DNA from: Lachnospiraceae bacterium G41
Lineage (GTDB): Bacteria > Bacillota > Clostridia > Lachnospirales > Lachnospiraceae
Direction of reading: 5' to 3'
Length of the DNA: 64,000 bases
Assembly: GCA_900100245.1 (NCBI GenBank)
Contig: FNEU01000009.1
Coordinates: 62,001-126,000, forward strand
Both the position numbers and the translations under genes were made by a program. The notes under the pieces are model-generated. The model was not told the origin of the DNA, did not search any database, and saw nothing but the letters and a program-made list of their open reading frames with translations. Position 1 is the stretch's first letter. Every line of letters starts with the position of its first letter. This document shows, in pieces, positions 1 to 64,000 of the stretch.

Positions 1-653
1 CGCTCTTTAATACTTTCGGAGGCGGCATTCAAATCCTTGCGATGATGCTTTTCTTCCCGATTATGAGGAAATTCATCAATACGCTTAAGATGTTTTATGT
101 ATCCGTTATTTCCGCCATATTCGGATATGTTGTTTTACTTGTAATGGCACTCTCGGGAGTAAATTCGGTTTATCTTTTCTTCGTTCCCGGATTTTTCATC
201 TTCGGTGCTGTTGGTCTTTTAAACGTCCTTGTTACAGTTTTTCTTGCCAATACCGTTGATTACGGCGAGATTAAAAACAACAGAAGAGACGAATCGGTTA
301 TCTTCTCCATGCAGACCTTCGTGGTTAAGCTTGCATCAGGTATCGCAGCACTTGCTGCGGCAGTGAGCCTTTCGGTATTTAACATAAGCAAAACCGACGT
401 AAGCTTTGAGGCTGTTGACGGAAGTCTTATAACTGGTCTTAAGACAATGATAGAAAACTTACAGGCAAGCGGTGCAGTTTCGGTATCGGGCGGTTCAATC
501 ATAGGACTCAGATTTGTGATGACCGTTCTTCCGATGATAGTGCTTGTAATCGCGCTCTTTATCTTCAAGGCAAAATATAAACTGAATGATGAGAAACTTG
601 CTGAGATTACCGGCAAGATAAAAGAAAGACGCGATGCAACTTCAAAAGAATAA
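1..653 (+). CDS. GPH-family sugar:cation symporter, C-terminal part (partial)
   Basis: The reading frame is open from the left edge (first full codon at base 3), so the N-terminal part lies outside the window. About 216 residues are visible, with several long hydrophobic segments and a cytoplasmic loop DYGEIKNNRRDES followed by another membrane pair. This loop is typical of the glycoside-pentoside-hexuronide (MelB-like) symporters of the major facilitator fold, which import glycosides with Na+ or H+. The tail is short, charged and cytoplasmic (ends KERRDATSKE). It lies 63 bp upstream of a GH36 alpha-galactosidase on the same strand, so alpha-galactosides such as melibiose or raffinose are the likely substrates. 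Family is seen in the sequence; substrate is inferred from the neighbour. Confidence 0.82.
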   Translation, partial: LFNTFGGGIQILAMMLFFPIMRKFINTLKMFYVSVISAIFGYVVLLVMALSGVNSVYLFFVPGFFIFGAVGLLNVLVTVFLANTVDYGEIKNNRRDESVIFSMQTFVVKLASGIAALAAAVSLSVFNISKTDVSFEAVDGSLITGLKTMIENLQASGAVSVSGGSIIGLRFVMTVLPMIVLVIALFIFKAKYKLNDEKLAEITGKIKERRDATSKE

Positions 654-667
654 TTTAGATGAATGAT

Positions 668-698
668 GGTGCCTGGCTCACGCAGTGTGCCTGGCTCC
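668..698 (+). repeat. 31-nt mismatch-spaced hairpin, copy 1 (alpha-galactosidase leader)
   Basis: The 5' arm reads GG-T-GCC-T-GGC-T-CAC, then a GCA loop, and the 3' arm is complementary except that the spacer bases form T/T mismatches. The element ends 18 nt before the preferred start of the alpha-galactosidase and just before its ribosome binding site. Read as protein it gives the artefactual string VPGSRSVPGS, which extends the open reading frame upstream. It belongs to a seven-copy family in this window. Confidence 0.8.
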
Positions 699-716
699 GA
701 CAAAAAGGTAGAAATT

Positions 717-3149
717 ATGATACTCACAAAAGACGGCAGATTTGTACTTTCAACCAACAATACAACATATGCTTTTGACACACTTGCGACCGGTCATTTA
801 GAGCATCTTTATTACGGCGCGCGCATAGATTTTTCAGACGATCTAAAAGAGTTTGAAGTAATCAAACCAAAGCGTGAATTCGCTCCCGGAAATGTCATCT
901 CGTATGATGAAGAGCATCAGTCATTTGCGCCCGAAGATACATGCTTTGAAATATCATCATCCGGCAAGGGAGATTTGCGTTCTCCTTTTGTTGGCATAGT
1001 ACATTATGACGGCAGCAGAACAAGTGATTTTATCTACGAAAGTCATGAGATAAAAAAGGGTAAAGAAGAGAGAAAAACTCTGCCCGGTTCGTATGATGAA
1101 AACGGAGCCTGCGAGACTCTTATTATCACCCTAAAAGATAAAAGCTACGATGTAAAACTTTTATTATATTACGTGGTTTACGAAGACAAGGATGTCATTG
1201 CAAGATACGCCGATTTAATCAACGAGGGCGAGGAAGAAATAAAGCTTGAAAGGCTTTTAAGTCTTCAGCTTGATATGAATGAATCGGACTATGAGGGCAT
1301 ATTCTTTGCGGGAGCATGGGCAAGAGAAATGCAAAGCTACAGGACACGCATTTCAAATGGTATGCATGTAAGCCGAAGCAACACGGGTACGAGTTCAAGC
1401 CGCGCTAATCCGTTTTTTATGATTGCAAAAGAAGAGACCACTGAAGACATTGGTGAGTGCTTCGGATTTAATCTTATCTACAGCGGAAACCATATGGAAA
1501 TAACCGATGCGAATTCGTTTGGAAAGGTGCGTATTCAGTCGGGAATCAACGATGAGGGATTTTTATATTCTCTTAAAAAAGGCGAAATCTTCGAAGCGCC
1601 GGAAGCTGTTATGTGCTATTCGGACAAAGGATTTAATCTTTTAAGCAACCGCCTCCATGAGTTTGTAAGAGAGAATATTGTTCGCGGCGAATGGAAGAAG
1701 AAAGAACGCCCTGTGTTAATTAATAACTGGGAAGCCACATACTTTAAATTCGATGAGGATAAGCTCGTAAAAATAGCGAAAAAAGCCGCCGAGGTCGGCA
1801 TCGAATTATTCGTAATGGATGACGGATGGTTCGGCGAGAGAAACGACGATACTTCTTCATTGGGCGACTGGGAAGTTAACAAAAAGAAAATACCGGGCGG
1901 CCTTGAAGGACTGTGTAAAAAAATCAACAAACTCGGTCTTTCATTCGGACTCTGGGTTGAGCCTGAAATGGTCAATGTGAAGAGCAAGTTATACGAAGCA
2001 CATCCTGACTGGTGTCTTGCAAATCCCGATACTCCGCACTCCGAAGGCAGACATCAGAGAATGCTGGATTTAACCAAAAAAGAGGTAAGGGATTACTTAA
2101 TCGAATCACTTTCAAAGGTATTTTCATCTGCCAATATAGAGTACGTTAAATGGGACATGAACAGAATTCTGTCAGACATTTATTCACAGGGAATGCCGGC
2201 GGAATTTATGGGCGAAATTACGCATCGATATGTGCTGGGACTCTATGAAATTTTAGGAGAATTAACAAAGCGTTTTCCGAAGATTTTATTCGAAGGATGT
2301 TCTTCAGGCGGCAACAGATTCGACCTTGGAATTCTTTGTTTCTTCCCGCAGATCTGGGCATCGGACAATACAGATCCCATCTGCAGGAGCGAGATTCAGG
2401 AAGGCTTAAGTTACTGCTATCCGTTAAATACAATCGGTGCGCATGTTTCCGCATCGCCCAATCATCAGACGCTTAGAAAAACACCGATGAAAACAAGGGC
2501 TGCGATTGCTTCCTTCGGGTGCTTTGGATATGAATGTAATTTGAGTGATTTTTCCAAGGAAGAAATAGAAGAGATTAAGAAAGAAATTACGCTTTACAAG
2601 GCATACAGAAGCGTGATGCAGTTCGGAGACTTTTATCGTGGAGGAAAAGGCCCCGCAAGGCTTAATCCCTCGTCTTCAACGAGTGCATTATCCAATCCTT
2701 CGGGATGTGGCAATATAACCGAATGGACGGTAGTTTCCAAGGATAAAAACGTGGCTGTCGGAATGATGCTTAAAAAGCTTGCACTTCCGAATACTCAGAA
2801 TACAATCTATCATCCCAAGGGGCTTGAGAAAACGGCTGATTATCTTTTCGTAAACAAAGAACTTGAGTACGATATCAGAGATTTCGGAGACCTCGTAAAT
2901 ACGATTTCACCGATTCATTTAAAGCAAAATTCGCTTCTTTTAGACATTATTGCAAAGAAGATTAAACTTCCGAGTGAAAAGGAAAATTATGTGGCAAACG
3001 GCAGGCTTTTATGCACCGCAGGCGTCAGACTCTGTCAGGATTTTGCAGGTACAGGATATAACGAAAACGTCCGTTATGCGCAGGATTTTTCCACGAAAAT
3101 GTACATAATGGAGAAGATTGAGAAAAAAGACGAAGAAACGGCCGATTAG
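717..3149 (+). CDS. Alpha-galactosidase, glycoside hydrolase family 36
   Basis: An 810-residue cytoplasmic enzyme (no signal peptide) expected to hydrolyse terminal alpha-1,6-galactosides. The GH36 signatures are present: DDGWFGERNDD in the barrel, KWDMNR with the nucleophile Asp480, CSSGGNRFDLG, and SDNTD with acid/base Asp550. The N-terminal beta-sandwich, central barrel and C-terminal sandwich fit the usual family length. I place the start at ATG 717, preceded by AAAGGTAG. An in-frame ATG at 663 exists, but the stretch between is translated hairpin repeat with no ribosome binding site. It follows a GPH symporter, which supports a transport-plus-hydrolysis pair for raffinose-family sugars. 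Confidence 0.93.
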   Translation: MILTKDGRFVLSTNNTTYAFDTLATGHLEHLYYGARIDFSDDLKEFEVIKPKREFAPGNVISYDEEHQSFAPEDTCFEISSSGKGDLRSPFVGIVHYDGSRTSDFIYESHEIKKGKEERKTLPGSYDENGACETLIITLKDKSYDVKLLLYYVVYEDKDVIARYADLINEGEEEIKLERLLSLQLDMNESDYEGIFFAGAWAREMQSYRTRISNGMHVSRSNTGTSSSRANPFFMIAKEETTEDIGECFGFNLIYSGNHMEITDANSFGKVRIQSGINDEGFLYSLKKGEIFEAPEAVMCYSDKGFNLLSNRLHEFVRENIVRGEWKKKERPVLINNWEATYFKFDEDKLVKIAKKAAEVGIELFVMDDGWFGERNDDTSSLGDWEVNKKKIPGGLEGLCKKINKLGLSFGLWVEPEMVNVKSKLYEAHPDWCLANPDTPHSEGRHQRMLDLTKKEVRDYLIESLSKVFSSANIEYVKWDMNRILSDIYSQGMPAEFMGEITHRYVLGLYEILGELTKRFPKILFEGCSSGGNRFDLGILCFFPQIWASDNTDPICRSEIQEGLSYCYPLNTIGAHVSASPNHQTLRKTPMKTRAAIASFGCFGYECNLSDFSKEEIEEIKKEITLYKAYRSVMQFGDFYRGGKGPARLNPSSSTSALSNPSGCGNITEWTVVSKDKNVAVGMMLKKLALPNTQNTIYHPKGLEKTADYLFVNKELEYDIRDFGDLVNTISPIHLKQNSLLLDIIAKKIKLPSEKENYVANGRLLCTAGVRLCQDFAGTGYNENVRYAQDFSTKMYIMEKIEKKDEETAD

Positions 3150-3163
3150 GTTTGTCCGAACAC

Positions 3164-3192
3164 TTGAAAAATAAGGGAAATTTCGATAAAAT
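3164..3192 (+). promoter_or_regulatory. Sigma-A-type promoter for the thrH-like gene
   Basis: TTGAAA and TAAAAT are separated by exactly 17 nt, 35 nt upstream of the start codon. The position just after the alpha-galactosidase stop suggests an independent transcription unit. Confidence 0.65.
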
Positions 3193-3227
3193 AGCACGTG
3201 GATTAAGATTATAAGGAGACAAACCAA

Positions 3228-3836
3228 ATGGGATTAAATGTAGCATGCCTCGATCTTGAAGGTGTTTTGGTACCTGAAATATGGATTGCTTTTTCGAAGG
3301 CAAGCGGAATCGAAGAATTAAAGATTACCACAAGAGACGAGCCTGATTATGATAAGCTTATGAAATACAGACTGGCTATTCTTAAGGAGCACGGATTGGG
3401 CCTTAAGGAAATCCAGGATACTATCGAAAAAATCGATCCGCTCGACGGAGCAAAAGAGTTCCTCGACGAACTTAGAGATAATATGCAGACCATTATCATC
3501 AGTGATACTTTCGAGCAGTTTGCAAAGCCTCTTATGAAGAAACTCGGTATGCCCACACTTTTCTGCAATTCACTTATTGTCGGTGACGACGGTATGATTA
3601 CAGGCTATAAGATGAGATGTGAGAAATCCAAACTCACAACTGTAAAAGCATTGCAGAGCTGTGGCTTCGATACCATCGCAACAGGCGACAGCTTCAACGA
3701 CCTTGCAATGATTCAGGCTTCAAAAGCAGGTTTCTTATTCAGAACCACCGAGCAGATTAAGGCTGATTATCCCGAACTTCCCGCGTATGAAGAATACGCT
3801 GATTTGCTTGCTGCTTTTAATAATGCTGCGAAGTAG
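3228..3836 (+). CDS. thrH: ThrH-like phosphoserine phosphatase / homoserine phosphotransferase
   Basis: A 202-residue HAD-superfamily protein. Motif I is CLDLEGVLVPE, with nucleophile Asp9 and Glu11 in place of the usual second Asp, which is the hallmark of ThrH. Motif II is IIISDTF, and the C-terminal metal motif is GDSFND. In Pseudomonas ThrH dephosphorylates phosphoserine and can move the phosphate to homoserine, linking serine and threonine synthesis; that function is assigned here by family. The start has a good upstream site (AAGGAG). It has its own promoter. No other serine or threonine gene is nearby. Confidence 0.85.
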   Translation: MGLNVACLDLEGVLVPEIWIAFSKASGIEELKITTRDEPDYDKLMKYRLAILKEHGLGLKEIQDTIEKIDPLDGAKEFLDELRDNMQTIIISDTFEQFAKPLMKKLGMPTLFCNSLIVGDDGMITGYKMRCEKSKLTTVKALQSCGFDTIATGDSFNDLAMIQASKAGFLFRTTEQIKADYPELPAYEEYADLLAAFNNAAK

Positions 3837-3854
3837 TTTTTGAATGGATTAAAA

Positions 3855-4325
3855 ATGAACGGACCCATATACAATTTTTTTTACACCCGCACGGTTGGGG
3901 AGCTGATGTTTATACTCTGGATAGTAATGGCTTTGGCCGAGATATTTTTATCTTTGCTGAAGCTTGTAATAAACATTATCTCAAATGCTTTTATCTTAAA
4001 AAAAGCGGGTGAACAACCCTGGAAAGCTATTGTCCCGTATTATGGATTTTACACAGTTTGTGACATTTCCTGTAACAAACCTACGACAATCGTAATGACT
4101 GTAATTAAAGTCGCAGGATACTTTCTTGGATTTATTCCTTTTCTTCAGATGCTGCCATATGCAAACAAGAGGGTGCAGGCACTTGCGGTTGCAAAATCAT
4201 ATGGAAAAGACACGGTTTTTTTAATTATTTCGTGCATTTTTCCTACCATCACAAAAGCTATAGTAGCTTTCTCTTCCAAAAGCACATATACCGGAGAAAA
4301 ATTGGTTTTATTACCTGAAAATTAA
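3855..4325 (+). CDS. Small polytopic membrane protein (DUF5684-like)
   Basis: About 156 residues with roughly four hydrophobic segments. The loop KKAGEQPWKAIVPYYGFY resembles the conserved core of DUF5684 proteins, in which a Lys-Ala-Gly-Glu motif precedes a Trp-Lys-Ala-Pro stretch between two helices. Function is unknown; some relatives are attached to signal peptidase-like proteins. Start choice is uncertain: an in-frame TTG at 3840 is possible, but I prefer ATG 3855; neither has a strong ribosome binding site. The gene follows thrH by 18 bp and is closed by a terminator, so the two are probably cotranscribed. Confidence 0.6.
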   Translation: MNGPIYNFFYTRTVGELMFILWIVMALAEIFLSLLKLVINIISNAFILKKAGEQPWKAIVPYYGFYTVCDISCNKPTTIVMTVIKVAGYFLGFIPFLQMLPYANKRVQALAVAKSYGKDTVFLIISCIFPTITKAIVAFSSKSTYTGEKLVLLPEN

Positions 4326-4363
4326 TAAATCTGAATATACTTTTGACAACTAAGAATTCCCTA

Positions 4364-4390
4364 AAATAGCCCTTTTGAGGGCTATTTTTT
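4364..4390 (+). terminator. Intrinsic terminator after thrH and the DUF5684-like gene
   Basis: Ten-base-pair stem AAATAGCCCT / AGGGCTATTT with a TTTG loop, followed by a run of T. Confidence 0.85.
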
Positions 4391-4549
4391 GTTTTCAAAA
4401 ATTATTTTTCGTGATTATTCACAAACTTTATTTATTATGTGTTTTCATATTGATTTTGAAAAAATGGAATGATACGATACAAACAAGCAAGATATTTCTT
4501 TTGTCGGATTCCCGACATCGGAGTTGTTTAAACAACTTTCCCGGAAAAA

Positions 4550-4582
4550 TTCCTGCATTATAAACCAAATTATTTGCAGGAA
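4550..4582. repeat. Inverted repeat upstream of the Rpn-like nuclease gene
   Basis: TTCCTGCA (4550-4557) and TGCAGGAA (4575-4582) form perfect 8-nt arms around a 17-nt AT-rich centre. A third partial copy (ATTCCTGCGG) follows at about 4586. The same gap holds two further palindromes, GTCGG/CCGAC near 4503-4515 and GTTGTTTAAACAAC near 4523-4536. They may be regulatory or the remains of a mobile-element end. Confidence 0.5.
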
Positions 4583-4608
4583 ATGATTCCTGCGGAAAGG
4601 ATGTATTT

Positions 4609-5484
4609 ATGGGGTTAGACTCGAATGAAAAGATTCTGGCTGATCACAATGATGTTTTTGCCGATATAATGAATGTGTTTCTTTTCGGCGGAAAGCAAGT
4701 GATAAGGGAAGAACAATTGGAAAATTCCAAAGACAGAAGTCAGTATAAGGTTGATGGAAAACTTCACGAACAGGAAAGAGATGTATCCAAGTTCTATAAC
4801 GGAAAAGAAATGCGAATTGCTTTTTTGGGGATTGAACATCAGAACTATGAAGATACATATATGCCGTTAAGAGTTATTTCTTATGATGGAAGTGCTTACA
4901 GAGCACAGCTGTTAAAGGGTAATGAACAAGGCGGATATAAAAAGAAAACAAAGCCATTTCCTGTAATCACTTTAATATTATATTTTGGAACCAAACACTG
5001 GTCTCAAGGCAAATCATTGTATGAAGTAATTGATGTGCCGGAAGAAATCAAGGGATATGTAAATGACTATAAAATCAATCTTTTAGAAGTTGCATTTCTT
5101 GAAGAAGAAGATATTAATAAGTTCCAAAGTGATTTTAAAATTATAGCGGATTATTTCGTTCAAAAAAGAAAAGGGAAAGAGTATATTCCACTTGATAAAA
5201 CAATTAAACATGTAGACGAAGTGCTTAAAACACTGGAAATAATGTCAGGAGACGAAAGATATCAGACTGTTTTGGAAGAATTAAACCAAAAACAATTTGG
5301 GAAGGGAGAAATGAAAATGTGTGAGATATATGATCAGATATTAAATAAAGGAATTCAGCAGGAAAAAGCAAATACCGAAAAAGAAAGAAAGCGCGCGGAG
5401 GCAGCTCAAAAACGTGCAGAGACCGCTGAAAAAGAAAATGAAAGATTAAGAAAAATTCTTTTGGAACATAATGTTTCTTTTTGA
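4609..5484 (+). CDS. Rpn-like PD-(D/E)XK nuclease / 'transposase' family protein
   Basis: A 291-residue protein. The N-terminal two-thirds matches the Lachnospiraceae group often named PD-(D/E)XK nuclease family transposase: it opens with a NDVFADIMNVFLFGG stretch, then has YKVDGKLHEQERDV, IAFLGIEHQ (with the expected E-x-Q of the nuclease core) and a DYKINLLEVAFL block. Residues about 245-285 are highly charged and heptad-like (EKERKRAEAAQKRAETAEKE), a likely coiled coil. Rpn proteins are DNA endonucleases that promote recombination; their targets in this family are not known. It sits alone in an AT-rich islet with no transposon ends that I can recognise. Domestic or defensive roles are equally open. 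Confidence 0.72.
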   Translation: MGLDSNEKILADHNDVFADIMNVFLFGGKQVIREEQLENSKDRSQYKVDGKLHEQERDVSKFYNGKEMRIAFLGIEHQNYEDTYMPLRVISYDGSAYRAQLLKGNEQGGYKKKTKPFPVITLILYFGTKHWSQGKSLYEVIDVPEEIKGYVNDYKINLLEVAFLEEEDINKFQSDFKIIADYFVQKRKGKEYIPLDKTIKHVDEVLKTLEIMSGDERYQTVLEELNQKQFGKGEMKMCEIYDQILNKGIQQEKANTEKERKRAEAAQKRAETAEKENERLRKILLEHNVSF

Positions 5485-5541
5485 CAAACATAAAAGAAAA
5501 AAAAAAGGGAAATGAAATTGTATTTTAAGGTGAAATGATTA

Positions 5542-6072
5542 ATGAAAAAGATACTTTTAAACGTGGTGATAATAGTCTTTTTAGCAGGTCTTTTCGGGTG
5601 CAATTGGGGAAATCCTTTTGATGTTTCGGATTCTGCAGTAAAGCATAATTTCAATAAAAGTAATCTCTTATCATTAATCTCGATAACGGTAGATACAAAT
5701 AAAGTCATTTATGAATTTGATGCAAAATCAAAGATTTGTGAAACAATTGAGCAAAACAACTTTGATTGTTGTATTGAAGATGAAAATGGAATTTTAAATG
5801 ATTACAATAATTGGACATATCAAAAAAAGGGAAGTAAAGGATATTTATGCATAGAATGCGAGGATATAAATCGAATAAAAAAGGATATGAGAATATGGGA
5901 GAAATATGATTGTTATATAATTGAAGGTTTTGAAAATCCGGTTGTAACAATATTTACTTATAATGATCCTGATTGGTACAGTGTTGTGTATTCGCAAGAG
6001 TATGATTCAAAATCAAATAAATGGGGCGAAATTGAAACTGATGGTGTTAAAGATCCCAATACTGTAAATTAA
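5542..6072 (+). CDS. Orphan lipoprotein
   Basis: A 176-residue protein with a signal peptide and lipobox (LAGLFGC, Cys near residue 20), so it should be lipid-anchored on the outer face of the membrane. The mature part is polar with several Cys residues and a C-terminal WYSVVYSQEYDS stretch. I recognise no domain. Its coding sequence is markedly AT-rich compared with genes from 6.1 kb on, like the Rpn-like gene upstream, suggesting that the two arrived together. The start has a weak site (AAGGTGAAATGATTA). Confidence 0.6.
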   Translation: MKKILLNVVIIVFLAGLFGCNWGNPFDVSDSAVKHNFNKSNLLSLISITVDTNKVIYEFDAKSKICETIEQNNFDCCIEDENGILNDYNNWTYQKKGSKGYLCIECEDINRIKKDMRIWEKYDCYIIEGFENPVVTIFTYNDPDWYSVVYSQEYDSKSNKWGEIETDGVKDPNTVN

Positions 6073-6100
6073 TTGAAAATAATATATTTGATTGAAATAA

Positions 6101-6122
6101 AAAAAGGACTTTCGTCCTTTTT
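6101..6122. terminator. Bidirectional intrinsic terminator
   Basis: AAAAAGGAC / GTCCTTTTT with a four-base loop, between convergent genes (orphan lipoprotein on plus, dapL on minus). It supplies a T-run on both strands and abuts the dapL stop codon. Confidence 0.85.
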
Positions 6123-7307
6123 TTATTTGAGTAATTTATACAATCTTTTTGCAGCTTCCGTGGTATCTTCCACACTTCCGAACATTGAAAATCTGAAATA
6201 ACCTTCACCGCAGGCTCCGAAGCCTTCGCCTGGCGTTCCGACTACCTGGATTTTATTAAGCAAAAGATCAAAGAATTCCCAGCTTCCCATGCCATCGGGA
6301 CATTTCATCCAAATGTAAGGTGAGTTCTTGCCACCGCAGTACCAGATGCCGAGCTTGTCGAGAACTTCCATCAATATGCGTGCGTTGTTTTTGTAGATAT
6401 CTATATTGGCGTGAATCTGCTTCAAGCCTTCTTCGGTGAAGACTGCAGCGCCGCCTTTCTGAATGATGTATGATACGCCGTTGGTCTTTGTAGTACGGTT
6501 TCTAAGCCACATAGCGTTGAAATTCATACCATTTCGCTCGAGGTCTTTAGGAATTACGGTATAGCCGAGTCTGGTACCTGTGAAACCTGCCGTTTTGGAG
6601 AATGAGCAGATTTCTATCGCACATGTTCGTGCACCCTCGATTTCGAATATGCTGTGAGGCAGCGTATCGTCCTCTATAAAGGCTTCATATGCTGCATCGA
6701 ATAAAATGACGCTGCCGTTCTTATTGGCGAAATTTACCCACTCTGAGAGCTTCTCACGGTCAAATACAGCACCGGTAGGGTTGTTGGGTGAGCAAAGATA
6801 AATAATATCTGCTTTTGTTTCGTCACTCGGAAGAGGAACGAAGCCGTCTTCCTTGGAGGATGAGAGATGAACTATCTTTCTTCCTGCCATGATATTTGCA
6901 TCAACATATGCGGGATATGCAGGTTCAATTACAAGAGCGGAAGATGAGCGGTCAAATAAATCGAGGATATCTCCGAGTTCATCCGATGCACCGCTTGATA
7001 CGAATACTTCCTCATCGGAAAGATTCACATTACGTCTTTTATAATAATTTGCGATAGCACTTCTTAAAAAAGGAGCACCCGCTTCAGGCATATAGCCGTG
7101 GAAGTTTTCCTTGTTGCTCTGATCATCTACAGCCGAATGAAGAGCTTTGATTACTTCATCGCAAAGAGGAAGCGATACATCGCCGATACCGAGACGAAGC
7201 AGTTTTTTATCAGGATTATCTTCGAGATATTTCTTTGTTTTTAAAGAAATATTATAAAAGAGATATGAGTCTTTTAAGTCTGCATAATGCATGTTGGGTG
7301 TAATCAT
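6123..7307 (-). CDS. dapL: LL-diaminopimelate aminotransferase
   Basis: About 394 residues, a PLP-dependent class I aminotransferase. The PLP lysine motif is SFSKTAGFTGTRLGY, with SPNNPTGAVF and YPAYVDAN upstream, as in DapL. It converts tetrahydrodipicolinate directly to LL-DAP using glutamate, bypassing succinylated or acetylated intermediates, and feeds peptidoglycan and lysine synthesis. GTG at 7316 is possible, but ATG 7307 has GAAGGTG at good spacing. It is last in the long nitrogen operon, 21 bp or less after dapF, which catalyses the next step of the same pathway. Confidence 0.9.
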   Translation of the reverse strand: MITPNMHYADLKDSYLFYNISLKTKKYLEDNPDKKLLRLGIGDVSLPLCDEVIKALHSAVDDQSNKENFHGYMPEAGAPFLRSAIANYYKRRNVNLSDEEVFVSSGASDELGDILDLFDRSSSALVIEPAYPAYVDANIMAGRKIVHLSSSKEDGFVPLPSDETKADIIYLCSPNNPTGAVFDREKLSEWVNFANKNGSVILFDAAYEAFIEDDTLPHSIFEIEGARTCAIEICSFSKTAGFTGTRLGYTVIPKDLERNGMNFNAMWLRNRTTKTNGVSYIIQKGGAAVFTEEGLKQIHANIDIYKNNARILMEVLDKLGIWYCGGKNSPYIWMKCPDGMGSWEFFDLLLNKIQVVGTPGEGFGACGEGYFRFSMFGSVEDTTEAAKRLYKLLK

Positions 7308-7328
7308 TTTAATCACCTTCGTTTTCTT

Positions 7329-8222
7329 TTATTGATTTGAATATAATTTTATATCGCCTTCGTAAACAAATGTTGCAGGTCCCTGCATTGTAATTTCCTC
7401 GTCGGAGGAGATGCTGATTGTAAGCACTCCTCCGTCAAGGATGATGTGGATTGGAGTATCATAATCGCAGTATTTATTTTTGACTGCGGCAAAAGCTGAC
7501 GCACATGCACCGGTACCGCATGCCATGGTAACACCGCTGCCTCTTTCCCAAACGCGCATGCGAAGTTCATTTCTTGAAAGAACTTCCACGAATTCGACGT
7601 TTACGCCGTCGGGAAATGCTTCGTGATGTTCGATGACGGGACCGAGCGTTGTCAAAGGAGCATTTTCGGCATCTTTTACGAAGATAACCGCATGAGGATT
7701 GCCTGTTGAAACGCTCTTGCAGATAACATTTAATGAGTCGGTATTTAAATCAAAACTCTTTGAACCGAAAGGTAATTCGGTCTTCTGCAAATTCATGGAA
7801 ATGTTTGAATAGTTGTTCGCAGTGTTCGGAATATTTAAAGACAAATCGCCTTTATCCTCACCTTTTCCCATGTCAACGGAAACGCTTACAACGCTTCCTG
7901 CCATTGTTTCAAGAGTAAGATATTTAATACCCGACATGGTATCGATTTTAAGATTCGTTTTGTCGGTGTACCCTTTATCGTACACATACTTTCCGACACA
8001 TCTTACACCGTTACCGCACATCTTAGCTTCGCTTCCGTCTGCATTAAAAATACGCATCTGAAAATCAGCCTTGTCGGAAGGTGAGATGTAAATCATTCCG
8101 TCGCTGCCTGCACCGAAATGCCTGTCGGACATTCTGATTGATAATTCTTCTATATTTTCCGGTACTTCGCCGAATACGTATAAATAGTCGTTTCCGAGAC
8201 CATGCATTTTAGTAAAGTGCAT
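7329..8222 (-). CDS. dapF: Diaminopimelate epimerase
   Basis: About 297 residues. Both catalytic cysteines are visible, in AKMCGNGVRC and in MACGTGACAS, along with the N-terminal FTKMHGLGNDY. It interconverts LL- and meso-diaminopimelate in the cytoplasm. The ribosome binding site AAGGAGG fixes the start: the ATG at 8228 overlaps it too closely, while ATG 8222 lies seven bases downstream. It sits between carB and dapL in the same direction, with gaps under 40 bp. Confidence 0.93.
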   Translation of the reverse strand: MHFTKMHGLGNDYLYVFGEVPENIEELSIRMSDRHFGAGSDGMIYISPSDKADFQMRIFNADGSEAKMCGNGVRCVGKYVYDKGYTDKTNLKIDTMSGIKYLTLETMAGSVVSVSVDMGKGEDKGDLSLNIPNTANNYSNISMNLQKTELPFGSKSFDLNTDSLNVICKSVSTGNPHAVIFVKDAENAPLTTLGPVIEHHEAFPDGVNVEFVEVLSRNELRMRVWERGSGVTMACGTGACASAFAAVKNKYCDYDTPIHIILDGGVLTISISSDEEITMQGPATFVYEGDIKLYSNQ

Positions 8223-8257
8223 TTTCATTCCTCCTTTAGTATTTCCCCTAAAAACAG

Positions 8258-11200
8258 TTATTCTGCATCGATGGTTGAAATTCCCATCGTAACTTCCTCA
8301 AGTACATCAAGTAACATTCTCACCGTATCGAGAGAGGTAAGCATTGTGATGTTGTTCTGAGTGGCTTTAAGTCTTATTGCAACACCGTCGCCGTAATGGT
8401 TGCCCGATAAAACGGCACGTGTATTGATGATGTAGCTCACATAGTCCGAATTGATGGCATCAAGTATTTCGTTGCTGCCTTCGGAAGGCTTGTGAAGTAT
8501 TCTGGATTTAACACCGTGATCTCTTAAAAACTCACCTGTAACGGTTGTAGCTTCGATGTTAAAGCCCATGTTGTAAAATCTCTTAACGAGCGGAAGAGTT
8601 TCTTCCTTGTCTTCGTCTGCAACGCTGACTAAAACTGTTCCGTAGTTTTTAAGTTTAAGTCCCGATGCAATCATTGCCTTGTACATTGCACGGTGGAGCT
8701 TTTTATCATATCCGATAGCTTCACCCGTCGATTTCATCTCGGGTGAAAGATATGAATCCATACCGCGTAATTTCGAGAATGAGAAAGCAGGAACCTTTAC
8801 GTAGTAACGTGATTTTTCCTTAGGATAAATCTCTGTGATTCCCTGCTCTTTTAGGGACTTGCCGAGGCTTACGAATGTTGCGATATCTGCGAGGCAGTAA
8901 CCTGTTGCTTTCGAAAGGAATGGAACCGTTCTCGATGAACGGGGGTTAACCTCGATGATATAAACTTCGTCGTTAGGATCAACGATGAACTGTATGTTGT
9001 AAAGACCGATGATTCCGATGCCGAGACCAAGTCTTTTAGCATAATCAAGTATTGTGTTTTTAACCTTATCCGATAAGCTGTATGAAGGATATACGCTGAT
9101 TGAATCGCCCGAATGAACGCCGGTTCTCTCAACGAGTTCCATGATGCCGGGGACGAATACATCCGTTCCGTCGCAAACCGCATCAACTTCAACTTCTTTG
9201 CCGCGGATATATCTGTCTACGAGTACGGGTTTGTCTTCATCGATTTCAACGGCGGTCTTTAAGTATCTTACAAGTTCTTCTTCCTTAGCGACGATCTGCA
9301 TTGCACGTCCGCCGAGTACGAATGAAGGTCTTACCAGTACGGGATAGCCGATTTCAGCGGCTGCCTTAATACCTGCTTCGATGCTTGTTACCGCACAGCC
9401 TTTAGGCTGGGGTATATTAAGTTCTGATAAAAGATGCTCAAACAAATCTCGGTCTTCAGCGCGGTCAATTGCTTCGCAGCCTGTACCGATGATATTTACA
9501 CCGCGTTCTGCGAGAGGATCTGCGAGGTTGATGGCTGTCTGTCCGCCGAGTGTTGCGATAACACCTTCGGGCTTTTCAAGTTCGATGATGTTCATTACAT
9601 CTTCGATGCACAAAGGCTCGAAATAAAGCTTGTCCGAACATGTGTAATCTGTTGATACCGTTTCGGGATTGTTGTTAATAATAATTGCTTCGTATCCTGC
9701 GGATTTTATAGTCATTACCGCATGAACGGTAGAGTAGTCAAATTCAACGCCCTGACCGATTCTTATGGGTCCCGAACCGAGAACAATGACTTTCTTTCTG
9801 TCCGATATAACGGACTCGTTTTCTTCCTCGTATGTCGAGTAAAAATACGGTATATAGCTGTCAAATTCCGATGCACATGTATCAATCATTTTGTACACGG
9901 GAACTATTTTATTGGCATGTCTTAATTCAAAGATTTCTTTCTCGCTCTTTTTCCAGAGAATACCGATTTCCTTATCGGAGAAGCCCATCTTCTTGGCACT
10001 TCTTAAAATATCGATATCGCCGATATTTTTTACGAGCTCTTTTTCGGCACCCATGATAAGCTTTATCTTTCTTAAGAAGAAAAGATCGATGGCTGTGATT
10101 GCATTGATTTTATCAACATCAGAGTTTCTTCTTAATAGTTCTGCGATGGCATAAATTCTGTCATCGGTACCGATTTTGATGTATGAATAAAGTTCTTCAT
10201 CGCTTAAAAAATCAAACTTCGGCGAGTGAAGATGGAAGTGACCGATTTCAAGTGAACGAACTGCTTTAAGAAGGCTTTCCTCAAAGGTTCTGCCGATGCT
10301 CATTACTTCGCCCGTTGCTTTCATCTGCGTGGAGAGAGAGTTGTTTGCATCGGTAAATTTATCAAACGGGAAACGGGGCATCTTGGTTACGACATAGTCG
10401 AGTGTCGGTTCGAAAGATGCGGGTGTGTTTGCTATCTGAATTTCATCGAGTGTCATGCCTATACCAATCTTTGCAGATACTCTGGCGATAGGATAACCGC
10501 TGGCTTTTGATGCGAGAGCGGAAGAACGTGATACTCTGGGGTTAACCTCGATTAAGTAGTACTGGAAAGACTTAGGATCGAGTGCAAACTGCACATTGCA
10601 GCCACCTTCGATTTCCAAAGCTCTTATAATCTTTAAAGCACTGTCACGAAGCATGTGATACTCTTTGTTCGTTAATGTCTGTGAAGGACATACAACAATC
10701 GAGTCACCTGTGTGAATGCCGACAGGGTCGAGGTTTTCCATGTTACAAATGGTAATGGCCGTGTCGTTTGAGTCACGCATTACTTCGTATTCGATTTCCT
10801 TAAAGCCTTTGATGCTCTTTTCAATCAGAACCTGTCTGACGGGTGAAAGAGAAAGTGCATTCTTCATGAGAGGAAGATATTCTTCTTCGTTCTCTGCGAA
10901 TCCGCCGCCTGTTCCTCCGAGCGTAAATGCCGGACGAAGAACTACGGGATAGCCGATTTTTTCGATTACTTTCAAGCCTTCTTCGATTGAAGAAGCTATA
11001 TCCGAAGGAAGTACGGGCTCGCCTAATTCTTCACAGAGTTCCTTGAACATTTCTCTGTCTTCGGCACGCTCGATACTTTTACTTTTTGTTCCTAAAAGTT
11101 CGCAGCGGCATTCATGCAAAATGCCTTTTTTCTCAAGCTGCATTGCAAGGTTTAAACCGGTCTGTCCGCCGATGCCGGGCAGTATTGCATCGGGACGTTC

Positions 11201-11440
11201 ATAACGGATAATCTTAGCTATATACTCAAGCGTGAGAGGCTCCATGTAAACCTTATCCGCGATGGCGGTATCGGTCATAATTGTCGCAGGGTTTGAGTTG
11301 CAAAGAACAACCTCATAGCCTTCTTCTTTTAGAGCAAGGCAGGCCTGAGTTCCCGCGTAGTCAAATTCCGCAGCCTGGCCGATCACAATCGGACCGGAAC
11401 CTATGACAAGTACTTTTTTTATATCAGTTCTCTTGGACAT
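8258..11440 (-). CDS. carB: Carbamoyl-phosphate synthase large subunit
   Basis: A 1060-residue protein with the duplicated ATP-grasp architecture: both halves start with a VIGSGPI / [12 protein letters not shown] motif and carry paired ATP-grasp and oligomerisation regions, ending in an MGS-like allosteric domain. It uses ammonia channelled from CarA, bicarbonate and two ATP to make carbamoyl phosphate for pyrimidines and arginine. The start has AGAGGA upstream. carA ends 15 bp before it, so the two are translated together. No pyr or arg genes adjoin it, which is unusual. Confidence 0.96.
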
Positions 11441-11455
11441 TTTATTATCCTCTTA

Positions 11456-12571
11456 TCAATGTGATTCGTGCATCAAATCAATAAATTCATCAAACAAATA
11501 TGAGCTGTCCTGCGGACCGGGGGCGCTTTCGGGATGGTACTGTACCGAAAACAATCTGTCCGATTTATTGGACACACCTTCAATTGTGTTATCAAGTAAA
11601 TTAATATGTGTAATCTCAAGACCTGTATCTTTTATGCTGTCGTTATCAACTGCATATGAATGGTTCTGAGAAGTGATTTCAATCTTACCTGTTTTAAGAT
11701 TTCTTACAGGATGGTTTCCGCCACGGTGTCCGAATTTTAATTTGTATGTTTTGGCACCGCTTGCAAGAGAGATTATCTGATGTCCGAGGCAGATACCGAA
11801 TATAGGATATTTGCCGATGAGCTTTTTGATGGTCTCTATTGTTTCAACAACATCCGTGGGATCTCCGGGGCCGTTTGAAATAAATACACCGTCGGGATTT
11901 AGTCTAATAATGTCTTCTGCAGATGTGTTCCAGGGAACCTTAATTACATTGCATCCTCTGCCTGTTAAGGAGCGTACGATATTCTGCTTCATACCGCAGT
12001 CGATAGCAACCACATTTAAATTCTTGGTAGGATGTCCGGACATGGAATTATTTCCCGGATAGGAGATGATTTCTTTGCAGCTCACCTTGGAAACCGCATC
12101 CTTCGGGATTTCGTTATTCTTTATAATCTCAAGACCTTCCTCAAGTGTTGTACTCATGTTGGTAATGAGAACTTTTCTGCTACCGAGGTCTCTGATCGAA
12201 CGAGTGATTTTTCTTGTATCCACGCCATAGATACCGGGTATCTTAAAAGCCTTTAAAACATCATCGACGCTTCTTTCACTTCTGAAGTTTGAAGGCTCGT
12301 CATTGATTTCTCTGACAATCAATCCGCCTATTGTAGGTATAACGGTTTCATAATCTTCCGAAGCCATTCCGTAGTTACCGATGAGCGGATATGTCATAAC
12401 TACAGCCTGGTAAGTATACGAAGGGTCAGAGATGATCTCTTGATAGCCAACCATGGAAGTATTGAATACTATTTCACAAAGTTTGTCTTCAGTATCACCG
12501 AAGGCGTAACCATAATATTCAACGCCGTCTTCAAGTATTATTTTTCTGTTAAAATCTTTAGAGGTTAACAT
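11456..12571 (-). CDS. carA: Carbamoyl-phosphate synthase small (glutaminase) subunit
   Basis: A 371-residue class I glutamine amidotransferase. The N-terminal CPSase small-chain domain (EDGVEYYGYAFG) is followed by a GATase with the nucleophile elbow GICLGHQI and a His-Pro-Glu near the end (YHPESAPGP). It hydrolyses glutamine and passes ammonia to CarB. GAGGAA precedes the ATG. It lies 22 bp after purF in the nine-gene operon. Confidence 0.95.
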   Translation of the reverse strand: MLTSKDFNRKIILEDGVEYYGYAFGDTEDKLCEIVFNTSMVGYQEIISDPSYTYQAVVMTYPLIGNYGMASEDYETVIPTIGGLIVREINDEPSNFRSERSVDDVLKAFKIPGIYGVDTRKITRSIRDLGSRKVLITNMSTTLEEGLEIIKNNEIPKDAVSKVSCKEIISYPGNNSMSGHPTKNLNVVAIDCGMKQNIVRSLTGRGCNVIKVPWNTSAEDIIRLNPDGVFISNGPGDPTDVVETIETIKKLIGKYPIFGICLGHQIISLASGAKTYKLKFGHRGGNHPVRNLKTGKIEITSQNHSYAVDNDSIKDTGLEITHINLLDNTIEGVSNKSDRLFSVQYHPESAPGPQDSSYLFDEFIDLMHESH

Positions 12572-12593
12572 ACTTTATTCCTCATAAAAGTAT

Positions 12594-14003
12594 TTATAGT
12601 TCCGAAATTCTTTTCTCAAATCTGTCTTTGCGGGTATCGGTAGGAATTGCTGTGGGATACTCGCCACTGAAGCATGCGCTGCAATAGTCTGCATTATTAC
12701 AAAGTGCTCCGAGTTCTTCTACAGGCAGAAAGCCGAGTGAATCTGCTCCGATAATCTTTGCGATTTCATCAATGCTGTGATGGCATGCGATTAAGTTTTC
12801 TTCGGAATCGATATCCGTACCGTAGTAGCAGGGATGAAGGAAAGGAGGTGAGGATATTCTCATATGTACTTCCTTGGCGCCTGCTTCTTTTAGCATGTTT
12901 ACTATACGTCCGCTTGTGGTACCGCGAACGATTGAGTCGTCTATTAAAACTATGCGCTTGTCACGGACTACGTCTTCGATGGCTGAAAGTTTGATTTTTA
13001 CTTTGTCGAGACGCTTGCCGGGAGCGATAAATGTTCTGCCGATGTAGTTATTTTTTATGAGTCCGATTTCATAAGGAATGCCTGATTCCCTGCTGTAACC
13101 GAGTGCTGCGTCAAGTCCCGAATCGGGAACTCCGATTACAAGATCCGCATCTGCGGGATGTGCTTTTGCCAAAACCGCACCTGCGTTTAATCTTGCGGTA
13201 TGAACGGATACGCCGTCGATAACCGAATCATGACGTGCAAAATATATGTATTCGAAGATACACAGTTTCCTGGGTTTTCTTTCGCAGTGTTCTTTCTTTG
13301 AAACGATGCCGCTCTTAGAGAATATAATGATTTCTCCGGGCTCAACGTCTCTTATAAATTCCGCACCGACTGCTTTTAATGCGCAGCTTTCGGAAGCTAT
13401 TACATAAAGACCGTCGGGAGTTTTGCCGAAGCAGAGAGGTCTGAAACCGTAGGGGTCTCTGGCACAGATGAGTTTTTGCGGAGACATGAGAACGAGAGAA
13501 TATGCGCCGTCCAAAGAATACATTGCCTGGGAGAGAGCGTCTTCAATCGAACCTGTGAGAAGTCTTTCTCTCGTGATGATGTAAGCGATTATTTCGGTAT
13601 CGCTTGTGGTATGGAAAATCGCACCTGAAAGTTCAAGTGTGTTTCTTAATGCAGCTGCATTTGAAAGATTGCCGTTGTGTGCAAGTGCCATGCGGCCTTT
13701 CTGGTGATTGACCTCGATAGGCTGGCAGTTGCTTCGGTTTGTACCGCCTGTGGTGCCGTATCTTGTGTGTGCTACGGCCATTGTGGCATCAGGAAAAGAA
13801 TTGAGTACGTCTTCGCTGAAAACTTCACTGACAAGACCCATATCCTTGTGGGATGTGAATATGCCGTCATCGTTTACAACGATACCGCAGCTTTCCTGAC
13901 CTCTGTGCTGCAGTGCAAACAAACCGTAATATGAAAGTGTGGCAAGATTGCAGGGGGCAGGAGAGTAGATTCCGAATACCCCGCATTCCTCATGTATGCT
14001 CAT
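12594..14003 (-). CDS. purF: Amidophosphoribosyltransferase
   Basis: A 469-residue protein catalysing the first committed step of purine synthesis (PRPP plus glutamine to phosphoribosylamine). It starts MSIHEECGVFGIY, so Cys7 becomes the N-terminal catalytic cysteine after propeptide removal, as in Bacillus PurF. The PRPP loop VLIDDSIVRGTT is present. Cys residues in the C-terminal part (CIFEY, CHHS, NADYCSACF) fit the [4Fe-4S] Bacillus-type enzyme. The true ATG is at 14003, with AGAGGA upstream. A longer in-frame start at 14051 only translates a hairpin repeat. Confidence 0.95.
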   Translation of the reverse strand: MSIHEECGVFGIYSPAPCNLATLSYYGLFALQHRGQESCGIVVNDDGIFTSHKDMGLVSEVFSEDVLNSFPDATMAVAHTRYGTTGGTNRSNCQPIEVNHQKGRMALAHNGNLSNAAALRNTLELSGAIFHTTSDTEIIAYIITRERLLTGSIEDALSQAMYSLDGAYSLVLMSPQKLICARDPYGFRPLCFGKTPDGLYVIASESCALKAVGAEFIRDVEPGEIIIFSKSGIVSKKEHCERKPRKLCIFEYIYFARHDSVIDGVSVHTARLNAGAVLAKAHPADADLVIGVPDSGLDAALGYSRESGIPYEIGLIKNNYIGRTFIAPGKRLDKVKIKLSAIEDVVRDKRIVLIDDSIVRGTTSGRIVNMLKEAGAKEVHMRISSPPFLHPCYYGTDIDSEENLIACHHSIDEIAKIIGADSLGFLPVEELGALCNNADYCSACFSGEYPTAIPTDTRKDRFEKRISEL

Positions 14004-14018
14004 TAATGTATCCTCTTT

Positions 14019-14049
14019 TGAGCCAGGCACGCTTCGCGAGCCGGGCACC
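14019..14049 (-). repeat. 31-nt mismatch-spaced hairpin, copy 2 (purF leader)
   Basis: On the minus strand the 5' arm is GG-T-GCC-C-GGC-T-CGC with loop GAA and a complementary 3' arm, apex triplet CGC/GCG. Spacers are T/T and C/T mismatches; the outermost pair is broken. It ends 15 nt before the purF start, on the sense strand, directly before the ribosome binding site, between pyrG and purF. Confidence 0.8.
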
Positions 14050-14073
14050 ATTTTTTAGCGCCGGTTTTGACGC

Positions 14074-15714
<1,641 letters not shown>

Positions 15715-15736
15715 TTATTCAAGTTCTCTTTTTGCT

Positions 15737-17563
15737 TTATTCAACGGTTACTGATTTGGCAAGATTTTTTGGTTTGTCGATATCGCATTCATTCAGTTTT
15801 GCAACATAGTATGCAAGCATCTGAAGCGGTATAATTTCCACTGCGGCCGAGAAAAGTGTATCGACCTTGGGAACGTATATTACGTCGTTTGCGACTGAAA
15901 TAATTTTGTTGTTGCCTTTGTATGTAAGTGCAAGCACATCTGCGCCACGTGCTTTTACTTCAACGATATTGCTTAATGTTTTTTCCATTATCGATTCGTT
16001 GTAACAAAGAGCAACTACAGGTCTGTGTTCCTCAATCAGTGCTATTGTTCCGTGCTTAAGTTCGCCTGCCGCATAGGACTCGGCGTGAATGTATGAAATC
16101 TCTTTCATCTTAAGCGCACCCTCAAGGGCTATTGCATAGTCGGTATTTCTTCCGATAAAGAACATTGATTTGTTGTCGTAATATTTTATGGCAAGCTGGT
16201 GGATTTTTAAGTTGCTGTCAATGGTCTCCTGTATCTTCTTCGGAAGTGCTTTAAGCGCTGTTAAAAGACGATTAAATTCATCATCGCTTATGCTGCCGAT
16301 TTTCTTGGCTGTATAAAGGGAGAAGAGATATAAAACAGCGAGCTGTGTGGTGTATCCCTTCGTGGTTGCAACTGCAATTTCGGGACCTGCCCAGGTATAA
16401 AGTGCATGGTCTGCAAGCTTTGCAATTGTACTTCCTACCACATTTACTATTGCGATTGTTTTTGCACCGCGGCTTTTACATTCCTTCATCGCTGCAATCG
16501 TATCGGCTGTCTCGCCTGACTGCGAAAGCACTATTAAAAGTGTGTGCTCATCGATTAAAGGATCCGCATATCTAAGTTCACTTGCAAGCTCCGTGATAAC
16601 GGGAACTCTGCAGAGTTTTTCGATTGTGTATTTTGCGGCACAGCCTGCATAATATGCAGAACCGCAGGCGGTAATTACAATTTTGTTTACGCTTTCAAGA
16701 TATTCCTTTGAAAGATCTGTTTCATCAAGTACGATTTCGCCTTCTTTTATTCTCGGTGCAATCGTTGCCTTAAAAGCACGGGGCTGCTCCATGATTTCCT
16801 TTAGCATGAAGTGTTCGTATCCGCCTTTTTCGGCTGCCTGGATATCCCAGACGATTCTTGAGATTTTTTTGTTTACAGGCTGAAGAGTGCAGTCGAAAAC
16901 TTTTACTTCTTCGGGAGAGATTTCTGCGAATTCTCCGTCCTCAAGATAGATGGCGTTTCTGGTGTATGAAACCAAAGCGGTAACATCAGATGCGAAGAAG
17001 TTTTCGCCCACGCCTACTCCTAAAATAAGCGGAGAAGCTTCTCTTGCAACATAGAGCTTGTCGGGATCGTCTGCACAGATAACGCCTAATGCATATGAAC
17101 CCTGAAGTCTTGCGCTGGTTTTGATAACTGCTTTTTTGATGTCCCCTTTATAGTACATCTCAAGCAGATGAACGATTACTTCGGTATCGGTTTCGCTTTC
17201 GAAATGATAGCCCTTTGCGGTGAGCTCATCGTGTAGCGACATATAGTTTTCAATGATACCGTTGTGAACGATGGCAAATCTTCCGTCGTTACTCATATGA
17301 GGATGAGCATTGGTATCACTGGGTGCACCGTGTGTTGCCCATCTGGTATGACCGATTCCGGTTGTTCCCGGATAATCTTTTCCGTCGTTTGTTTTTTCAC
17401 AAAGGTTTGCGATACGTCCCGTTACTTTGGCAATGGAGATTGTTCCGTCGTTTACCAAAGCTATTCCGGCCGAATCATAACCTCTGTATTCAAGTTTTTT
17501 AAGTCCTTCAAGAAGTATGGGTGAAGCACCCTGAACTCCTGTATATCCAACTATTCCACACAT
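15737..17563 (-). CDS. glmS: Glutamine-fructose-6-phosphate aminotransferase (isomerizing)
   Basis: A 608-residue enzyme making glucosamine-6-phosphate for cell-wall precursors. The N-terminal Ntn-type glutaminase begins MCGIVGYTG with catalytic Cys2, and two SIS domains follow (ITACGSAYYAG, LSQSGETADT), ending in KPKNLAKSVTVE. I saw no glmS ribozyme in the 21-bp gap to guaA, so the common Firmicute ribozyme control seems absent and the gene instead depends on its operon. Confidence 0.96.
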   Translation of the reverse strand: MCGIVGYTGVQGASPILLEGLKKLEYRGYDSAGIALVNDGTISIAKVTGRIANLCEKTNDGKDYPGTTGIGHTRWATHGAPSDTNAHPHMSNDGRFAIVHNGIIENYMSLHDELTAKGYHFESETDTEVIVHLLEMYYKGDIKKAVIKTSARLQGSYALGVICADDPDKLYVAREASPLILGVGVGENFFASDVTALVSYTRNAIYLEDGEFAEISPEEVKVFDCTLQPVNKKISRIVWDIQAAEKGGYEHFMLKEIMEQPRAFKATIAPRIKEGEIVLDETDLSKEYLESVNKIVITACGSAYYAGCAAKYTIEKLCRVPVITELASELRYADPLIDEHTLLIVLSQSGETADTIAAMKECKSRGAKTIAIVNVVGSTIAKLADHALYTWAGPEIAVATTKGYTTQLAVLYLFSLYTAKKIGSISDDEFNRLLTALKALPKKIQETIDSNLKIHQLAIKYYDNKSMFFIGRNTDYAIALEGALKMKEISYIHAESYAAGELKHGTIALIEEHRPVVALCYNESIMEKTLSNIVEVKARGADVLALTYKGNNKIISVANDVIYVPKVDTLFSAAVEIIPLQMLAYYVAKLNECDIDKPKNLAKSVTVE

Positions 17564-17584
17564 ATTTTTTCTCCGATTAAACCA

Positions 17585-19120
17585 TTATTCCCATTCAACT
17601 GTTGCAGGGGGTTTGGAGGTGATGTCATAAACAACTCTCGATACGCCTTTGACTTCGTTGGTGATTCTGTTACTTGCCTTGGCAAGAACTTCATAAGGAA
17701 GTCTGGTCCAGTCAGCCGTCATAAAATCATCGGTGGTTACTGCACGAAGAGCTATTGTTACGCCGTATGTTCTGGCATCTCCCATAACACCTACGGAATG
17801 AACATCGGTTAATACTGCGAAGTACTGGTTGGTATCTTTTTCAAGATTTGCATTTGCGATTTCTTCTCTGAAAATCGCATCAGCATCCTGAAGCATTGCA
17901 ACCTTTTCTTCTGTGATATCGCCGATAATTCTTACTGCAAGTCCGGGACCCGGGAAGGGCTGTCTCCAAACAAGTTCTTTGGGAATACCGAGCTTTGTGC
18001 CGACTTCTCTGACTTCGTCTTTAAACAAGTCTCTTAAAGGTTCGGCAATTGATTCGAATGATATAATATCGGGAAGTCCGCCTACATTGTGATGGCTCTT
18101 AATTACTGCCGAATCACCTTTTCCGCTTTCGATTACATCGGGATAAATCGTACCCTGTGCGAGCACATTTATCTTGCCGAGTTTCTTGGCTTCGTCTTCA
18201 AATACGCGGATAAATTCTTCGCCGATTATTTTCCTTTTTGTTTCGGGATCTGAAACGCCTGCAAGCTTTGATAAAAATCTTTCACCTGCATTTACTCTTA
18301 TTAAGTTAAGTCCGAATTTGCCTTTGAAAGTCTCTTCGACAAAATCCGCTTCGTTTTTTCTTAATAAACCGTGATCCACGAATACGCATGTTAAGTTGCT
18401 TCCGATGGCATTGTGTAAAAGAAGAGCAACAACAGATGAGTCCACGCCGCCCGAGAGAGCGAGTAATACTTTTTTGTCTTTTAATTCCTCACGGTATTTT
18501 TCGATGCAGCTCTTTGCGAAGCTCTCCATTTCCCAGTCTGCAGAACAGTTACATACATGGAAAAGGAAATTGTATAAAACCTGTTTGCCGTATTCTGTAT
18601 GAGTTACTTCGGGATGGAATTGAACTCCGTAAAGTTTTCTTGATTCATCGCACATAGCGGCATTGGGACATTTGTCGGTATAACCGATTCTTTTAAATCC
18701 TTCGGGAAGACCGCTTACGAAATCCGTGTGGCTCATCCAGCAGATGCTCATTTCGGGAATATCTTTAAAAAGAATATTCTCTTCGAACGTAACCATTGTT
18801 TTGCCGTATTCGCTGGAATTTTCTGCGCTTTCGACTTTTCCGCCTGCCATGTAAGCCATGAGCTGGTCGCCGTAGCAGATGCCAAGTATTGGGATTCCTG
18901 CGTCTAAAAGAGCAGGATCGTAGTGCGGTGATTTTTCATCGTATACGCTTTTAGGTCCGCCGGTAAATATAATTCCGCTGTAGCCTGCGTTTTTAATTTC
19001 TTCAACGGAGATTTTGTTGTAGGGCTTAATCTCCGAATAAACATGATGTTCTCTGACACGGCGTGCGATAAGCTGATTGTACTGTCCGCCGAAATCGAGG
19101 ACTAAAATCTTATCGTTCAT
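17585..19120 (-). CDS. guaA: GMP synthase (glutamine-hydrolysing)
   Basis: A 511-residue protein converting XMP to GMP. The N-terminal class I amidotransferase has GICYGDQL with Cys82; the ATP pyrophosphatase domain has the P-loop [10 protein letters not shown]; the C-terminal dimerisation domain ends [11 protein letters not shown]. It starts 2 bp after the purA stop, and its site (GAGGT) lies inside the last purA codons, so translation is coupled to purA. Confidence 0.96.
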
Positions 19121-19122
19121 TT

Positions 19123-20397
19123 TTACCTCACAATGATGCTTTCACGTTCAGCACCGACCGAAACATATTTGATGGGACATTCGATTTCCTTTTCGATGAA
19201 GAGGACATATTCCTTTGCTTCCTCGGGAAGATCTTCCCAGTTTCTGACACCGGAAATATCACATTTCCAGCCCTTGAATGTCTTGATGACGGGCTTTGCG
19301 TTATTAAGCGCCATAGGGAAAGGAAAACGGTCTGTTTCTTTGCCTTCTACGATATATTTTGTACATACGGGAATTTCATCCATGTATGAAAGTACGTCGA
19401 GTTTGGTAAGTGCAATCTGTGTAGCGGCCTGAACTTCGACACCGTATTTCGTGGCTACAATATCAATGGGGCCGACACGTCTCGGACGGCCTGTTTTTGC
19501 ACCGTATTCAAAGCCTGCTTTTCGAAGTTCCTCAGCTTCGTCTCCGAACATTTCGCATACGAAAGGTCCTTCGCCTACACATGTTGAATAAGCTTTAACT
19601 ACACCGATTACTTCATCGATTTTAGCAGCTGCATAACCCGAACCGATGGGAGCGAATGCTGCGGTTGTGTTTGAAGAAGTGGTGTAAGGATAAATACCGT
19701 AATCAAGATCACGAAGTGAACCAAGCTGTGCTTCGAATAAAATCTGCTTTCCTTCTTTATGAGCATTCTTTAAGAAAAGACCTGTATCGGCAACAAAAGG
19801 TTTAATCTTTTCACAATAATCGGAGAGCCATTTTTCAAGGTCTTCCATGGTGAAAGGATCGGCACCGTATACTTTTGTTAATGTGAGATTTTTCCACTCA
19901 AGAAGGTCTGCAAGGTGGGACTTCAATTCTTCGGGATAGAAGAGTTCGCCTGCAAGAATTGTTTTCTTTTGATATTTGTCTGAATAGAAAGGTGCGATTC
20001 CCTGTTTGGTGGAACCGTATTTTTTGTCAGCAAGTCTCTGCTCTTCAAGCTCATCCAGCTCGCGATGCCAGGGGAGTAAAAGAGAAGCTCTGTCGCTGAT
20101 TTTTAAGTTTTCGGGTGTGATTGCAACACCTTTCGAAGTAACGTCTTCGATTTCTTTTAAGAGGTTCTCCGGATCGAGAGCCACACCGTTTCCGAGAATA
20201 TTCACTACACCGTCTCTGAATACTCCGGAGGGCAGAAGATGAAGTGCGAATTTTCCTTTGTCATTGATGACGGTATGACCTGCATTACCGCCGCCCTGAA
20301 AACGAACTACAACATCATAATCCTCGGTCAGAAGGTCAACCATTCTACCTTTCCCTTCATCGCCCCAGTTGATACCGACAATTGCGCAATTTGCCAT
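19123..20397 (-). CDS. purA: Adenylosuccinate synthetase
   Basis: A 424-residue GTP-dependent enzyme joining IMP and aspartate in the first step to AMP. The start motif is [15 protein letters not shown], followed by GGGNAGHT and the C-terminal [15 protein letters not shown] 20397 is chosen because GGAGG lies seven bases upstream; the frame extends to 20412 only by overlapping that site. It is the first gene of the nine-gene operon and has its own promoter and an ANTAR-type leader. Confidence 0.95.
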
Positions 20398-20421
20398 ATA
20401 AAAATCCTCCAAAAATTACAT

Positions 20422-20480
20422 AAAAAAGAGACAATGGGTCCTTAATGTTTTACACATTAAAGACGCCATTGCCTTTTCAC
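20422..20480 (-). promoter_or_regulatory. ANTAR-type antitermination leader of the purA operon
   Basis: Reading on the minus strand, the predicted transcript begins near 20480. Within a few bases it forms AAAGGC-[AAUGGC]-GUCUUU (20476-20459): a six-base-pair stem with a six-base loop that has A at position 1 and G at position 4. The 3' half overlaps the 5' arm of an intrinsic terminator (20471-20432, stem CAATGG..TTAATG / CATTAA..CCATTG) followed by a T-rich tail. The two folds exclude each other. This matches the known architecture of RNA targets of ANTAR antiterminators, and an ANTAR protein is encoded at 35.2 kb. Confidence 0.72.
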
Positions 20481-20486
20481 CCGTCA

Positions 20487-20515
20487 AATATACTCTTTTT
20501 TCGCCCGTTTGTCAA
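20487..20515 (-). promoter_or_regulatory. Promoter of the purA operon
   Basis: TTGACA (20515-20510) and TATATT (20492-20487) with 17-bp spacing, placing the transcript start about four bases before the leader hairpin. Confidence 0.8.
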
Positions 20516-20527
20516 TTATTTCAAAAG

Positions 20528-20559
20528 AAAAAAGTTCACGCGTGAACATGAACTTTTTT
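20528..20559. terminator. Bidirectional intrinsic terminator downstream of asnB
   Basis: AAAAAAGTTCA and TGAACTTTTTT flank a ten-base centre; a perfect 14-bp palindrome GTTCACGCGTGAAC (20534-20547) is nested inside. It ends the asnB transcript and separates it from the purA operon. Confidence 0.75.
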
Positions 20560-20597
20560 CATATTAAGGAAGATTTTTATATGATGTTCGCCAAGGA

Positions 20598-22178
20598 TTA
20601 TTTTCCGCTGTCGCCATAGTTGGAGAGGGCTCTTGCGGAAGGATCGTTGACGTTGCATCCTTTCCAGGATTTGTTGGGCATCCAGAAATCAACTATCATC
20701 TCGGCCTGACCGGGATAGTATTTTTCAAAGATTTCCCTGTAAAGAAGTGATTCCTTTGTAAAAGGTCTCGCATGTGTATATCTCTGTGAGAGTGTTTTAA
20801 ACTCTTCGTTGGTATACATTTTCTCTGCATATTCCTTTAAGTAGTCAACCATTGAATGGCCTACGGCATCGGAAAATGCAGCTTTCTCTCTGTAGAGAAT
20901 ATCGTGAGGAAGATAATCGCCTTCAAAAGCGTGACGAAGGAGATATTTTCCTTTGTTGTATTTGTTTAATTTAAGTTCGGGATCTATTGACATTACATAT
21001 TCTGCAAAATCAAGATCGCCGAAAGGAACTCTGGCTTCTAGAGAGTTTACACTGATACATCTGTCGGCACGAAGCACATCGTACATGTGAAGCTCTCTGA
21101 CACGCTTTTTGGATTCTTCCTGGAATTCGTAAGCGTTCGGAGCAAAGTCCGTATATTTGTAGCCGAAAAGTTCATCGGATATTTCACCTGTCAAAAGCAC
21201 ACGAATATCTGTCTGTTCGTGGATTGCCTTGCAGAGAAGATACATACCCATACTTGCACGGATTGTGGTGATATCAAATGTTCCGAGGAGATGTATAACA
21301 TCCTCAAGTGAATTGATGACATCGTCCGGAGTCATATAAACTTCCGTATGATCGCTTCCGATATAGTCGGCAACTTCTTTCGCATATTTTAAGTCGATTG
21401 CATCTTCGGTCATACCGATTGCAAAAGTTCTGATGGGCTTATCGCTCTTTTTGGCTGCGATTGCGCATACCAAAGAGGAGTCCAGACCGCCGGATAAAAG
21501 AAATCCGACTTTGGCATCTGCGATAAGTCTTTTTTCAACACCTGCGATAAGCTTTTCACGAATGTTTGTACAGATAACATCGAGTGAATCACTGTGCACT
21601 TCCTTAACTTCCGTCATATCACGATACTGAATGAATTCACCGTTCTTGTAGTAATGTCCGGGAGGGAAGGGCATAATCTTATCGCATATTCCGACGAGGT
21701 TTTTTGCTTCACTTGCAAAAAGAATCACGCCGTTTTTATCATATCCGTAGTGAAGCGGTCTGATTCCGATGGGGTCTCTCGCCGCAATATATTCATTGGT
21801 TTTTTTATCATATAAAATCAGGGCAAATTCGGCATCAAGCATCTTAAACATTTCGGTGCCGTATTCCTTATATAAGGGTAAAAGAATTTCACAGTCCGAA
21901 TCACTCTTAAAAGAGTAGCCCTTTCTTATAAGCTCTTTTCTTAAAGCCTCAAATCCGTATATTTCACCGTTGCAGACAACGTAGTTTCCGTCTAATTCAA
22001 ATGGCTGCATTCCGGCTTCAGTCAGTCCCATGATGGAAAGACGCTGGAATCCCAAGAGACCGTAACCCGTATCAATCACCTTCATTGCATCGGGACCTCT
22101 CGATACGGTTTTCTCCATTCCTTTTTTTAGTACATCCTCATCTGCGCTCACGTCGCAGTAACCCATTATTGAACACAT
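20598..22178 (-). CDS. asnB: Asparagine synthase B (glutamine-hydrolysing)
   Basis: A 526-residue enzyme making asparagine from aspartate, ATP and glutamine. The Ntn glutaminase starts MCSIMGYC with Cys2 as nucleophile, and the synthetase domain has the P-loop FLLSGGLDSSLV. Length fits the AsnB type (about 520-550). AAAGGAAG precedes the ATG. It is monocistronic: a terminator follows, and three hairpin repeats fill most of its 174-bp upstream gap. Confidence 0.95.
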   Translation of the reverse strand: MCSIMGYCDVSADEDVLKKGMEKTVSRGPDAMKVIDTGYGLLGFQRLSIMGLTEAGMQPFELDGNYVVCNGEIYGFEALRKELIRKGYSFKSDSDCEILLPLYKEYGTEMFKMLDAEFALILYDKKTNEYIAARDPIGIRPLHYGYDKNGVILFASEAKNLVGICDKIMPFPPGHYYKNGEFIQYRDMTEVKEVHSDSLDVICTNIREKLIAGVEKRLIADAKVGFLLSGGLDSSLVCAIAAKKSDKPIRTFAIGMTEDAIDLKYAKEVADYIGSDHTEVYMTPDDVINSLEDVIHLLGTFDITTIRASMGMYLLCKAIHEQTDIRVLLTGEISDELFGYKYTDFAPNAYEFQEESKKRVRELHMYDVLRADRCISVNSLEARVPFGDLDFAEYVMSIDPELKLNKYNKGKYLLRHAFEGDYLPHDILYREKAAFSDAVGHSMVDYLKEYAEKMYTNEEFKTLSQRYTHARPFTKESLLYREIFEKYYPGQAEMIVDFWMPNKSWKGCNVNDPSARALSNYGDSGK

Positions 22179-22209
22179 GATATTTAATCTTCCTTTAAAT
22201 TATTTTTAC

Positions 22210-22241
22210 GGTGTCAGGCACCCTTGCGGGAGCCGGACACC
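22210..22241 (-). repeat. Mismatch-spaced hairpin, copy 3 (asnB leader)
   Basis: On the minus strand the 5' arm is GG-T-GTC-C-GGC-T-CCC, with a GCAA tetraloop and a complementary 3' arm ending in A-CC. Compared with the other copies, the third block is GTC/GAC instead of GCC/GGC, a paired compensatory change. It ends 31 nt upstream of the asnB start. Confidence 0.8.
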
Positions 22242-22264
22242 GATAATATAGATTATTCTTTTCC

Positions 22265-22295
22265 AGTGCCCGGCTCCCGAAGGGTGCCTGGCACC
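22265..22295 (+). repeat. 31-nt mismatch-spaced hairpin, copy 4
   Basis: The plus-strand 5' arm is AG-T-GCC-C-GGC-T-CCC, loop GAA, then the complementary arm. The apex triplet is CCC/GGG, and the outer spacer has become a T-A pair. It is antisense to asnB. Confidence 0.78.
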
Positions 22296-22318
22296 GATAA
22301 TTTAGATTATTCTTTTCC

Positions 22319-22349
22319 AGTGCCTGGCTCCCGAAGGGTGCCTGGCTCT
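22319..22349 (+). repeat. 31-nt mismatch-spaced hairpin, copy 5
   Basis: The plus-strand 5' arm is AG-T-GCC-T-GGC-T-CCC, loop GAA, and the 3' arm ends in CT, so the outer AG pairs with CT (GG with CC in most other copies). It lies 3 bp beyond the amt stop codon. Confidence 0.78.
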
Positions 22350-22352
22350 GCC

Positions 22353-24113
22353 TTACTCAACGTCCTGAAGTGCATCAAAACCTTCTTCGCCGGTACGAAC
22401 CTTTACAACGTTTTCAACGTCATATACAAAGATCTTGCCGTCGCCGATATGTCCGGTATAAAGGACTTTCTTGGCAGTTTCGATTACGTCTCTTACGGGA
22501 ACAGCACTTACTACGATATCAACCTGAATCTTGGGTAAGAGGTTAGCTTCAATCTGTACACCTCTGTAGTATTCCGGTTTGCCCTTCTGTACGCCGCATC
22601 CTAAAACATGGGATACTGTCATACCGGTAATACCGAGTTTCATCATTGCAGTCTTCAAAGATTCGAACTTTGCTTCCTTGCAGATGATTTCTACCTTTGT
22701 ATACTTGTGACCGTCGCCTGTAAATGTAGGCATCTTCTTTACTTCTACAGCTTCTGCAACGGGAACTTCGCCGGTTACTACAACAGGCTCAACCGCACCT
22801 TCTTCGATATATTCGGGCTGCATTGCAAATCCTGCATATGCTGAAGGAAGACCGTGTTCTGTCGAATCAAGACCTGTTAATTCTTCTTCTCTTGATACTC
22901 TAAGACCAACGATGGCTTTGATAATAAAGAATGCGATTGTGATTGTAACTGCTGTCCAGCCTGCAACGGTTACAAAACCAAGTAACTGAATTCCTAAAAG
23001 TTTAAATCCGCCGCCGTAGAACAAACCTGCCATCTGAACACCGTTTGCATCCGCGATTGAATAACCGGGAGCCGAAGGAGTAGCAAACAAACCTACAGCG
23101 ATTGTTCCCCAGATACCGTTCATACAGTGAACTGCTACTGCACCTACGGGGTCGTCTATTCTTAATACATAATCAAGGAACCATACACCGAATACTACAA
23201 GTAAACCTGATACTGCACCGATGCAGATGGCACCTGCAACATCTGTTACGTCGCAGGGAGCAGTGATGGCTACCAGACCTGCAAGTGATGCGTTTAAGCA
23301 CATTGAAACATCGGGCTTTTTATATTTGATCCATGTGAAGATCATACATACAACTGTTGCAACAGCGGGAGCTACGGTTGTTGTAAGGAAAATAGATCCT
23401 AACTGAGGAAGGCTTGTTGCAGCCGCACCGTTGAAACCGTACCAGCCAAACCAGAGGATGAATACACCCAAAGCGCCGATTGCGATGTTGTGGCCGGGGA
23501 ATGCGTTAACTTTAACAATTTTACCCTTTTCGTCTTTTGTGAATTTACCGATACGTGCACCGAGGATTTTCGCACCGATTAAAGCGGAGATACCGCCAAC
23601 CATATGAATTGCTGTGGAACCTGCAAAATCATGGAAACCAAGTCCTGCGAGCCAGCCGCCTCCCCAGATCCAGTGAGCCTCAATGGGGTAAATCAAAGCT
23701 GAAATAACAGCTGAATAAATACAGTATGATAAGAATTTTGTTCTTTCAGCCATTGCTCCGGAAACGATGGTTGCTGTGGTTGCACAGAACACAAGGTTGA
23801 AAACAAAGGATGAAAAATCAAAGTTATCATATGATGTGAAGAGGTCAAATCCGGGTTTACCGATAAATCCGAATAAATCCTCGCCCATGAGCAATCCAAA
23901 ACCGATTGCTATAAATACTACTGTACCGATACAGAAATCCATCAGGTTTTTCATGATGATATTTCCTGTATTCTTAGCCCTTGTAAAACCTGCCTCTACC
24001 ATAGCGAAGCCTGCCTGCATCCAGAATACGAGTGCAGCACCGATAAGGAACCAAACTGAAAACACTTCGTTGGAAACTGCTTCTTTCACTGTCATTAATA
24101 ATGTCTCATCCAT
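22353..24113 (-). CDS. Ammonium transporter with fused C-terminal PII (GlnK) domain
   Basis: About 586 residues. Residues 1-440 are an Amt channel with about eleven membrane helices; signatures include FWMQAGFAMVEAGF, GAMAERTK, the twin-His region HWIWGGGWL, and DDPVGAVAVHCMNGIWG. After a proline/valine-rich linker (about 445-470), the C-terminal 110 residues form a complete PII protein with T-loop KGKPEYYRGVQ, keeping the tyrosine uridylylated in enteric PII, and ending in GDGKIFVYDVENVV. PII normally plugs Amt as a separate trimer; here it is tethered. GGAG lies too close to ATG 24122, so ATG 24113 is the likelier start. It is probably cotranscribed with glnN. Confidence 0.92.
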   Translation of the reverse strand: MDETLLMTVKEAVSNEVFSVWFLIGAALVFWMQAGFAMVEAGFTRAKNTGNIIMKNLMDFCIGTVVFIAIGFGLLMGEDLFGFIGKPGFDLFTSYDNFDFSSFVFNLVFCATTATIVSGAMAERTKFLSYCIYSAVISALIYPIEAHWIWGGGWLAGLGFHDFAGSTAIHMVGGISALIGAKILGARIGKFTKDEKGKIVKVNAFPGHNIAIGALGVFILWFGWYGFNGAAATSLPQLGSIFLTTTVAPAVATVVCMIFTWIKYKKPDVSMCLNASLAGLVAITAPCDVTDVAGAICIGAVSGLLVVFGVWFLDYVLRIDDPVGAVAVHCMNGIWGTIAVGLFATPSAPGYSIADANGVQMAGLFYGGGFKLLGIQLLGFVTVAGWTAVTITIAFFIIKAIVGLRVSREEELTGLDSTEHGLPSAYAGFAMQPEYIEEGAVEPVVVTGEVPVAEAVEVKKMPTFTGDGHKYTKVEIICKEAKFESLKTAMMKLGITGMTVSHVLGCGVQKGKPEYYRGVQIEANLLPKIQVDIVVSAVPVRDVIETAKKVLYTGHIGDGKIFVYDVENVVKVRTGEEGFDALQDVE

Positions 24114-24137
24114 TTCATTCATCTCCTTTATGTTGGT

Positions 24138-24171
24138 TTAACGAAGCAACCCCCCAATAAGTGTTCGTTAA
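24138..24171 (-). other. Intercistronic hairpin between glnN and amt
   Basis: Perfect 8-bp arms TTAACGAA / TTCGTTAA around an 18-nt loop holding six consecutive C (plus strand). No T-run follows, so it is more likely an mRNA processing or stability element than a terminator. Confidence 0.45.
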
Positions 24172-24174
24172 TTT

Positions 24175-26268
24175 TTATACTCCGAATAATAAGTCCGCAT
24201 ATGACGGGAACGGCCAGTATTCTTTGGATGTAAGTGTTTCACCTTCATCACAAAGGGCTCTTAATTCCGCCATCTTAGGAAGGATCTTATCGCGAATCAT
24301 TGCAGATTCTTCGATAATGTCGCCTGCACCTGAAAGCGCTGCGATTTCGTCCTTAAGTTCATCTGTCTTTGAATAAATTCCGTCTGTAATAGCTGATAAC
24401 TTCTTAACCAGACTGAGTTCATAAGTATCAGGAATAGAACTTCCGATGCTCTGCTTTAAAGCAACTCTCTGTGCAAGGTCTCCTACGAATTTGTCGATTG
24501 CGGGAGCAATCTGAGTCTTTGACATAACAACCATTGTATTGGCTTCGATTGTTACGCTCTTGCAGTAATTCTCGAGCATGATTTCACATCTTGATTCAAG
24601 TTCTGCTTTGGAGAATACTCCGTGCTTTGTAAGCATTGTTACGTTCTTTTCATCAAGCAAATGAGGCATACAGTCGGGTGTTGTCTTGTAGTTTGACAAT
24701 CCTCTTACTTCAGTAGCTTCTTTTACCCAGGCATCATCATAACCGTTGCCGTTGAAGATAATTCTTTTATGAGCTTTGATTGTCTCTTTGATAAGCTCGT
24801 GAAGATCGTTTTCAAAATCTGATGATGCTTCAAGTTTGTCTGCGAAAATCTGAAGTGATTCTGCAACAGCTGAGTTAAGCATGATGTTTGCACATGCGAT
24901 ACTGTTGGAAGAACCAAGGCTTCTGAATTCAAATTTATTACCTGTAAATGCGAAAGGTGATGTACGGTTTCTATCCGTTGTATCCTTGCTGATAGGAGGA
25001 AGGATATCTACACCGAGCTGCATTTTCTGCTTAATCACATCTGTGTAAGGCTTGTCATTTTCGATGGCATCGAGTACTGCATTAAGTTCGTCGCCAAGGA
25101 ACATTGAGATGATTGCGGGAGGTGCCTCGTTAGCGCCTAATCTGTGGTCGTTACCGGCTGTGGCAACTGCGAGTCTTAAAAGATCCTGATAATCATCAAC
25201 TGCCTTAATTACTGCACAAAGGAATAAAAGGAACTGTGCATTTTCATAAGGTGTAGCACCGGGTGACAAAAGGTTCTGTCCGAGGTTTGTGGACATTGAC
25301 CAGTTGTTGTGCTTACCTGAACCGTTAACGCCTGCGAAAGGTTTCTCGTGAAGAAGACATACAAGACCGTGCTTAAGAGCAGTCTTTTGCATGATTTCCA
25401 TTGTTAACTGGTTGTGGTCTGTAGCGATATTTGTTGTCTCGTAAATAGGAGCAAGTTCATGCTGTGCGGGAGCAACTTCGTTATGTTCTGTCTTTGCGAA
25501 GATACCGAGTTTCCAGAGCTCTTCATTAAGATCTTCCATGTATGCTGCAACTCTGGGTTTGATAACACCAAAGTAATGGTCATCCATTTCCTGACCCTTG
25601 GGTGATTTGGAACCGAAGAGTGTTCTGCCTGTCATCTTAAGGTCGAGACGTTTGTCGTACATTTCCTTTGTTACAAGGAAGTATTCCTGCTCGGGACCAA
25701 CTGATGTACGTACGTTTTTAACCTGATCGTTACCGAATAATTTAAGAATTCTCAAGCACTGCTTATTCAAAGCTTCCATCGAACGAAGAAGAGGAGTCTT
25801 CTTATCAAGTGCATGTCCGCTGTAAGAACAGAATGCTGTGGGAATACATAATGTTTTTCCTTTGATAAATGCGTAGGATGAAGGATCCCAGGCTGTGTAA
25901 CCTCTAGCTTCGAAGGTTGCACGAAGTCCGCCTGAAGGAAAAGAAGATGCATCGGGTTCGCCCTTTATCAGTTCTTTTCCGGAGAATTCCATCAGCACGC
26001 CGCCGTCGGGAGCGGGAGAGATGAAGCTGTCATGCTTTTCAGCTGTTACACCTGTCATAGGCTGGAACCAGTGAGTATAATGTGTAGCTCCTTTTGCAAC
26101 AGCCCATTCCTTCATAGCCTGAGCAACTACGTCTGCAACGCTCGGATCAAGAGGAGTGTCCTCGTCGATTGTTTTCTTTAATGATGCAAATACCTTTGCC
26201 GGAAGTACGGCTTTCATTGTTCTCTCGTCAAAAACGAGACTTCCGAAAATATCATTAATCTGTGCCAT
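24175..26268 (-). CDS. glnN: Glutamine synthetase type III
   Basis: A 697-residue enzyme of the GSIII class, which is much longer than types I and II and has its own N-terminal domain (FDERTMKAVLPAKVFASLKK). Active-site stretches include EQEYFLV, EHNEVAPAQHELAP, and the NRTSPFAFTGNKFEFRS region. It condenses glutamate and ammonia with ATP. GGAGG lies seven bases before ATG 26268. It follows gdhA after a gap holding an ANTAR-type leader, and a type I enzyme is also encoded at 34 kb. Confidence 0.95.
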   Translation of the reverse strand: MAQINDIFGSLVFDERTMKAVLPAKVFASLKKTIDEDTPLDPSVADVVAQAMKEWAVAKGATHYTHWFQPMTGVTAEKHDSFISPAPDGGVLMEFSGKELIKGEPDASSFPSGGLRATFEARGYTAWDPSSYAFIKGKTLCIPTAFCSYSGHALDKKTPLLRSMEALNKQCLRILKLFGNDQVKNVRTSVGPEQEYFLVTKEMYDKRLDLKMTGRTLFGSKSPKGQEMDDHYFGVIKPRVAAYMEDLNEELWKLGIFAKTEHNEVAPAQHELAPIYETTNIATDHNQLTMEIMQKTALKHGLVCLLHEKPFAGVNGSGKHNNWSMSTNLGQNLLSPGATPYENAQFLLFLCAVIKAVDDYQDLLRLAVATAGNDHRLGANEAPPAIISMFLGDELNAVLDAIENDKPYTDVIKQKMQLGVDILPPISKDTTDRNRTSPFAFTGNKFEFRSLGSSNSIACANIMLNSAVAESLQIFADKLEASSDFENDLHELIKETIKAHKRIIFNGNGYDDAWVKEATEVRGLSNYKTTPDCMPHLLDEKNVTMLTKHGVFSKAELESRCEIMLENYCKSVTIEANTMVVMSKTQIAPAIDKFVGDLAQRVALKQSIGSSIPDTYELSLVKKLSAITDGIYSKTDELKDEIAALSGAGDIIEESAMIRDKILPKMAELRALCDEGETLTSKEYWPFPSYADLLFGV

Positions 26269-26350
26269 ATTTATATTCCTCCGTTTTAATATTTTTGTTT
26301 TTATTTTTAATATTTTTAATACTTTTAATTAGGGATTTTTTATTATAGGG

Positions 26351-26403
26351 AAAAAGAAAAGACGCCTTAAATGTTTTTAAACACTTAAGACGTCTTTGCC
26401 TTT
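26351..26403 (-). promoter_or_regulatory. ANTAR-type leader/terminator between gdhA and glnN
   Basis: On the minus strand AAGGC-[AAAGAC]-GUCUU (26402-26387) gives a five-base-pair stem with A1 and G4 in the six-base loop. Its 3' part overlaps a terminator stem (26397-26381 with 26374-26358) whose arms match apart from G-U wobbles, followed by a T-rich tail. It can serve both as the gdhA terminator and as the regulated leader of glnN. A clear promoter between the gdhA stop and the hairpin is not obvious; TAATAT near 26418 is a weak candidate. Confidence 0.68.
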
Positions 26404-26433
26404 TTATATGGGTATATTATTTTTTATTATTGA

Positions 26434-27795
<1,362 letters not shown>

Positions 27796-27810
27796 TTAAA
27801 TTTGTCTGTA

Positions 27811-27876
27811 AAAAAGAAAAAGGCCTTTAATGGATACAGTTATACCATTTCCATTAAAGACGCCGTTGCCTTTATG
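27811..27876 (-). promoter_or_regulatory. ANTAR-type antitermination leader of gdhA
   Basis: The minus-strand hairpin AAAGGC-[AACGGC]-GUCUUU (27873-27856) has a six-base loop with A1 and G4. Its 3' half overlaps a terminator with arms CTTTAATGGA / TCCATTAAAG (27859-27850, 27834-27825) and a T-rich tail to 27811. Stem and flanks are nearly identical to those of the purA leader, although the genes are 7 kb apart. Confidence 0.73.
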
Positions 27877-27882
27877 CATTGA

Positions 27883-27911
27883 ATACTACATCAGCAATTT
27901 TTGTTTGTCAA
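27883..27911 (-). promoter_or_regulatory. Promoter of gdhA
   Basis: TTGACA (27911-27906), 17-bp spacer, TAGTAT (27888-27883). The transcript should start within a few bases of the leader hairpin. Confidence 0.78.
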
Positions 27912-27955
27912 CAATTTTTTTCAAAATTTCTTTCGAAAAATTTTTGCTCTAAATC

Positions 27956-28603
27956 CTAAAAGATGAATGATGTGGTATAAAGAGCAGTCACAAGTCCTGC
28001 CATTATTATAAGAATACCGATTGTCGGGAGCACTTTTTCAGGGCCTGTAAGCTGGTTAATCTGTTTGTTTCTCGTCGCAGGATTGGCAATTAATAAAACA
28101 ATACCAATTACGATACAAAGAGTAGCAACTATGCATAAAATACCCTGGAATAAAACCGTAGTGTCAATCATCAGGAGTTTGTCCTGATAACTCTTATAAA
28201 AACCTTCGGATGTTTTTGCATCCACACTGTCCCCAAAAGATTTTGATACAGATGAATCAACCGAACGCACTTTTCCTTTTATTACGACAGGAGCTTCTTT
28301 ATATTTGAGTTTTTTGGAAGCTCTTATCATATATGCAGCATTGTTCTCTTTATCTGTCGCTACATAATAATATTCATTTCCGGTCGGAATAAAACCGTAG
28401 GAGTTTGTAACACTTCCTATGAATTCAACATCATCGACCTCGATTTCAACAAACTCACCTTTATTTAAAATTCTGCCTGCTTCTTTTAGGGGGATAATCC
28501 CCGTGATGTGAATTATATTTAAGAAGGCGCTTATAACATATGCTAAAAGACCGCCACCGATAATAATAAATGAAAGTATGCTTGCAATTAAATTTTTCTT
28601 CAT
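27956..28603 (-). CDS. Membrane protein of unknown function
   Basis: A 215-residue protein with one N-terminal membrane helix (about residues 8-32), a roughly 110-residue polar domain rich in beta-type segments (VEIEVDDVEFIGSV, YYYVATDKENNAAY, APVVIKGKVRSVD), and two C-terminal helices. The polar part resembles an OB-like or DUF3592-like extracytoplasmic fold, but I cannot assign it. It lies between gdhA and the divergent glutamate synthase operon and has no evident link to nitrogen. Confidence 0.6.
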   Translation of the reverse strand: MKKNLIASILSFIIIGGGLLAYVISAFLNIIHITGIIPLKEAGRILNKGEFVEIEVDDVEFIGSVTNSYGFIPTGNEYYYVATDKENNAAYMIRASKKLKYKEAPVVIKGKVRSVDSSVSKSFGDSVDAKTSEGFYKSYQDKLLMIDTTVLFQGILCIVATLCIVIGIVLLIANPATRNKQINQLTGPEKVLPTIGILIIMAGLVTALYTTSFIF

Positions 28604-28768
28604 ATCTCTTCCCCTAAAAAAATAAAAGCATTTTTGATTTGTTTGAAAATTTTCCCCTTTTACAGAAAAACAAACTCACAAAAATGTCTTCTATATAATA
28701 CATTTTTTTTCATAATAACTCAATGGGTTTTGCCAAAGATTTTTGAGAAAAAAATTTCAAAAAATTTC

Positions 28769-28798
28769 TTGACAAGAAAATATTAAGTGGTGTATAGT
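28769..28798 (+). promoter_or_regulatory. Promoter of the glutamate synthase operon
   Basis: TTGACA (28769-28774) and TATAGT (28793-28798) with an 18-bp spacer. The predicted start near 28805 lies just before the leader hairpin. Confidence 0.75.
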
Positions 28799-28804
28799 AC
28801 TCGC

Positions 28805-28860
28805 AAATGAGCAAAGGTGTTCGTTTAAACACAGCAGTGTTTGAATGAGCGCCTTTTTTC
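28805..28860 (+). promoter_or_regulatory. ANTAR-type antitermination leader of the glutamate synthase operon
   Basis: AUGAGC-[AAAGGU]-GUUCGU (28807-28824) forms a six-base-pair stem with G-U pairs and a six-base loop with A1 and G4. The loop and 3' half also form the 5' arm of a 20-bp terminator (28813-28832 with 28837-28856, AGCA loop) followed by TTTTTT. Sequence is less similar to the purA and gdhA leaders, yet the same geometry is kept, including several G-U compensations. Confidence 0.7.
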
Positions 28861-28892
28861 TTTGTTACAAAAATGAAAGGAAGATTTTTGTT

Positions 28893-29987
28893 ATGAGAAT
28901 GGAAGGTGAAGTCAGAATTCCGTCCGGCTGTGCTATTGCGGCCGTTATCTCGAAAGACGGAAATAAAATGTCCGGCCAGAAAATATACGAGTGCATGAAA
29001 CCCATGCACGATCGTTCCAATGGTCTCGGCGGTGGTTTTGCGGGCTATGGAATCTATCCGGATTATAAAGATTTTTATGCATTTCATATGTTCTTCGATG
29101 ACAGAAATACGAGAAAGTCATGCGAGGAATTTCTGAAGGAAAGATTTGAAATCGTCAAATCCGAAATTATTCCCACAAGAAAAATTCCGGCTATTACAAA
29201 CGAACCGGATATATGGAGATATTTTGTCGCACCTCTTAAGTCTCAGATGGAAAAAATGCAGGTCGACGAAAAAGAATTTGTTGCGAGAAGCGTAATGAAA
29301 ATCAACACCGAAATGAAAGGTGCATACGTTTTTTCAAGTGGCAAAAACATGGGCGCATTCAAGGCTGTTGGTTTCCCCGAAGACGTCGGAGTATTTTACA
29401 GACTTGAAGAATACGAAGGATATTCATGGACCGCACACGGCAGATATCCTACCAACACTCCCGGCTGGTGGGGCGGCGCTCATCCTTTCACACTGCTTGA
29501 TTACTCCATCGTTCATAACGGTGAAATATCTTCCTATGATGCGAACAGAAGATTTATTGAAATGTTCGGATATAAATGTAACCTCCAGACCGATACTGAA
29601 GTAATAACATACATTATGGATTATCTTATAAGAGTTAAAGGTCTTACTTTAAAAGAAGCTGCAAGCGTTATTGCAGCGCCTTTCTGGAGCACTATCGAAG
29701 GCAAGGAAAATGCGGATGAAAAAGAAAAGCTTACATTCTTAAGAACTGTATTTCCGAGCCTCCTTGTTACGGGTCCGTTCTCGATAGTATTCGGATTTAA
29801 CGGCGGACTTATGGCACTTAACGACAGACTTAAATTAAGATCCATGGTAATCGGCGAAAAAGACGACAAGGTTTATATCGCCAGTGAAGAAGCAGCAATC
29901 AGATCCATGGAACCCGATGCCGAAAACATCTGGGCACCCGCCGGCGGAGAACCGGTCATCATCAAAGTAAAGGAGGGTGCATACTAA
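28893..29987 (+). CDS. Glutamate synthase, stand-alone glutaminase (GltB1) subunit
   Basis: About 364 residues of the Ntn-type glutamine amidotransferase found as a separate polypeptide in archaeal-type GOGATs. The start region MRMEGEVRIPSGCAIAAV holds the likely nucleophile Cys13, so N-terminal processing is expected. HNGEISSYDANRRF and TDTEVITY are the substrate-binding stretches. It should release ammonia from glutamine for the FMN subunit. ATG 28893 is chosen for AAAGGAAG upstream; the longer frame begins inside the terminator. Its stop overlaps the next start (TAATG). Confidence 0.88.
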   Translation: MRMEGEVRIPSGCAIAAVISKDGNKMSGQKIYECMKPMHDRSNGLGGGFAGYGIYPDYKDFYAFHMFFDDRNTRKSCEEFLKERFEIVKSEIIPTRKIPAITNEPDIWRYFVAPLKSQMEKMQVDEKEFVARSVMKINTEMKGAYVFSSGKNMGAFKAVGFPEDVGVFYRLEEYEGYSWTAHGRYPTNTPGWWGGAHPFTLLDYSIVHNGEISSYDANRRFIEMFGYKCNLQTDTEVITYIMDYLIRVKGLTLKEAASVIAAPFWSTIEGKENADEKEKLTFLRTVFPSLLVTGPFSIVFGFNGGLMALNDRLKLRSMVIGEKDDKVYIASEEAAIRSMEPDAENIWAPAGGEPVIIKVKEGAY

Positions 29988-31492
29988 TGAGTATCAGATA
30001 TGTATATCCTGAATTCGAAGTGGTACGAAACGAAAACCGATGCATCACCTGCAGGGTTTGCGAGAGACAGTGTGCCAACGAAGTTCATTCATATAATGCA
30101 GAAAAAAAAGTAATGATAAGCGACGAAACAAAATGCGTCAATTGTCAGAGATGCGTATCGCTTTGCCCTACCAGAGCATTGAAGATTGTTAAGAGCGACT
30201 GCACTTTAAGAGAAAACGCCAACTGGCAGAACGATACCATAAAAGAAATATACAAACAGGCAGGAAGCGGCGGTGTACTTCTTTCATCAATGGGTAATCC
30301 CAAGCCTCTTCCCGTTTACTGGGACAAGATTTTAATCAACGCTTCCCAGGTTACAAACCCTCCCATCGATCCCTTAAGAGAGCCGATGGAAACAAGAGTA
30401 TTTTTAGGCAAGAAAAACGCAGAGATAAAGCGTGACGAGAACGGGAATCTTAAATGTGAATTATCTCCCCAGCTTGAACTTGCAATGCCTGTAATGTTCT
30501 CAGCTATGAGTTACGGTTCAATCAGCTACAACGCTCATGCATCACTTGCAAGAGCGGCTACAGAGCTTGGTATTTTATACAACACAGGTGAAGGCGGACT
30601 TCATGAAGATTTCTATGTATACGGTCCTAACACGATAGTTCAGGTTGCATCCGGCAGATTCGGTGTGCATGAGGATTATCTTGAAGCAGGCGCAGCTATA
30701 GAAATCAAGATGGGCCAGGGCGCAAAGCCCGGTATCGGCGGACATTTGCCCGGTGCAAAAATCGTAGGTGATGTATCAAGAACGCGTATGATTCCCGAGG
30801 GAAGCGATGCAATTTCTCCCGCACCTCATCATGATATTTATTCAATTGAAGACTTAAGACAGCTTGTATTTTCACTTAAGGAAGCTACCGATTATAAGAA
30901 ACCCGTTATCGTAAAAGTTGCAGCAGTTCATAACATAGCAGCAATCGCAAGTGGTATTGCACGAAGCGGTGCGGATATCATCGCAATCGACGGTTTCCGT
31001 GGCGGTACGGGCGCAGCTCCTACCAGAATCAGAGACAACGTAGGTATTCCTATTGAACTTGCACTTGCAAGCGTGGATCAGAGACTTCGTGACGAAGGTA
31101 TCAGAAACAACGTTTCACTGGTTGTCGGCGGTTCCATAAGAAGCGCATCGGATGTAATTAAGGCCATCGCACTCGGCGCAGATGCATGCTACGTTGCAAC
31201 GGCAGCACTTCTTGCCCTCGGTTGTCACTTATGCCGTACATGTCAGAGCGGTAAATGTAACTGGGGTATTGCAACACAGCGTCCCGACCTTGTAAAGAGA
31301 CTTAATCCGGATATCGGAAGCGAGAGACTTGTAAACCTTATGACCGCATGGCGTCATGAAATCATGGAGCTTATGGGCGGTATGGGTATCAACTCTATTG
31401 AAGCACTTAAAGGCAACCGTCTGATGCTTCGCGGAGTAGGTCTTAACGAAAAAGAACTTGAAATCTTAGGCATTTCACATGCAGGAGAATAA
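29987..31492 (+). CDS. Glutamate synthase, FMN-binding (GltB2) subunit with ferredoxin domain
   Basis: A 501-residue protein. The N-terminal 60 residues hold two [4Fe-4S] motifs (CITCRVCERQC and CVNCQRCVSLCP). The rest is the alpha/beta-barrel GOGAT domain with AMPVMFSAMSYGSIS, GIGGHLPGAKI, and the cluster motif CHLCRTCQSGKC. This is the catalytic core that adds ammonia to 2-oxoglutarate and reduces the product. The extra ferredoxin domain is typical of archaeal-type enzymes. Confidence 0.92.
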   Translation: MSIRYVYPEFEVVRNENRCITCRVCERQCANEVHSYNAEKKVMISDETKCVNCQRCVSLCPTRALKIVKSDCTLRENANWQNDTIKEIYKQAGSGGVLLSSMGNPKPLPVYWDKILINASQVTNPPIDPLREPMETRVFLGKKNAEIKRDENGNLKCELSPQLELAMPVMFSAMSYGSISYNAHASLARAATELGILYNTGEGGLHEDFYVYGPNTIVQVASGRFGVHEDYLEAGAAIEIKMGQGAKPGIGGHLPGAKIVGDVSRTRMIPEGSDAISPAPHHDIYSIEDLRQLVFSLKEATDYKKPVIVKVAAVHNIAAIASGIARSGADIIAIDGFRGGTGAAPTRIRDNVGIPIELALASVDQRLRDEGIRNNVSLVVGGSIRSASDVIKAIALGADACYVATAALLALGCHLCRTCQSGKCNWGIATQRPDLVKRLNPDIGSERLVNLMTAWRHEIMELMGGMGINSIEALKGNRLMLRGVGLNEKELEILGISHAGE

Positions 31493-31494
31493 TA

Positions 31495-31926
31495 ATGAAA
31501 AGAGTATATGTTAACGAAGAATGGTGTCTCGGATGTCACCTTTGCGAATATAACTGTGCATTTGCCAATTCGGGATTAAGCGATATGGCTGACGCCTTAA
31601 AGGGCAAACAGATTTATCCCAGAATCCACGTAGAAGGCGATGAAAAAATTTCATACGGTGTATCCTGCCGTCACTGCGAAGATCCCATGTGCGTCAAGAG
31701 CTGTATAGCAGGCGCAATCAGCAAGGTAGACGGAGTGGTACAGATTGACAGAAGCAAATGTGTCGGATGCCTGACATGCGTTCTGGTTTGCCCCTACGGA
31801 GCACTGGCACCGTCAGAGGAAGGCACGATGCAAAAATGCGAACTCTGCTTGAAGAACTCCTGCGGAGAGCCCGCATGCGTAACAGGATGCCCCAACAAGG
31901 CCATAGTATATGAGGAAAGAGACTAA
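31495..31926 (+). CDS. Four-cluster ferredoxin-like electron-transfer protein
   Basis: A 143-residue protein with about sixteen cysteines in HycB/CooF-like spacing: CLGCHLCEYNC, CRHCEDPMCVKSC, CVGCLTCVLVCP and CELCLKN...C..GCP. It can hold up to four [4Fe-4S] clusters. It begins 2 bp after the FMN subunit and precedes a flavoprotein, so it probably wires NAD(P)H or ferredoxin electrons to the glutamate synthase core. Confidence 0.88.
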   Translation: MKRVYVNEEWCLGCHLCEYNCAFANSGLSDMADALKGKQIYPRIHVEGDEKISYGVSCRHCEDPMCVKSCIAGAISKVDGVVQIDRSKCVGCLTCVLVCPYGALAPSEEGTMQKCELCLKNSCGEPACVTGCPNKAIVYEERD

Positions 31927-31929
31927 ATT

Positions 31930-33162
31930 ATGAGCAACTATTGTATTATTGGAAACGGTACCGCTGCAGTAGGCTGTATCGAAGGAATAAGAAGCGTTGA
32001 CCAAGATGGTCAAATCACTGTAATATCCAAAGAAAACCACAAAGTTTACTCAAGACCTCTGATTTCCTACCTACTCGAAGGAAAGACGGATGTCGAGAGA
32101 ATGAAATACAGAAAAGATGACTTTTATGAGAGTGAAAAATGTGAATTTTTACCCGGAACATCAGCAGTAAAAATTGATACAGCAGCAAAAACTGTAGAAA
32201 CAGACAAGGGTGATAAGATTCCTTTTGACAAGGTTTGCGTAGCAACCGGTTCATCACCATTCGTACCTCCTTTTGAAGGACTCGATCAGGTTGATAAGAA
32301 GTTTTCTTTTATGACTTTGGATGATGCACTTTCATTAAAAGATGCGCTTACACCCGAATCAAAAGTACTTATAATCGGTGCAGGCTTAATCGGTCTTAAA
32401 TGCGCCGAAGGTATAAAAGACCTCGTAAAAGAAATAACAGTCTGCGATCTTGCCGACAGAATCTTATCAAGTATTCTCGACAGTGAATGTGCAGCCATAA
32501 TGCAGAAGCACCTCGAAGAAAACGGCATCAAGTTTATGCTTTCCGATTCGGCCGTTAAGTTTGAGGCGAACAAAGCTTATATGAAGAGCGGCGCAGAGGT
32601 TGATTTTGATGTACTCGTACTTGCAATCGGTGTCAGAGCAAACATATCGCTCATAAAAGACATTGAAGGCGAAGTTAACCGCGGTATCGTGGTTAATACA
32701 AAGATGGAAACATCCGTAAAAGACATATATGCGGTAGGCGACTGTGCCGAAGGCTATGACTCATCGATAGGAAGTAACAGAGTTCTCGCAATCCTTCCGA
32801 ATGCTTATATGCAGGGCTTTACTGCAGGCGTAAACATGGCAGGCGGAGACAGGGAATTTACCAATGCCATTCCAATGAACTCAATCGGTTTCTACGGACT
32901 TCATATTATGACCGCAGGCAATTACGACGGAGAATGCTTTGAAGAAAAGCGCGACGGCGTTTTAAAGAGATTTTTCGTCAAAGACAACAAGCTTATCGGA
33001 TACATGTTAATCGGCGAAACAGACAGAGCCGGAATATACACATCCATGATCAGAGAGCAGGTTCCTCTTGATACCGTGGATTTTGAACTTCTTAAAAAAG
33101 TTGCCACGACTTTCGCATTTTCAAGTGAAAATCGTAGAAAAAAGTTTGGAGGTGTGGTATAA
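31930..33162 (+). CDS. NAD(P)/FAD-dependent oxidoreductase, putative glutamate synthase small subunit
   Basis: A 410-residue pyridine nucleotide-disulphide-type flavoprotein: GNGTAAVGCIEG near the N-terminus binds FAD, VLIIGAGLIGLKCAEG near residue 150 binds NAD(P), and DIYAVGDCAE closes the FAD site. There is no CxxxxC redox pair, so it is not a thiol reductase. In the operon it takes the place of the GltD reductase, passing electrons through the preceding Fe-S protein. Relatives include nitrite- and rubredoxin-reductase subunits. Confidence 0.85.
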   Translation: MSNYCIIGNGTAAVGCIEGIRSVDQDGQITVISKENHKVYSRPLISYLLEGKTDVERMKYRKDDFYESEKCEFLPGTSAVKIDTAAKTVETDKGDKIPFDKVCVATGSSPFVPPFEGLDQVDKKFSFMTLDDALSLKDALTPESKVLIIGAGLIGLKCAEGIKDLVKEITVCDLADRILSSILDSECAAIMQKHLEENGIKFMLSDSAVKFEANKAYMKSGAEVDFDVLVLAIGVRANISLIKDIEGEVNRGIVVNTKMETSVKDIYAVGDCAEGYDSSIGSNRVLAILPNAYMQGFTAGVNMAGGDREFTNAIPMNSIGFYGLHIMTAGNYDGECFEEKRDGVLKRFFVKDNKLIGYMLIGETDRAGIYTSMIREQVPLDTVDFELLKKVATTFAFSSENRRKKFGGVV

Positions 33163-33164
33163 AA

Positions 33165-33890
33165 ATGATGATTGATGCTAAAGAATTGGGTTATAAAGAT
33201 ATAAACGAGAAACTTCGCGAAGCAGGCAGTGAATGTGAAATCGAAGGGTGCCTCGGCCAGCGTTTTATAGCTGCCGGAATGTCCGATAAAAACATCAGCA
33301 TCAAAGGTGTTCCGGGCAATGCTCTCGGTGCATATTTAAACGGTGCAACAATTGATGTTTTTGCCAATGCGCAGGATGCGGTAGGCGATACTATGAACGC
33401 AGGTAAAATAGTTATTCACGGTAATATCGGTGATGCTGCGGGATATGCGATGAGAGGCGGAAAAATTTTCGTTGAAGGCGATGCGGGATATCGTGCCGGC
33501 ATACATATGAAGGCATACAAGGAAAAGGTTCCCGTAATGGTAATCGGCGGATGCGCAGGAAGTTTCTTGGGTGAATATCAGGCGGGCGGAATCATTACGG
33601 TTCTCGGACTTGATGCTAAGGAGAAGAACAAAAAAATCGTCGGATTCTTCCCCTGCACCGGAATGCACGGCGGAAAGATGTATTTAAGATCCGACTGTGA
33701 AGGTGTACAGTTCCCGGGACAGGTTATCGTAAGCCATGCCAACGGAAAAGACCTCGAGGAATTAAGACCTATACTCGAAGAATACTGCAAAGAATTTGAC
33801 CTTGATGCAGAAGAGATTCTTGATGCCGAATTTACCGTTCTTACACCCGACAGCAAAAATCCCTATAAACAGATGTATGTAGCTAACTAA
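33165..33890 (+). CDS. Glutamate synthase GXGXG (GltB3) subunit
   Basis: A 241-residue right-handed beta-helix protein with repeating GXXGXXXG turns (GDTMNAGKIVIHGNIGDAAG, AMRGGKIFVEGDAGYRAG, GSFLGEYQAGG), as in the C-terminal domain of GltB and in FwdC/GlxC. In split GOGATs this domain is a separate subunit that bridges glutaminase and synthase sites. GGAGGTG precedes the tandem ATG. It is the fifth gene of the operon. Confidence 0.9.
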   Translation: MMIDAKELGYKDINEKLREAGSECEIEGCLGQRFIAAGMSDKNISIKGVPGNALGAYLNGATIDVFANAQDAVGDTMNAGKIVIHGNIGDAAGYAMRGGKIFVEGDAGYRAGIHMKAYKEKVPVMVIGGCAGSFLGEYQAGGIITVLGLDAKEKNKKIVGFFPCTGMHGGKMYLRSDCEGVQFPGQVIVSHANGKDLEELRPILEEYCKEFDLDAEEILDAEFTVLTPDSKNPYKQMYVAN

Positions 33891-33893
33891 ATC

Positions 33894-33920
33894 TACGGGG
33901 CATAAACTCTTAACCCCGTA
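33894..33920 (+). other. Intercistronic hairpin upstream of glnA
   Basis: TACGGGG / CCCCGTA with a 13-nt loop and no T-run. It does not carry the A1/G4 hexaloop of the four ANTAR leaders. A processing or attenuation role is possible. Confidence 0.45.
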
Positions 33921-33951
33921 AAACAATAAATGTTTTGAAAGGACGAGGGGT

Positions 33952-35160
33952 ATGAGATATTCAAAAGAAGAAGTAATGCAGTTTGTAGAAGAGGAAGACG
34001 TAAAATTCATACGTCTTGCTTTTTGTGATGTTTTCGGCAGACAGAAAAACATTTCGATAATGCCGAATGAACTTTCGAAAGCCTTTAAATATGGAATAGC
34101 TTTTGACGGTTCTGCAATAGTCGGATTCGGTGACGAAACACATTCGGATCTTTTAATTCATCCCGATCCCGAAACTCTTGCATTTCTCCCCTGGAGACCC
34201 GAGCACGGCAAAGTAATTCGTATGTATTCAAGTATTACTTATCCTGACGGAAAACCTTTTGAATGCGATACCAGAACATTTCTTAAAAAAGCAATAGAGG
34301 AAGCCGCAAAAGAAGGCTATACTTTCTATTTCGGTGCCGAACAGGAATTCTATCTTTTCAATCTTGACGAAAACGGCAAACCCACCAAAGAACCTTACGA
34401 TTATGCGGGATATATGGATATCGCACCCGATGAAAAGGGTGAGAATATCCGTCGTGAAGTATGCCTGACACTCGAACAGATGGGCATTCGTCCCGAGAGT
34501 TCACATCACGAAGAAGGTCCCGGACAGAATAAAATCGATTTCAGATATTCGGACGCATTAACCGCAGCCGACAATGCAATGACGTTCCAAACTGTTGTTA
34601 AGACGGTTGCAGGCAGAAACGGAATTGCTGCAGACTTTAGCGCAAAACCTTTAAAGGGCAAACCCGGCAACGGATTCCATATCAATATATCCGTAAAACC
34701 CGAAGATAACGAAGAAAACATGAAGGGTCTTCTTGCAGGAATAATTGATAAAACAGTTGAGATGACTGCTTTTCTTAATCCTACGGAAAACTCATATGAA
34801 AGATTCGGAGAAAACAAAGCTCCGGGTTATGTTTCATGGTCCAGAGAAAACCGTTCACAGTTGGTAAGAATTCCTGCTGCTGTAGGCGAATACAAGCGTA
34901 TAGAACTTCGTTCTGCAGATCCTACCACCAATCCGTACCTTGCATTTGCACTTATTATTTATGCAGGCCTTTACGGAATTAAGAACAAACCCGAACTTCC
35001 CGAAGAAGCAAATATCAATCTTTACAAAGCAGACGAGGAAACATTAAAGAATTTCACCAAGCTTCCTTCAAGTCTTGAAAAAGCTAAAGAGATAGCATCT
35101 AAGAGTGATTTTATAAAGACACATATTCCTTCCAAGATATTGAATATTTATCTCAAATAA
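33952..35160 (+). CDS. glnA: Glutamine synthetase type I
   Basis: A 402-residue enzyme, a little short of the usual 440-450 of Firmicute GSI-alpha. Motifs are FDGSAIVGF, FYFGAEQEFYLF, SHHEEGPGQNKIDF (metal and glutamate binding), NGFHINIS, and NPYLAFALI. The C-terminal helical part looks trimmed (ends IPSKILNIYLK). AAAGGA lies eight bases before ATG 33952. It is followed by the ANTAR regulator, an order also known from solventogenic Clostridium (glnA-nitR). Confidence 0.94.
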   Translation: MRYSKEEVMQFVEEEDVKFIRLAFCDVFGRQKNISIMPNELSKAFKYGIAFDGSAIVGFGDETHSDLLIHPDPETLAFLPWRPEHGKVIRMYSSITYPDGKPFECDTRTFLKKAIEEAAKEGYTFYFGAEQEFYLFNLDENGKPTKEPYDYAGYMDIAPDEKGENIRREVCLTLEQMGIRPESSHHEEGPGQNKIDFRYSDALTAADNAMTFQTVVKTVAGRNGIAADFSAKPLKGKPGNGFHINISVKPEDNEENMKGLLAGIIDKTVEMTAFLNPTENSYERFGENKAPGYVSWSRENRSQLVRIPAAVGEYKRIELRSADPTTNPYLAFALIIYAGLYGIKNKPELPEEANINLYKADEETLKNFTKLPSSLEKAKEIASKSDFIKTHIPSKILNIYLK

Positions 35161-35218
35161 ACCCGCTTAAAAGGGCATTTATTTTGGTGTCATATTCTAA
35201 AAGGAAGGAGGAGATGCA

Positions 35219-35803
35219 ATGAGCCTTGAAGAGCGTGATTACAGCGTACTCGTGGTATCTGCCGCAGAAAAATTTAATACTGTGATATCGGAATTGCTTC
35301 AGGAATCGGGCTACAGACAGATTAAGTATGAATCTTCTGTATCAAGCGCTCAGAGAGCATTTGCAGAAAGATTTTATGATTTTGTCATTATCAATGCTCC
35401 GCTTCCCGACGATATGGGAACAAGATTTGCGATTGATCTTTGCACATCCGGAAGTACCGTCGCACTTATAGTCGTCAGAGCCGAAAACTTCGAAGAGATA
35501 AACGAAAAAGTTTCAAGACACGGCGTTTTTGCAATTCCGAAACCAATGAGCCGTCCCGTAGTAGAGATGGCGCTTAAATGGATGGCCTCCTCCAGAGAGA
35601 GGCTAAGAAAAACAGAGAAGAAAACTCTTTCCATCGAAGAGAAGATGGAAGAAATCCGTATCGTCAACCGTGCGAAATGGCTCCTTATCAACGAACTTAA
35701 GATGGATGAGCCGGGCGCACACCGCTATATCGAAAAGCAGGCAATGGACCGTTGCGTCACACGTCGCGAGGTAGCAGAGGAAATCATCAGAACATATTCA
35801 TAA
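35219..35803 (+). CDS. nitR: ANTAR-domain transcription antiterminator (NitR-like)
   Basis: A 194-residue two-domain protein. Residues 8-125 are a receiver-like fold, but the phosphoacceptor position reads VIINAPLP, so Asn59 replaces the usual Asp; a conserved-type Lys remains in IPKPM. A helical linker (about 125-150) leads to a C-terminal ANTAR domain with AKWLLINELKMDE, AHRYIEKQAMDR and REVAEEIIRTY. ANTAR proteins bind RNA hairpins and stop terminator formation. The downstream position to glnA and the four hairpin leaders on nitrogen genes in this window indicate that it regulates nitrogen assimilation. With no acceptor Asp, sensing is probably not by phosphorylation. Confidence 0.9.
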   Translation: MSLEERDYSVLVVSAAEKFNTVISELLQESGYRQIKYESSVSSAQRAFAERFYDFVIINAPLPDDMGTRFAIDLCTSGSTVALIVVRAENFEEINEKVSRHGVFAIPKPMSRPVVEMALKWMASSRERLRKTEKKTLSIEEKMEEIRIVNRAKWLLINELKMDEPGAHRYIEKQAMDRCVTRREVAEEIIRTYS

Positions 35804-35812
35804 ATAATTATT

Positions 35813-35842
35813 ACGGTATCGATTTTTTCGATACCGTTTTTT
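35813..35842 (+). terminator. Intrinsic terminator of the glutamate synthase-glnA-nitR operon
   Basis: Perfect ten-base-pair stem ACGGTATCGA / TCGATACCGT followed by a T-run. Confidence 0.9.
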
Positions 35843-35908
35843 ATGAGATATATGATAATATTAAATTGTGTTGTATTATTTTAATCTTTTATGATAAAGG
35901 GGGACAAT

Positions 35909-36190
35909 ATGAGAGTAAGGATTAATTATAATAACAGAAACAGAGAAAATGCGACAATTGTCATTGAGGTTGTTCAAATGAATCATTATGATGAGGGCAA
36001 TATAGGCTTGGTTCTGCCACATTCGGAATACTTCTCAAGCAGAGGCTATAATGTCTATGAGTCTACAGAACAAGTAGATGAACATGATTTTTCTTACTGG
36101 AGCGATACACTGCTTAGGACAGGTTATTTGGATCTTACCCGCACTAATTTAAAATTTAATCGTTATAAAGCGAAACCCGTAAATACTTGA
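35909..36190 (+). CDS. Small protein of unknown function
   Basis: About 93 residues, basic N-terminus (MRVRINYNNRNRENATIVIEVV), then a mixed region with DEGNIGLVLPHSEYFSS and a C-terminal basic tail. No membrane segment or recognised domain. ATG 35909 is preferred because GGGGG lies six bases upstream; the frame opens earlier at 35891 with no such site. Its TGA overlaps a TTG that starts the next frame. Confidence 0.5.
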   Translation: MRVRINYNNRNRENATIVIEVVQMNHYDEGNIGLVLPHSEYFSSRGYNVYESTEQVDEHDFSYWSDTLLRTGYLDLTRTNLKFNRYKAKPVNT

Positions 36191-36495
36191 GTTTTATTGC
36201 AAAGTTGCAGACAGAGAGAAACGGGACTGTCTGTAAGGATCTGGCTTTAAGAAATGATGAACCGTATCAGATGTCACGCCTGTTTCATAGAAGTCTCATA
36301 AAATACCTGGCAGGGAAAAAGGAAGCAGGCATAAGTGTAGCCAATGAGATAGCGGATTTCCTTAATTCAGAAAATCTCATAAAAGAGGAAAACTATAAGG
36401 ATAAATTTGCACTTCTTTTAGAAAATTACAAAAACAAATATAAAATGGATTCGGAGTACTGCAATCTTTTATGCGATCTGGTAAAGCAGCTTTGA
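36187..36495 (+). CDS. Small protein of unknown function, coupled to the previous gene
   Basis: About 102 residues, mostly helical by composition, with the stretch SRLFHRSLIKYLAGKKEAG. The only sensible start is TTG 36187, overlapping the previous stop (TTGA), which implies translational coupling. No ribosome binding site is visible. It could instead be the second part of one gene broken by a frameshift. I recognise no family. Confidence 0.42.
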   Translation: MSFIAKLQTERNGTVCKDLALRNDEPYQMSRLFHRSLIKYLAGKKEAGISVANEIADFLNSENLIKEENYKDKFALLLENYKNKYKMDSEYCNLLCDLVKQL

Positions 36496-36527
36496 TTATA
36501 AAAGAGACAAAAAAGCTTTAAATATGA

Positions 36528-36533
36528 TATAAT
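36528..36533 (+). promoter_or_regulatory. Minus-10 element for the metF operon
   Basis: A perfect TATAAT 55 nt before metF; the -35 (AGACAA at 17 bp) is poor. A small hairpin AGATTG / CAATCT (36539-36558) follows. I saw no SAM riboswitch, cobalamin riboswitch or T-box in this 92-bp gap. Confidence 0.45.
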
Positions 36534-36587
36534 GCAAAAGATTGTGATTAAGCAATCTGTTATCAAAGATACTAATAGGGGAAGATT

Positions 36588-37454
36588 ATGAAACTTACTG
36601 ATATCTACAAAACAAAAAAGACGGTTTTATCATTTGAGATTTTTCCGCCTAAAAAAGACGATGAACTTGAAAATATTGATCCCACACTTGAGATTTTATC
36701 CGACTTAAAGCCGGACTATATTTCTGTTACTTTCGGCGCCGGCGGACATGCAAATAACAGTAAGACTATAGCTTTGGCAAAGAGAATAAAAGAAGTGTAT
36801 CACACAGAGCCTGTCGTACATCTGACAGGGCTTTGTTATGACAAAGAAGAGATAGATTTGTTTGCAAAAGAAATTCAGAATGCAGGCGTTGAAAACATCC
36901 TTGCACTGCGTGGAGATATCAATCCGAATGTACCTCAGAAGGATATATTTCCTCATGCATCGGACTTAATCGCATACCTTAAGGAATCATATGATTTTTG
37001 TATCGCAGGTGCATGCTATCCTGAGATTCATCCCGAATCAAAGGACAGAGTCGAAGAGATGAAGAATTTAAAGAAAAAGGTAGATGCGGGCGCAGAAGTT
37101 CTTTTGTCTCAGCTTTTCTTTTCGAATAAAACCTTTTATGAGTTTACGGAAATCTGCCGTATAGCAGGTATGGATGTGCCCATTACACCGGGTATTATGC
37201 CTGCACTTAATGCAGCTCAGATTAACAGAATGGTTACGATGTGTGGTGCGACACTTCCTCACAGCTTCCAGAAGATAATTGAAAGATTCGGCAACAATAA
37301 GGAAGCTTTGTTTGACGCAGGTATGTCATATGCACTCAGCCAGATAATAGATCTTCTTGCAAATGATGTAGACGGCATTCATCTTTACACAATGAACAAT
37401 CCCGTTGTGGCAAAGAAGATTTGCGAAGGCGTAAAGAATATAGTAAACGCATAA
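36588..37454 (+). CDS. metF: Methylenetetrahydrofolate reductase
   Basis: A 288-residue flavoprotein barrel enzyme reducing 5,10-methylene-THF to 5-methyl-THF. The motifs FEIFPPKKDDE, YISVTFGAGG, LALRGDI and LSQLFFSNKTFYEF match MetF. It is followed 3 bp later by the MetH activation protein and then metH, giving a complete folate-to-methionine module. Confidence 0.94.
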   Translation: MKLTDIYKTKKTVLSFEIFPPKKDDELENIDPTLEILSDLKPDYISVTFGAGGHANNSKTIALAKRIKEVYHTEPVVHLTGLCYDKEEIDLFAKEIQNAGVENILALRGDINPNVPQKDIFPHASDLIAYLKESYDFCIAGACYPEIHPESKDRVEEMKNLKKKVDAGAEVLLSQLFFSNKTFYEFTEICRIAGMDVPITPGIMPALNAAQINRMVTMCGATLPHSFQKIIERFGNNKEALFDAGMSYALSQIIDLLANDVDGIHLYTMNNPVVAKKICEGVKNIVNA

Positions 37455-37457
37455 AAG

Positions 37458-38105
37458 ATGGATAATAAAGAAATTTTCAACAGAATATTTCCGACTGCAT
37501 GCAGATACATGAGAGTTAATCCTCTTTTAGTTGATGAGGAATTTAATTTAAAATCGTTTAAGGTTTTTGAAACTCTCATGGAAAATGTCCGATTTAAGGG
37601 ACAGCATGAATATATAAGTGTCGAAGATCTGATGAATGTAGATAAGGAACTGACGGGTAAAAGCGAAGATCTTTCATTTTATCTTGAAGGCTGCACGGAG
37701 GCGGTTGTTTTTGCAACGACCCTCGGCGTAAACGTGGATGCATATTCCAAAAAACTTCAGTCAAGAGATATGTCGCTTGCGGTTATTTATGATTCGCTTG
37801 CATCAGCGCTTCTTGAATTTTATACCGACGAATATGAAAACGGTTTATCGCTTGGAGCGCATACATTCAGATTCGCACCCGGCTACGGTGATATTCCCAT
37901 AGAACTTAATTACATAATCATAGATGCACTTTCGATTTCAAAGAAAATCGGAATATACAAGTCTTCAAACAATATGATGCTTCCGCAAAAATCCATGATT
38001 ACATTCTGCGGATTAGGCAAAGAGGTTGCACCCACATGCGCGCATTGCATAAGACTAAATAATTGTTCGCTCAGAAAAGAAGGCTTCAGGTGCTACAACT
38101 CATAG
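37458..38105 (+). CDS. Stand-alone methionine synthase activation-domain protein
   Basis: A 215-residue protein resembling the AdoMet-binding reactivation domain that forms the C-terminus of long MetH enzymes: HTFRFAPGYGDIPIELN matches the RxxPGYG motif. The C-terminus has a cysteine-rich segment (CAHCIRLNNCSLRKEGFRC), suggesting a bound metal or Fe-S cluster. It should help reductive methylation of inactive cob(II)alamin in the MetH encoded next, which lacks this domain. Confidence 0.85.
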   Translation: MDNKEIFNRIFPTACRYMRVNPLLVDEEFNLKSFKVFETLMENVRFKGQHEYISVEDLMNVDKELTGKSEDLSFYLEGCTEAVVFATTLGVNVDAYSKKLQSRDMSLAVIYDSLASALLEFYTDEYENGLSLGAHTFRFAPGYGDIPIELNYIIIDALSISKKIGIYKSSNNMMLPQKSMITFCGLGKEVAPTCAHCIRLNNCSLRKEGFRCYNS

Positions 38106-38132
38106 AAAATGAAAAATAAAAAAGGATAAAAA

Positions 38133-40529
38133 ATGCTAAAAGATTTACTCGGTAAAAAAACCTTGTTCTTTGACGGTGCCATGGGTACACAGCTTCAGGC
38201 TAACGGTCTTTCCATCGGCGCAATCCCCGAAGAACTGAATATAGACAGACCTGAACTTCTCGTGATGATTCACGAGAATTATTTAAAGGCGGGTGCAGAT
38301 TTTATCACTACCAATACATTCGGTGCAAACGCTCATAAAATGAGCCGTGCGAAATATCCGAATACCGAAATGATAAAAGCTGCGGTTAAAAATGCTGATA
38401 CCGCAAGAAAGAATTTAGGAAGAGAGAACGATTCTTTTATAGCGCTTGATATCGGACCAATAGGTGAACTGCTTGCACCCATCGGAACGCTTTCTTTTGA
38501 TGACGCTTACGAGCTTTTCAAAGAGCAGATTGTATGCGTAAAAGACGATATCGACCTGGTTATATTTGAAACATTCGGAGATTTGTACGAATTAAAGGCA
38601 GGTGTACTCGCAGCCAAGGAAAACTGCGACAAACCCGTATTTGTTTCCGTATCATTTGACAAGAGCGGACGTACTTTAACAGGTACCAATCCCGAGACAT
38701 ATATAAACGTAATGGAAGGTCTTAAGGTTGATGCGATAGGCGTTAACTGCTCGCTCGGCCCCAAGGAATTAGAGCCCGTTATTAAGACTCTCCTTGAAAA
38801 ATCACATATTCCGGTAATTATTCAGCCAAACGCCGGTCTCCCCACATTAAGGGACGGCAAGACTGTATTTGAACTTACACCCGAATCTTTTATCGAGGCA
38901 CTTTCAAATGTTATGAACGAAGGTATTGCGGTAATCGGCGGATGCTGCGGTACATCACCCGAATTTATTAAGGCTGAAAAAGAAAACTTTCCTGCAGACG
39001 TAAAGCAGAGAGAAGTTCCTTTAAGAACGGCAGTATCAAGTTCCACAATGACTGTATATCTTGATGAAGATGTAAAGGTCTGCGGCGAGAGATTAAATCC
39101 TACAGGAAAGAAAAAACTTCAGGCAGCACTTCGCGAAGAGAATTACGATATGCTTATCTCCGAGGCAATTGCCCAGGAAGATGCGGGTGCAAAGGTGCTT
39201 GATGTAAACGTCGGACTTCCCGGAATAGATGAAGCTGCGGTAATGAAGAAAATAATTCCGATGCTTCAGGAAGTGGTATCCATTCCTCTTCAGATTGACT
39301 CGTCAAACCCTGCGGCAATCGAAGCCGCATGCAGAATATATAACGGCAAACCGCTTATCAATTCGGTTAACGGTAAGGATGCGGTAATGGAAGCTGTATT
39401 CCCCGTAGCCAATAAATACGGCGGAGTAGTAATCGGTCTTGCTTTATCCGAAGAAGTGCCCAAGCTCTGCGAAGAGAGAGTGGCAATCGCAAAGAAAATA
39501 ATCGGCAAAGCAAAGGAATACGGCATTCCCGAAAAAGACCTTGTTATCGACTGCTTAACTCTCACGGTTTCCGCACAGCAGGCTGAGGCCGCAGAGACCT
39601 TAAAAGCATTGAAAGTAATAAGCGATATGGGTCTTTCGTCCACGCTCGGCGTATCCAATATTTCATTCGGACTGCCTAACAGACCGCTTATCAACAGAAC
39701 GTTTTTAACACTTGCAATGCATAGCGGTTTAAAGATGCCCATCATCAATCCTTTAGACAGATCTCTCATGGACTGCATAGATGCATTCAATGTTATTTAC
39801 AATGTGGATAAAGGATGCGAGACGTATATTAAGAATCAGGAAAATGTCGTAGTTCAGACTGTGACCGTACAAAAAACCGCATCAGGAGATGGAGCATCCG
39901 CCACGGCAGCGGGCGGTAAAAAAGACGTGGGCTTCTGCATCATAAAAGGTTTGAAAGATGAGATAACCGCAGTTACCGTGGAAGAACTTAAAAATACCGA
40001 TGCAATGGTTTTAATAAACGAGACCATTATCCCCGCGCTTAATAAAGTCGGACGTGATTACGATTCAGGCAAGATATTCCTTCCACAGCTAATCCAGGCA
40101 GCAGAGACTGCAAAGGTTGCATTTGCCGAAGTACAGAAGCACTTTACCGTATCAAGTGAGAAAAAGGGCCCTGTTATCCTTTGTACCGTAGAAGGAGATA
40201 TCCACGATATAGGCAAGAATATCGTCAAGGTTGTCTGTGAAAGTTACGGCTATGAAATAATAGACCTTGGCAAAGATATCCCCGTAGACAGCGTTGTAGA
40301 CGCGTACAAGGAGTATAAGCCAAAGGCAATCGGCTTAAGCGCACTTATGACCACCACGGTTGAAAACATGAAGCGTACAATAGCCGCTCTTCGTGCGAAC
40401 GACTGCGATGTACCGATTATGGTAGGCGGTGCGGTTCTTACCGAAGAAATTGCCAAGGAAATCGATGCGGATTATTATACCGAGGACGCAATGTCACTCG
40501 TAAATTTATTTAAAGAACTTGGAGTATAA
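38133..40529 (+). CDS. metH: Cobalamin-dependent methionine synthase (without activation domain)
   Basis: A 798-residue protein. In order: homocysteine methyltransferase barrel (LFFDGAMGTQLQ, zinc ligands in GVNCS and GGCCGT, to about residue 290), pterin-binding barrel (CGERLNPTGKKK, LDVNVG, about 310-570), helical cap, and B12-binding Rossmann domain with the cobalt-ligating His in EGDIHDIGKNIV, ending near residue 798. The usual fourth domain is encoded separately upstream. An alanine/glycine-rich linker (ASGDGASATAAGG) joins the second and third domains. Confidence 0.95.
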   Translation: MLKDLLGKKTLFFDGAMGTQLQANGLSIGAIPEELNIDRPELLVMIHENYLKAGADFITTNTFGANAHKMSRAKYPNTEMIKAAVKNADTARKNLGRENDSFIALDIGPIGELLAPIGTLSFDDAYELFKEQIVCVKDDIDLVIFETFGDLYELKAGVLAAKENCDKPVFVSVSFDKSGRTLTGTNPETYINVMEGLKVDAIGVNCSLGPKELEPVIKTLLEKSHIPVIIQPNAGLPTLRDGKTVFELTPESFIEALSNVMNEGIAVIGGCCGTSPEFIKAEKENFPADVKQREVPLRTAVSSSTMTVYLDEDVKVCGERLNPTGKKKLQAALREENYDMLISEAIAQEDAGAKVLDVNVGLPGIDEAAVMKKIIPMLQEVVSIPLQIDSSNPAAIEAACRIYNGKPLINSVNGKDAVMEAVFPVANKYGGVVIGLALSEEVPKLCEERVAIAKKIIGKAKEYGIPEKDLVIDCLTLTVSAQQAEAAETLKALKVISDMGLSSTLGVSNISFGLPNRPLINRTFLTLAMHSGLKMPIINPLDRSLMDCIDAFNVIYNVDKGCETYIKNQENVVVQTVTVQKTASGDGASATAAGGKKDVGFCIIKGLKDEITAVTVEELKNTDAMVLINETIIPALNKVGRDYDSGKIFLPQLIQAAETAKVAFAEVQKHFTVSSEKKGPVILCTVEGDIHDIGKNIVKVVCESYGYEIIDLGKDIPVDSVVDAYKEYKPKAIGLSALMTTTVENMKRTIAALRANDCDVPIMVGGAVLTEEIAKEIDADYYTEDAMSLVNLFKELGV

Positions 40530-40530
40530 A

Positions 40531-41178
40531 ATGAAGGCTAAGAAATTTATTTTACCGATATGTTTATTTGCAATGTTTGCAATATACACACTCACAGTCA
40601 AATTTGTTGACGTGGCCGCAATCGGACCCAACGGTTCCGAAGTAGGCTTCTCGGCAATTAACGGCTTTGTGGCAGGCATATTTTCATACAGCAAAATCTT
40701 TTATCTTTTAACCAAACTGATAGCTGCAATCTCTTTCCTTTACATAGCGGCATTTGCGGTTTTAGGCCTAATACAGCTCATAAAAGAAAAAAGCTTCGCT
40801 AAAGTCGATTTTGCTATATACGGAATGGCGGTAACATATGTTATCACAGCACTTTTCTACCTGATGTTTGAGATTGTAATCATCAATTACAGACCTATTT
40901 TGGAAGACGGTGAACTTGAGGCTTCATTCCCTTCATCGCACACGATGCTTGCGGTAGCGGTTTTCGGAAGTGCGATAGTATATGCGCTCTACAGAATAAA
41001 AGACAATCTGATTAAAAAGATTGTGGTAATTGCAAGTGCTGTTCTAGCTGCAGGCATGGCACTCGGAAGACTTATAAGCGGCGTACACTGGTTTACGGAT
41101 ATCCTTGGCGGAGTGCTTTTAGGATGTGCAATTGTATCGCTTTATCTGGCATTTGTTCTCAGCATTAAAGAAGATTAA
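40531..41178 (+). CDS. PAP2-family membrane phosphatase
   Basis: About 215 residues with six probable membrane helices. The phosphatase motifs are NYRPI (degenerate C1), PSSHT (C2) and GRLISGVHWFTD (C3), the acid phosphatase/PAP2 active site. The substrate is probably a lipid phosphate or pyrophosphate such as undecaprenyl diphosphate. ATG 40531, 1 bp after the metH stop with GGAG inside metH, is preferred to the overlapping ATG 40519. Confidence 0.85.
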   Translation: MKAKKFILPICLFAMFAIYTLTVKFVDVAAIGPNGSEVGFSAINGFVAGIFSYSKIFYLLTKLIAAISFLYIAAFAVLGLIQLIKEKSFAKVDFAIYGMAVTYVITALFYLMFEIVIINYRPILEDGELEASFPSSHTMLAVAVFGSAIVYALYRIKDNLIKKIVVIASAVLAAGMALGRLISGVHWFTDILGGVLLGCAIVSLYLAFVLSIKED

Positions 41179-41193
41179 TCCTAAAATAATAAA

Positions 41194-41225
41194 GGGCGTG
41201 ACATTCGGTTTGTCACGCCCTCTTT
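41194..41225. terminator. Bidirectional intrinsic terminator
   Basis: Ten-base-pair stem GGGCGTGACA / TGTCACGCCC with T-rich tail, between convergent PAP2 and glycosyltransferase genes. Confidence 0.88.
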
Positions 41226-41242
41226 TTATTTTCCAAAAGTAT

Positions 41243-42184
41243 TTATTCTTTTTCTTTTTCCTGCATTTCAGAAGTTACATTGTAAAGATTCATTTCGAAA
41301 TCCTGACGGTTTTTCTGATAAATCGTTTTTAGGATCTGTCCTGCGAAGAATGACTGAATAGCAGCGATAAATGCGAAACCGCAGGCAATTAATGTCGGGA
41401 ATCTCGGTACCAGTCCGGTCTGAATATATTCGATGATGACAGGAACCATAAATCCCGTTGCAAGCAGTACGAGGATAGCGGATATAATTCCAAAGTATCT
41501 GCTAGGTCTGTATGTTCTGAAAAGTCTGAAAATTGTTCTTAAAACTTTAAATCCGTCGGAGTAGGTGTTAAGCTTTGAAACGCTTCCTTCCGGTCTGTCG
41601 CGGTAATCGATTACGACATTTTCCACATACATATTTTTATCCACCGCATGGATGCTCATTTCGGTTTCGATTTCAAAGCCCTTCGAAAGAACGGGGAAGG
41701 TCTTTACAAATCTGTAACTGAAGGCCCTGTAGCCTGTCATGATATCTTTGATATCGGATTTAAAGAGTATATTTATGCAGGCTCTGACCAGTGAATTTCC
41801 GAAGTTGTGGAAAGGTCTTTTATTTTCCTGAAAATATGTGGAAGAGAGTCTGTCGCCGACCACCATATCCGCACGATCGATTAAAACCTTGTCTGCCATT
41901 TCACGCACGTTGGTGGCAGGATATGTGTCGTCGCCGTCTACCATGATGTAGCATTTTGCATCTATCTCGGAAAACATTCTTCTGATGACATTTCCCTTGC
42001 CCTGCTGATGCTCATAGCGAACCACTGCACCCGCCTTCTTTGCGATTTCATCGGTTCCGTCAGAGGAATTGTTGTCGTACACATATATAACGGCATTAGG
42101 AAGTGCCTCTTTAAATTCTTTTACGACTTTTTCTATTGTTTTGCTTTCGTTGTAACACGGGATTAATACCGCTATTTCGTCCAT
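41243..42184 (-). CDS. Family 2 glycosyltransferase (polyprenyl-phosphate glycosyltransferase type)
   Basis: About 313 residues: GT-A domain with VLIPCYNESKTIEKVV and DGDDTYPA (DxD metal site), the acceptor region DIMTGYRAFSYR, and two C-terminal membrane helices (about 230-295). It resembles DPM1/ArnC/GtrB-like enzymes that load a sugar on undecaprenyl phosphate at the inner membrane face. Start ATG 42184 has GGAGG seven bases upstream; the longer frame to 42232 overlaps the trkA end. Confidence 0.88.
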   Translation of the reverse strand: MDEIAVLIPCYNESKTIEKVVKEFKEALPNAVIYVYDNNSSDGTDEIAKKAGAVVRYEHQQGKGNVIRRMFSEIDAKCYIMVDGDDTYPATNVREMADKVLIDRADMVVGDRLSSTYFQENKRPFHNFGNSLVRACINILFKSDIKDIMTGYRAFSYRFVKTFPVLSKGFEIETEMSIHAVDKNMYVENVVIDYRDRPEGSVSKLNTYSDGFKVLRTIFRLFRTYRPSRYFGIISAILVLLATGFMVPVIIEYIQTGLVPRFPTLIACGFAFIAAIQSFFAGQILKTIYQKNRQDFEMNLYNVTSEMQEKEKE

Positions 42185-42235
42185 TTCGAATCCTCCGAAA
42201 ACATTATACATTCCTAAATGTTTTATGTCCAATAT

Positions 42236-42892
42236 TTATACTTCGCGCAGTTTGTTTATCTTGCTGATATTTGCGATAACCACGAGTGTCATTTCCTTGG
42301 TAAGAGGAACTGTGGGATCGATGTAGGTTTCGATTTTCTTGTTCTGAATAATGGCAACTACGTTCAAGGAATATTTTGCACGTAAGTTTAATTCCATAAG
42401 AGTCTTGCCGACCCATTCGTCGCGCACTTCGATTTCCATCATGGAGACATCTTTTGAGATTTCGACAGCATCGATAAATCCCGAACTTAAAAGATTCTTG
42501 GCAAGTCTCATGCCTGATTCTTTTTCGGGGAAAATGGTTCTGTCTGCGCCGACTTTTTCAAGGATTTTACAGTTCATTTCACTCGAACATTTAGCGATTA
42601 CTTTTTCAACGCCGAGCTCCTTGCAAAGCATGGTTGCCATTACGCTGGCTTCCAGGCTCTGGGCCATGGCGATTATTACAACATCGACGTTTTTGATGCC
42701 AAGCTGTTTTAAAACTTCTATATCGGTAACGTCCGCACACTTGCAGTAAGGAATGTCGGCGATGGCTGCATTAACGAGAGTTTCGTCCATGTCGATTGCA
42801 AGAACTTCCATACCGCATCTTACCAGTTCCTTAGCTACCGCGCATCCGTATCTTCCGAGTCCGAATACCGCATAAGTTTTGTTTTTCTTCAT
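42236..42892 (-). CDS. trkA: Potassium uptake regulatory subunit TrkA
   Basis: A 218-residue protein with an N-terminal RCK Rossmann domain (YAVFGLGRYGCAVAKEL, then D at the end of strand 2) and a C-terminal TrkA-C domain. It gates the TrkH/KtrB channel in response to nucleotides. It lies 14 bp after trkH on the same strand. Confidence 0.92.
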   Translation of the reverse strand: MKKNKTYAVFGLGRYGCAVAKELVRCGMEVLAIDMDETLVNAAIADIPYCKCADVTDIEVLKQLGIKNVDVVIIAMAQSLEASVMATMLCKELGVEKVIAKCSSEMNCKILEKVGADRTIFPEKESGMRLAKNLLSSGFIDAVEISKDVSMMEIEVRDEWVGKTLMELNLRAKYSLNVVAIIQNKKIETYIDPTVPLTKEMTLVVIANISKINKLREV

Positions 42893-42906
42893 AATTAATC
42901 CTTTCG

Positions 42907-44262
42907 TTATCCGACGCTTATCTGCTCGGTCGGATTCTTAATTGCATTGGGAGAGTACTTCTGAGTGTTGAGTGCGATAAATAACGATATCGGGCCTACT
43001 CTTCCCAAATACATGGTTACTATTATTACCAGTTTTCCGAAGAAATTAAGTGTCGAGGTGAAGTTTCTCGTAAGGCCGACTGTTGCCGTCGCACTTACGG
43101 TTTCATATAAAATATCGAGTATGTCGGCTTTGGTTGCAGCACATAAAAGAATGGTTGAAACGGACATTATCGCAAAAGAAACTGCGATTACCGCAACCGA
43201 TTTGTTAACCGACTGTTTCGGTATCGATCTGTGTAAAAGAGATGTCTCTTCTTTGCTTTTAATGGTGGCAATCGCGGAAGCGATTAAGACTGCTGCGGTT
43301 ACTGTTTTGATACCGCCCGCGGTACCGGTGGGAGAACCACCGATAAACATCAGTATCAGCGATACGAACGAAGATGCATTGGTCAGATTTTCCTGAGGAA
43401 CTGTGGCAAAGCCTGCGGTTCTGGTAGTTATCGACTGGAAGAAAGCTGCCATTAATTTCTGAGGAACGCTGTATTCTTTTATGGTCAAAGGATTGTTAAA
43501 CTCAAATACGAAGAAAAGCAATCCTCCAGATACTATGAGGATAAGCGTAACAAGAATGGCGAGTTTGCTGTGGAAAGTAAGCCCTTTGAAACATCTGAAT
43601 TTCTTTTGGGGAAATTCTTTGATGACAACCAGAAAATCCCACCATACTATATAACCGATACCGGATACGACAATAAGTGCCGAAGTGGTGAAGTTTATCA
43701 TCGGGTTTAATGTGTAATTGCAGAGACTGTTGTCGGCGATAATATCTATGCCTGCGTTGCAGAAGCACGAAACCGAATTAAAAAGAGATATCCATATTCC
43801 TTTAGCACCGAACTGCGGTATAAAAACCGTCATATAAAGAAGAGCGCCGATGCCTTCAACGATAAAAGTACCAATCAATACTTTTTTGGTAAAACTGATG
43901 ATACCCGAGAGAGTATTAAGATTAAATGCATCCTGAATGAGCATTCTTCCGCCGAGGCCGATTCTTTTATGAAAACCGATCATGATACCGCTCATTACGG
44001 TTACGATTCCGAGTCCGCCAATCTGAATTAATATAAGAATCACTATCTGACCGAATACGCTCCATGTTGAATAGGTGGGGACTGTAACCAGACCGGTAAC
44101 GCAGACCGCGGTGGTGGCGGTAAAGAGTGCGTCAAGGTAAGAAACGGAAACGCCTTTTTGCTGACTGATGGGAAGTACAAGAAGAACACTTCCAACAAGT
44201 ATTGCAAGCAGGAAGAAAAGCATTATTAATCTGGTAGTAGAAAAGTGTTTGCGCTTTTTCAT
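42907..44262 (-). CDS. trkH: Potassium uptake channel subunit TrkH
   Basis: About 451 residues of membrane channel protein with repeated M1-P-M2 units and selectivity-type loops (TATTAVCVTGL, NAGIDII, TRTAGFATV, SATATVGLTRN). It imports K+ together with TrkA. ATG 44262 gives a normal KtrB-like N-terminus (MKKRKHFSTTRL); the frame continues upstream to 44526 through the divergent promoter region and is not credible as coding. Confidence 0.92.
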   Translation of the reverse strand: MKKRKHFSTTRLIMLFFLLAILVGSVLLVLPISQQKGVSVSYLDALFTATTAVCVTGLVTVPTYSTWSVFGQIVILILIQIGGLGIVTVMSGIMIGFHKRIGLGGRMLIQDAFNLNTLSGIISFTKKVLIGTFIVEGIGALLYMTVFIPQFGAKGIWISLFNSVSCFCNAGIDIIADNSLCNYTLNPMINFTTSALIVVSGIGYIVWWDFLVVIKEFPQKKFRCFKGLTFHSKLAILVTLILIVSGGLLFFVFEFNNPLTIKEYSVPQKLMAAFFQSITTRTAGFATVPQENLTNASSFVSLILMFIGGSPTGTAGGIKTVTAAVLIASAIATIKSKEETSLLHRSIPKQSVNKSVAVIAVSFAIMSVSTILLCAATKADILDILYETVSATATVGLTRNFTSTLNFFGKLVIIVTMYLGRVGPISLFIALNTQKYSPNAIKNPTEQISVG

Positions 44263-44296
44263 TTCCAAAAATTTCCTTTTGGCAAATATCATTACA

Positions 44297-44325
44297 ATTT
44301 TATCATTTTTAGGGCATTTATTCAA
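44297..44325 (-). promoter_or_regulatory. Promoter of trkH-trkA
   Basis: TTGAAT (44325-44320) and TAAAAT (44302-44297) with a 17-bp spacer, 34 nt upstream of the trkH start. Confidence 0.6.
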
Positions 44326-44410
44326 ACTTTTAAAGTTTTTTGAAAAATTTTCCATAAAACTTTCAAAACCAATCGTGTATGTTTTGTAAAAAGAAAACGG
44401 AGGATTAGTT

Positions 44411-45748
44411 ATGAAAAATAAAAATCTTATCAGAATGACATCTCTTTTAGGAGTACTTACAATGGCAGGCTGCAGCCTTCCGAATTCATTTATAAATAAC
44501 GAGGTTGAACCCACACTCACAAACACATCGTCTACAACTGTTACGGCCGAAATGCCCGCAAACTTCTCGGGCGAGCAGAAAGCTCCCGAAGCAAATATGA
44601 TTCCCGGTGAGGAAGAACTTAATGCACTTTCTAACGCTTCACTTAATGTCTTTTATGAGACGATAGAAAGCGGCGAAAACGGAGAAAACGTTCTTATATC
44701 ACCCGCATCACTCGCATTTGCCATGGCAATAACCGAAAACGGAGCTAACGGCGATACGCTTAAGCAGATGGAAAAGTACGTTAACGGCGGAATCTCCATT
44801 GAAGATATGAATGCTCTTTTAAACTATACTTCCTACAAATTAAACAATGCTAAAGATGTAGAATGGGGCGTTGCAAACTCGCTCTGGTTTAACGACAACG
44901 GAGACTGCGAAATCGAAAATGAGTTCCTTAAGAAAGCGATAGAGTATTACGATGCGGAGGTTTATAAAAAGGCTTTTGACGCATCGACCGCCAACGATAT
45001 TAACAAATGGGTTTACAACAAAACCAACAAAATGATAGATGAAGTCATAAGAGATTTTTCACACGATGCAATGCTCTTTATTGTAAATGCGATTGCTTTT
45101 GAGGGCGAGTGGGCAGAAGAGTACGAAAAGAGCCAGGTTCTTGAAAACAGAGAATTTACCAATGCCGACAGAAGCACAAGCAACTGTACAATGCTTTCAA
45201 GCACCGAAGACAGATATTTTACACTTGGTGAAGGCACAGGATTTATCAAACCTTACAAGGGTGGCGAGTACTCATTCGTGGGTATCTTACCCGAAGAAGG
45301 AGTAAGCCCCGAAGAATACATTAAAGACCTCGTAAAAAACAACGAAGATTTTTCAAAGGCTGTAAGAGAAGCAGAGTATGGAGAAGTATATGTTACAATG
45401 CCTGAATTTACTACAGATTACGGCAATGAAGGAATGGTTGATGTTTACAAGAAGATGGGGATGGATCTTCCTTTTGATCCCGGAAAGGCTGACTTAAAGG
45501 GTATCTTTACAAATGATTCCGACTCTGATGTATGGATTGGAAAAATCATTCACAAGACTCATATCGAAGTTGACCGCCAGGGTACAAGAGCGGCAGCAGT
45601 TACTGTAGTTGAAGTTGACAAGTGCATGGCAGTGGCTCCCGCAGCAGATCCCGTTGTCATTGACCTCGACAGACCTTTCGTATATGCAATCGTTGATAAC
45701 GAGACAGGCGTTCCCGTATTCTTAGGCTGCATGAACAATATGCAATAA
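44411..45748 (+). CDS. Secreted serpin lipoprotein
   Basis: A 445-residue protein with a signal peptide and lipobox TMAGC (Cys near residue 21), a Ser/Thr-rich linker, then a full serpin domain from about residue 75. Serpin landmarks are SPASLAFAMAITENGANGDTL, FVNAIAFEGEW-type sheet strand, and FVYAIVDNETGVPVFLG at the C-terminus. The reactive-centre hinge reads GTRAAAVTVV, close to the small-residue hinge of inhibitory serpins but with Arg where Glu is usual; counting from the hinge puts the scissile bond near Cys-Met. It probably traps extracellular serine or cysteine proteases at the cell surface. Confidence 0.93.
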   Translation: MKNKNLIRMTSLLGVLTMAGCSLPNSFINNEVEPTLTNTSSTTVTAEMPANFSGEQKAPEANMIPGEEELNALSNASLNVFYETIESGENGENVLISPASLAFAMAITENGANGDTLKQMEKYVNGGISIEDMNALLNYTSYKLNNAKDVEWGVANSLWFNDNGDCEIENEFLKKAIEYYDAEVYKKAFDASTANDINKWVYNKTNKMIDEVIRDFSHDAMLFIVNAIAFEGEWAEEYEKSQVLENREFTNADRSTSNCTMLSSTEDRYFTLGEGTGFIKPYKGGEYSFVGILPEEGVSPEEYIKDLVKNNEDFSKAVREAEYGEVYVTMPEFTTDYGNEGMVDVYKKMGMDLPFDPGKADLKGIFTNDSDSDVWIGKIIHKTHIEVDRQGTRAAAVTVVEVDKCMAVAPAADPVVIDLDRPFVYAIVDNETGVPVFLGCMNNMQ

Positions 45749-45749
45749 A

Positions 45750-45777
45750 AAACGGGCATCCGAATGAACACCCGTTT
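45750..45777. terminator. Terminator-like hairpin between serpin and xpt
   Basis: AAACGGG / CCCGTTT with a 14-nt loop between convergent genes; the A-run before and T's after allow weak use in both directions. Confidence 0.6.
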
Positions 45778-45793
45778 AGAAATTCAAAATAAA

Positions 45794-46369
45794 TTATCTG
45801 AATACAATTTTGCCGGTTGCGGCATCCATTGATTCAACTATGGCAAGGCTTTCAAGCTTGATTCCTTTATCGCGAATCATCTGACCTCCCGGCTGGAAGC
45901 CTTTCTCAATAGCAATTCCAACTCCCTCGACGGTTGCGCCTGCGGCGTTTATCAAATCGATAAGCCCGTTTACGGCGCAGCCGTTAGCCAGGAAATCATC
46001 GATTATAAGTATGTGATCGTCAGCGTTTAAAAACTTTTTGGAAACGATGATGTCATATACTTTTTTCTTCGTAAAAGATTCAACCTTCGAAGTATACATT
46101 TCGCCGTCGAGATTAATACTCTGAGCCTTTTTGGCGAAAACAACGGGAACATTAAAGCATTCTGCGGCCACACAGGCAATTCCGATACCGGAAGCCTCTA
46201 TGGTAAGGATTTTGTTGATGGGTTTTCCCTCAAACAGTCTTTTCCATTCAAGTCCCATTTCGTGAAAGAGATTAACATCCATCTGATGATTGAGGAAACT
46301 GTCGACTTTAAGCACGTTTCCTTCTTTTACGACACCGTCTTTTTGAATTCTTTCTTCCAACAATTTCAT
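45794..46369 (-). CDS. xpt: Xanthine phosphoribosyltransferase
   Basis: A 191-residue enzyme converting xanthine and PRPP to XMP. It starts [12 protein letters not shown], and the PRPP loop is [12 protein letters not shown], matching Xpt. It is divergent from the nucleoside importer genes, which supports a shared purine-salvage role. I found no purine riboswitch upstream, unlike Bacillus xpt. A TTGTTG/TAATTA pair about 50 nt upstream is a possible promoter. Confidence 0.93.
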
Positions 46370-46479
46370 AATTTTTCCCCGGGCAGAAGCCTTTCCTTTC
46401 CGAAAATATAATTATGCATATTATGTTAGCACAACAATTCTTTTTTCGCCACAAAATGCACAAAAAAGCCCTTTTTGAA

Positions 46480-46508
46480 TTGACCTCATTTTGAATAGGG
46501 TATATACT
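46480..46508 (+). promoter_or_regulatory. Promoter of the BMP lipoprotein gene
   Basis: TTGACC (46480-46485) and TATACT (46503-46508) with a 17-bp spacer, followed by a 43-nt leader with AGGAGG before the start. Confidence 0.75.
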
Positions 46509-46551
46509 CCACTTGTCAGCATGTGACGATTTGTTTTATTAGGAGGATATT

Positions 46552-47757
46552 ATGAAAAAACTTTTAAGTGTTTTCCTTGCATGTCTTATGGTTTTATCCC
46601 TTGCTGCATGTACAGCAGGCGGAAAAGGAGGCAATGCAGCCAATGGTAAGGTTAAAGTAGGTTTCATTTTTTTACATGATGAAAACTCAACATATGACCT
46701 TAACTTCATCAATGCCGCTAAGGAAGCTTGTGAAAAAGCCGGCGTTGAATATGTATTAAAGACAAACATCCCTGAAGGCCAGGAATGCTACGAAGCAGCA
46801 TGCGAACTCGCAGATTCAGGCTGCAACATCGTATTTGCCGACAGTTTCGGTCATGAAGATTACTTAATCGAAGCTGCTAAGGAATACAAGAACGTGGAAT
46901 TCTGCCACGCTACAGGTACTAAGGCTCACACAGAGAACCTTCCCAACTATCACAACGCTTTTGCTTCTATCTACGAAGGTCGTTACCTTGCAGGTATCGC
47001 AGCAGGTATGAAGCTTAACGAAATGATTGCTAACGGCGAGATTACTCCCGAGCAGGCTAAGATCGGTTATGTAGGTGCTTACACATACGCAGAGGTTATT
47101 TCAGGTTATACATCATTCTTCCTCGGCGCTCGTTCAGAATGCCCTACAGCTACAATGGAAGTTACATTTACCGGTTCATGGTATGATGAGACAGCTGAAA
47201 AGGAAGGCGCTATCAAGTTAATCAACAACGGCTGCGTACTTATTTCACAGCATGCCGATTCAATGGGTGCTCCTACAGCTTGTGAAAACGCAGGTGTTCC
47301 CGATGTTTCTTACAACGGCAGCACAGAGAGCGTAGCCCCCAACACATTCATCGTTTCTTCACGTATCAACTGGGTTCCTTACTTCGAACTCATTATCAAG
47401 GCAGTACAGAACGGTGAGAAGATTCCTACAGATTACACAGGTACAATCGAAACAGGTTCCGTAGTTCTTACAGACCTCGGTAAGATTGCTCCCGCTGAAG
47501 GAACACAGGCTAAGATGGATGCAGTTAAGGCTGAAATCCAGTCAGGCCAGAGAAAGATCTTCGATACATCAGCATTTACAGTAGGCGGTTCACCTGTTAC
47601 ATCTTACATGGCAGACGTTGATACAGATCCTGCATACGAAGGCGATCATGAAGTTATTTCCAATGGTGCTTTCAATGAATCTGCAGACGGATTCAGATCA
47701 GCTCCTTACTTCGATTTAAGAATTGATGGCATTACACTTCTTGATGAATCATACTAA
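46552..47757 (+). CDS. BMP-family substrate-binding lipoprotein (nucleoside importer)
   Basis: A 401-residue protein with signal peptide and lipobox LAACT (Cys near residue 20). The mature part is a periplasmic-binding fold of the Bmp/Med/PnrA family (VKVGFIFLHDENSTYDLNFINAA, IVFADSFGHED, GRYLAGIAAG). PnrA-type proteins bind purine nucleosides. Codon use is more biased towards a few codons than in its neighbours, which suggests high expression. A terminator follows, giving more binding protein than transporter. Confidence 0.92.
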   Translation: MKKLLSVFLACLMVLSLAACTAGGKGGNAANGKVKVGFIFLHDENSTYDLNFINAAKEACEKAGVEYVLKTNIPEGQECYEAACELADSGCNIVFADSFGHEDYLIEAAKEYKNVEFCHATGTKAHTENLPNYHNAFASIYEGRYLAGIAAGMKLNEMIANGEITPEQAKIGYVGAYTYAEVISGYTSFFLGARSECPTATMEVTFTGSWYDETAEKEGAIKLINNGCVLISQHADSMGAPTACENAGVPDVSYNGSTESVAPNTFIVSSRINWVPYFELIIKAVQNGEKIPTDYTGTIETGSVVLTDLGKIAPAEGTQAKMDAVKAEIQSGQRKIFDTSAFTVGGSPVTSYMADVDTDPAYEGDHEVISNGAFNESADGFRSAPYFDLRIDGITLLDESY

Positions 47758-47773
47758 TATGTGATAAACTTTA

Positions 47774-47816
47774 GAAAGGCAGTGAGCGTGCTCGCTGACT
47801 GCCTTTCTTTTTTATT
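47774..47816 (+). terminator. Partial terminator inside the nucleoside importer operon
   Basis: Fourteen-nt arms GAAAGGCAGTGAGC / GCTGACTGCCTTTC with one mismatch, followed by TTTTTTATTTT. It lies between the binding protein and ATPase genes and should let only part of the transcription through. Confidence 0.85.
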
Positions 47817-47838
47817 TTGCGGATAATGGTGCAGATAA

Positions 47839-47869
47839 GGTGCCCGGCTCGTGTAGCGTGCCCGGCTCC
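47839..47869 (+). repeat. 31-nt mismatch-spaced hairpin, copy 6 (ABC ATPase leader)
   Basis: The 5' arm is GG-T-GCC-C-GGC-T-CGT with loop GTA and a complementary 3' arm ending T-CC. The apex triplet CGT pairs with GCG through one wobble. Spacers are T/T and C/C mismatches. It ends 19 nt before the ATPase start, on the sense strand. Confidence 0.8.
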
Positions 47870-47888
47870 GGATAATGTTGAGGTTAAT

Positions 47889-49448
47889 ATGGCAGAAGCA
47901 GCTGTAAAACTCGTAAATATCACAAAATCTTTCGGCCAGGTCAGGGCGAATTACAATGTTTCACTTGAGATTAACAAGGGCGAAATTTTAGCTCTTTTAG
48001 GAGAAAACGGAAGCGGAAAGACCACGCTTATGAATATGCTCTCGGGTATTTATTATCCCGACGAAGGACAGATTTTCATAGACGGCAAGGAAGTTTCAAT
48101 CAGCTCCCCTAAAATTGCATATGAACTCGGAATAGGCATGGTTCATCAGCACTTTAAACTGGTGGATGTATTAACTGCGACCGAAAATATCATTCTCGGA
48201 CTTGACGGCAAATTAAACAAAAAGGAAGCCGCAGCGAAGATAAAAGAGATCTGCGACAAATACGGATTTGACATCAATCCCGACCAGAAGATATATGATA
48301 TGTCCGTTTCCCAGAAACAGACAGTCGAAATCGTAAAAGTATTGTACCGTGGCGCCAATATCTTAATACTGGATGAGCCCACCGCGGTTTTAACCCCTCA
48401 GGAATCTGAAAAGCTTTTCAACGTTATGCGTAATATGAAGGCTGACGGAAAGGCTCTCGTAATTATCACTCATAAAATGCACGAGGTTGAATCAATCTCC
48501 GACAGAGTGGCTATTTTACGTAAGGGCGAATATGTCGGCAGCATGATGACCAAGGATACGAATGCCGGCGAAATGACCGATATGATGGTAGGCCGAAGCG
48601 TATCACTTAATATTGAGCGCCCCAAGCCTGTTGATCCCAAGCCCAGAATAAAGGTTGAAAACCTGACTGTTAAAAACATTGAGGGCATTGATAAATTAAA
48701 GGATGTTTCATTTATCGCAAACAGCGGTGAGATACTTGGTATAGCAGGTATTTCCGGCAGCGGTCAGAAGGAACTTCTTGAAGCGATAGCGGGATTACAG
48801 CCTGCCGAAAGCGGCAGCATAAAATATATAAACGAAAACGGTGAAGAGGAAGAACTCCTCGGCAAAGACCCGAGAAAGATTGAAGAATTAGGTGTTGCGT
48901 TATCCTTTGTTCCCGAAGACAGACTCGGCATGGGACTTGTAGGAAACATGGATTTATCCGACAACATGATGCTTCGTTCTTTTAGGAAGGGTAAGACACC
49001 TTTTACGGAGAGAAAATCACCGCACTCACTTGCAGAGAAAGTTGTAGACGATCTCGAGGTTGTAACTCCTTCCATCGAGACTCCCGTCAGAAGACTTTCG
49101 GGCGGAAATGTTCAAAAGATCTTAGTCGGAAGAGAAATTGCGCATGCGCCTACGGTTTTACTTACCGCGTATGCGGTCAGAGGACTTGATATCAACTCCT
49201 CCTACACGATTTACGATCTTATAAATCAACAGAAGAAAAAAGGCGTAGCGGTTATTTTTGTCGGAGAAGATTTGGACGTTTTGCTTGAGATATCCGATAA
49301 AATCCTCGTACTCTGCGGCGGCAGGGTAAGCGGTATCGTCGATGCCGAAAAGACCGACAAAAACACAGTCGGACTTATGATGACAAAAGTTTTAGGTGAC
49401 AGCGAAAAGAAAGAAGAGAGTACCGAAACGGGAGACAGTGATGAATAA
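47889..49448 (+). CDS. Nucleoside ABC importer, double ATPase subunit
   Basis: About 519 residues with two ABC domains. The first has Walker A GENGSGKTT, signature-region MSVSQKQ and Walker B ILILDEPTAVL; the second has GISGSGQKE, RRLSGGNVQK and a weak Walker B (VLLTAYAVRGLD), as usual in the RbsA/NupA-like family where the second site is degenerate. It powers the two permeases downstream. The start is ATG 47889 with TTGAGG upstream; a longer frame translates the hairpin repeat and is rejected. Confidence 0.93.
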   Translation: MAEAAVKLVNITKSFGQVRANYNVSLEINKGEILALLGENGSGKTTLMNMLSGIYYPDEGQIFIDGKEVSISSPKIAYELGIGMVHQHFKLVDVLTATENIILGLDGKLNKKEAAAKIKEICDKYGFDINPDQKIYDMSVSQKQTVEIVKVLYRGANILILDEPTAVLTPQESEKLFNVMRNMKADGKALVIITHKMHEVESISDRVAILRKGEYVGSMMTKDTNAGEMTDMMVGRSVSLNIERPKPVDPKPRIKVENLTVKNIEGIDKLKDVSFIANSGEILGIAGISGSGQKELLEAIAGLQPAESGSIKYINENGEEEELLGKDPRKIEELGVALSFVPEDRLGMGLVGNMDLSDNMMLRSFRKGKTPFTERKSPHSLAEKVVDDLEVVTPSIETPVRRLSGGNVQKILVGREIAHAPTVLLTAYAVRGLDINSSYTIYDLINQQKKKGVAVIFVGEDLDVLLEISDKILVLCGGRVSGIVDAEKTDKNTVGLMMTKVLGDSEKKEESTETGDSDE

Positions 49449-50529
49449 AAAAGAACCTTTATTTCACCTAGTTAAAAGAGATGTTCTCCCATGGTACAAA
49501 TCATGGGGAATTAGAGCGGCCGCAATAGTTGCTGCGCTTATATTATGCGGTATTATTACTACCATTACCACAGGCCTTAATCCGTTCAAAGTATACGGCG
49601 CATTTATCCAGGGTGCTTTCGGCTCCGGCAGAAAGGTCTGGATTACAATGCAGAATATGTCAGTCCTTTTAATCATTTCACTGGCTCTGACACCTGCATT
49701 TAAGATGCGATTTTGGAATATTGGTGGTGAAGGTCAGGTATTAGTCGGCGCACTTGCAACCGCAGCATGCATGATTACACTCGGAGATAAAATTCCGAAC
49801 GCACTGCTTATATTAATTATGACTGTAAGTGCAATTCTTGCAGGTGCAATCTGGGGTCTTATTCCTGCGATTTTTAAAGCAATTTGGAACACCAACGAGA
49901 CTCTTTCCACACTCATGATGAACTACATAGCCACACAGCTTGTAGCGTTCTTTACGATTGTATGGGAAGTTCCGAAGGGTTCTTTTACGGTAGGTATTAT
50001 CAATCAGTCAACAAATGCCGGATGGCTTCCTCAGCTTTTCGGTAACAAATATCTTCTTCCGATAGTGATTGCACTTTTGACCACGATTTCGATGTTTATT
50101 TATCTTAAATACAGCAAGCACGGTTATGAAATCTCGGTTGTCGGCGAAAGTGAAAAAACGGCTAAGTATGTCGGAATGAAAACGGAGAAAATCATCATTC
50201 GTACGATGCTTTTATCCGGTGGACTTTGCGGTCTGGCAGGACTTATTCTTGTCGGTGGCATAAACCATACGATTACAACCACAATCAACTCAGGACAGGG
50301 ATTCACCGCGGTTATGGTTTCGTGGCTCGCAAAATTCAATCCGATTACAATGATATTTACAAGCTTTCTGATTATTTTCCTTGAGAGAGGTGCGGGAGAA
50401 ATTTCCACCAACTTCGGACTTAATCAGTCATTTGCGGATATTCTGACGGGTATCATTTTATTCTTTATCATCGGATGTGAATTCTTTATCTCGTACAGAA
50501 TAGTAGTAAGAAAGAAGGGGGATAAGTGA
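49441..50529 (+). CDS. Nucleoside ABC importer, permease 1
   Basis: About 362 residues with eight to ten membrane helices, of the BPD_transp_2 group (RFWNIGGEGQVLVGALA, LSTLMMNYIA). The start overlaps the ATPase stop by 8 bp (ATG 49441), which fixes it. It forms the channel with permease 2. Confidence 0.92.
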   Translation: MNKKEPLFHLVKRDVLPWYKSWGIRAAAIVAALILCGIITTITTGLNPFKVYGAFIQGAFGSGRKVWITMQNMSVLLIISLALTPAFKMRFWNIGGEGQVLVGALATAACMITLGDKIPNALLILIMTVSAILAGAIWGLIPAIFKAIWNTNETLSTLMMNYIATQLVAFFTIVWEVPKGSFTVGIINQSTNAGWLPQLFGNKYLLPIVIALLTTISMFIYLKYSKHGYEISVVGESEKTAKYVGMKTEKIIIRTMLLSGGLCGLAGLILVGGINHTITTTINSGQGFTAVMVSWLAKFNPITMIFTSFLIIFLERGAGEISTNFGLNQSFADILTGIILFFIIGCEFFISYRIVVRKKGDK

Positions 50530-50530
50530 T

Positions 50531-51526
50531 ATGTTTGATATAGTTGCATTTATACCCAGAGCAATAGGACAGAGTGTACCGCTTTTATTCGGCTGTTCGG
50601 GCGAAATCTTAACGGAAAAATCCGGTAACCTTAACTTAGGAATCCCCGGCGTAATGTATGTCGGCGGTATCAGCGGAGTTATCGGCGCATTCTTTTATGA
50701 GCAGGCGTGCAAAGGCGGAGATATGAACGGATTTTTAGCAATTATGATTCCGCTTCTCTGTTCGCTTACAGGATCTCTAATCATGGGACTTATATACTGC
50801 CTTTTGACTGTTACGCTTCGAGCCAACCAGAATGTAACAGGTCTTGCAATGACCACGTTCGGTGTCGGTATAGGTAACTTCTTCGGCGGTTCGTTAATAA
50901 AACTTTCGGGCGCAGACGTGCCTTCGATAGCACTTTCAAGAACCAGCGGATTTTATTCGAGAGCCCTTCCTTTTGCATCAAAGATGGGGTGGTTCGGAAA
51001 AGTATTTTTAAGCTACGGTTTTCTTTGCTATGCGGCATTTATAATCGCAATCATATCCGCAATTGTTCTCTTTAAAACCCGTAAGGGCCTTCATTTAAGA
51101 GCAGTTGGTGAGAACCCTTCGACAGCGGATGCTGCAGGAATCAATGTCAGCAGATACAAATATTTCGCAACCTGCATAGGATGTATGATAGCGGGCCTCG
51201 GCGGACTTTATTACGTAATGGATTACGCTTCGGGTGTATGGTCAAATGATGCATTCGGTGACAGAGGATGGCTTGCAATCGCACTTGTTATTTTCTCCAT
51301 CTGGAACCCGTTAATCGGTATTTTCGCATCCATTCTTTTCGGCGGACTTTACATCGTATATCTCTACATTCCGACCGGTATGGATTACATGGAATTTAAG
51401 GAACTCTACAAGATGATTCCTTATGTTGTTACACTTTTCGTACTGGTATTAACCAGTATGCGAAACAAAAAGGAGAATCAGCCGCCGGCAAGTCTGGGAC
51501 TGTCGTACTTCAGAGAAGAAAGATAA
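50531..51526 (+). CDS. Nucleoside ABC importer, permease 2
   Basis: A 331-residue BPD_transp_2 permease: EILTEKSGNLNLGIPGVMYVGG and RAVGENPSTADAAGINVSRYK are the family's signatures. It begins 1 bp after permease 1. The binding protein, ATPase and two permeases make a complete PnrABCDE/NupNOPQ-type importer. Confidence 0.92.
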   Translation: MFDIVAFIPRAIGQSVPLLFGCSGEILTEKSGNLNLGIPGVMYVGGISGVIGAFFYEQACKGGDMNGFLAIMIPLLCSLTGSLIMGLIYCLLTVTLRANQNVTGLAMTTFGVGIGNFFGGSLIKLSGADVPSIALSRTSGFYSRALPFASKMGWFGKVFLSYGFLCYAAFIIAIISAIVLFKTRKGLHLRAVGENPSTADAAGINVSRYKYFATCIGCMIAGLGGLYYVMDYASGVWSNDAFGDRGWLAIALVIFSIWNPLIGIFASILFGGLYIVYLYIPTGMDYMEFKELYKMIPYVVTLFVLVLTSMRNKKENQPPASLGLSYFREER

Positions 51527-51532
51527 TTTTTT

Positions 51533-51570
51533 AAGAGCGAATTGTGATGACCTCACGATTTGCTCTTTTA
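51533..51570 (+). terminator. Terminator of the nucleoside importer operon
   Basis: Fifteen-base-pair arms AAGAGCGAATTGTGA / TCACGATTTGCTCTT with G-U wobbles and a short T-run. Confidence 0.72.
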
Positions 51571-51584
51571 GGGTAAAAAGATAT

Positions 51585-52277
51585 ATGCTCGGAAAACAAC
51601 TTGGGAACAACATAAATGATTTTTTTGCGGATTACGTGATCTTTGACTTCGAGACCACGGGACTTAATCCCTTTGACGGAGACAGAATCGTTGAAATGTC
51701 TGCAGTCAGGGTGGTCAATCACAAGGTGGTCGATAAATTTGCCACTCTGGTGAATCCCGAACAGCCTATTTCACCCGATGCGACCGCAGTAAACGGAATT
51801 ACGGACGATATGGTCAAAGATGCACCGAAGATGAAGGAAGCGCTTACACAGTTCATCGATTTTATCGGAGACGATATTCTGGTTGGGCATAATATCAAAA
51901 CATTCGATATGCATTTTCTAAAGATGGAATGCATGCTTCAGTTTGACGGCAAAGTCCCTGACAACGATTACGTGGATACACTTTTACTCGCAAGACGCTG
52001 TATGCCTGAACTCGCACACAAAAACCTGACGGTGCTTGCAGCGCATTTTGGAATTTCAATCGAGGGAGCACACAGAGCACTGGCTGACTGTCTTATGAAC
52101 CAAAAGGTCTATGAGCTCCTAAAAGAAGAAACCGAAAGGTTTGAAAACGGTGATAAAACCATTCCAATTTGCTCGATATGTGGCAGAAGAATGACCTTAA
52201 GAAACGGAAAATTCGGCGAATTCTGGGGATGCACCGGGTATCCTAACTGCAAAAACACGATAAATATTTTTAAGTAA
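51585..52277 (+). CDS. DEDDh 3'-5' exonuclease with C-terminal zinc ribbon
   Basis: A 230-residue protein. Residues 18-180 are a DnaQ-like exonuclease: FDFETTGLNP (ExoI D-x-E), GHNIKTFDMHFL (ExoII), and HRALADC (ExoIII). Residues about 195-228 (CSICGRRMTLRNGKFGEFWGC, then YPNC) are a four-cysteine zinc finger of the kind at the C-terminus of type IA topoisomerases. The fusion suggests an exonuclease targeted to single-stranded DNA, in repair rather than as the replicative proofreader. Confidence 0.87.
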   Translation: MLGKQLGNNINDFFADYVIFDFETTGLNPFDGDRIVEMSAVRVVNHKVVDKFATLVNPEQPISPDATAVNGITDDMVKDAPKMKEALTQFIDFIGDDILVGHNIKTFDMHFLKMECMLQFDGKVPDNDYVDTLLLARRCMPELAHKNLTVLAAHFGISIEGAHRALADCLMNQKVYELLKEETERFENGDKTIPICSICGRRMTLRNGKFGEFWGCTGYPNCKNTINIFK

Positions 52278-52322
52278 TTGACTTTTTTCAAAGGCAGCAT
52301 TACAATGTGACATTGATTGTAA
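52278..52322 (+). promoter_or_regulatory. Promoter with overlapping palindromic operator (possible metal regulator site)
   Basis: TTGACT (52278-52283), 17-bp spacer, TACAAT (52301-52306). A palindrome TTACAAT-N9-ATTGTAA (52300-52322) starts on the -10 element. Its position favours repression. Since the downstream genes look like metal-uptake genes, a Zur- or Fur-type repressor is the simplest guess, though the sequence does not match the Bacillus Zur box. Confidence 0.55.
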
Positions 52323-52343
52323 ATTAACATCGGAGAGACATAT

Positions 52344-52655
52344 ATGCGAGGCTTAAAAGATTCCAAAATAAAAATCGTTTCCGGCATCATCGCAATGATG
52401 ATGCTTTTATATATTGTTTTCTCCACATTCTTTATTTCACTGGAAGCAAACCATAAATGCGAGGATGAGGAAAACTGTCCGATATGTGTATGCATGCAGA
52501 TTTGTCAGAATACACTGCATCAGATATCGGATTTTATCGCAGTCGCAGTAGTTTCATTTGTTCCCGTTCTTTTATGCGTTGGTGTTTCATTTGTTATTTC
52601 CGATAATCTTGTAAAAGAAACACCCGTCACAAACAAAATCCGACTGAACAATTGA
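52344..52655 (+). CDS. Small membrane protein with CPIC-type cysteine motif
   Basis: A 103-residue protein with two membrane helices (about 12-32 and 64-86). Between them lies a short loop HKCEDEENCPICVCMQICQN with one His and five Cys in metal-ligand spacing, predicted outside the cell. I recognise no named domain. It is the first gene after the palindromic promoter and precedes a zinc-type binding protein, which suggests metal capture or sensing at the membrane. Confidence 0.65.
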   Translation: MRGLKDSKIKIVSGIIAMMMLLYIVFSTFFISLEANHKCEDEENCPICVCMQICQNTLHQISDFIAVAVVSFVPVLLCVGVSFVISDNLVKETPVTNKIRLNN

Positions 52656-52673
52656 ATAAAACCTTCGTTTGAC

Positions 52674-52696
52674 GACAGATTTATGCTGTCTTTTTT
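52674..52696 (+). terminator. Attenuator-like hairpin before the metal-binding protein gene
   Basis: GACAG / CTGTC with a seven-base loop followed by TTTTTT. The stem is short, so partial termination is likely. Confidence 0.55.
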
Positions 52697-52725
52697 GCGT
52701 GCATTTTTTATATGGAGGTTTTAAC

Positions 52726-53703
52726 ATGAAAAAATTATTAGCATTCTTATTAACCGTAATGGCGGCAGTTTGCCTATCTGCCTGCGGTAATTTAAACAAT
52801 ACAAAGGCAGACGATAAAATAGAGATTGTAACAACCATTTTCCCTGAATACGACTGGGTTAAAAATGTGCTCGGAGATAATCCCGCAAATGCGGAAGTAA
52901 CACTTCTTCTTGATAACGGAGTCGATCTTCACAGCTACCAGCCGACAGTTGACGACATTATGAAAATCACTTCTGCGGATTTGTTTATTTATGTCGGCGG
53001 AGAATCGGAAGAATGGGTGGATGAAGTATTAAAACAGTCCGAAAACAAGGACTTGGTAGTAATTAATCTGATGGACGAACTCGGTGATGCAGCCAAAGAG
53101 GAAGAGATCATCGAAGGTATGGAATGTGAGGAAGAAGAGGAAGAGGAGGAAGGCGAAGAAGAAGTCGAATACGACGAACATGTATGGCTTTCCTTAAAGG
53201 ATGCCACTATTTTTGTAAACAGCATAGAAGCCGCAATGGAAACAATTGATTCGACAAATGCTTCGGTTTACAAAGTAAATGCGGATGCTTATATAGACAA
53301 ACTCAACGAACTTGACAAAGCTTATGAGAAGGCAGTCGCAGAGGCAAATGTAAAGACACTTCTTTTCGGCGACCGTTTTCCTTTCAGATATCTCGTGGAT
53401 GACTACGGAATTTCCTATTATGCGGCATTTGTAGGCTGCTCAACGGAAACCAATGCAAGCTTCCAGACTGTAGTTTTCCTTGCAGAAAAAGTGGATGAGT
53501 TATCCCTTAAAAATATCATGACCATCGAAGGCACCAATCACAGCATAGCGGAAACAATCATAGAAAATACCGCAGACAAAAATCAGAAAATCCTTGTAAT
53601 GGATTCAATGCAGTCTGTTACATCAAAGGGTGTTGAGGAAGGAATCACTTATCTTTCGATAATGGAAAGCAATCTCGAGGTTTTAAAAGAAGCGTTACAA
53701 TAG
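52726..53703 (+). CDS. ZnuA-like metal-binding lipoprotein with acidic loop
   Basis: A 325-residue lipoprotein (lipobox LSACG). It has the cluster A-I fold of zinc/manganese binding proteins: VTTIFPEYDWVKNVLG, DLHSYQPT with the first metal His, and DEHVWLS with the second. The position of the third His-containing motif reads FGDRFPFRYL, so Asp may replace it. The usual His-rich loop before DEHVW is replaced by a run of Glu (about residues 144-158). No ABC ATPase or permease gene is nearby, so the partner must be elsewhere or the protein acts alone. GGAGG fixes ATG 52726. Confidence 0.88.
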   Translation: MKKLLAFLLTVMAAVCLSACGNLNNTKADDKIEIVTTIFPEYDWVKNVLGDNPANAEVTLLLDNGVDLHSYQPTVDDIMKITSADLFIYVGGESEEWVDEVLKQSENKDLVVINLMDELGDAAKEEEIIEGMECEEEEEEEEGEEEVEYDEHVWLSLKDATIFVNSIEAAMETIDSTNASVYKVNADAYIDKLNELDKAYEKAVAEANVKTLLFGDRFPFRYLVDDYGISYYAAFVGCSTETNASFQTVVFLAEKVDELSLKNIMTIEGTNHSIAETIIENTADKNQKILVMDSMQSVTSKGVEEGITYLSIMESNLEVLKEALQ

Positions 53704-53713
53704 GAGAAATCAT

Positions 53714-54346
53714 ATGAAAAAAGGGACTCGTATTTTTCTTATAGCGGTATTATTCATAATGGCAGCAGGTTGCATAAACGGCGGAGTAAAGCAGGATGTG
53801 ACTGAAGAAACCAATATCGTAAAAGAGAATGTTTCAGAATCAAATTCGGACAACGCAACCGAAGAAACTGCCACAGATGTCTTCGGCGAAAAAACAGAAG
53901 ATATAAAAGAGGAATCTGTAAGCGAACCGTTGGATGAAAACGAAATTACGGAAAGTGATTCAGGTGATGAAGTAACATCGGAAGGTTCTGACGATATTGA
54001 CGTGGATCTTACAGCAATTTCCGGAATTCTTGTATATTCCGAAGTCTATAACATGATGGCTACGCCTGAGAACTATATGGGTAAAAAAATTAAAATGGAA
54101 GGCATATATGCGATATACTTTGACGATACATATTCAACCAGATACGATGCCTGCATAGTTCAGGACGCCACTGCCTGCTGTGCAACGGGAATAGAGTTTG
54201 AACTGTCCGATGATTTAAAGTTTCCGGACGATTATCCCGAGGAAGGTGATATTATCACAGTGGAAGGCATATTCGATACGTACGAAGAAGGAAGTTACAC
54301 ATACTGCACATTAAGAAATGCGAGTCTTTTAAAAGTTGAAAAATAA
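53714..54346 (+). CDS. Lipoprotein with C-terminal CC-motif domain, likely metal-linked
   Basis: A 210-residue lipoprotein (lipobox AAGC, about residue 20). Residues 25-95 are a Glu/Ser/Asp-rich, probably unstructured spacer. The C-terminal 100 residues look like an OB-type fold (NYMGKKIKMEGIYAIYF, GDIITVEGIFDTYEE) with the motif ACIVQDATACCATGIEF. A similar OB-plus-Cys pattern occurs in DUF1980 (YcgQ-like) proteins linked to zinc uptake, but I cannot prove homology. It starts 10 bp after the metal-binding protein gene. Confidence 0.65.
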   Translation: MKKGTRIFLIAVLFIMAAGCINGGVKQDVTEETNIVKENVSESNSDNATEETATDVFGEKTEDIKEESVSEPLDENEITESDSGDEVTSEGSDDIDVDLTAISGILVYSEVYNMMATPENYMGKKIKMEGIYAIYFDDTYSTRYDACIVQDATACCATGIEFELSDDLKFPDDYPEEGDIITVEGIFDTYEEGSYTYCTLRNASLLKVEK

Positions 54347-54357
54347 AAAACGCTTAG

Positions 54358-54386
54358 GGCCGGGAGATTCTCTCCCGGTCTTTTTT
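54358..54386 (+). terminator. Intrinsic terminator of the metal module
   Basis: GGCCGGGAGA / TCTCCCGGTC with a TTC loop and TTTTTT. Confidence 0.9.
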
Positions 54387-54439
54387 GATTTGAATATAAT
54401 TCCTTAACATAGTAAAATAAAAGAGTTGAGGGAATTCAT

Positions 54440-55027
54440 ATGAAATATTTTACAGCAGATTTACATTTTGGCGACAATGAAATAATTGAGCGTGAATGGC
54501 GCCCGTTTAAAGACATCAAAGAGTTTGAAGATGTCTTTGTTGAAAACGTAAACAAAATGGTGGGAGAGGCAGATGAACTCTATGTGCTCGGCGACTGGAT
54601 TAATTATAATGCCGGCCACCATCCCGATCCTGATGAAGCTTTTGCAATAGTAAGGCGTCTTAATCCGAAAGTCATTCTTATAATGGGCAATGGCGAAGAG
54701 AGAGTTTTAAGAGAAGTGTACGGAAACGATTTTGAGTACATGCGAAACAAACTAAAAAATCATGGCTTTTATGATGTTTTAAAAGATGCGGACGTGGAGA
54801 TAGGCGGTATTAAGTTCCATCTTATTCACTGTCCCATGGATCATAAAAAAGACTGTCTTAATCTTTTCGCGCATACACACAGAGGAACCGGTTTATGGAA
54901 GCCTTTCGGATTTAATGTCTGTGCGGATTTAAATTACTTCCGCCCCTTTACCGAAGCCAATATTCTGGCAATGGTTGAGACAAAGAAAAATTACTGGGAT
55001 AAGGACCCCGACACCAATTGTATGTAA
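54440..55027 (+). CDS. Calcineurin-like metallophosphoesterase
   Basis: A 195-residue protein with the phosphoesterase metal motifs: ADLHFGDNEII (D-x-H), LGDW (GD), MGNGEER (GN-x-E/D replacing GNHE/D), and CPMDH plus FAHTHRG for the C-terminal histidines. Small prokaryotic relatives hydrolyse nucleotide or phosphodiester substrates; the substrate here is unknown. GAGGG precedes the ATG. Confidence 0.85.
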   Translation: MKYFTADLHFGDNEIIEREWRPFKDIKEFEDVFVENVNKMVGEADELYVLGDWINYNAGHHPDPDEAFAIVRRLNPKVILIMGNGEERVLREVYGNDFEYMRNKLKNHGFYDVLKDADVEIGGIKFHLIHCPMDHKKDCLNLFAHTHRGTGLWKPFGFNVCADLNYFRPFTEANILAMVETKKNYWDKDPDTNCM

Positions 55028-55116
55028 GTGGTCAACTTCATAAAATATGAGAAATATGGTATTATTATAAGTTGAGGATTTTAATAAAAGTTTCGGATAT
55101 TAAGGGAGAAGAAGCT

Positions 55117-55614
55117 ATGAAAACTCTGATAGTAATAGACATGCAGAACGATTTTATCGACGGAAGCCTCGGAAGCAAAGAGGCAGTTGAGATTGTTCCT
55201 GCGGTAAAAGAAAAAATAAGCGAATACAGAGCTAACGGCGATGAGGTTATTTTTACGAGAGATACCCATCACGAGAATTATCTTAATACCAACGAAGGAC
55301 ATTATCTTCCGGTGGTACACTGTATCGAAAATACAAAAGGCTGGGAGATAAGAGAAGGCCTTTATTTTGAAGGAGCAGAGATAATAAACAAGCCTTCGTT
55401 CGGATATACAGGCTGGAAAGAGCGCACGTTCGAAGAAATCGAAATCATCGGACTCTGCACAGATATCTGCGTTGTCTCCAATGCACTTATTTTAAAAGCG
55501 CTTTTCCCGGAAATAAAAATATCCGTTGATTCGAAATGCTGCGCGGGAGTTACACCCGAGAGTCATGCTGCGGCACTTGAAACAATGAAAATGTGCCAGA
55601 TAGAGATTATTTAG
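55117..55614 (+). CDS. Cysteine hydrolase (isochorismatase/nicotinamidase superfamily)
   Basis: A 165-residue protein with the catalytic triad pattern of the family: VIDMQNDFIDG (Asp), INKPSFGYTGW (Lys region) and GLCTDICVVSNA (nucleophile Cys). DTHHENY with two His fits the metal site of nicotinamidases, so a nicotinamidase role is plausible but not proven. GGGAGAAG before ATG 55117 fixes the start; the frame opens earlier at 55072 without a site. Confidence 0.82.
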   Translation: MKTLIVIDMQNDFIDGSLGSKEAVEIVPAVKEKISEYRANGDEVIFTRDTHHENYLNTNEGHYLPVVHCIENTKGWEIREGLYFEGAEIINKPSFGYTGWKERTFEEIEIIGLCTDICVVSNALILKALFPEIKISVDSKCCAGVTPESHAAALETMKMCQIEII

Positions 55615-55646
55615 AAAGGCAGATAACAGTTTATCTGAGCTAAAAT

Positions 55647-57716
55647 ATGTCAAATACTACTCCTAAAAGAAAAAAGAATAAAGTTTTAAAAATAGTAAGG
55701 AAAAATCCTATTTGGATTACTATTGCGCTTTGTATTGTAATTGCGTTAGTATCGGATGTTATTATTGTTTTGCTTTCTGAAACTATCGGCATGTATGTCT
55801 TTAATTCGAAAATTGGCGATGAATACGAAGCAGTGTCTTATATGGCAAAAATGTACGACATAGGCACTGATGAAAACGGCGGTGACATTTATGCTCTGTT
55901 AAATGAAGACGGAAGAAGCTATTTTATTACAGACACTCACGGAAATATATTATACGAGCACGGCTCCAACACTATGGGACACACTAACGGAAAGTTTAAG
56001 CTTCCCTTTACATCTCAGGGTGAAACAGAATTGAGAGTTTATCTTGACGATGTTACCGAAGGAGTTTTCGAACCCGATGAGGATGGAGAACTTTCGATTA
56101 ATGCAGCTTCAATGTTCAAATTTGCTACAAAAATGGGGGAAGAAATCAACCTCCAGATTGGAATAAAAAAGACTTCTTTGGAAGTACCGTTATGGATAGC
56201 CGTTGATGTAAAAGGCGGAAAACAGATTTTTTACGCAAAAGTATGTGGCAAAATAACCCCTTCCGACATGATATTTGTAGGACTTTTTGGCATCATTGGG
56301 TTTGTTCTTGTGACTTGTATAATAATTCTTATGCTGATCAATATGATAAACACATTGGTATATCAGAAAAGAATTTCCAAAGTATTCTTTACGGATCCTA
56401 TAACCCGAGGACATAACTGGATGTGGTTTTCTTTCCGAGGCGAACAACTTTTAAAGAAAAGAAGAAATGCTGCCACATCATATGCCGTACTCGATTTGGT
56501 ATTCGTGAAATTCAGAAATTACTGTGTCTGCCATTCGGTTATCGAAGGCGAGGAAATGCTTAACAAAGTGGATAAGGTATTGTCCGCCAACCTTAATAAA
56601 AAAGAACTTGCAGCACATTATGCGTCCGCTAACTTTGCACTTCTTTTAAAATTCAAGGACCGCGAAGAATTAAAGGCGAGAATTCAGCAGATAATCGACC
56701 AGCTTGAAAAGATTGGCGTAGACCATAAATTTACATTCCATGTCGGTGTTTATGTGGTAGAAAACATAACAGACGCAAAAGGCAGGGCTAAAAGAAGAAA
56801 AGATATTGATATCGAAAGAGAGTACAACAATGCCTGCACCGCAAGATCAACACTTGAAGAATGCGATGACTCGGGTATTGCTTTCTTTGACGAAAACCTT
56901 GTCGAAGAGCAAAAATGGATTGACACCGTTATGGAACATCGCAGGGGTGCTATAGAAAACGAAGAATACGTGATTTATTACCAGCCCAAATACGATCCGA
57001 AGCACAACAAACTTAAAGGTGTTGAAGCTCTTATCAGATGGAATTCGCCCGAACTTGGATTCAAGTCTCCGGGAACCTTTATTCCTATCCTCGAAAAGAA
57101 CGGTTTTATTCAGGAAATCGATCATTTTATGATTACACATGTTGCAAGAGATCAGAAGGCATGGCTTGACGCAGGATATGAGTGTGTTCCGGCATCCGTC
57201 AACGTTTCAAGAGCGCATTTTATCGAAGACGATCTGGCTGCGCAGATAAGGGATGCAGTTGACAAAGAGGGCTGTCCTCACAATCTGATTGAGATTGAGC
57301 TTACAGAAAGTGCTTTCTTCGATGACAAGAAAGCAATGATAGATACAATCTGCAAACTGAAAGACTATGGCTTTATGGTTTCTATGGACGATTTCGGTTC
57401 AGGCTATTCGTCTCTTAATTCACTCAAGGATATGCCTCTGGATATTCTTAAACTTGATGCGGAATTCTTCAAGGGTGATTTAAACGGTGGCAGAGGCGAA
57501 ATTGTTATTTCAAAAGCCATCGCTTTGGCGAAGAGTTTAAACATGTTAACCGTTGCAGAGGGTGTAGAATTTAAAGAACAGGTCGATTTTCTGGCCGAAA
57601 AAGGCTGCGATATGATCCAGGGTTACTTCTTTGCGAAGCCAATGCCCAAGGAAGAGTACGCAGAAAAGATGAACAGGACAATCCCAGTAGTACAGGAGAT
57701 TATCCCCGAAAATTAA
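55647..57716 (+). CDS. Membrane-anchored c-di-GMP phosphodiesterase with degenerate GGDEF domain
   Basis: A 689-residue protein: membrane helix (about 20-50), extracytoplasmic sensor-like region (about 50-195), second helix (about 205-232), a GGDEF-like domain (about 245-410) and an EAL domain (about 430-680). The diguanylate cyclase motif is lost (ASANFALL where GGDEF should be), while the EAL domain keeps VEALIRW, DDFGSGYSSL and QGYFF, so it should degrade c-di-GMP. A small hairpin CAGATAA / TTATCTG lies just upstream (55620-55637). Confidence 0.9.
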   Translation: MSNTTPKRKKNKVLKIVRKNPIWITIALCIVIALVSDVIIVLLSETIGMYVFNSKIGDEYEAVSYMAKMYDIGTDENGGDIYALLNEDGRSYFITDTHGNILYEHGSNTMGHTNGKFKLPFTSQGETELRVYLDDVTEGVFEPDEDGELSINAASMFKFATKMGEEINLQIGIKKTSLEVPLWIAVDVKGGKQIFYAKVCGKITPSDMIFVGLFGIIGFVLVTCIIILMLINMINTLVYQKRISKVFFTDPITRGHNWMWFSFRGEQLLKKRRNAATSYAVLDLVFVKFRNYCVCHSVIEGEEMLNKVDKVLSANLNKKELAAHYASANFALLLKFKDREELKARIQQIIDQLEKIGVDHKFTFHVGVYVVENITDAKGRAKRRKDIDIEREYNNACTARSTLEECDDSGIAFFDENLVEEQKWIDTVMEHRRGAIENEEYVIYYQPKYDPKHNKLKGVEALIRWNSPELGFKSPGTFIPILEKNGFIQEIDHFMITHVARDQKAWLDAGYECVPASVNVSRAHFIEDDLAAQIRDAVDKEGCPHNLIEIELTESAFFDDKKAMIDTICKLKDYGFMVSMDDFGSGYSSLNSLKDMPLDILKLDAEFFKGDLNGGRGEIVISKAIALAKSLNMLTVAEGVEFKEQVDFLAEKGCDMIQGYFFAKPMPKEEYAEKMNRTIPVVQEIIPEN

Positions 57717-57747
57717 ATTTAGATTTAACATTATTTTTTGAGGTTTT

Positions 57748-58824
57748 ATGAGCAAAAAAGTGGTTGTAGGTATGTCCGGAGGCGTCGACAGCGCCGTATG
57801 TGCATACCTCTTAAAAGAAGAAGGATATGATGTGATCGGTCTTACTCTTCGTGTCTGGGAATCATCCGACGGAGAAGAGAGCAGATGTTGCGAAATCGAT
57901 GATGCAAAATGCATAGCAGACCATATCGGATTTCCTTTTCATACTTTTAACTGTATATCGGAATTTGAACGAAATGTAACGAAGCCTTTTGTATGTGATT
58001 ATATAAAAGGAATGACTCCAAATCCTTGCATTGAATGCAACAGATACGTTAAATGGGAGAGGATGCTTTATTTTGCAAACATTCGTCAGGCGGATTTTGT
58101 TGCAACGGGGCATTATGCTTCGGTAGTTAAGCTTGATAACGGCCGCTATACCGTAAAAAAGGCTCTTCACGTCGAAAAAGACCAGACATATATGCTTTAT
58201 AAATTGTCCCAGGAGCAGCTTTCAAGAACATTAATGCCTCTTGGCAAATATTCAAAGGACGAAGTCAGAGAAATTGCAAGAAAAGCCGGAATAATCGTGG
58301 CAGATAAGCCCGATTCTCAGGAAATCTGCTTTGTTCCCGACGGTGATTATGCTAATTATATAGAAAAGAACACTTCGGAATTGATTCCGGAAGAAGGCAA
58401 TTTCGTGGATGAAGAAGGCAAAATCCTCGGAAAACACAAAGGAATCATACATTATACCATCGGGCAGAGAAAAGGTCTTGGCATAGCATTCGGTGTTCCT
58501 ATGTTCGTAAAAGAAATACGACCGGAGACGAATGAAGTAGTTTTAAGCGAAGACAAAGCTTTGTATAATGATGAGATATTTGTAAACGATCTTAATTTCC
58601 TTAGTATAGAAGATATTAAAGATGGCGAGGAAATACCTGCCAGAGTTAAGATACGTTACCGCCACGACGGAGAAAATGCCATCCTTACACGTTTTAATGA
58701 GGATACGCTTCGTATCGTATTTGAAAAGCCGGTTCGTGCGGCAACCGCAGGGCAGTCTGCCGTCTTTTATGATGAAAACGACTGTGTAATAGGCGGCGGT
58801 AAGATTATAAGAAAAACATGGTAA
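57748..58824 (+). CDS. mnmA: tRNA 2-thiouridine synthase
   Basis: A 358-residue enzyme thiolating U34 of Lys, Glu and Gln tRNAs. The PP-loop is GMSGGVDSAV; the catalytic Cys is in NPCIECNRYVKW; ATGHYA and DSQEICFVPDGDY, which holds the second catalytic Cys, follow. Length and order match MnmA. GAGG lies upstream of the ATG. Confidence 0.95.
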   Translation: MSKKVVVGMSGGVDSAVCAYLLKEEGYDVIGLTLRVWESSDGEESRCCEIDDAKCIADHIGFPFHTFNCISEFERNVTKPFVCDYIKGMTPNPCIECNRYVKWERMLYFANIRQADFVATGHYASVVKLDNGRYTVKKALHVEKDQTYMLYKLSQEQLSRTLMPLGKYSKDEVREIARKAGIIVADKPDSQEICFVPDGDYANYIEKNTSELIPEEGNFVDEEGKILGKHKGIIHYTIGQRKGLGIAFGVPMFVKEIRPETNEVVLSEDKALYNDEIFVNDLNFLSIEDIKDGEEIPARVKIRYRHDGENAILTRFNEDTLRIVFEKPVRAATAGQSAVFYDENDCVIGGGKIIRKTW

Positions 58825-58844
58825 TTAATTAAATAAGCAATATC

Positions 58845-58881
58845 AAAAATATCGGTTTCGCCGGGCGTCTCCGATATTTTT
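58845..58881 (+). terminator. Intrinsic terminator after mnmA
   Basis: AAAAATATCGG / CCGATATTTTT around a 15-nt loop with a further T-run. Confidence 0.82.
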
Positions 58882-58953
58882 TTAAAAAATATAAATTTTT
58901 TGTAACATTTTGAAAACCCAAGTTGTTTATCATGCAGAAAGCAGGGTAGAAAG

Positions 58954-59460
58954 ATGAACAGCGCTTCCACGAAAGAGATGGAAGAAATATATCTTAAATA
59001 CTGTATACCGCTTAAAAAGTATGTCGTTTCGATTTGCCGCAATCAGGACCTGGCGGACGACATAGTATCGGAAACTTTTTACAGGGCGATTAAGAATTAC
59101 GATTCTTTTACGGGTGGCAACCTCTTCGCCTGGCTGTGTACGATAGCTAAGAACATATATTTCAACCATTTGAAGAAAAAAGATAATATGAATGCATCGA
59201 TAGACGATGAAAACTTCATGGAAGTGGCCGGAAACACTAATGTTGAGGCTGAAGTCATGAAGAGAGAGGAACAAAGAAGGTTGGCGGAAAGCATAAATTC
59301 TTTGACTGATATCGAAAAAGAGGTTGTTAAGCTTCGTATCGATTCGGGACTCTCATTCAAGGAAATCGGAGATGTACTTCACAAAAGCGAAAACTGGGCA
59401 AGAGTAACTTTCTACCGCTCAAAAGAAAAACTGAAAGGAATGATGAATGATGAAGAATGA
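58954..59460 (+). CDS. ECF-type RNA polymerase sigma factor
   Basis: A 168-residue sigma-70 family protein with region 2 (NQDLADDIVSETFYRAI, FAWLCTIAKNIYFNHLKKK) and region 4 (LTDIEKEVVKLRIDSGLSFKEIGDVLHKSENWARVTFYRSKEKL). Upstream, TGTAACATTTTG at 58901 resembles the -35 of ECF promoters, so autoregulation is likely although the -10 is unclear. Its end overlaps the next gene by 14 bp. Confidence 0.92.
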   Translation: MNSASTKEMEEIYLKYCIPLKKYVVSICRNQDLADDIVSETFYRAIKNYDSFTGGNLFAWLCTIAKNIYFNHLKKKDNMNASIDDENFMEVAGNTNVEAEVMKREEQRRLAESINSLTDIEKEVVKLRIDSGLSFKEIGDVLHKSENWARVTFYRSKEKLKGMMNDEE

Positions 59461-60211
59461 TAAATGTTATTTAATAAGAGATTTACTTCCCTCATACATT
59501 GACGAACTAACCGGCGAAGAAACAAATAAAGAAATAGAAAATCATTTAAACGAATGTCCCGAATGCAAGAAGGCATATGAATCAATGAAGGGCGATATTC
59601 CGGGCGAAAAGGAAATCGAGACAAGCGCGGAATATGACGAGAAACTGATTAAAAAAATCGGTCAGGACGTTAAAAGAAAAAATGACAGATCGAAAGTTGG
59701 TTTTATTGTAGCGATTGTTTCGATAGTACTTCTTTTCATACTGCTTAATCTTCCTATCGTTCCGATCAGTCAGAAAAACATTTATGCAAAGATTACAAAA
59801 CCTTCACTGATGTTAGATTCCGCAGGACGAAAGTATAATAACGTGGAGGAAAAATCGGTTTTACTTTATGAGGATGAGGATGATTTTGATGAAGTATATT
59901 TCCACAAGGTTATTTTCAAAGATTCAAGCATGGAAAATGACGGAATAATATACTATGCAACAGACAATGTTGATTTGATGAATTTCTCAATCGTGGAAAT
60001 CGATTCGAAGAAACCGATCAGAGCATACAAGACAAAGATTACAAGCTATGAAGGCGAAAATGTGATGGCTGTTTACGGCTTAAGAACTTCCGTACTCGGC
60101 AGCATCTTCGCAAGAAAAGATACAACATCCAAAGTAAACTTAGTTGATTCAAACGGAATTGAAGGAGTTTATCTTAAAAAGGGAAAGAAACTTGAAAATA
60201 TAGAATTATAA
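59447..60211 (+). CDS. Membrane anti-sigma factor with zinc-finger
   Basis: A 254-residue protein. The N-terminal zinc-finger is of the zf-HC2 type (LLPSYIDEL, HLNECPECKKAYE with HxxxCxxC), one membrane helix lies at about residues 82-103, and the C-terminal 150 residues are extracytoplasmic. It should hold the ECF sigma factor at the membrane until a cell-envelope signal arrives. Overlap of 14 bp with the sigma gene supports the pair. Confidence 0.9.
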   Translation: MMKNDKCYLIRDLLPSYIDELTGEETNKEIENHLNECPECKKAYESMKGDIPGEKEIETSAEYDEKLIKKIGQDVKRKNDRSKVGFIVAIVSIVLLFILLNLPIVPISQKNIYAKITKPSLMLDSAGRKYNNVEEKSVLLYEDEDDFDEVYFHKVIFKDSSMENDGIIYYATDNVDLMNFSIVEIDSKKPIRAYKTKITSYEGENVMAVYGLRTSVLGSIFARKDTTSKVNLVDSNGIEGVYLKKGKKLENIEL

Positions 60212-60601
60212 AAGGTCGGTTAATTTCTTACCATAAAAGAAATTGTGTACGAGTTCACCATACTCTTTCCACAAAGGAAGAGTAATGCAGGCAGATGCTC
60301 TGGGGCATTCTTCGGCTTTCTCCGCGAGACATGCTACCGGAGCAAGTGAACCTTCGGTTAATTCAATGATTTCACCTACCGTATATTCTTCGGGTTTTCT
60401 CTTTAATTTGTAACCGCCGCCTTTACCCGAAAGGCTGATAAGAAGGCCGCCCTCAACAAGATCTTTTATGATTATTTCCAAATATTTCTTGGAAATATTC
60501 TGTCTTTCCGCAATGTCTTTAAGCGGAATAAAACTCTCATTATCCTGTGATGCAAGATCAATCATTATTCTAAGTGCATATCTTCCTTTTGTAGAAATCA
60601 T
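60206..60601 (-). CDS. Rrf2-family transcriptional regulator
   Basis: A 131-residue winged-helix protein, MISTKGRYALRIMIDLA, with the wing LLISLSGKGGGYKL and three cysteines (CLAEKAEECPRASAC) able to hold an Fe-S cluster, as in IscR. It may control Fe-S assembly or cysteine genes, none of which are here. The start is ATG 60601 with AAGGCGG upstream; the frame to 60652 runs into the hairpin repeat and is rejected. It is convergent with the anti-sigma gene, overlapping by a few bases. Confidence 0.88.
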   Translation of the reverse strand: MISTKGRYALRIMIDLASQDNESFIPLKDIAERQNISKKYLEIIIKDLVEGGLLISLSGKGGGYKLKRKPEEYTVGEIIELTEGSLAPVACLAEKAEECPRASACITLPLWKEYGELVHNFFYGKKLTDLL

Positions 60602-60636
60602 ATATCTGTACCCGCCTTCTCTAAAAAGAAAACTTA

Positions 60637-60667
60637 GGAGCCTGGCTCGCACAGTGTGCCCGGCTCC
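60637..60667 (+). repeat. 31-nt mismatch-spaced hairpin, copy 7 (Rrf2 gene leader)
   Basis: The plus-strand 5' arm is GG-A-GCC-T-GGC-T-CGC with loop ACA; the 3' arm starts GTG, so CGC pairs with GTG by one wobble, and the outer spacer is an A-T pair. It ends 35 nt upstream of the Rrf2 start, but the pyrimidine-spacer strand is antisense to the gene. Confidence 0.78.
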
Positions 60668-60762
60668 GAAACTTTTTATTTTCCGAAAACATTATATACC
60701 CCCTAAAATATAAAATAAAGAAAAACCTATCAAAATGATGGGTAAATTTTTAAGCAAATAAA

Positions 60763-60787
60763 AACCGGAGCCTGTTAAGCTCCGGTT
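60763..60787 (-). terminator. Intrinsic terminator of fba
   Basis: AACCGGAGC / GCTCCGGTT with a seven-base loop; on the minus strand it is followed by TTTTTATTT. Confidence 0.85.
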
Positions 60788-60817
60788 TATTATCTTTAGT
60801 GCTTTAAAATTCTTTAA

Positions 60818-61786
60818 TTAAGCCTTACCGTCTGAACCAAGAACGTTGATGATCTTGTGAGCAACCATGTCCTTAACAGCCTGACGAGCGGGCTTTAAGT
60901 ACTGACGGGGATCGAAGTGATCGGGATGCTCTGCGAAGTACTTTCTGATGTTACCTGTCATAGCAAGACGGATATCGGAGTCGATATTGATCTTACATAC
61001 AGCAAGTGAAGCTGCCTTACGAAGCTGCTCTTCGGGAATACCTACAGCATCGGGCATATTTCCGCCGTATGTGTTAACCATCTTAACGAATTCCTGAGGA
61101 ACTGAAGATGAACCGTGAAGAACGATAGGGAATCCGGGAAGTCTCTTGATGCACTCTTCAAGTACGTCGAAACGAAGGGGTGGCGGAACAAGGATTCCGT
61201 CAGCGTTTCTTGTACACTGAGCTGCTGTGAACTTGTATGCACCGTGTGATGTACCGATTGCAATTGCAAGTGAGTCACAACCTGTTCTGGAAACGAACTC
61301 TTCAACTTCTTCGGGTCTTGTGTAAGCTTCTTTGCCTGATTCAACTACAACTTCGTCTTCGATACCTGCAAGAGTACCAAGCTCAGCTTCAACAACTACG
61401 CCGTGAGCGTGAGCATATTCAACAACTTGCTTTGTAAGTGCGATGTTGTCTTCGAATGACTTGGAAGAAGCATCGATCATAACTGATGTAAATCCACCGT
61501 CGATACATGATTTGCAAAGTTCGAATGTATCGCCGTGATCAAGGTGAAGTGCGATAGGAATGTCGGGATTCTCGATAACTGCTGCTTCAACAAGCTTTAC
61601 AAGATAAGTGTGGTTAGCATAAGCACGAGCGCCCTTGGAAACCTGAAGAATTACAGGGCTCTTTAATTCGCCTGCAGCTTCTGTAATACCCTGAACGATT
61701 TCCATATTGTTTACGTTGAAAGCGCCGACTGCATAGCCGCCGTCATAGGCTTTCTTAAACATTTCTGTTGTGGTAACTAAAGCCAT
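60818..61786 (-). CDS. fba: Class II fructose-bisphosphate aldolase
   Basis: A 322-residue zinc-dependent aldolase of glycolysis and gluconeogenesis. HLDHGDTFE carries the first metal ligands, EAELGTLAG and AIGTSHGAYKF follow, and VLHGSSS binds the phosphate. Strong codon bias and a perfect -10 (TATAAT) fit high expression. AGGAGG precedes the ATG. It stands alone between terminators. Confidence 0.95.
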   Translation of the reverse strand: MALVTTTEMFKKAYDGGYAVGAFNVNNMEIVQGITEAAGELKSPVILQVSKGARAYANHTYLVKLVEAAVIENPDIPIALHLDHGDTFELCKSCIDGGFTSVMIDASSKSFEDNIALTKQVVEYAHAHGVVVEAELGTLAGIEDEVVVESGKEAYTRPEEVEEFVSRTGCDSLAIAIGTSHGAYKFTAAQCTRNADGILVPPPLRFDVLEECIKRLPGFPIVLHGSSSVPQEFVKMVNTYGGNMPDAVGIPEEQLRKAASLAVCKINIDSDIRLAMTGNIRKYFAEHPDHFDPRQYLKPARQAVKDMVAHKIINVLGSDGKA

Positions 61787-61841
61787 TTTAAAACCTCCTA
61801 AAAAAGATAGAAATTGTTGCGCTAAAAGCGCGTTCGTTCAG

Positions 61842-61870
61842 ATTATAGCATAAAGAAATTGAATTTACAA
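61842..61870 (-). promoter_or_regulatory. Promoter of fba
   Basis: TTGTAA (61870-61865), 17-bp spacer, TATAAT (61847-61842). The leader contains a small hairpin GCGCT / AGCGC near 61819-61831. Confidence 0.72.
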
Positions 61871-61991
61871 AAGGAATTCACTAAAAAATAGGTATATTGT
61901 CTAAAATTTGTCGTATTTATAACAATGGTATTTTGTGATAAAATGTCAAAATAGGTACAAGCAGACTAAATTTATTTAACTGGAGAGACAA

Positions 61992-63047
61992 ATGAAACCT
62001 ATTAAAGGAATAATTTCATGTGCGGTTTTATCATTCGCAGTCCTTCTTTCGGGGTGCGAAAAGACCGATATTCACAAAATCGACCCCATTTCCAAGGAAT
62101 TGTATCAGAAAACCATTCCCGAAACTTTTATAGTTCAAAGGGGCGATATGCAGCCTACCATCAGGCTTAAACTCACCCAGAATTCTTTAAGATATTATAA
62201 CTATTCGGTTGATCTTGATGACCTCGAGTTCGGCGAGCTTAATGTTGCGAACGGCGATTACGTAAAAGAAGGTCAGGTAATGTGCGTTCTCAAATCGGAT
62301 AAAATTGAGAAAAAGGTAGCTGATGCGAGAGAAACTCTCGAAAAAGACCAGCTGCTCTTAGAGCATGTCAAAAAGCTTAAAAGCATCAATTTCGATCCCG
62401 AGAAGACCGATCCCAAAGTCGAGGAATATGCTGCCAATATCGCACTTGGCAAGACATACGACGACCAGATAGTTGCAATAGAAGATGATATTAAATTAAA
62501 ACAGATTGAACTATCCGAAAGCCAGAGAGACCTTGACAAATGTATTGTTAAGGCCAGAGAAGACGGCGTTATTACATATGTCAGCGATGCCATAGCAAAC
62601 GGCGTTGTAGTTAAGGGCAAGGATATTTTAACTGAAGCCAGCGGAGACGTAGGCTTTTATACGGAAGTTAAGAATACGGATTATGAATTCGAAGTAGGTG
62701 CGGTTTACAAGGCTCAGTCTCCTACAATGGAATTTGACGTTGTAATAACAGAGATTGAAGAAAACACTACGGGAAGCAAAACGCTTCATTTTAAACCTGT
62801 CAGTGATGATGTAGTCTATGTAAGTACCGAAAAATTTGAAGTTGTTATTCCTCTCGAAAAGATGAGAGATGTTGTTTATGTAGAGGAAAGACTTGTTTAC
62901 ACCGCTGTAAACGAAAAGAGATTCGTTTACCTCGTGGATGAAAACGGATTCAGAGATCCCACATATGTGGAAGTTGATTCCGTTGTGGATGGTATGGCAA
63001 TTATTTCAAGCGGACTTGAAGGCGGAGAAGAGGTGGCAGCAAAATGA
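61992..63047 (+). CDS. Efflux-type periplasmic adaptor lipoprotein 1
   Basis: A 351-residue lipoprotein (lipobox LLSGC) of membrane fusion/HlyD type. A biotinyl-lipoyl half (LNVANGDYVKEGQVMCVL) leads into a coiled-coil hairpin (about residues 105-180, KIEKKVADARETLEKDQLL) and back to the second lipoyl half (KAREDGVITYV), with a beta-barrel after. In Gram-positives such adaptors serve MacAB-like ABC transporters. GGAGAG precedes the ATG. Its stop overlaps the next start (ATGA). Confidence 0.8.
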   Translation: MKPIKGIISCAVLSFAVLLSGCEKTDIHKIDPISKELYQKTIPETFIVQRGDMQPTIRLKLTQNSLRYYNYSVDLDDLEFGELNVANGDYVKEGQVMCVLKSDKIEKKVADARETLEKDQLLLEHVKKLKSINFDPEKTDPKVEEYAANIALGKTYDDQIVAIEDDIKLKQIELSESQRDLDKCIVKAREDGVITYVSDAIANGVVVKGKDILTEASGDVGFYTEVKNTDYEFEVGAVYKAQSPTMEFDVVITEIEENTTGSKTLHFKPVSDDVVYVSTEKFEVVIPLEKMRDVVYVEERLVYTAVNEKRFVYLVDENGFRDPTYVEVDSVVDGMAIISSGLEGGEEVAAK

Positions 63048-64000
63048 TAAAATCCAAAAAAATTAAAACTCTGGCTCTTGCACTTAGCGCCGTAATAGTT
63101 CTTGCATCATGTACTTCCAACAGGGAAGTTCCGACTCTTTTAGAACCTGTCGGAGCAGAACCCACATTCAGACCCGTTGAAAAGGCAAATATGGGCCAGG
63201 CCAAGATTATCATCGGAAATGTAATGGGTCAGGAATACTGTCATTTTTATGAGAAAATGATTGAAATAAAAGATATTTACGTATCCGTCGGTGACTATGT
63301 CAACGAGGGCGATATTTTGGTGGAAGCAAACCTTGATTCCGTAAGAGAACAGATAGCGGGTCTTAATTCGGATTTAAGTGTTTTAAATGCAAGTCACGAG
63401 GCTGACGAGAAAAAATACGAAATAGAGCTTGAAAGACTTATGCTTCAGAAAGAAGAGGCAGAATACAACAAGAATCTCGGTTTTGTAAATGAAGACTATG
63501 TAAAATCTTTTGACAAGACCATCGAAACCTTCAATGAGAACCATACATATAATATAGAAATGTATGAGTTCCAGAAAAGGAAAATAAACGAGAGTATTAC
63601 CGATTATAACAAGATAGTTAACGACGGTATCATAAAGGCTAAAAAGAGCGGTTATGTAACATATAAAAAAGATTTAAAAACAGGCAATACCGCAACGGCT
63701 TATGAAAACCTGGTAACAATTACGGATCCCGATGATTTGTATATTGTCTCCAACGCAGATACCAGATCCTACAATTATTCCAAATATCCGGTAAAATTTG
63801 CATTTATTGAAGGCAGAAAAGTGCCTATTACCGAATATGCATATAGCGATTCCGAAACAGTTTTTGCCAAGGCGCAGAATATGTATCCCATACAGCGTTT
63901 CAAGACCGAAGAGGAAGTTGATATAAAGATGGGTGATTATATTCTGTTAGAGTTTTATTCCACCGACAAAAATGATGTTTTAGTGGTCGGCAAAGATTCT
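63044..64000 (+). CDS. Efflux-type periplasmic adaptor lipoprotein 2 (partial)
   Basis: About 319 residues are visible; the frame is open at the window's right edge. A signal peptide ends in lipobox LASCT. It repeats the plan of adaptor 1: a first lipoyl half (YVSVGDYVNEGDILVEANL), a long coiled coil (about residues 100-200) and a second half (IKAKKSGYVTYKKDL). It is a diverged tandem relative of adaptor 1. The ATGA overlap implies translational coupling. The transporter is probably encoded just outside the window. Confidence 0.78.
   Translation, partial: MIKSKKIKTLALALSAVIVLASCTSNREVPTLLEPVGAEPTFRPVEKANMGQAKIIIGNVMGQEYCHFYEKMIEIKDIYVSVGDYVNEGDILVEANLDSVREQIAGLNSDLSVLNASHEADEKKYEIELERLMLQKEEAEYNKNLGFVNEDYVKSFDKTIETFNENHTYNIEMYEFQKRKINESITDYNKIVNDGIIKAKKSGYVTYKKDLKTGNTATAYENLVTITDPDDLYIVSNADTRSYNYSKYPVKFAFIEGRKVPITEYAYSDSETVFAKAQNMYPIQRFKTEEEVDIKMGDYILLEFYSTDKNDVLVVGKDS

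Follow-up and report, generated by a model that had tools for sequence, protein, structure and literature searches.

The closest described systems are the REP/REPIN (BIME) sequences of the GTAG type, which go with RAYT/TnpAREP and are intergenic imperfect palindromes of 20-40 nt in about 100 copies, with inverted pairs, a preference for convergent and unidirectional gaps, conserved stem mismatches and a strand-specific fold. Regarding the mismatches, restoring the stem of the E. coli REP eliminated TnpAREP activity (available text of PMC8266576), which is a precedent for their mattering. According to the accessible part of PMC3733652, the CGTC REPs apparently have no dedicated transposase. Folded single-stranded DNA hairpins with mismatches also occur at the ends of IS200/IS605 elements, and MITEs (e.g., RUP, Bcr1 and EFAR, named in the same accessible part of PMC3733652) are small non-autonomous repeats dispersed near genes. 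The REP studies consulted here deal chiefly with repeats linked to a RAYT, most of them from Proteobacteria; the hairpin family described here is a rich REP-like population in Lachnospiraceae.

The hairpins resemble the GTAG REP/REPIN sequences in all the features named above. They differ from them in having three mismatches, one every four positions, instead of one bulge, in that the three most copy-rich genomes yielded no RAYT, and in the foot of the hairpin (GTAG or GTGG upstream of one of the 115 copies, the complement downstream of two). With the CGTC REPs they share the apparent lack of a dedicated transposase, whereas CGTC stands at the 3' foot of only seven of the 115 copies and at the 5' foot of none. 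A resident IS200-type element has a 15-nt identity to the hairpin apex; unlike the end hairpins of IS200/IS605, however, the copies are dispersed alone and not as transposon ends, and two copy-rich sister genomes give no Y1 match at E 0.01. Unlike MITEs, the hairpins do not consist of an internal sequence bounded by long terminal inverted repeats, and no clear target duplication accompanies the few empty sites seen. The family is here probably to be placed in the REP/REPIN class of short dispersed imperfect palindromes.

The window, i.e., the whole 64-kb stretch of DNA that was analysed, holds seven copies already described in a sequence-only reading; all were found at the positions listed here, and each folds as described there.

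668..698, plus strand: hairpin copy, sense, 18 nt upstream of the GH36 alpha-galactosidase start at 717 (start read by eye)
14019..14049, minus strand: hairpin copy, sense, upstream of a purF-like gene with start 14003
22210..22241, minus strand: hairpin copy of 32 nt with a 4-nt loop, sense, upstream of asnB with start 22178
22228..22335, plus strand: two direct repeat units of 54 bp, which are 91% alike and hold parts of the hairpins
22265..22295, plus strand: hairpin copy inside a 54-bp tandem unit, antisense to both flanking minus-strand genes
22319..22349, plus strand: hairpin copy in the second 54-bp unit, antisense to both flanking minus-strand genes, its end 3 nt away from the stop codon of a gene for an ammonium transporter/P-II fusion
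47839..47869, plus strand: hairpin copy, sense, upstream of an ABC ATPase gene with start 47889
60637..60667, plus strand: hairpin copy, antisense, 35 nt upstream of an Rrf2 regulator gene with start 60601

At the five loci the distance from copy to start (717, 14003, 22178, 47889 and 60601) is 15-35 nt, and the nearest copy is sense at four of them, the exception being the Rrf2 copy, both as read earlier. Pfam assigned GH36 alpha-galactosidase, asparagine synthase, ABC ATPase and Rrf2 domains to the host genes; in the purF-like protein the amidotransferase domains scored above the cut-off and the phosphoribosyltransferase domain below it. These domain assignments bear out that the host genes have no common pathway. 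A repeat search placed six of the seven copies in one direct repeat family (D1) and recovered the seventh, at 22210, only partially, as families D5 and I15. Near matches to the 13-nt core (at most 3 mismatches) numbered 18 in the window and 5.8 on average in shuffles, and none of 100 shuffles reached 18; copies in the window thus exceed chance.

A covariance model built from the seven copies and run against the 2.59 Mb genome yielded 115 distinct copies (135 rows, from which antisense double hits and overlapping rows were set aside). The E-values of the window copies in the genome-wide search were 9e-10 to 5e-8, these seven being the training set of the model and the other 108 lying outside it. 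The host of these at least 115 copies is a bacterium related to rumen Lachnospiraceae; the family is abundant within a small group of close sister species and occurs in two genera. Species rich in copies are G000, G003, G006, G013, G020 and G023, whereas G015, G026 and G010 are poor in them. The 115 copies represent 109 different sequences, so no recent burst is apparent. No Rfam family among 4,227 matched the window at the gathering score, in keeping with the earlier remark that the hairpin was not recognised as a named family, and searches by core strings and names found no report of it among the matches listed (titles and abstract starts). Spread by viruses was considered and set aside, as the strict hairpin pattern had no match in viral contigs.

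Of the 115 copies, 84 are exactly 31 nt long, and the per-position figures refer to these, the other 31 copies being set aside. The apex pair was GC in 35, CG in 30, AT in 17 and GT in two of them, the loop was G/A-N-A in 75, and the three mismatch positions were pyrimidine-pyrimidine in 61, 76 and 77; the three pyrimidine-pyrimidine mismatches are thus kept in the stem. The apex and stem changes claimed for the window copies are visible in their alignment (A2), in which three pairs are altered on both sides and 97.4% of the cells are paired, compared with 90.9% in shuffles. Genome-wide, pairing holds across 105 aligned copies: 98.1% of the pair cells pair, 109 cells are altered on both sides (shuffled mean 30.8), and the covariation score over 99 distinct rows is 0.295, compared with 0.119 after shuffling and no more than 0.087 when the partners are slid, in an alignment fitted to the model's own structure. 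The earlier proposal that the fold is retained through compensatory changes is borne out.

Gap classes, which rest on our own ORF caller and give each locus the class of its first copy, divided the 96 loci into 66 co-directional, 21 convergent, two divergent, four called in a gene and three edge loci (the fetched stretch lacked a called gene to one side; C4, C9:333 and C17:109346). Copy 668 was counted as in a gene because the ORF caller began the alpha-galactosidase gene at 663, and copy C10:38550, whose whole length falls in the final 35 nt of a called ORF, was counted likewise; both were left in these classes. Convergent gaps are over-represented (odds ratio 4.7 against 49 window gaps, Fisher P 0.01). 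Measured by gap bases, divergent gaps are depleted of copies (P 9e-7), but counted by gaps the depletion does not hold (Fisher P 0.19). Co-directional or convergent gaps thus account for 87 of the 89 intergenic loci, and the matching pattern has been published for REPs (accessible part of PMC3733652). Regarding the 18 pairs of neighbouring copies less than 30 nt apart, 15 are head-to-head, as in the inverted pairs of REP/REPIN, three tandem and none tail-to-tail, yet 80 of the 96 loci are single copies.

The sequence-only reading had also suggested that the palindrome favours starts. As a main rule this is not supported by tests of uniform placement within gaps, applied to the 59 single co-directional copies with doublets set aside; a small effect is possible (P 0.04-0.06). 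Within 40 nt of a start lie 41 copies, against 38.2 expected under uniform placement (P 0.19) and 36.1 if 11 nt before the start are kept free (P 0.04). The band 11-35 nt before the start holds 38 copies, against 22.2 expected under plain uniform placement and 33.4 with the 11 nt kept free (P 0.06). Copies in co-directional gaps are near-uniform except for about 11 nt left free before the start, so that the closeness to start codons is mainly due to short gaps and ribosome-site clearance, and 21 of the 96 loci are in convergent gaps, which adjoin no start. Stop-codon targeting was rejected as well: 24 of the 59 copies lie within 10 nt of a stop (13.9 expected, uniform; P 0.0008), an enrichment which fades once 11 nt are kept free (20.9 expected, P 0.18).

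The copies are strongly biased in orientation, with 50 of the 59 single co-directional copies sense (P 5e-8; outside the window, 48 of 56). Unpaired departures are G-T in 20 cases and A-C in six (P 0.009), so that the folded strand is the sense strand, and in 93 of 111 copies of at most 33 nt the sense RNA fold is stabler than the antisense one. Orientation in convergent gaps agreed with the residual GC skew in seven of 14 cases; the bias therefore seems to follow transcription and not replication (the sample is small), and a replication-strand bias, for which this agreement gives no signal, was dropped. Together with a possible small start effect (P 0.04-0.06), these observations would fit a cis-acting mRNA element, i.e., a hairpin between operon genes that shields the mRNA upstream of it against decay from the 3' end or adjusts translation of the gene downstream, and the sense bias suggests a role as an mRNA hairpin as well. 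As an account of the family such an element is nevertheless unlikely: the window host genes have no common pathway, some copies are missing from sister species, 28 copies are in convergent gaps, 17 of the 74 co-directional copies, counted with the doublets, are antisense, and the bias could also arise if copies insert into the strand that transcription displaces. With its strong sense bias the family makes it testable whether the orientation of REPs is due to insertion into transcribed DNA or to selection on mRNA. That the hairpins are transcription terminators amplified across the genome is very improbable. A T run (at least four consecutive T within 10 nt past the hairpin) follows 14 of the 28 convergent-gap copies on one strand and 12 on the other, and stands on the transcript in six of 17 antisense co-directional copies, but it follows only three of 57 sense co-directional copies, which lie between genes read the same way. 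Even less credence is due to the idea that two near-palindromic 11-mers form a double-stranded binding site for a protein. Each half (GTGCCYGGCTC) does come close to a palindrome, and the two are directly repeated at a distance of 18 nt, but a folded single strand is favoured by the conserved T-T mismatches on the same strand, by the conserved loop and by the compensatory changes that link the two halves.

Regarding the mover, the RAYT-type transposase that the earlier reading had suggested looking for was not found in the own genome (G000) with two profiles and one sister protein as queries. The RAYT profile NF047646 gave there a best E of 0.02, to a piece of an IS200 element, the sister RAYT protein matched nothing in G000, G003 and G006, the three genomes richest in copies, and no credible RAYT was found in these or in G201. 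Sister genomes do have RAYT loci, in 13 of which (at most 1.5 kb fetched on each side) the copy search R1 found no hairpin. The ORF caller read seven of them, and GGGACGG-type repeats adjoin the RAYT gene in six (L078, L081, L082, L083, L092 and L095), with none in view in L084; the others are L079, L080, L085, L090, L091 and L096. As the readable RAYTs mostly adjoin a different repeat, the sister RAYTs were rejected as drivers. The REPtron arrangement, a RAYT gene flanked by its cognate repeat, was thus not observed, and the available text of PMC8049555 has nothing on REPINs without RAYTs. Eight PF01797 matches in G000, all of them fragments lying where contigs end (four are 5' and four 3'), are read as four IS200 copies. 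Mobilisation by this resident element is improbable. It is a weak rival on account of 15 nt in its left end that repeat the hairpin apex exactly, with the mismatch and the GAA loop (GCTCGCGAAGCGTGC in G000, related sequence in the G008 and G027 loci). On the other hand, G003 and G006, with about as many copies, lack any PF01797 match at E 0.01; at E 10 only G003 of these two gives one, of 13.6 bits and containing two stops, and G201 gives none. By eye, the hairpins formed at the IS ends are different ones, and a short palindromic identity may be coincidence. That the family reached about a hundred copies without any known REP-type Y1/HUH transposase, through a different, unrecognised enzyme or through ordinary replication and repair copying folded hairpins to new sites, and that insertion or survival depended on which strand is transcribed, is possible but doubtful.

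The reading as a REP-like mobile palindrome is thus the best supported, the family being dispersed in at least 115 copies, mostly of 31 nt and inside the 20-65 nt range of REPs in the broad sense, and it looks mobile. Copies would spread as folded single-stranded DNA through a putative Y1 (HUH) nuclease that would recognise the stem mismatches and the loop and that may since have been lost or may act in trans from elsewhere. Intergenic landings would survive; in transcribed copies the sense-strand hairpin would either be tolerated or be retained as a hairpin of the mRNA, and at some convergent gaps it may form part of a terminator, while closeness to starts would be mainly a consequence of short gaps. 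Foot-less, mismatch-spaced hairpins with no detectable RAYT make it testable what moves REPs when a RAYT is absent.

Comparison with sister species shows that the presence or absence of a copy differs between them. The equivalent of site 14019 has no copy in any of nine relatives compared, the copy at 47839 is common to G013 only among ten relatives, copy C10:189916 is missing from G003, and G013 has a near-precise empty site at 60637; no clear target duplication was seen at the few empty sites. At 22210 a hairpin of altered form stands at the equivalent place in G006, G013, G020, G003, G023 and G007, and none was seen in G015, G026, G010, G022 and G014. Altogether 36 of 47 copy-genome pairs still hold a hairpin, a comparison which leans to shared sites because the relatives' loci were fetched for carrying a copy. 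The sister species offer natural allele pairs with and without a copy. Regarding the 54-bp units at 22228..22335, G006 has one fewer.

The hairpin family is real, numerous and REP-like. The seven window hairpins (starts 668, 14019, 22210, 22265, 22319, 47839 and 60637) were confirmed and fold as the sequence-only reading had described, and a repeat search of the window placed six of them in one family and picked up the seventh partially. The proposed covariance model from these seven copies (R1) was run over the whole genome G000 (2.59 Mb in 22 contigs, with the window being 64 kb of contig C20), and yielded at least 139 rows at E ≤1. The regions around these places were re-searched (81 sources, E 0.01, 135 rows), and removal of overlaps and antisense double hits left at least 115 distinct copies (109 different sequences), a lower bound because only 150 of the 300 first-look candidates were scored. 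The copies occupy 96 loci (80 single, 13 double and 3 triple); among 18 pairs of neighbouring copies less than 30 nt apart, 15 were head-to-head, three tandem and none tail-to-tail.

The consensus read by eye is RGTGCCYGGCTC-N-C-RNA-G-N-GTGCCYGGCTCY, with a stem of three-pair blocks and three mismatches between them. Pairing was found in 97.4% of the pair cells of the seven-copy alignment (90.9% after shuffling), with both-side changes at three pairs. The earlier claim that covariation keeps the fold is borne out by 105 aligned copies, in which 98.1% of cells are paired and both-side changes occur in 109 cells, against a mean of 30.8 in shuffles. Their covariation score of 0.295 compares with 0.119 after shuffling and no more than 0.087 with slid partners; the number of pairs changed on both sides (5 versus 4.0 shuffled, reached in 132 of 500 shuffles) was not significant. 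Per-position counts were taken from the 84 copies exactly 31 nt long. The apex pair is GC in 35, CG in 30, AT in 17 and GT in 2, the three mismatch columns set pyrimidine against pyrimidine in 61, 76 and 77 copies, and the loop is G/A-N-A in 75. C-GNA-G loops form very stable DNA mini-hairpins. Departures from pairing were G-T in 20 cases and A-C in 6 (P 0.009), a bias that suggests which strand folds. Three copies (C17:203783, C17:298054 and C11:82055; fetched loci L113, L159 and L110) carry the same nested hairpin, with a GGGAACTTCGTTCCC core, inside the loop; the third site has a plain hairpin in the sister species G013 and G023.

Gene context was taken from our own ORF caller, with the window gaps (42 co-directional, 3 convergent, 4 divergent) as the comparison set.

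Contexts of the 96 loci:
Co-directional gap: 66
Convergent gap: 21
Divergent gap: 2
Called in gene: 4
Edge of fetched stretch: 3

Relative to the window gaps, the loci favour convergent gaps (odds ratio 4.7, P 0.01). Divergent gaps hold fewer loci than their share of bases predicts (P 9e-7), whereas a count of gaps shows no significant shortage (P 0.19). Copies called inside ORFs include C6:23831, C9:251463 (48 nt from its ORF end) and C19:27161. Regarding the 59 single co-directional copies, 50 are in sense orientation (P 5e-8; 48 of 56 outside the window), and only one lies within 10 nt of a start, versus 13.9 expected. When 11 nt before the start were kept free and placement was otherwise uniform within gaps, 24 copies lay within 10 nt of a stop (20.9 expected, P 0.18), 41 within 40 nt of a start (36.1 expected, P 0.04) and 38 at 11-35 nt from a start (33.4 expected, P 0.06). 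Placement near either gap end is thus close to uniform, and therefore the link to start codons, which the sequence-only reading had noted, is largely explained by short gaps together with clearance of the ribosome site; what survives of that preference is weak, and a small start-codon effect may exist (P 0.04-0.06).

Four of the five window sites (14019, 22210, 47839 and 60637) were compared with relatives.

Hairpin sites in G000 and sister species:
14019: absent in 9 of 9 relatives compared
47839: present in G013 only, of ten relatives compared
60637: found in G003 and in one G023 contig of two; G006, G026 and G010 lack it, as does G013 with a near-precise empty site; region rearranged in the second G023 contig and in G020, where further hairpins of this type occur
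22210: counterpart hairpin in G006, G013, G020, G003, G023 and G007; none in G015, G026, G010, G022 and G014
C10:189916: absent in G003
C17:425432: absent in G003, present in G006
C22:89931/89975: doublet in G000, one hairpin in G006
C10:201909: hairpin in G000, half in G006

Extra 54-bp units at the 22210 locus differ between relatives. For 47 copy-genome pairs outside the window in which both flanks could be matched, we read 36 as still carrying a hairpin and 11 as having no copy or part of one. These site differences indicate gain, loss and rearrangement of copies among the sister species. Window positions 47000-49684, hairpin included, are 97% identical to G013 contig C127 over about 2.7 kb (87-88% versus G006, G023, G003 and G020), a pattern suggestive of a recent recombination event that brought a hairpin along. 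At 22353-24113 an ammonium transporter fused to a P-II domain adjoins asnB, with three hairpins in between.

Among 116 genomes searched as relatives (under stricter filters, with up to 62 candidates scored in each), R1 matched in at least 10, own genome counted, all of the same genus. A second model (R2) found at least one further genome among 391 of the class, G201 of another genus in the same family (11 matches, mostly 30 nt), with 18 candidates scored per genome, so that copies which are weak or few could have gone undetected in other genomes. In a one-genome-per-species collection (84,980 species), which may omit records of the window's own genome, a strict pattern gave 40 stretches in five Lachnospiraceae MAGs; titles of three name rumen or abomasum, and RUG in the other two stands for rumen uncultured genome.

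No name for the family was found in Rfam (window search) or in the literature by sequence and by name. REPs described in the literature lie preferentially in unidirectional and convergent gaps and commonly form inverted pairs, and CGTC REPs are reported to lack a dedicated transposase (both PMC3733652); TnpAREP activity requires the mismatches of E. coli REPs (PMC8266576). Whereas canonical REPs have GT[AG]G at the foot (PMC6006769), only 1 of 115 copies has it at the 5' foot. The REP-like reading stands, and the family is therefore filed as REP-class in the broad sense, neither a GTAG REP nor a REPtron (a REP-associated transposase, RAYT, with its cognate REP).

The RAYT-type transposase that had been suggested was not found in G000: profile NF047646 gave no credible match, and a sister RAYT protein had no match in G000, G006 or G003 (listed 89% complete, which weakens absence there). 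In G201 (listed 100% complete), the Y1 transposase profile PF01797 had no match at E 10 and NF047646 only a 12.8-bit match. The mover may be a lost RAYT, an enzyme acting in trans or an unrecognised enzyme. PF01797 matched eight pieces in G000, all at contig ends (C4, C8, C16, C21, C10, C13, C3 and C17; L039-L046), which we interpreted as four copies of an IS200-type element that apparently interrupt the assembly. A T run precedes every left end, with a terminator-like hairpin by eye in at least three of four. Within the left end of this element, 15 nt match the hairpin apex exactly.

Among 30 genomes of the genus, 18 matched NF047646 at E 1, three of them above the cut-off. Seven of 13 RAYT loci in sister genomes were read, and GGGACGG-type repeats adjoin the gene in six. 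GGGGACGGTTCTATTTTGG and its variants form a palindromic repeat, unlike the hairpin family, that flanks the RAYT genes of loci L095, L081, L082 and L078 (G013, G020, G023 and G015), making a second, RAYT-linked REP family within the genus. Variants of it also accompany the RAYT genes of loci L083 and L092.
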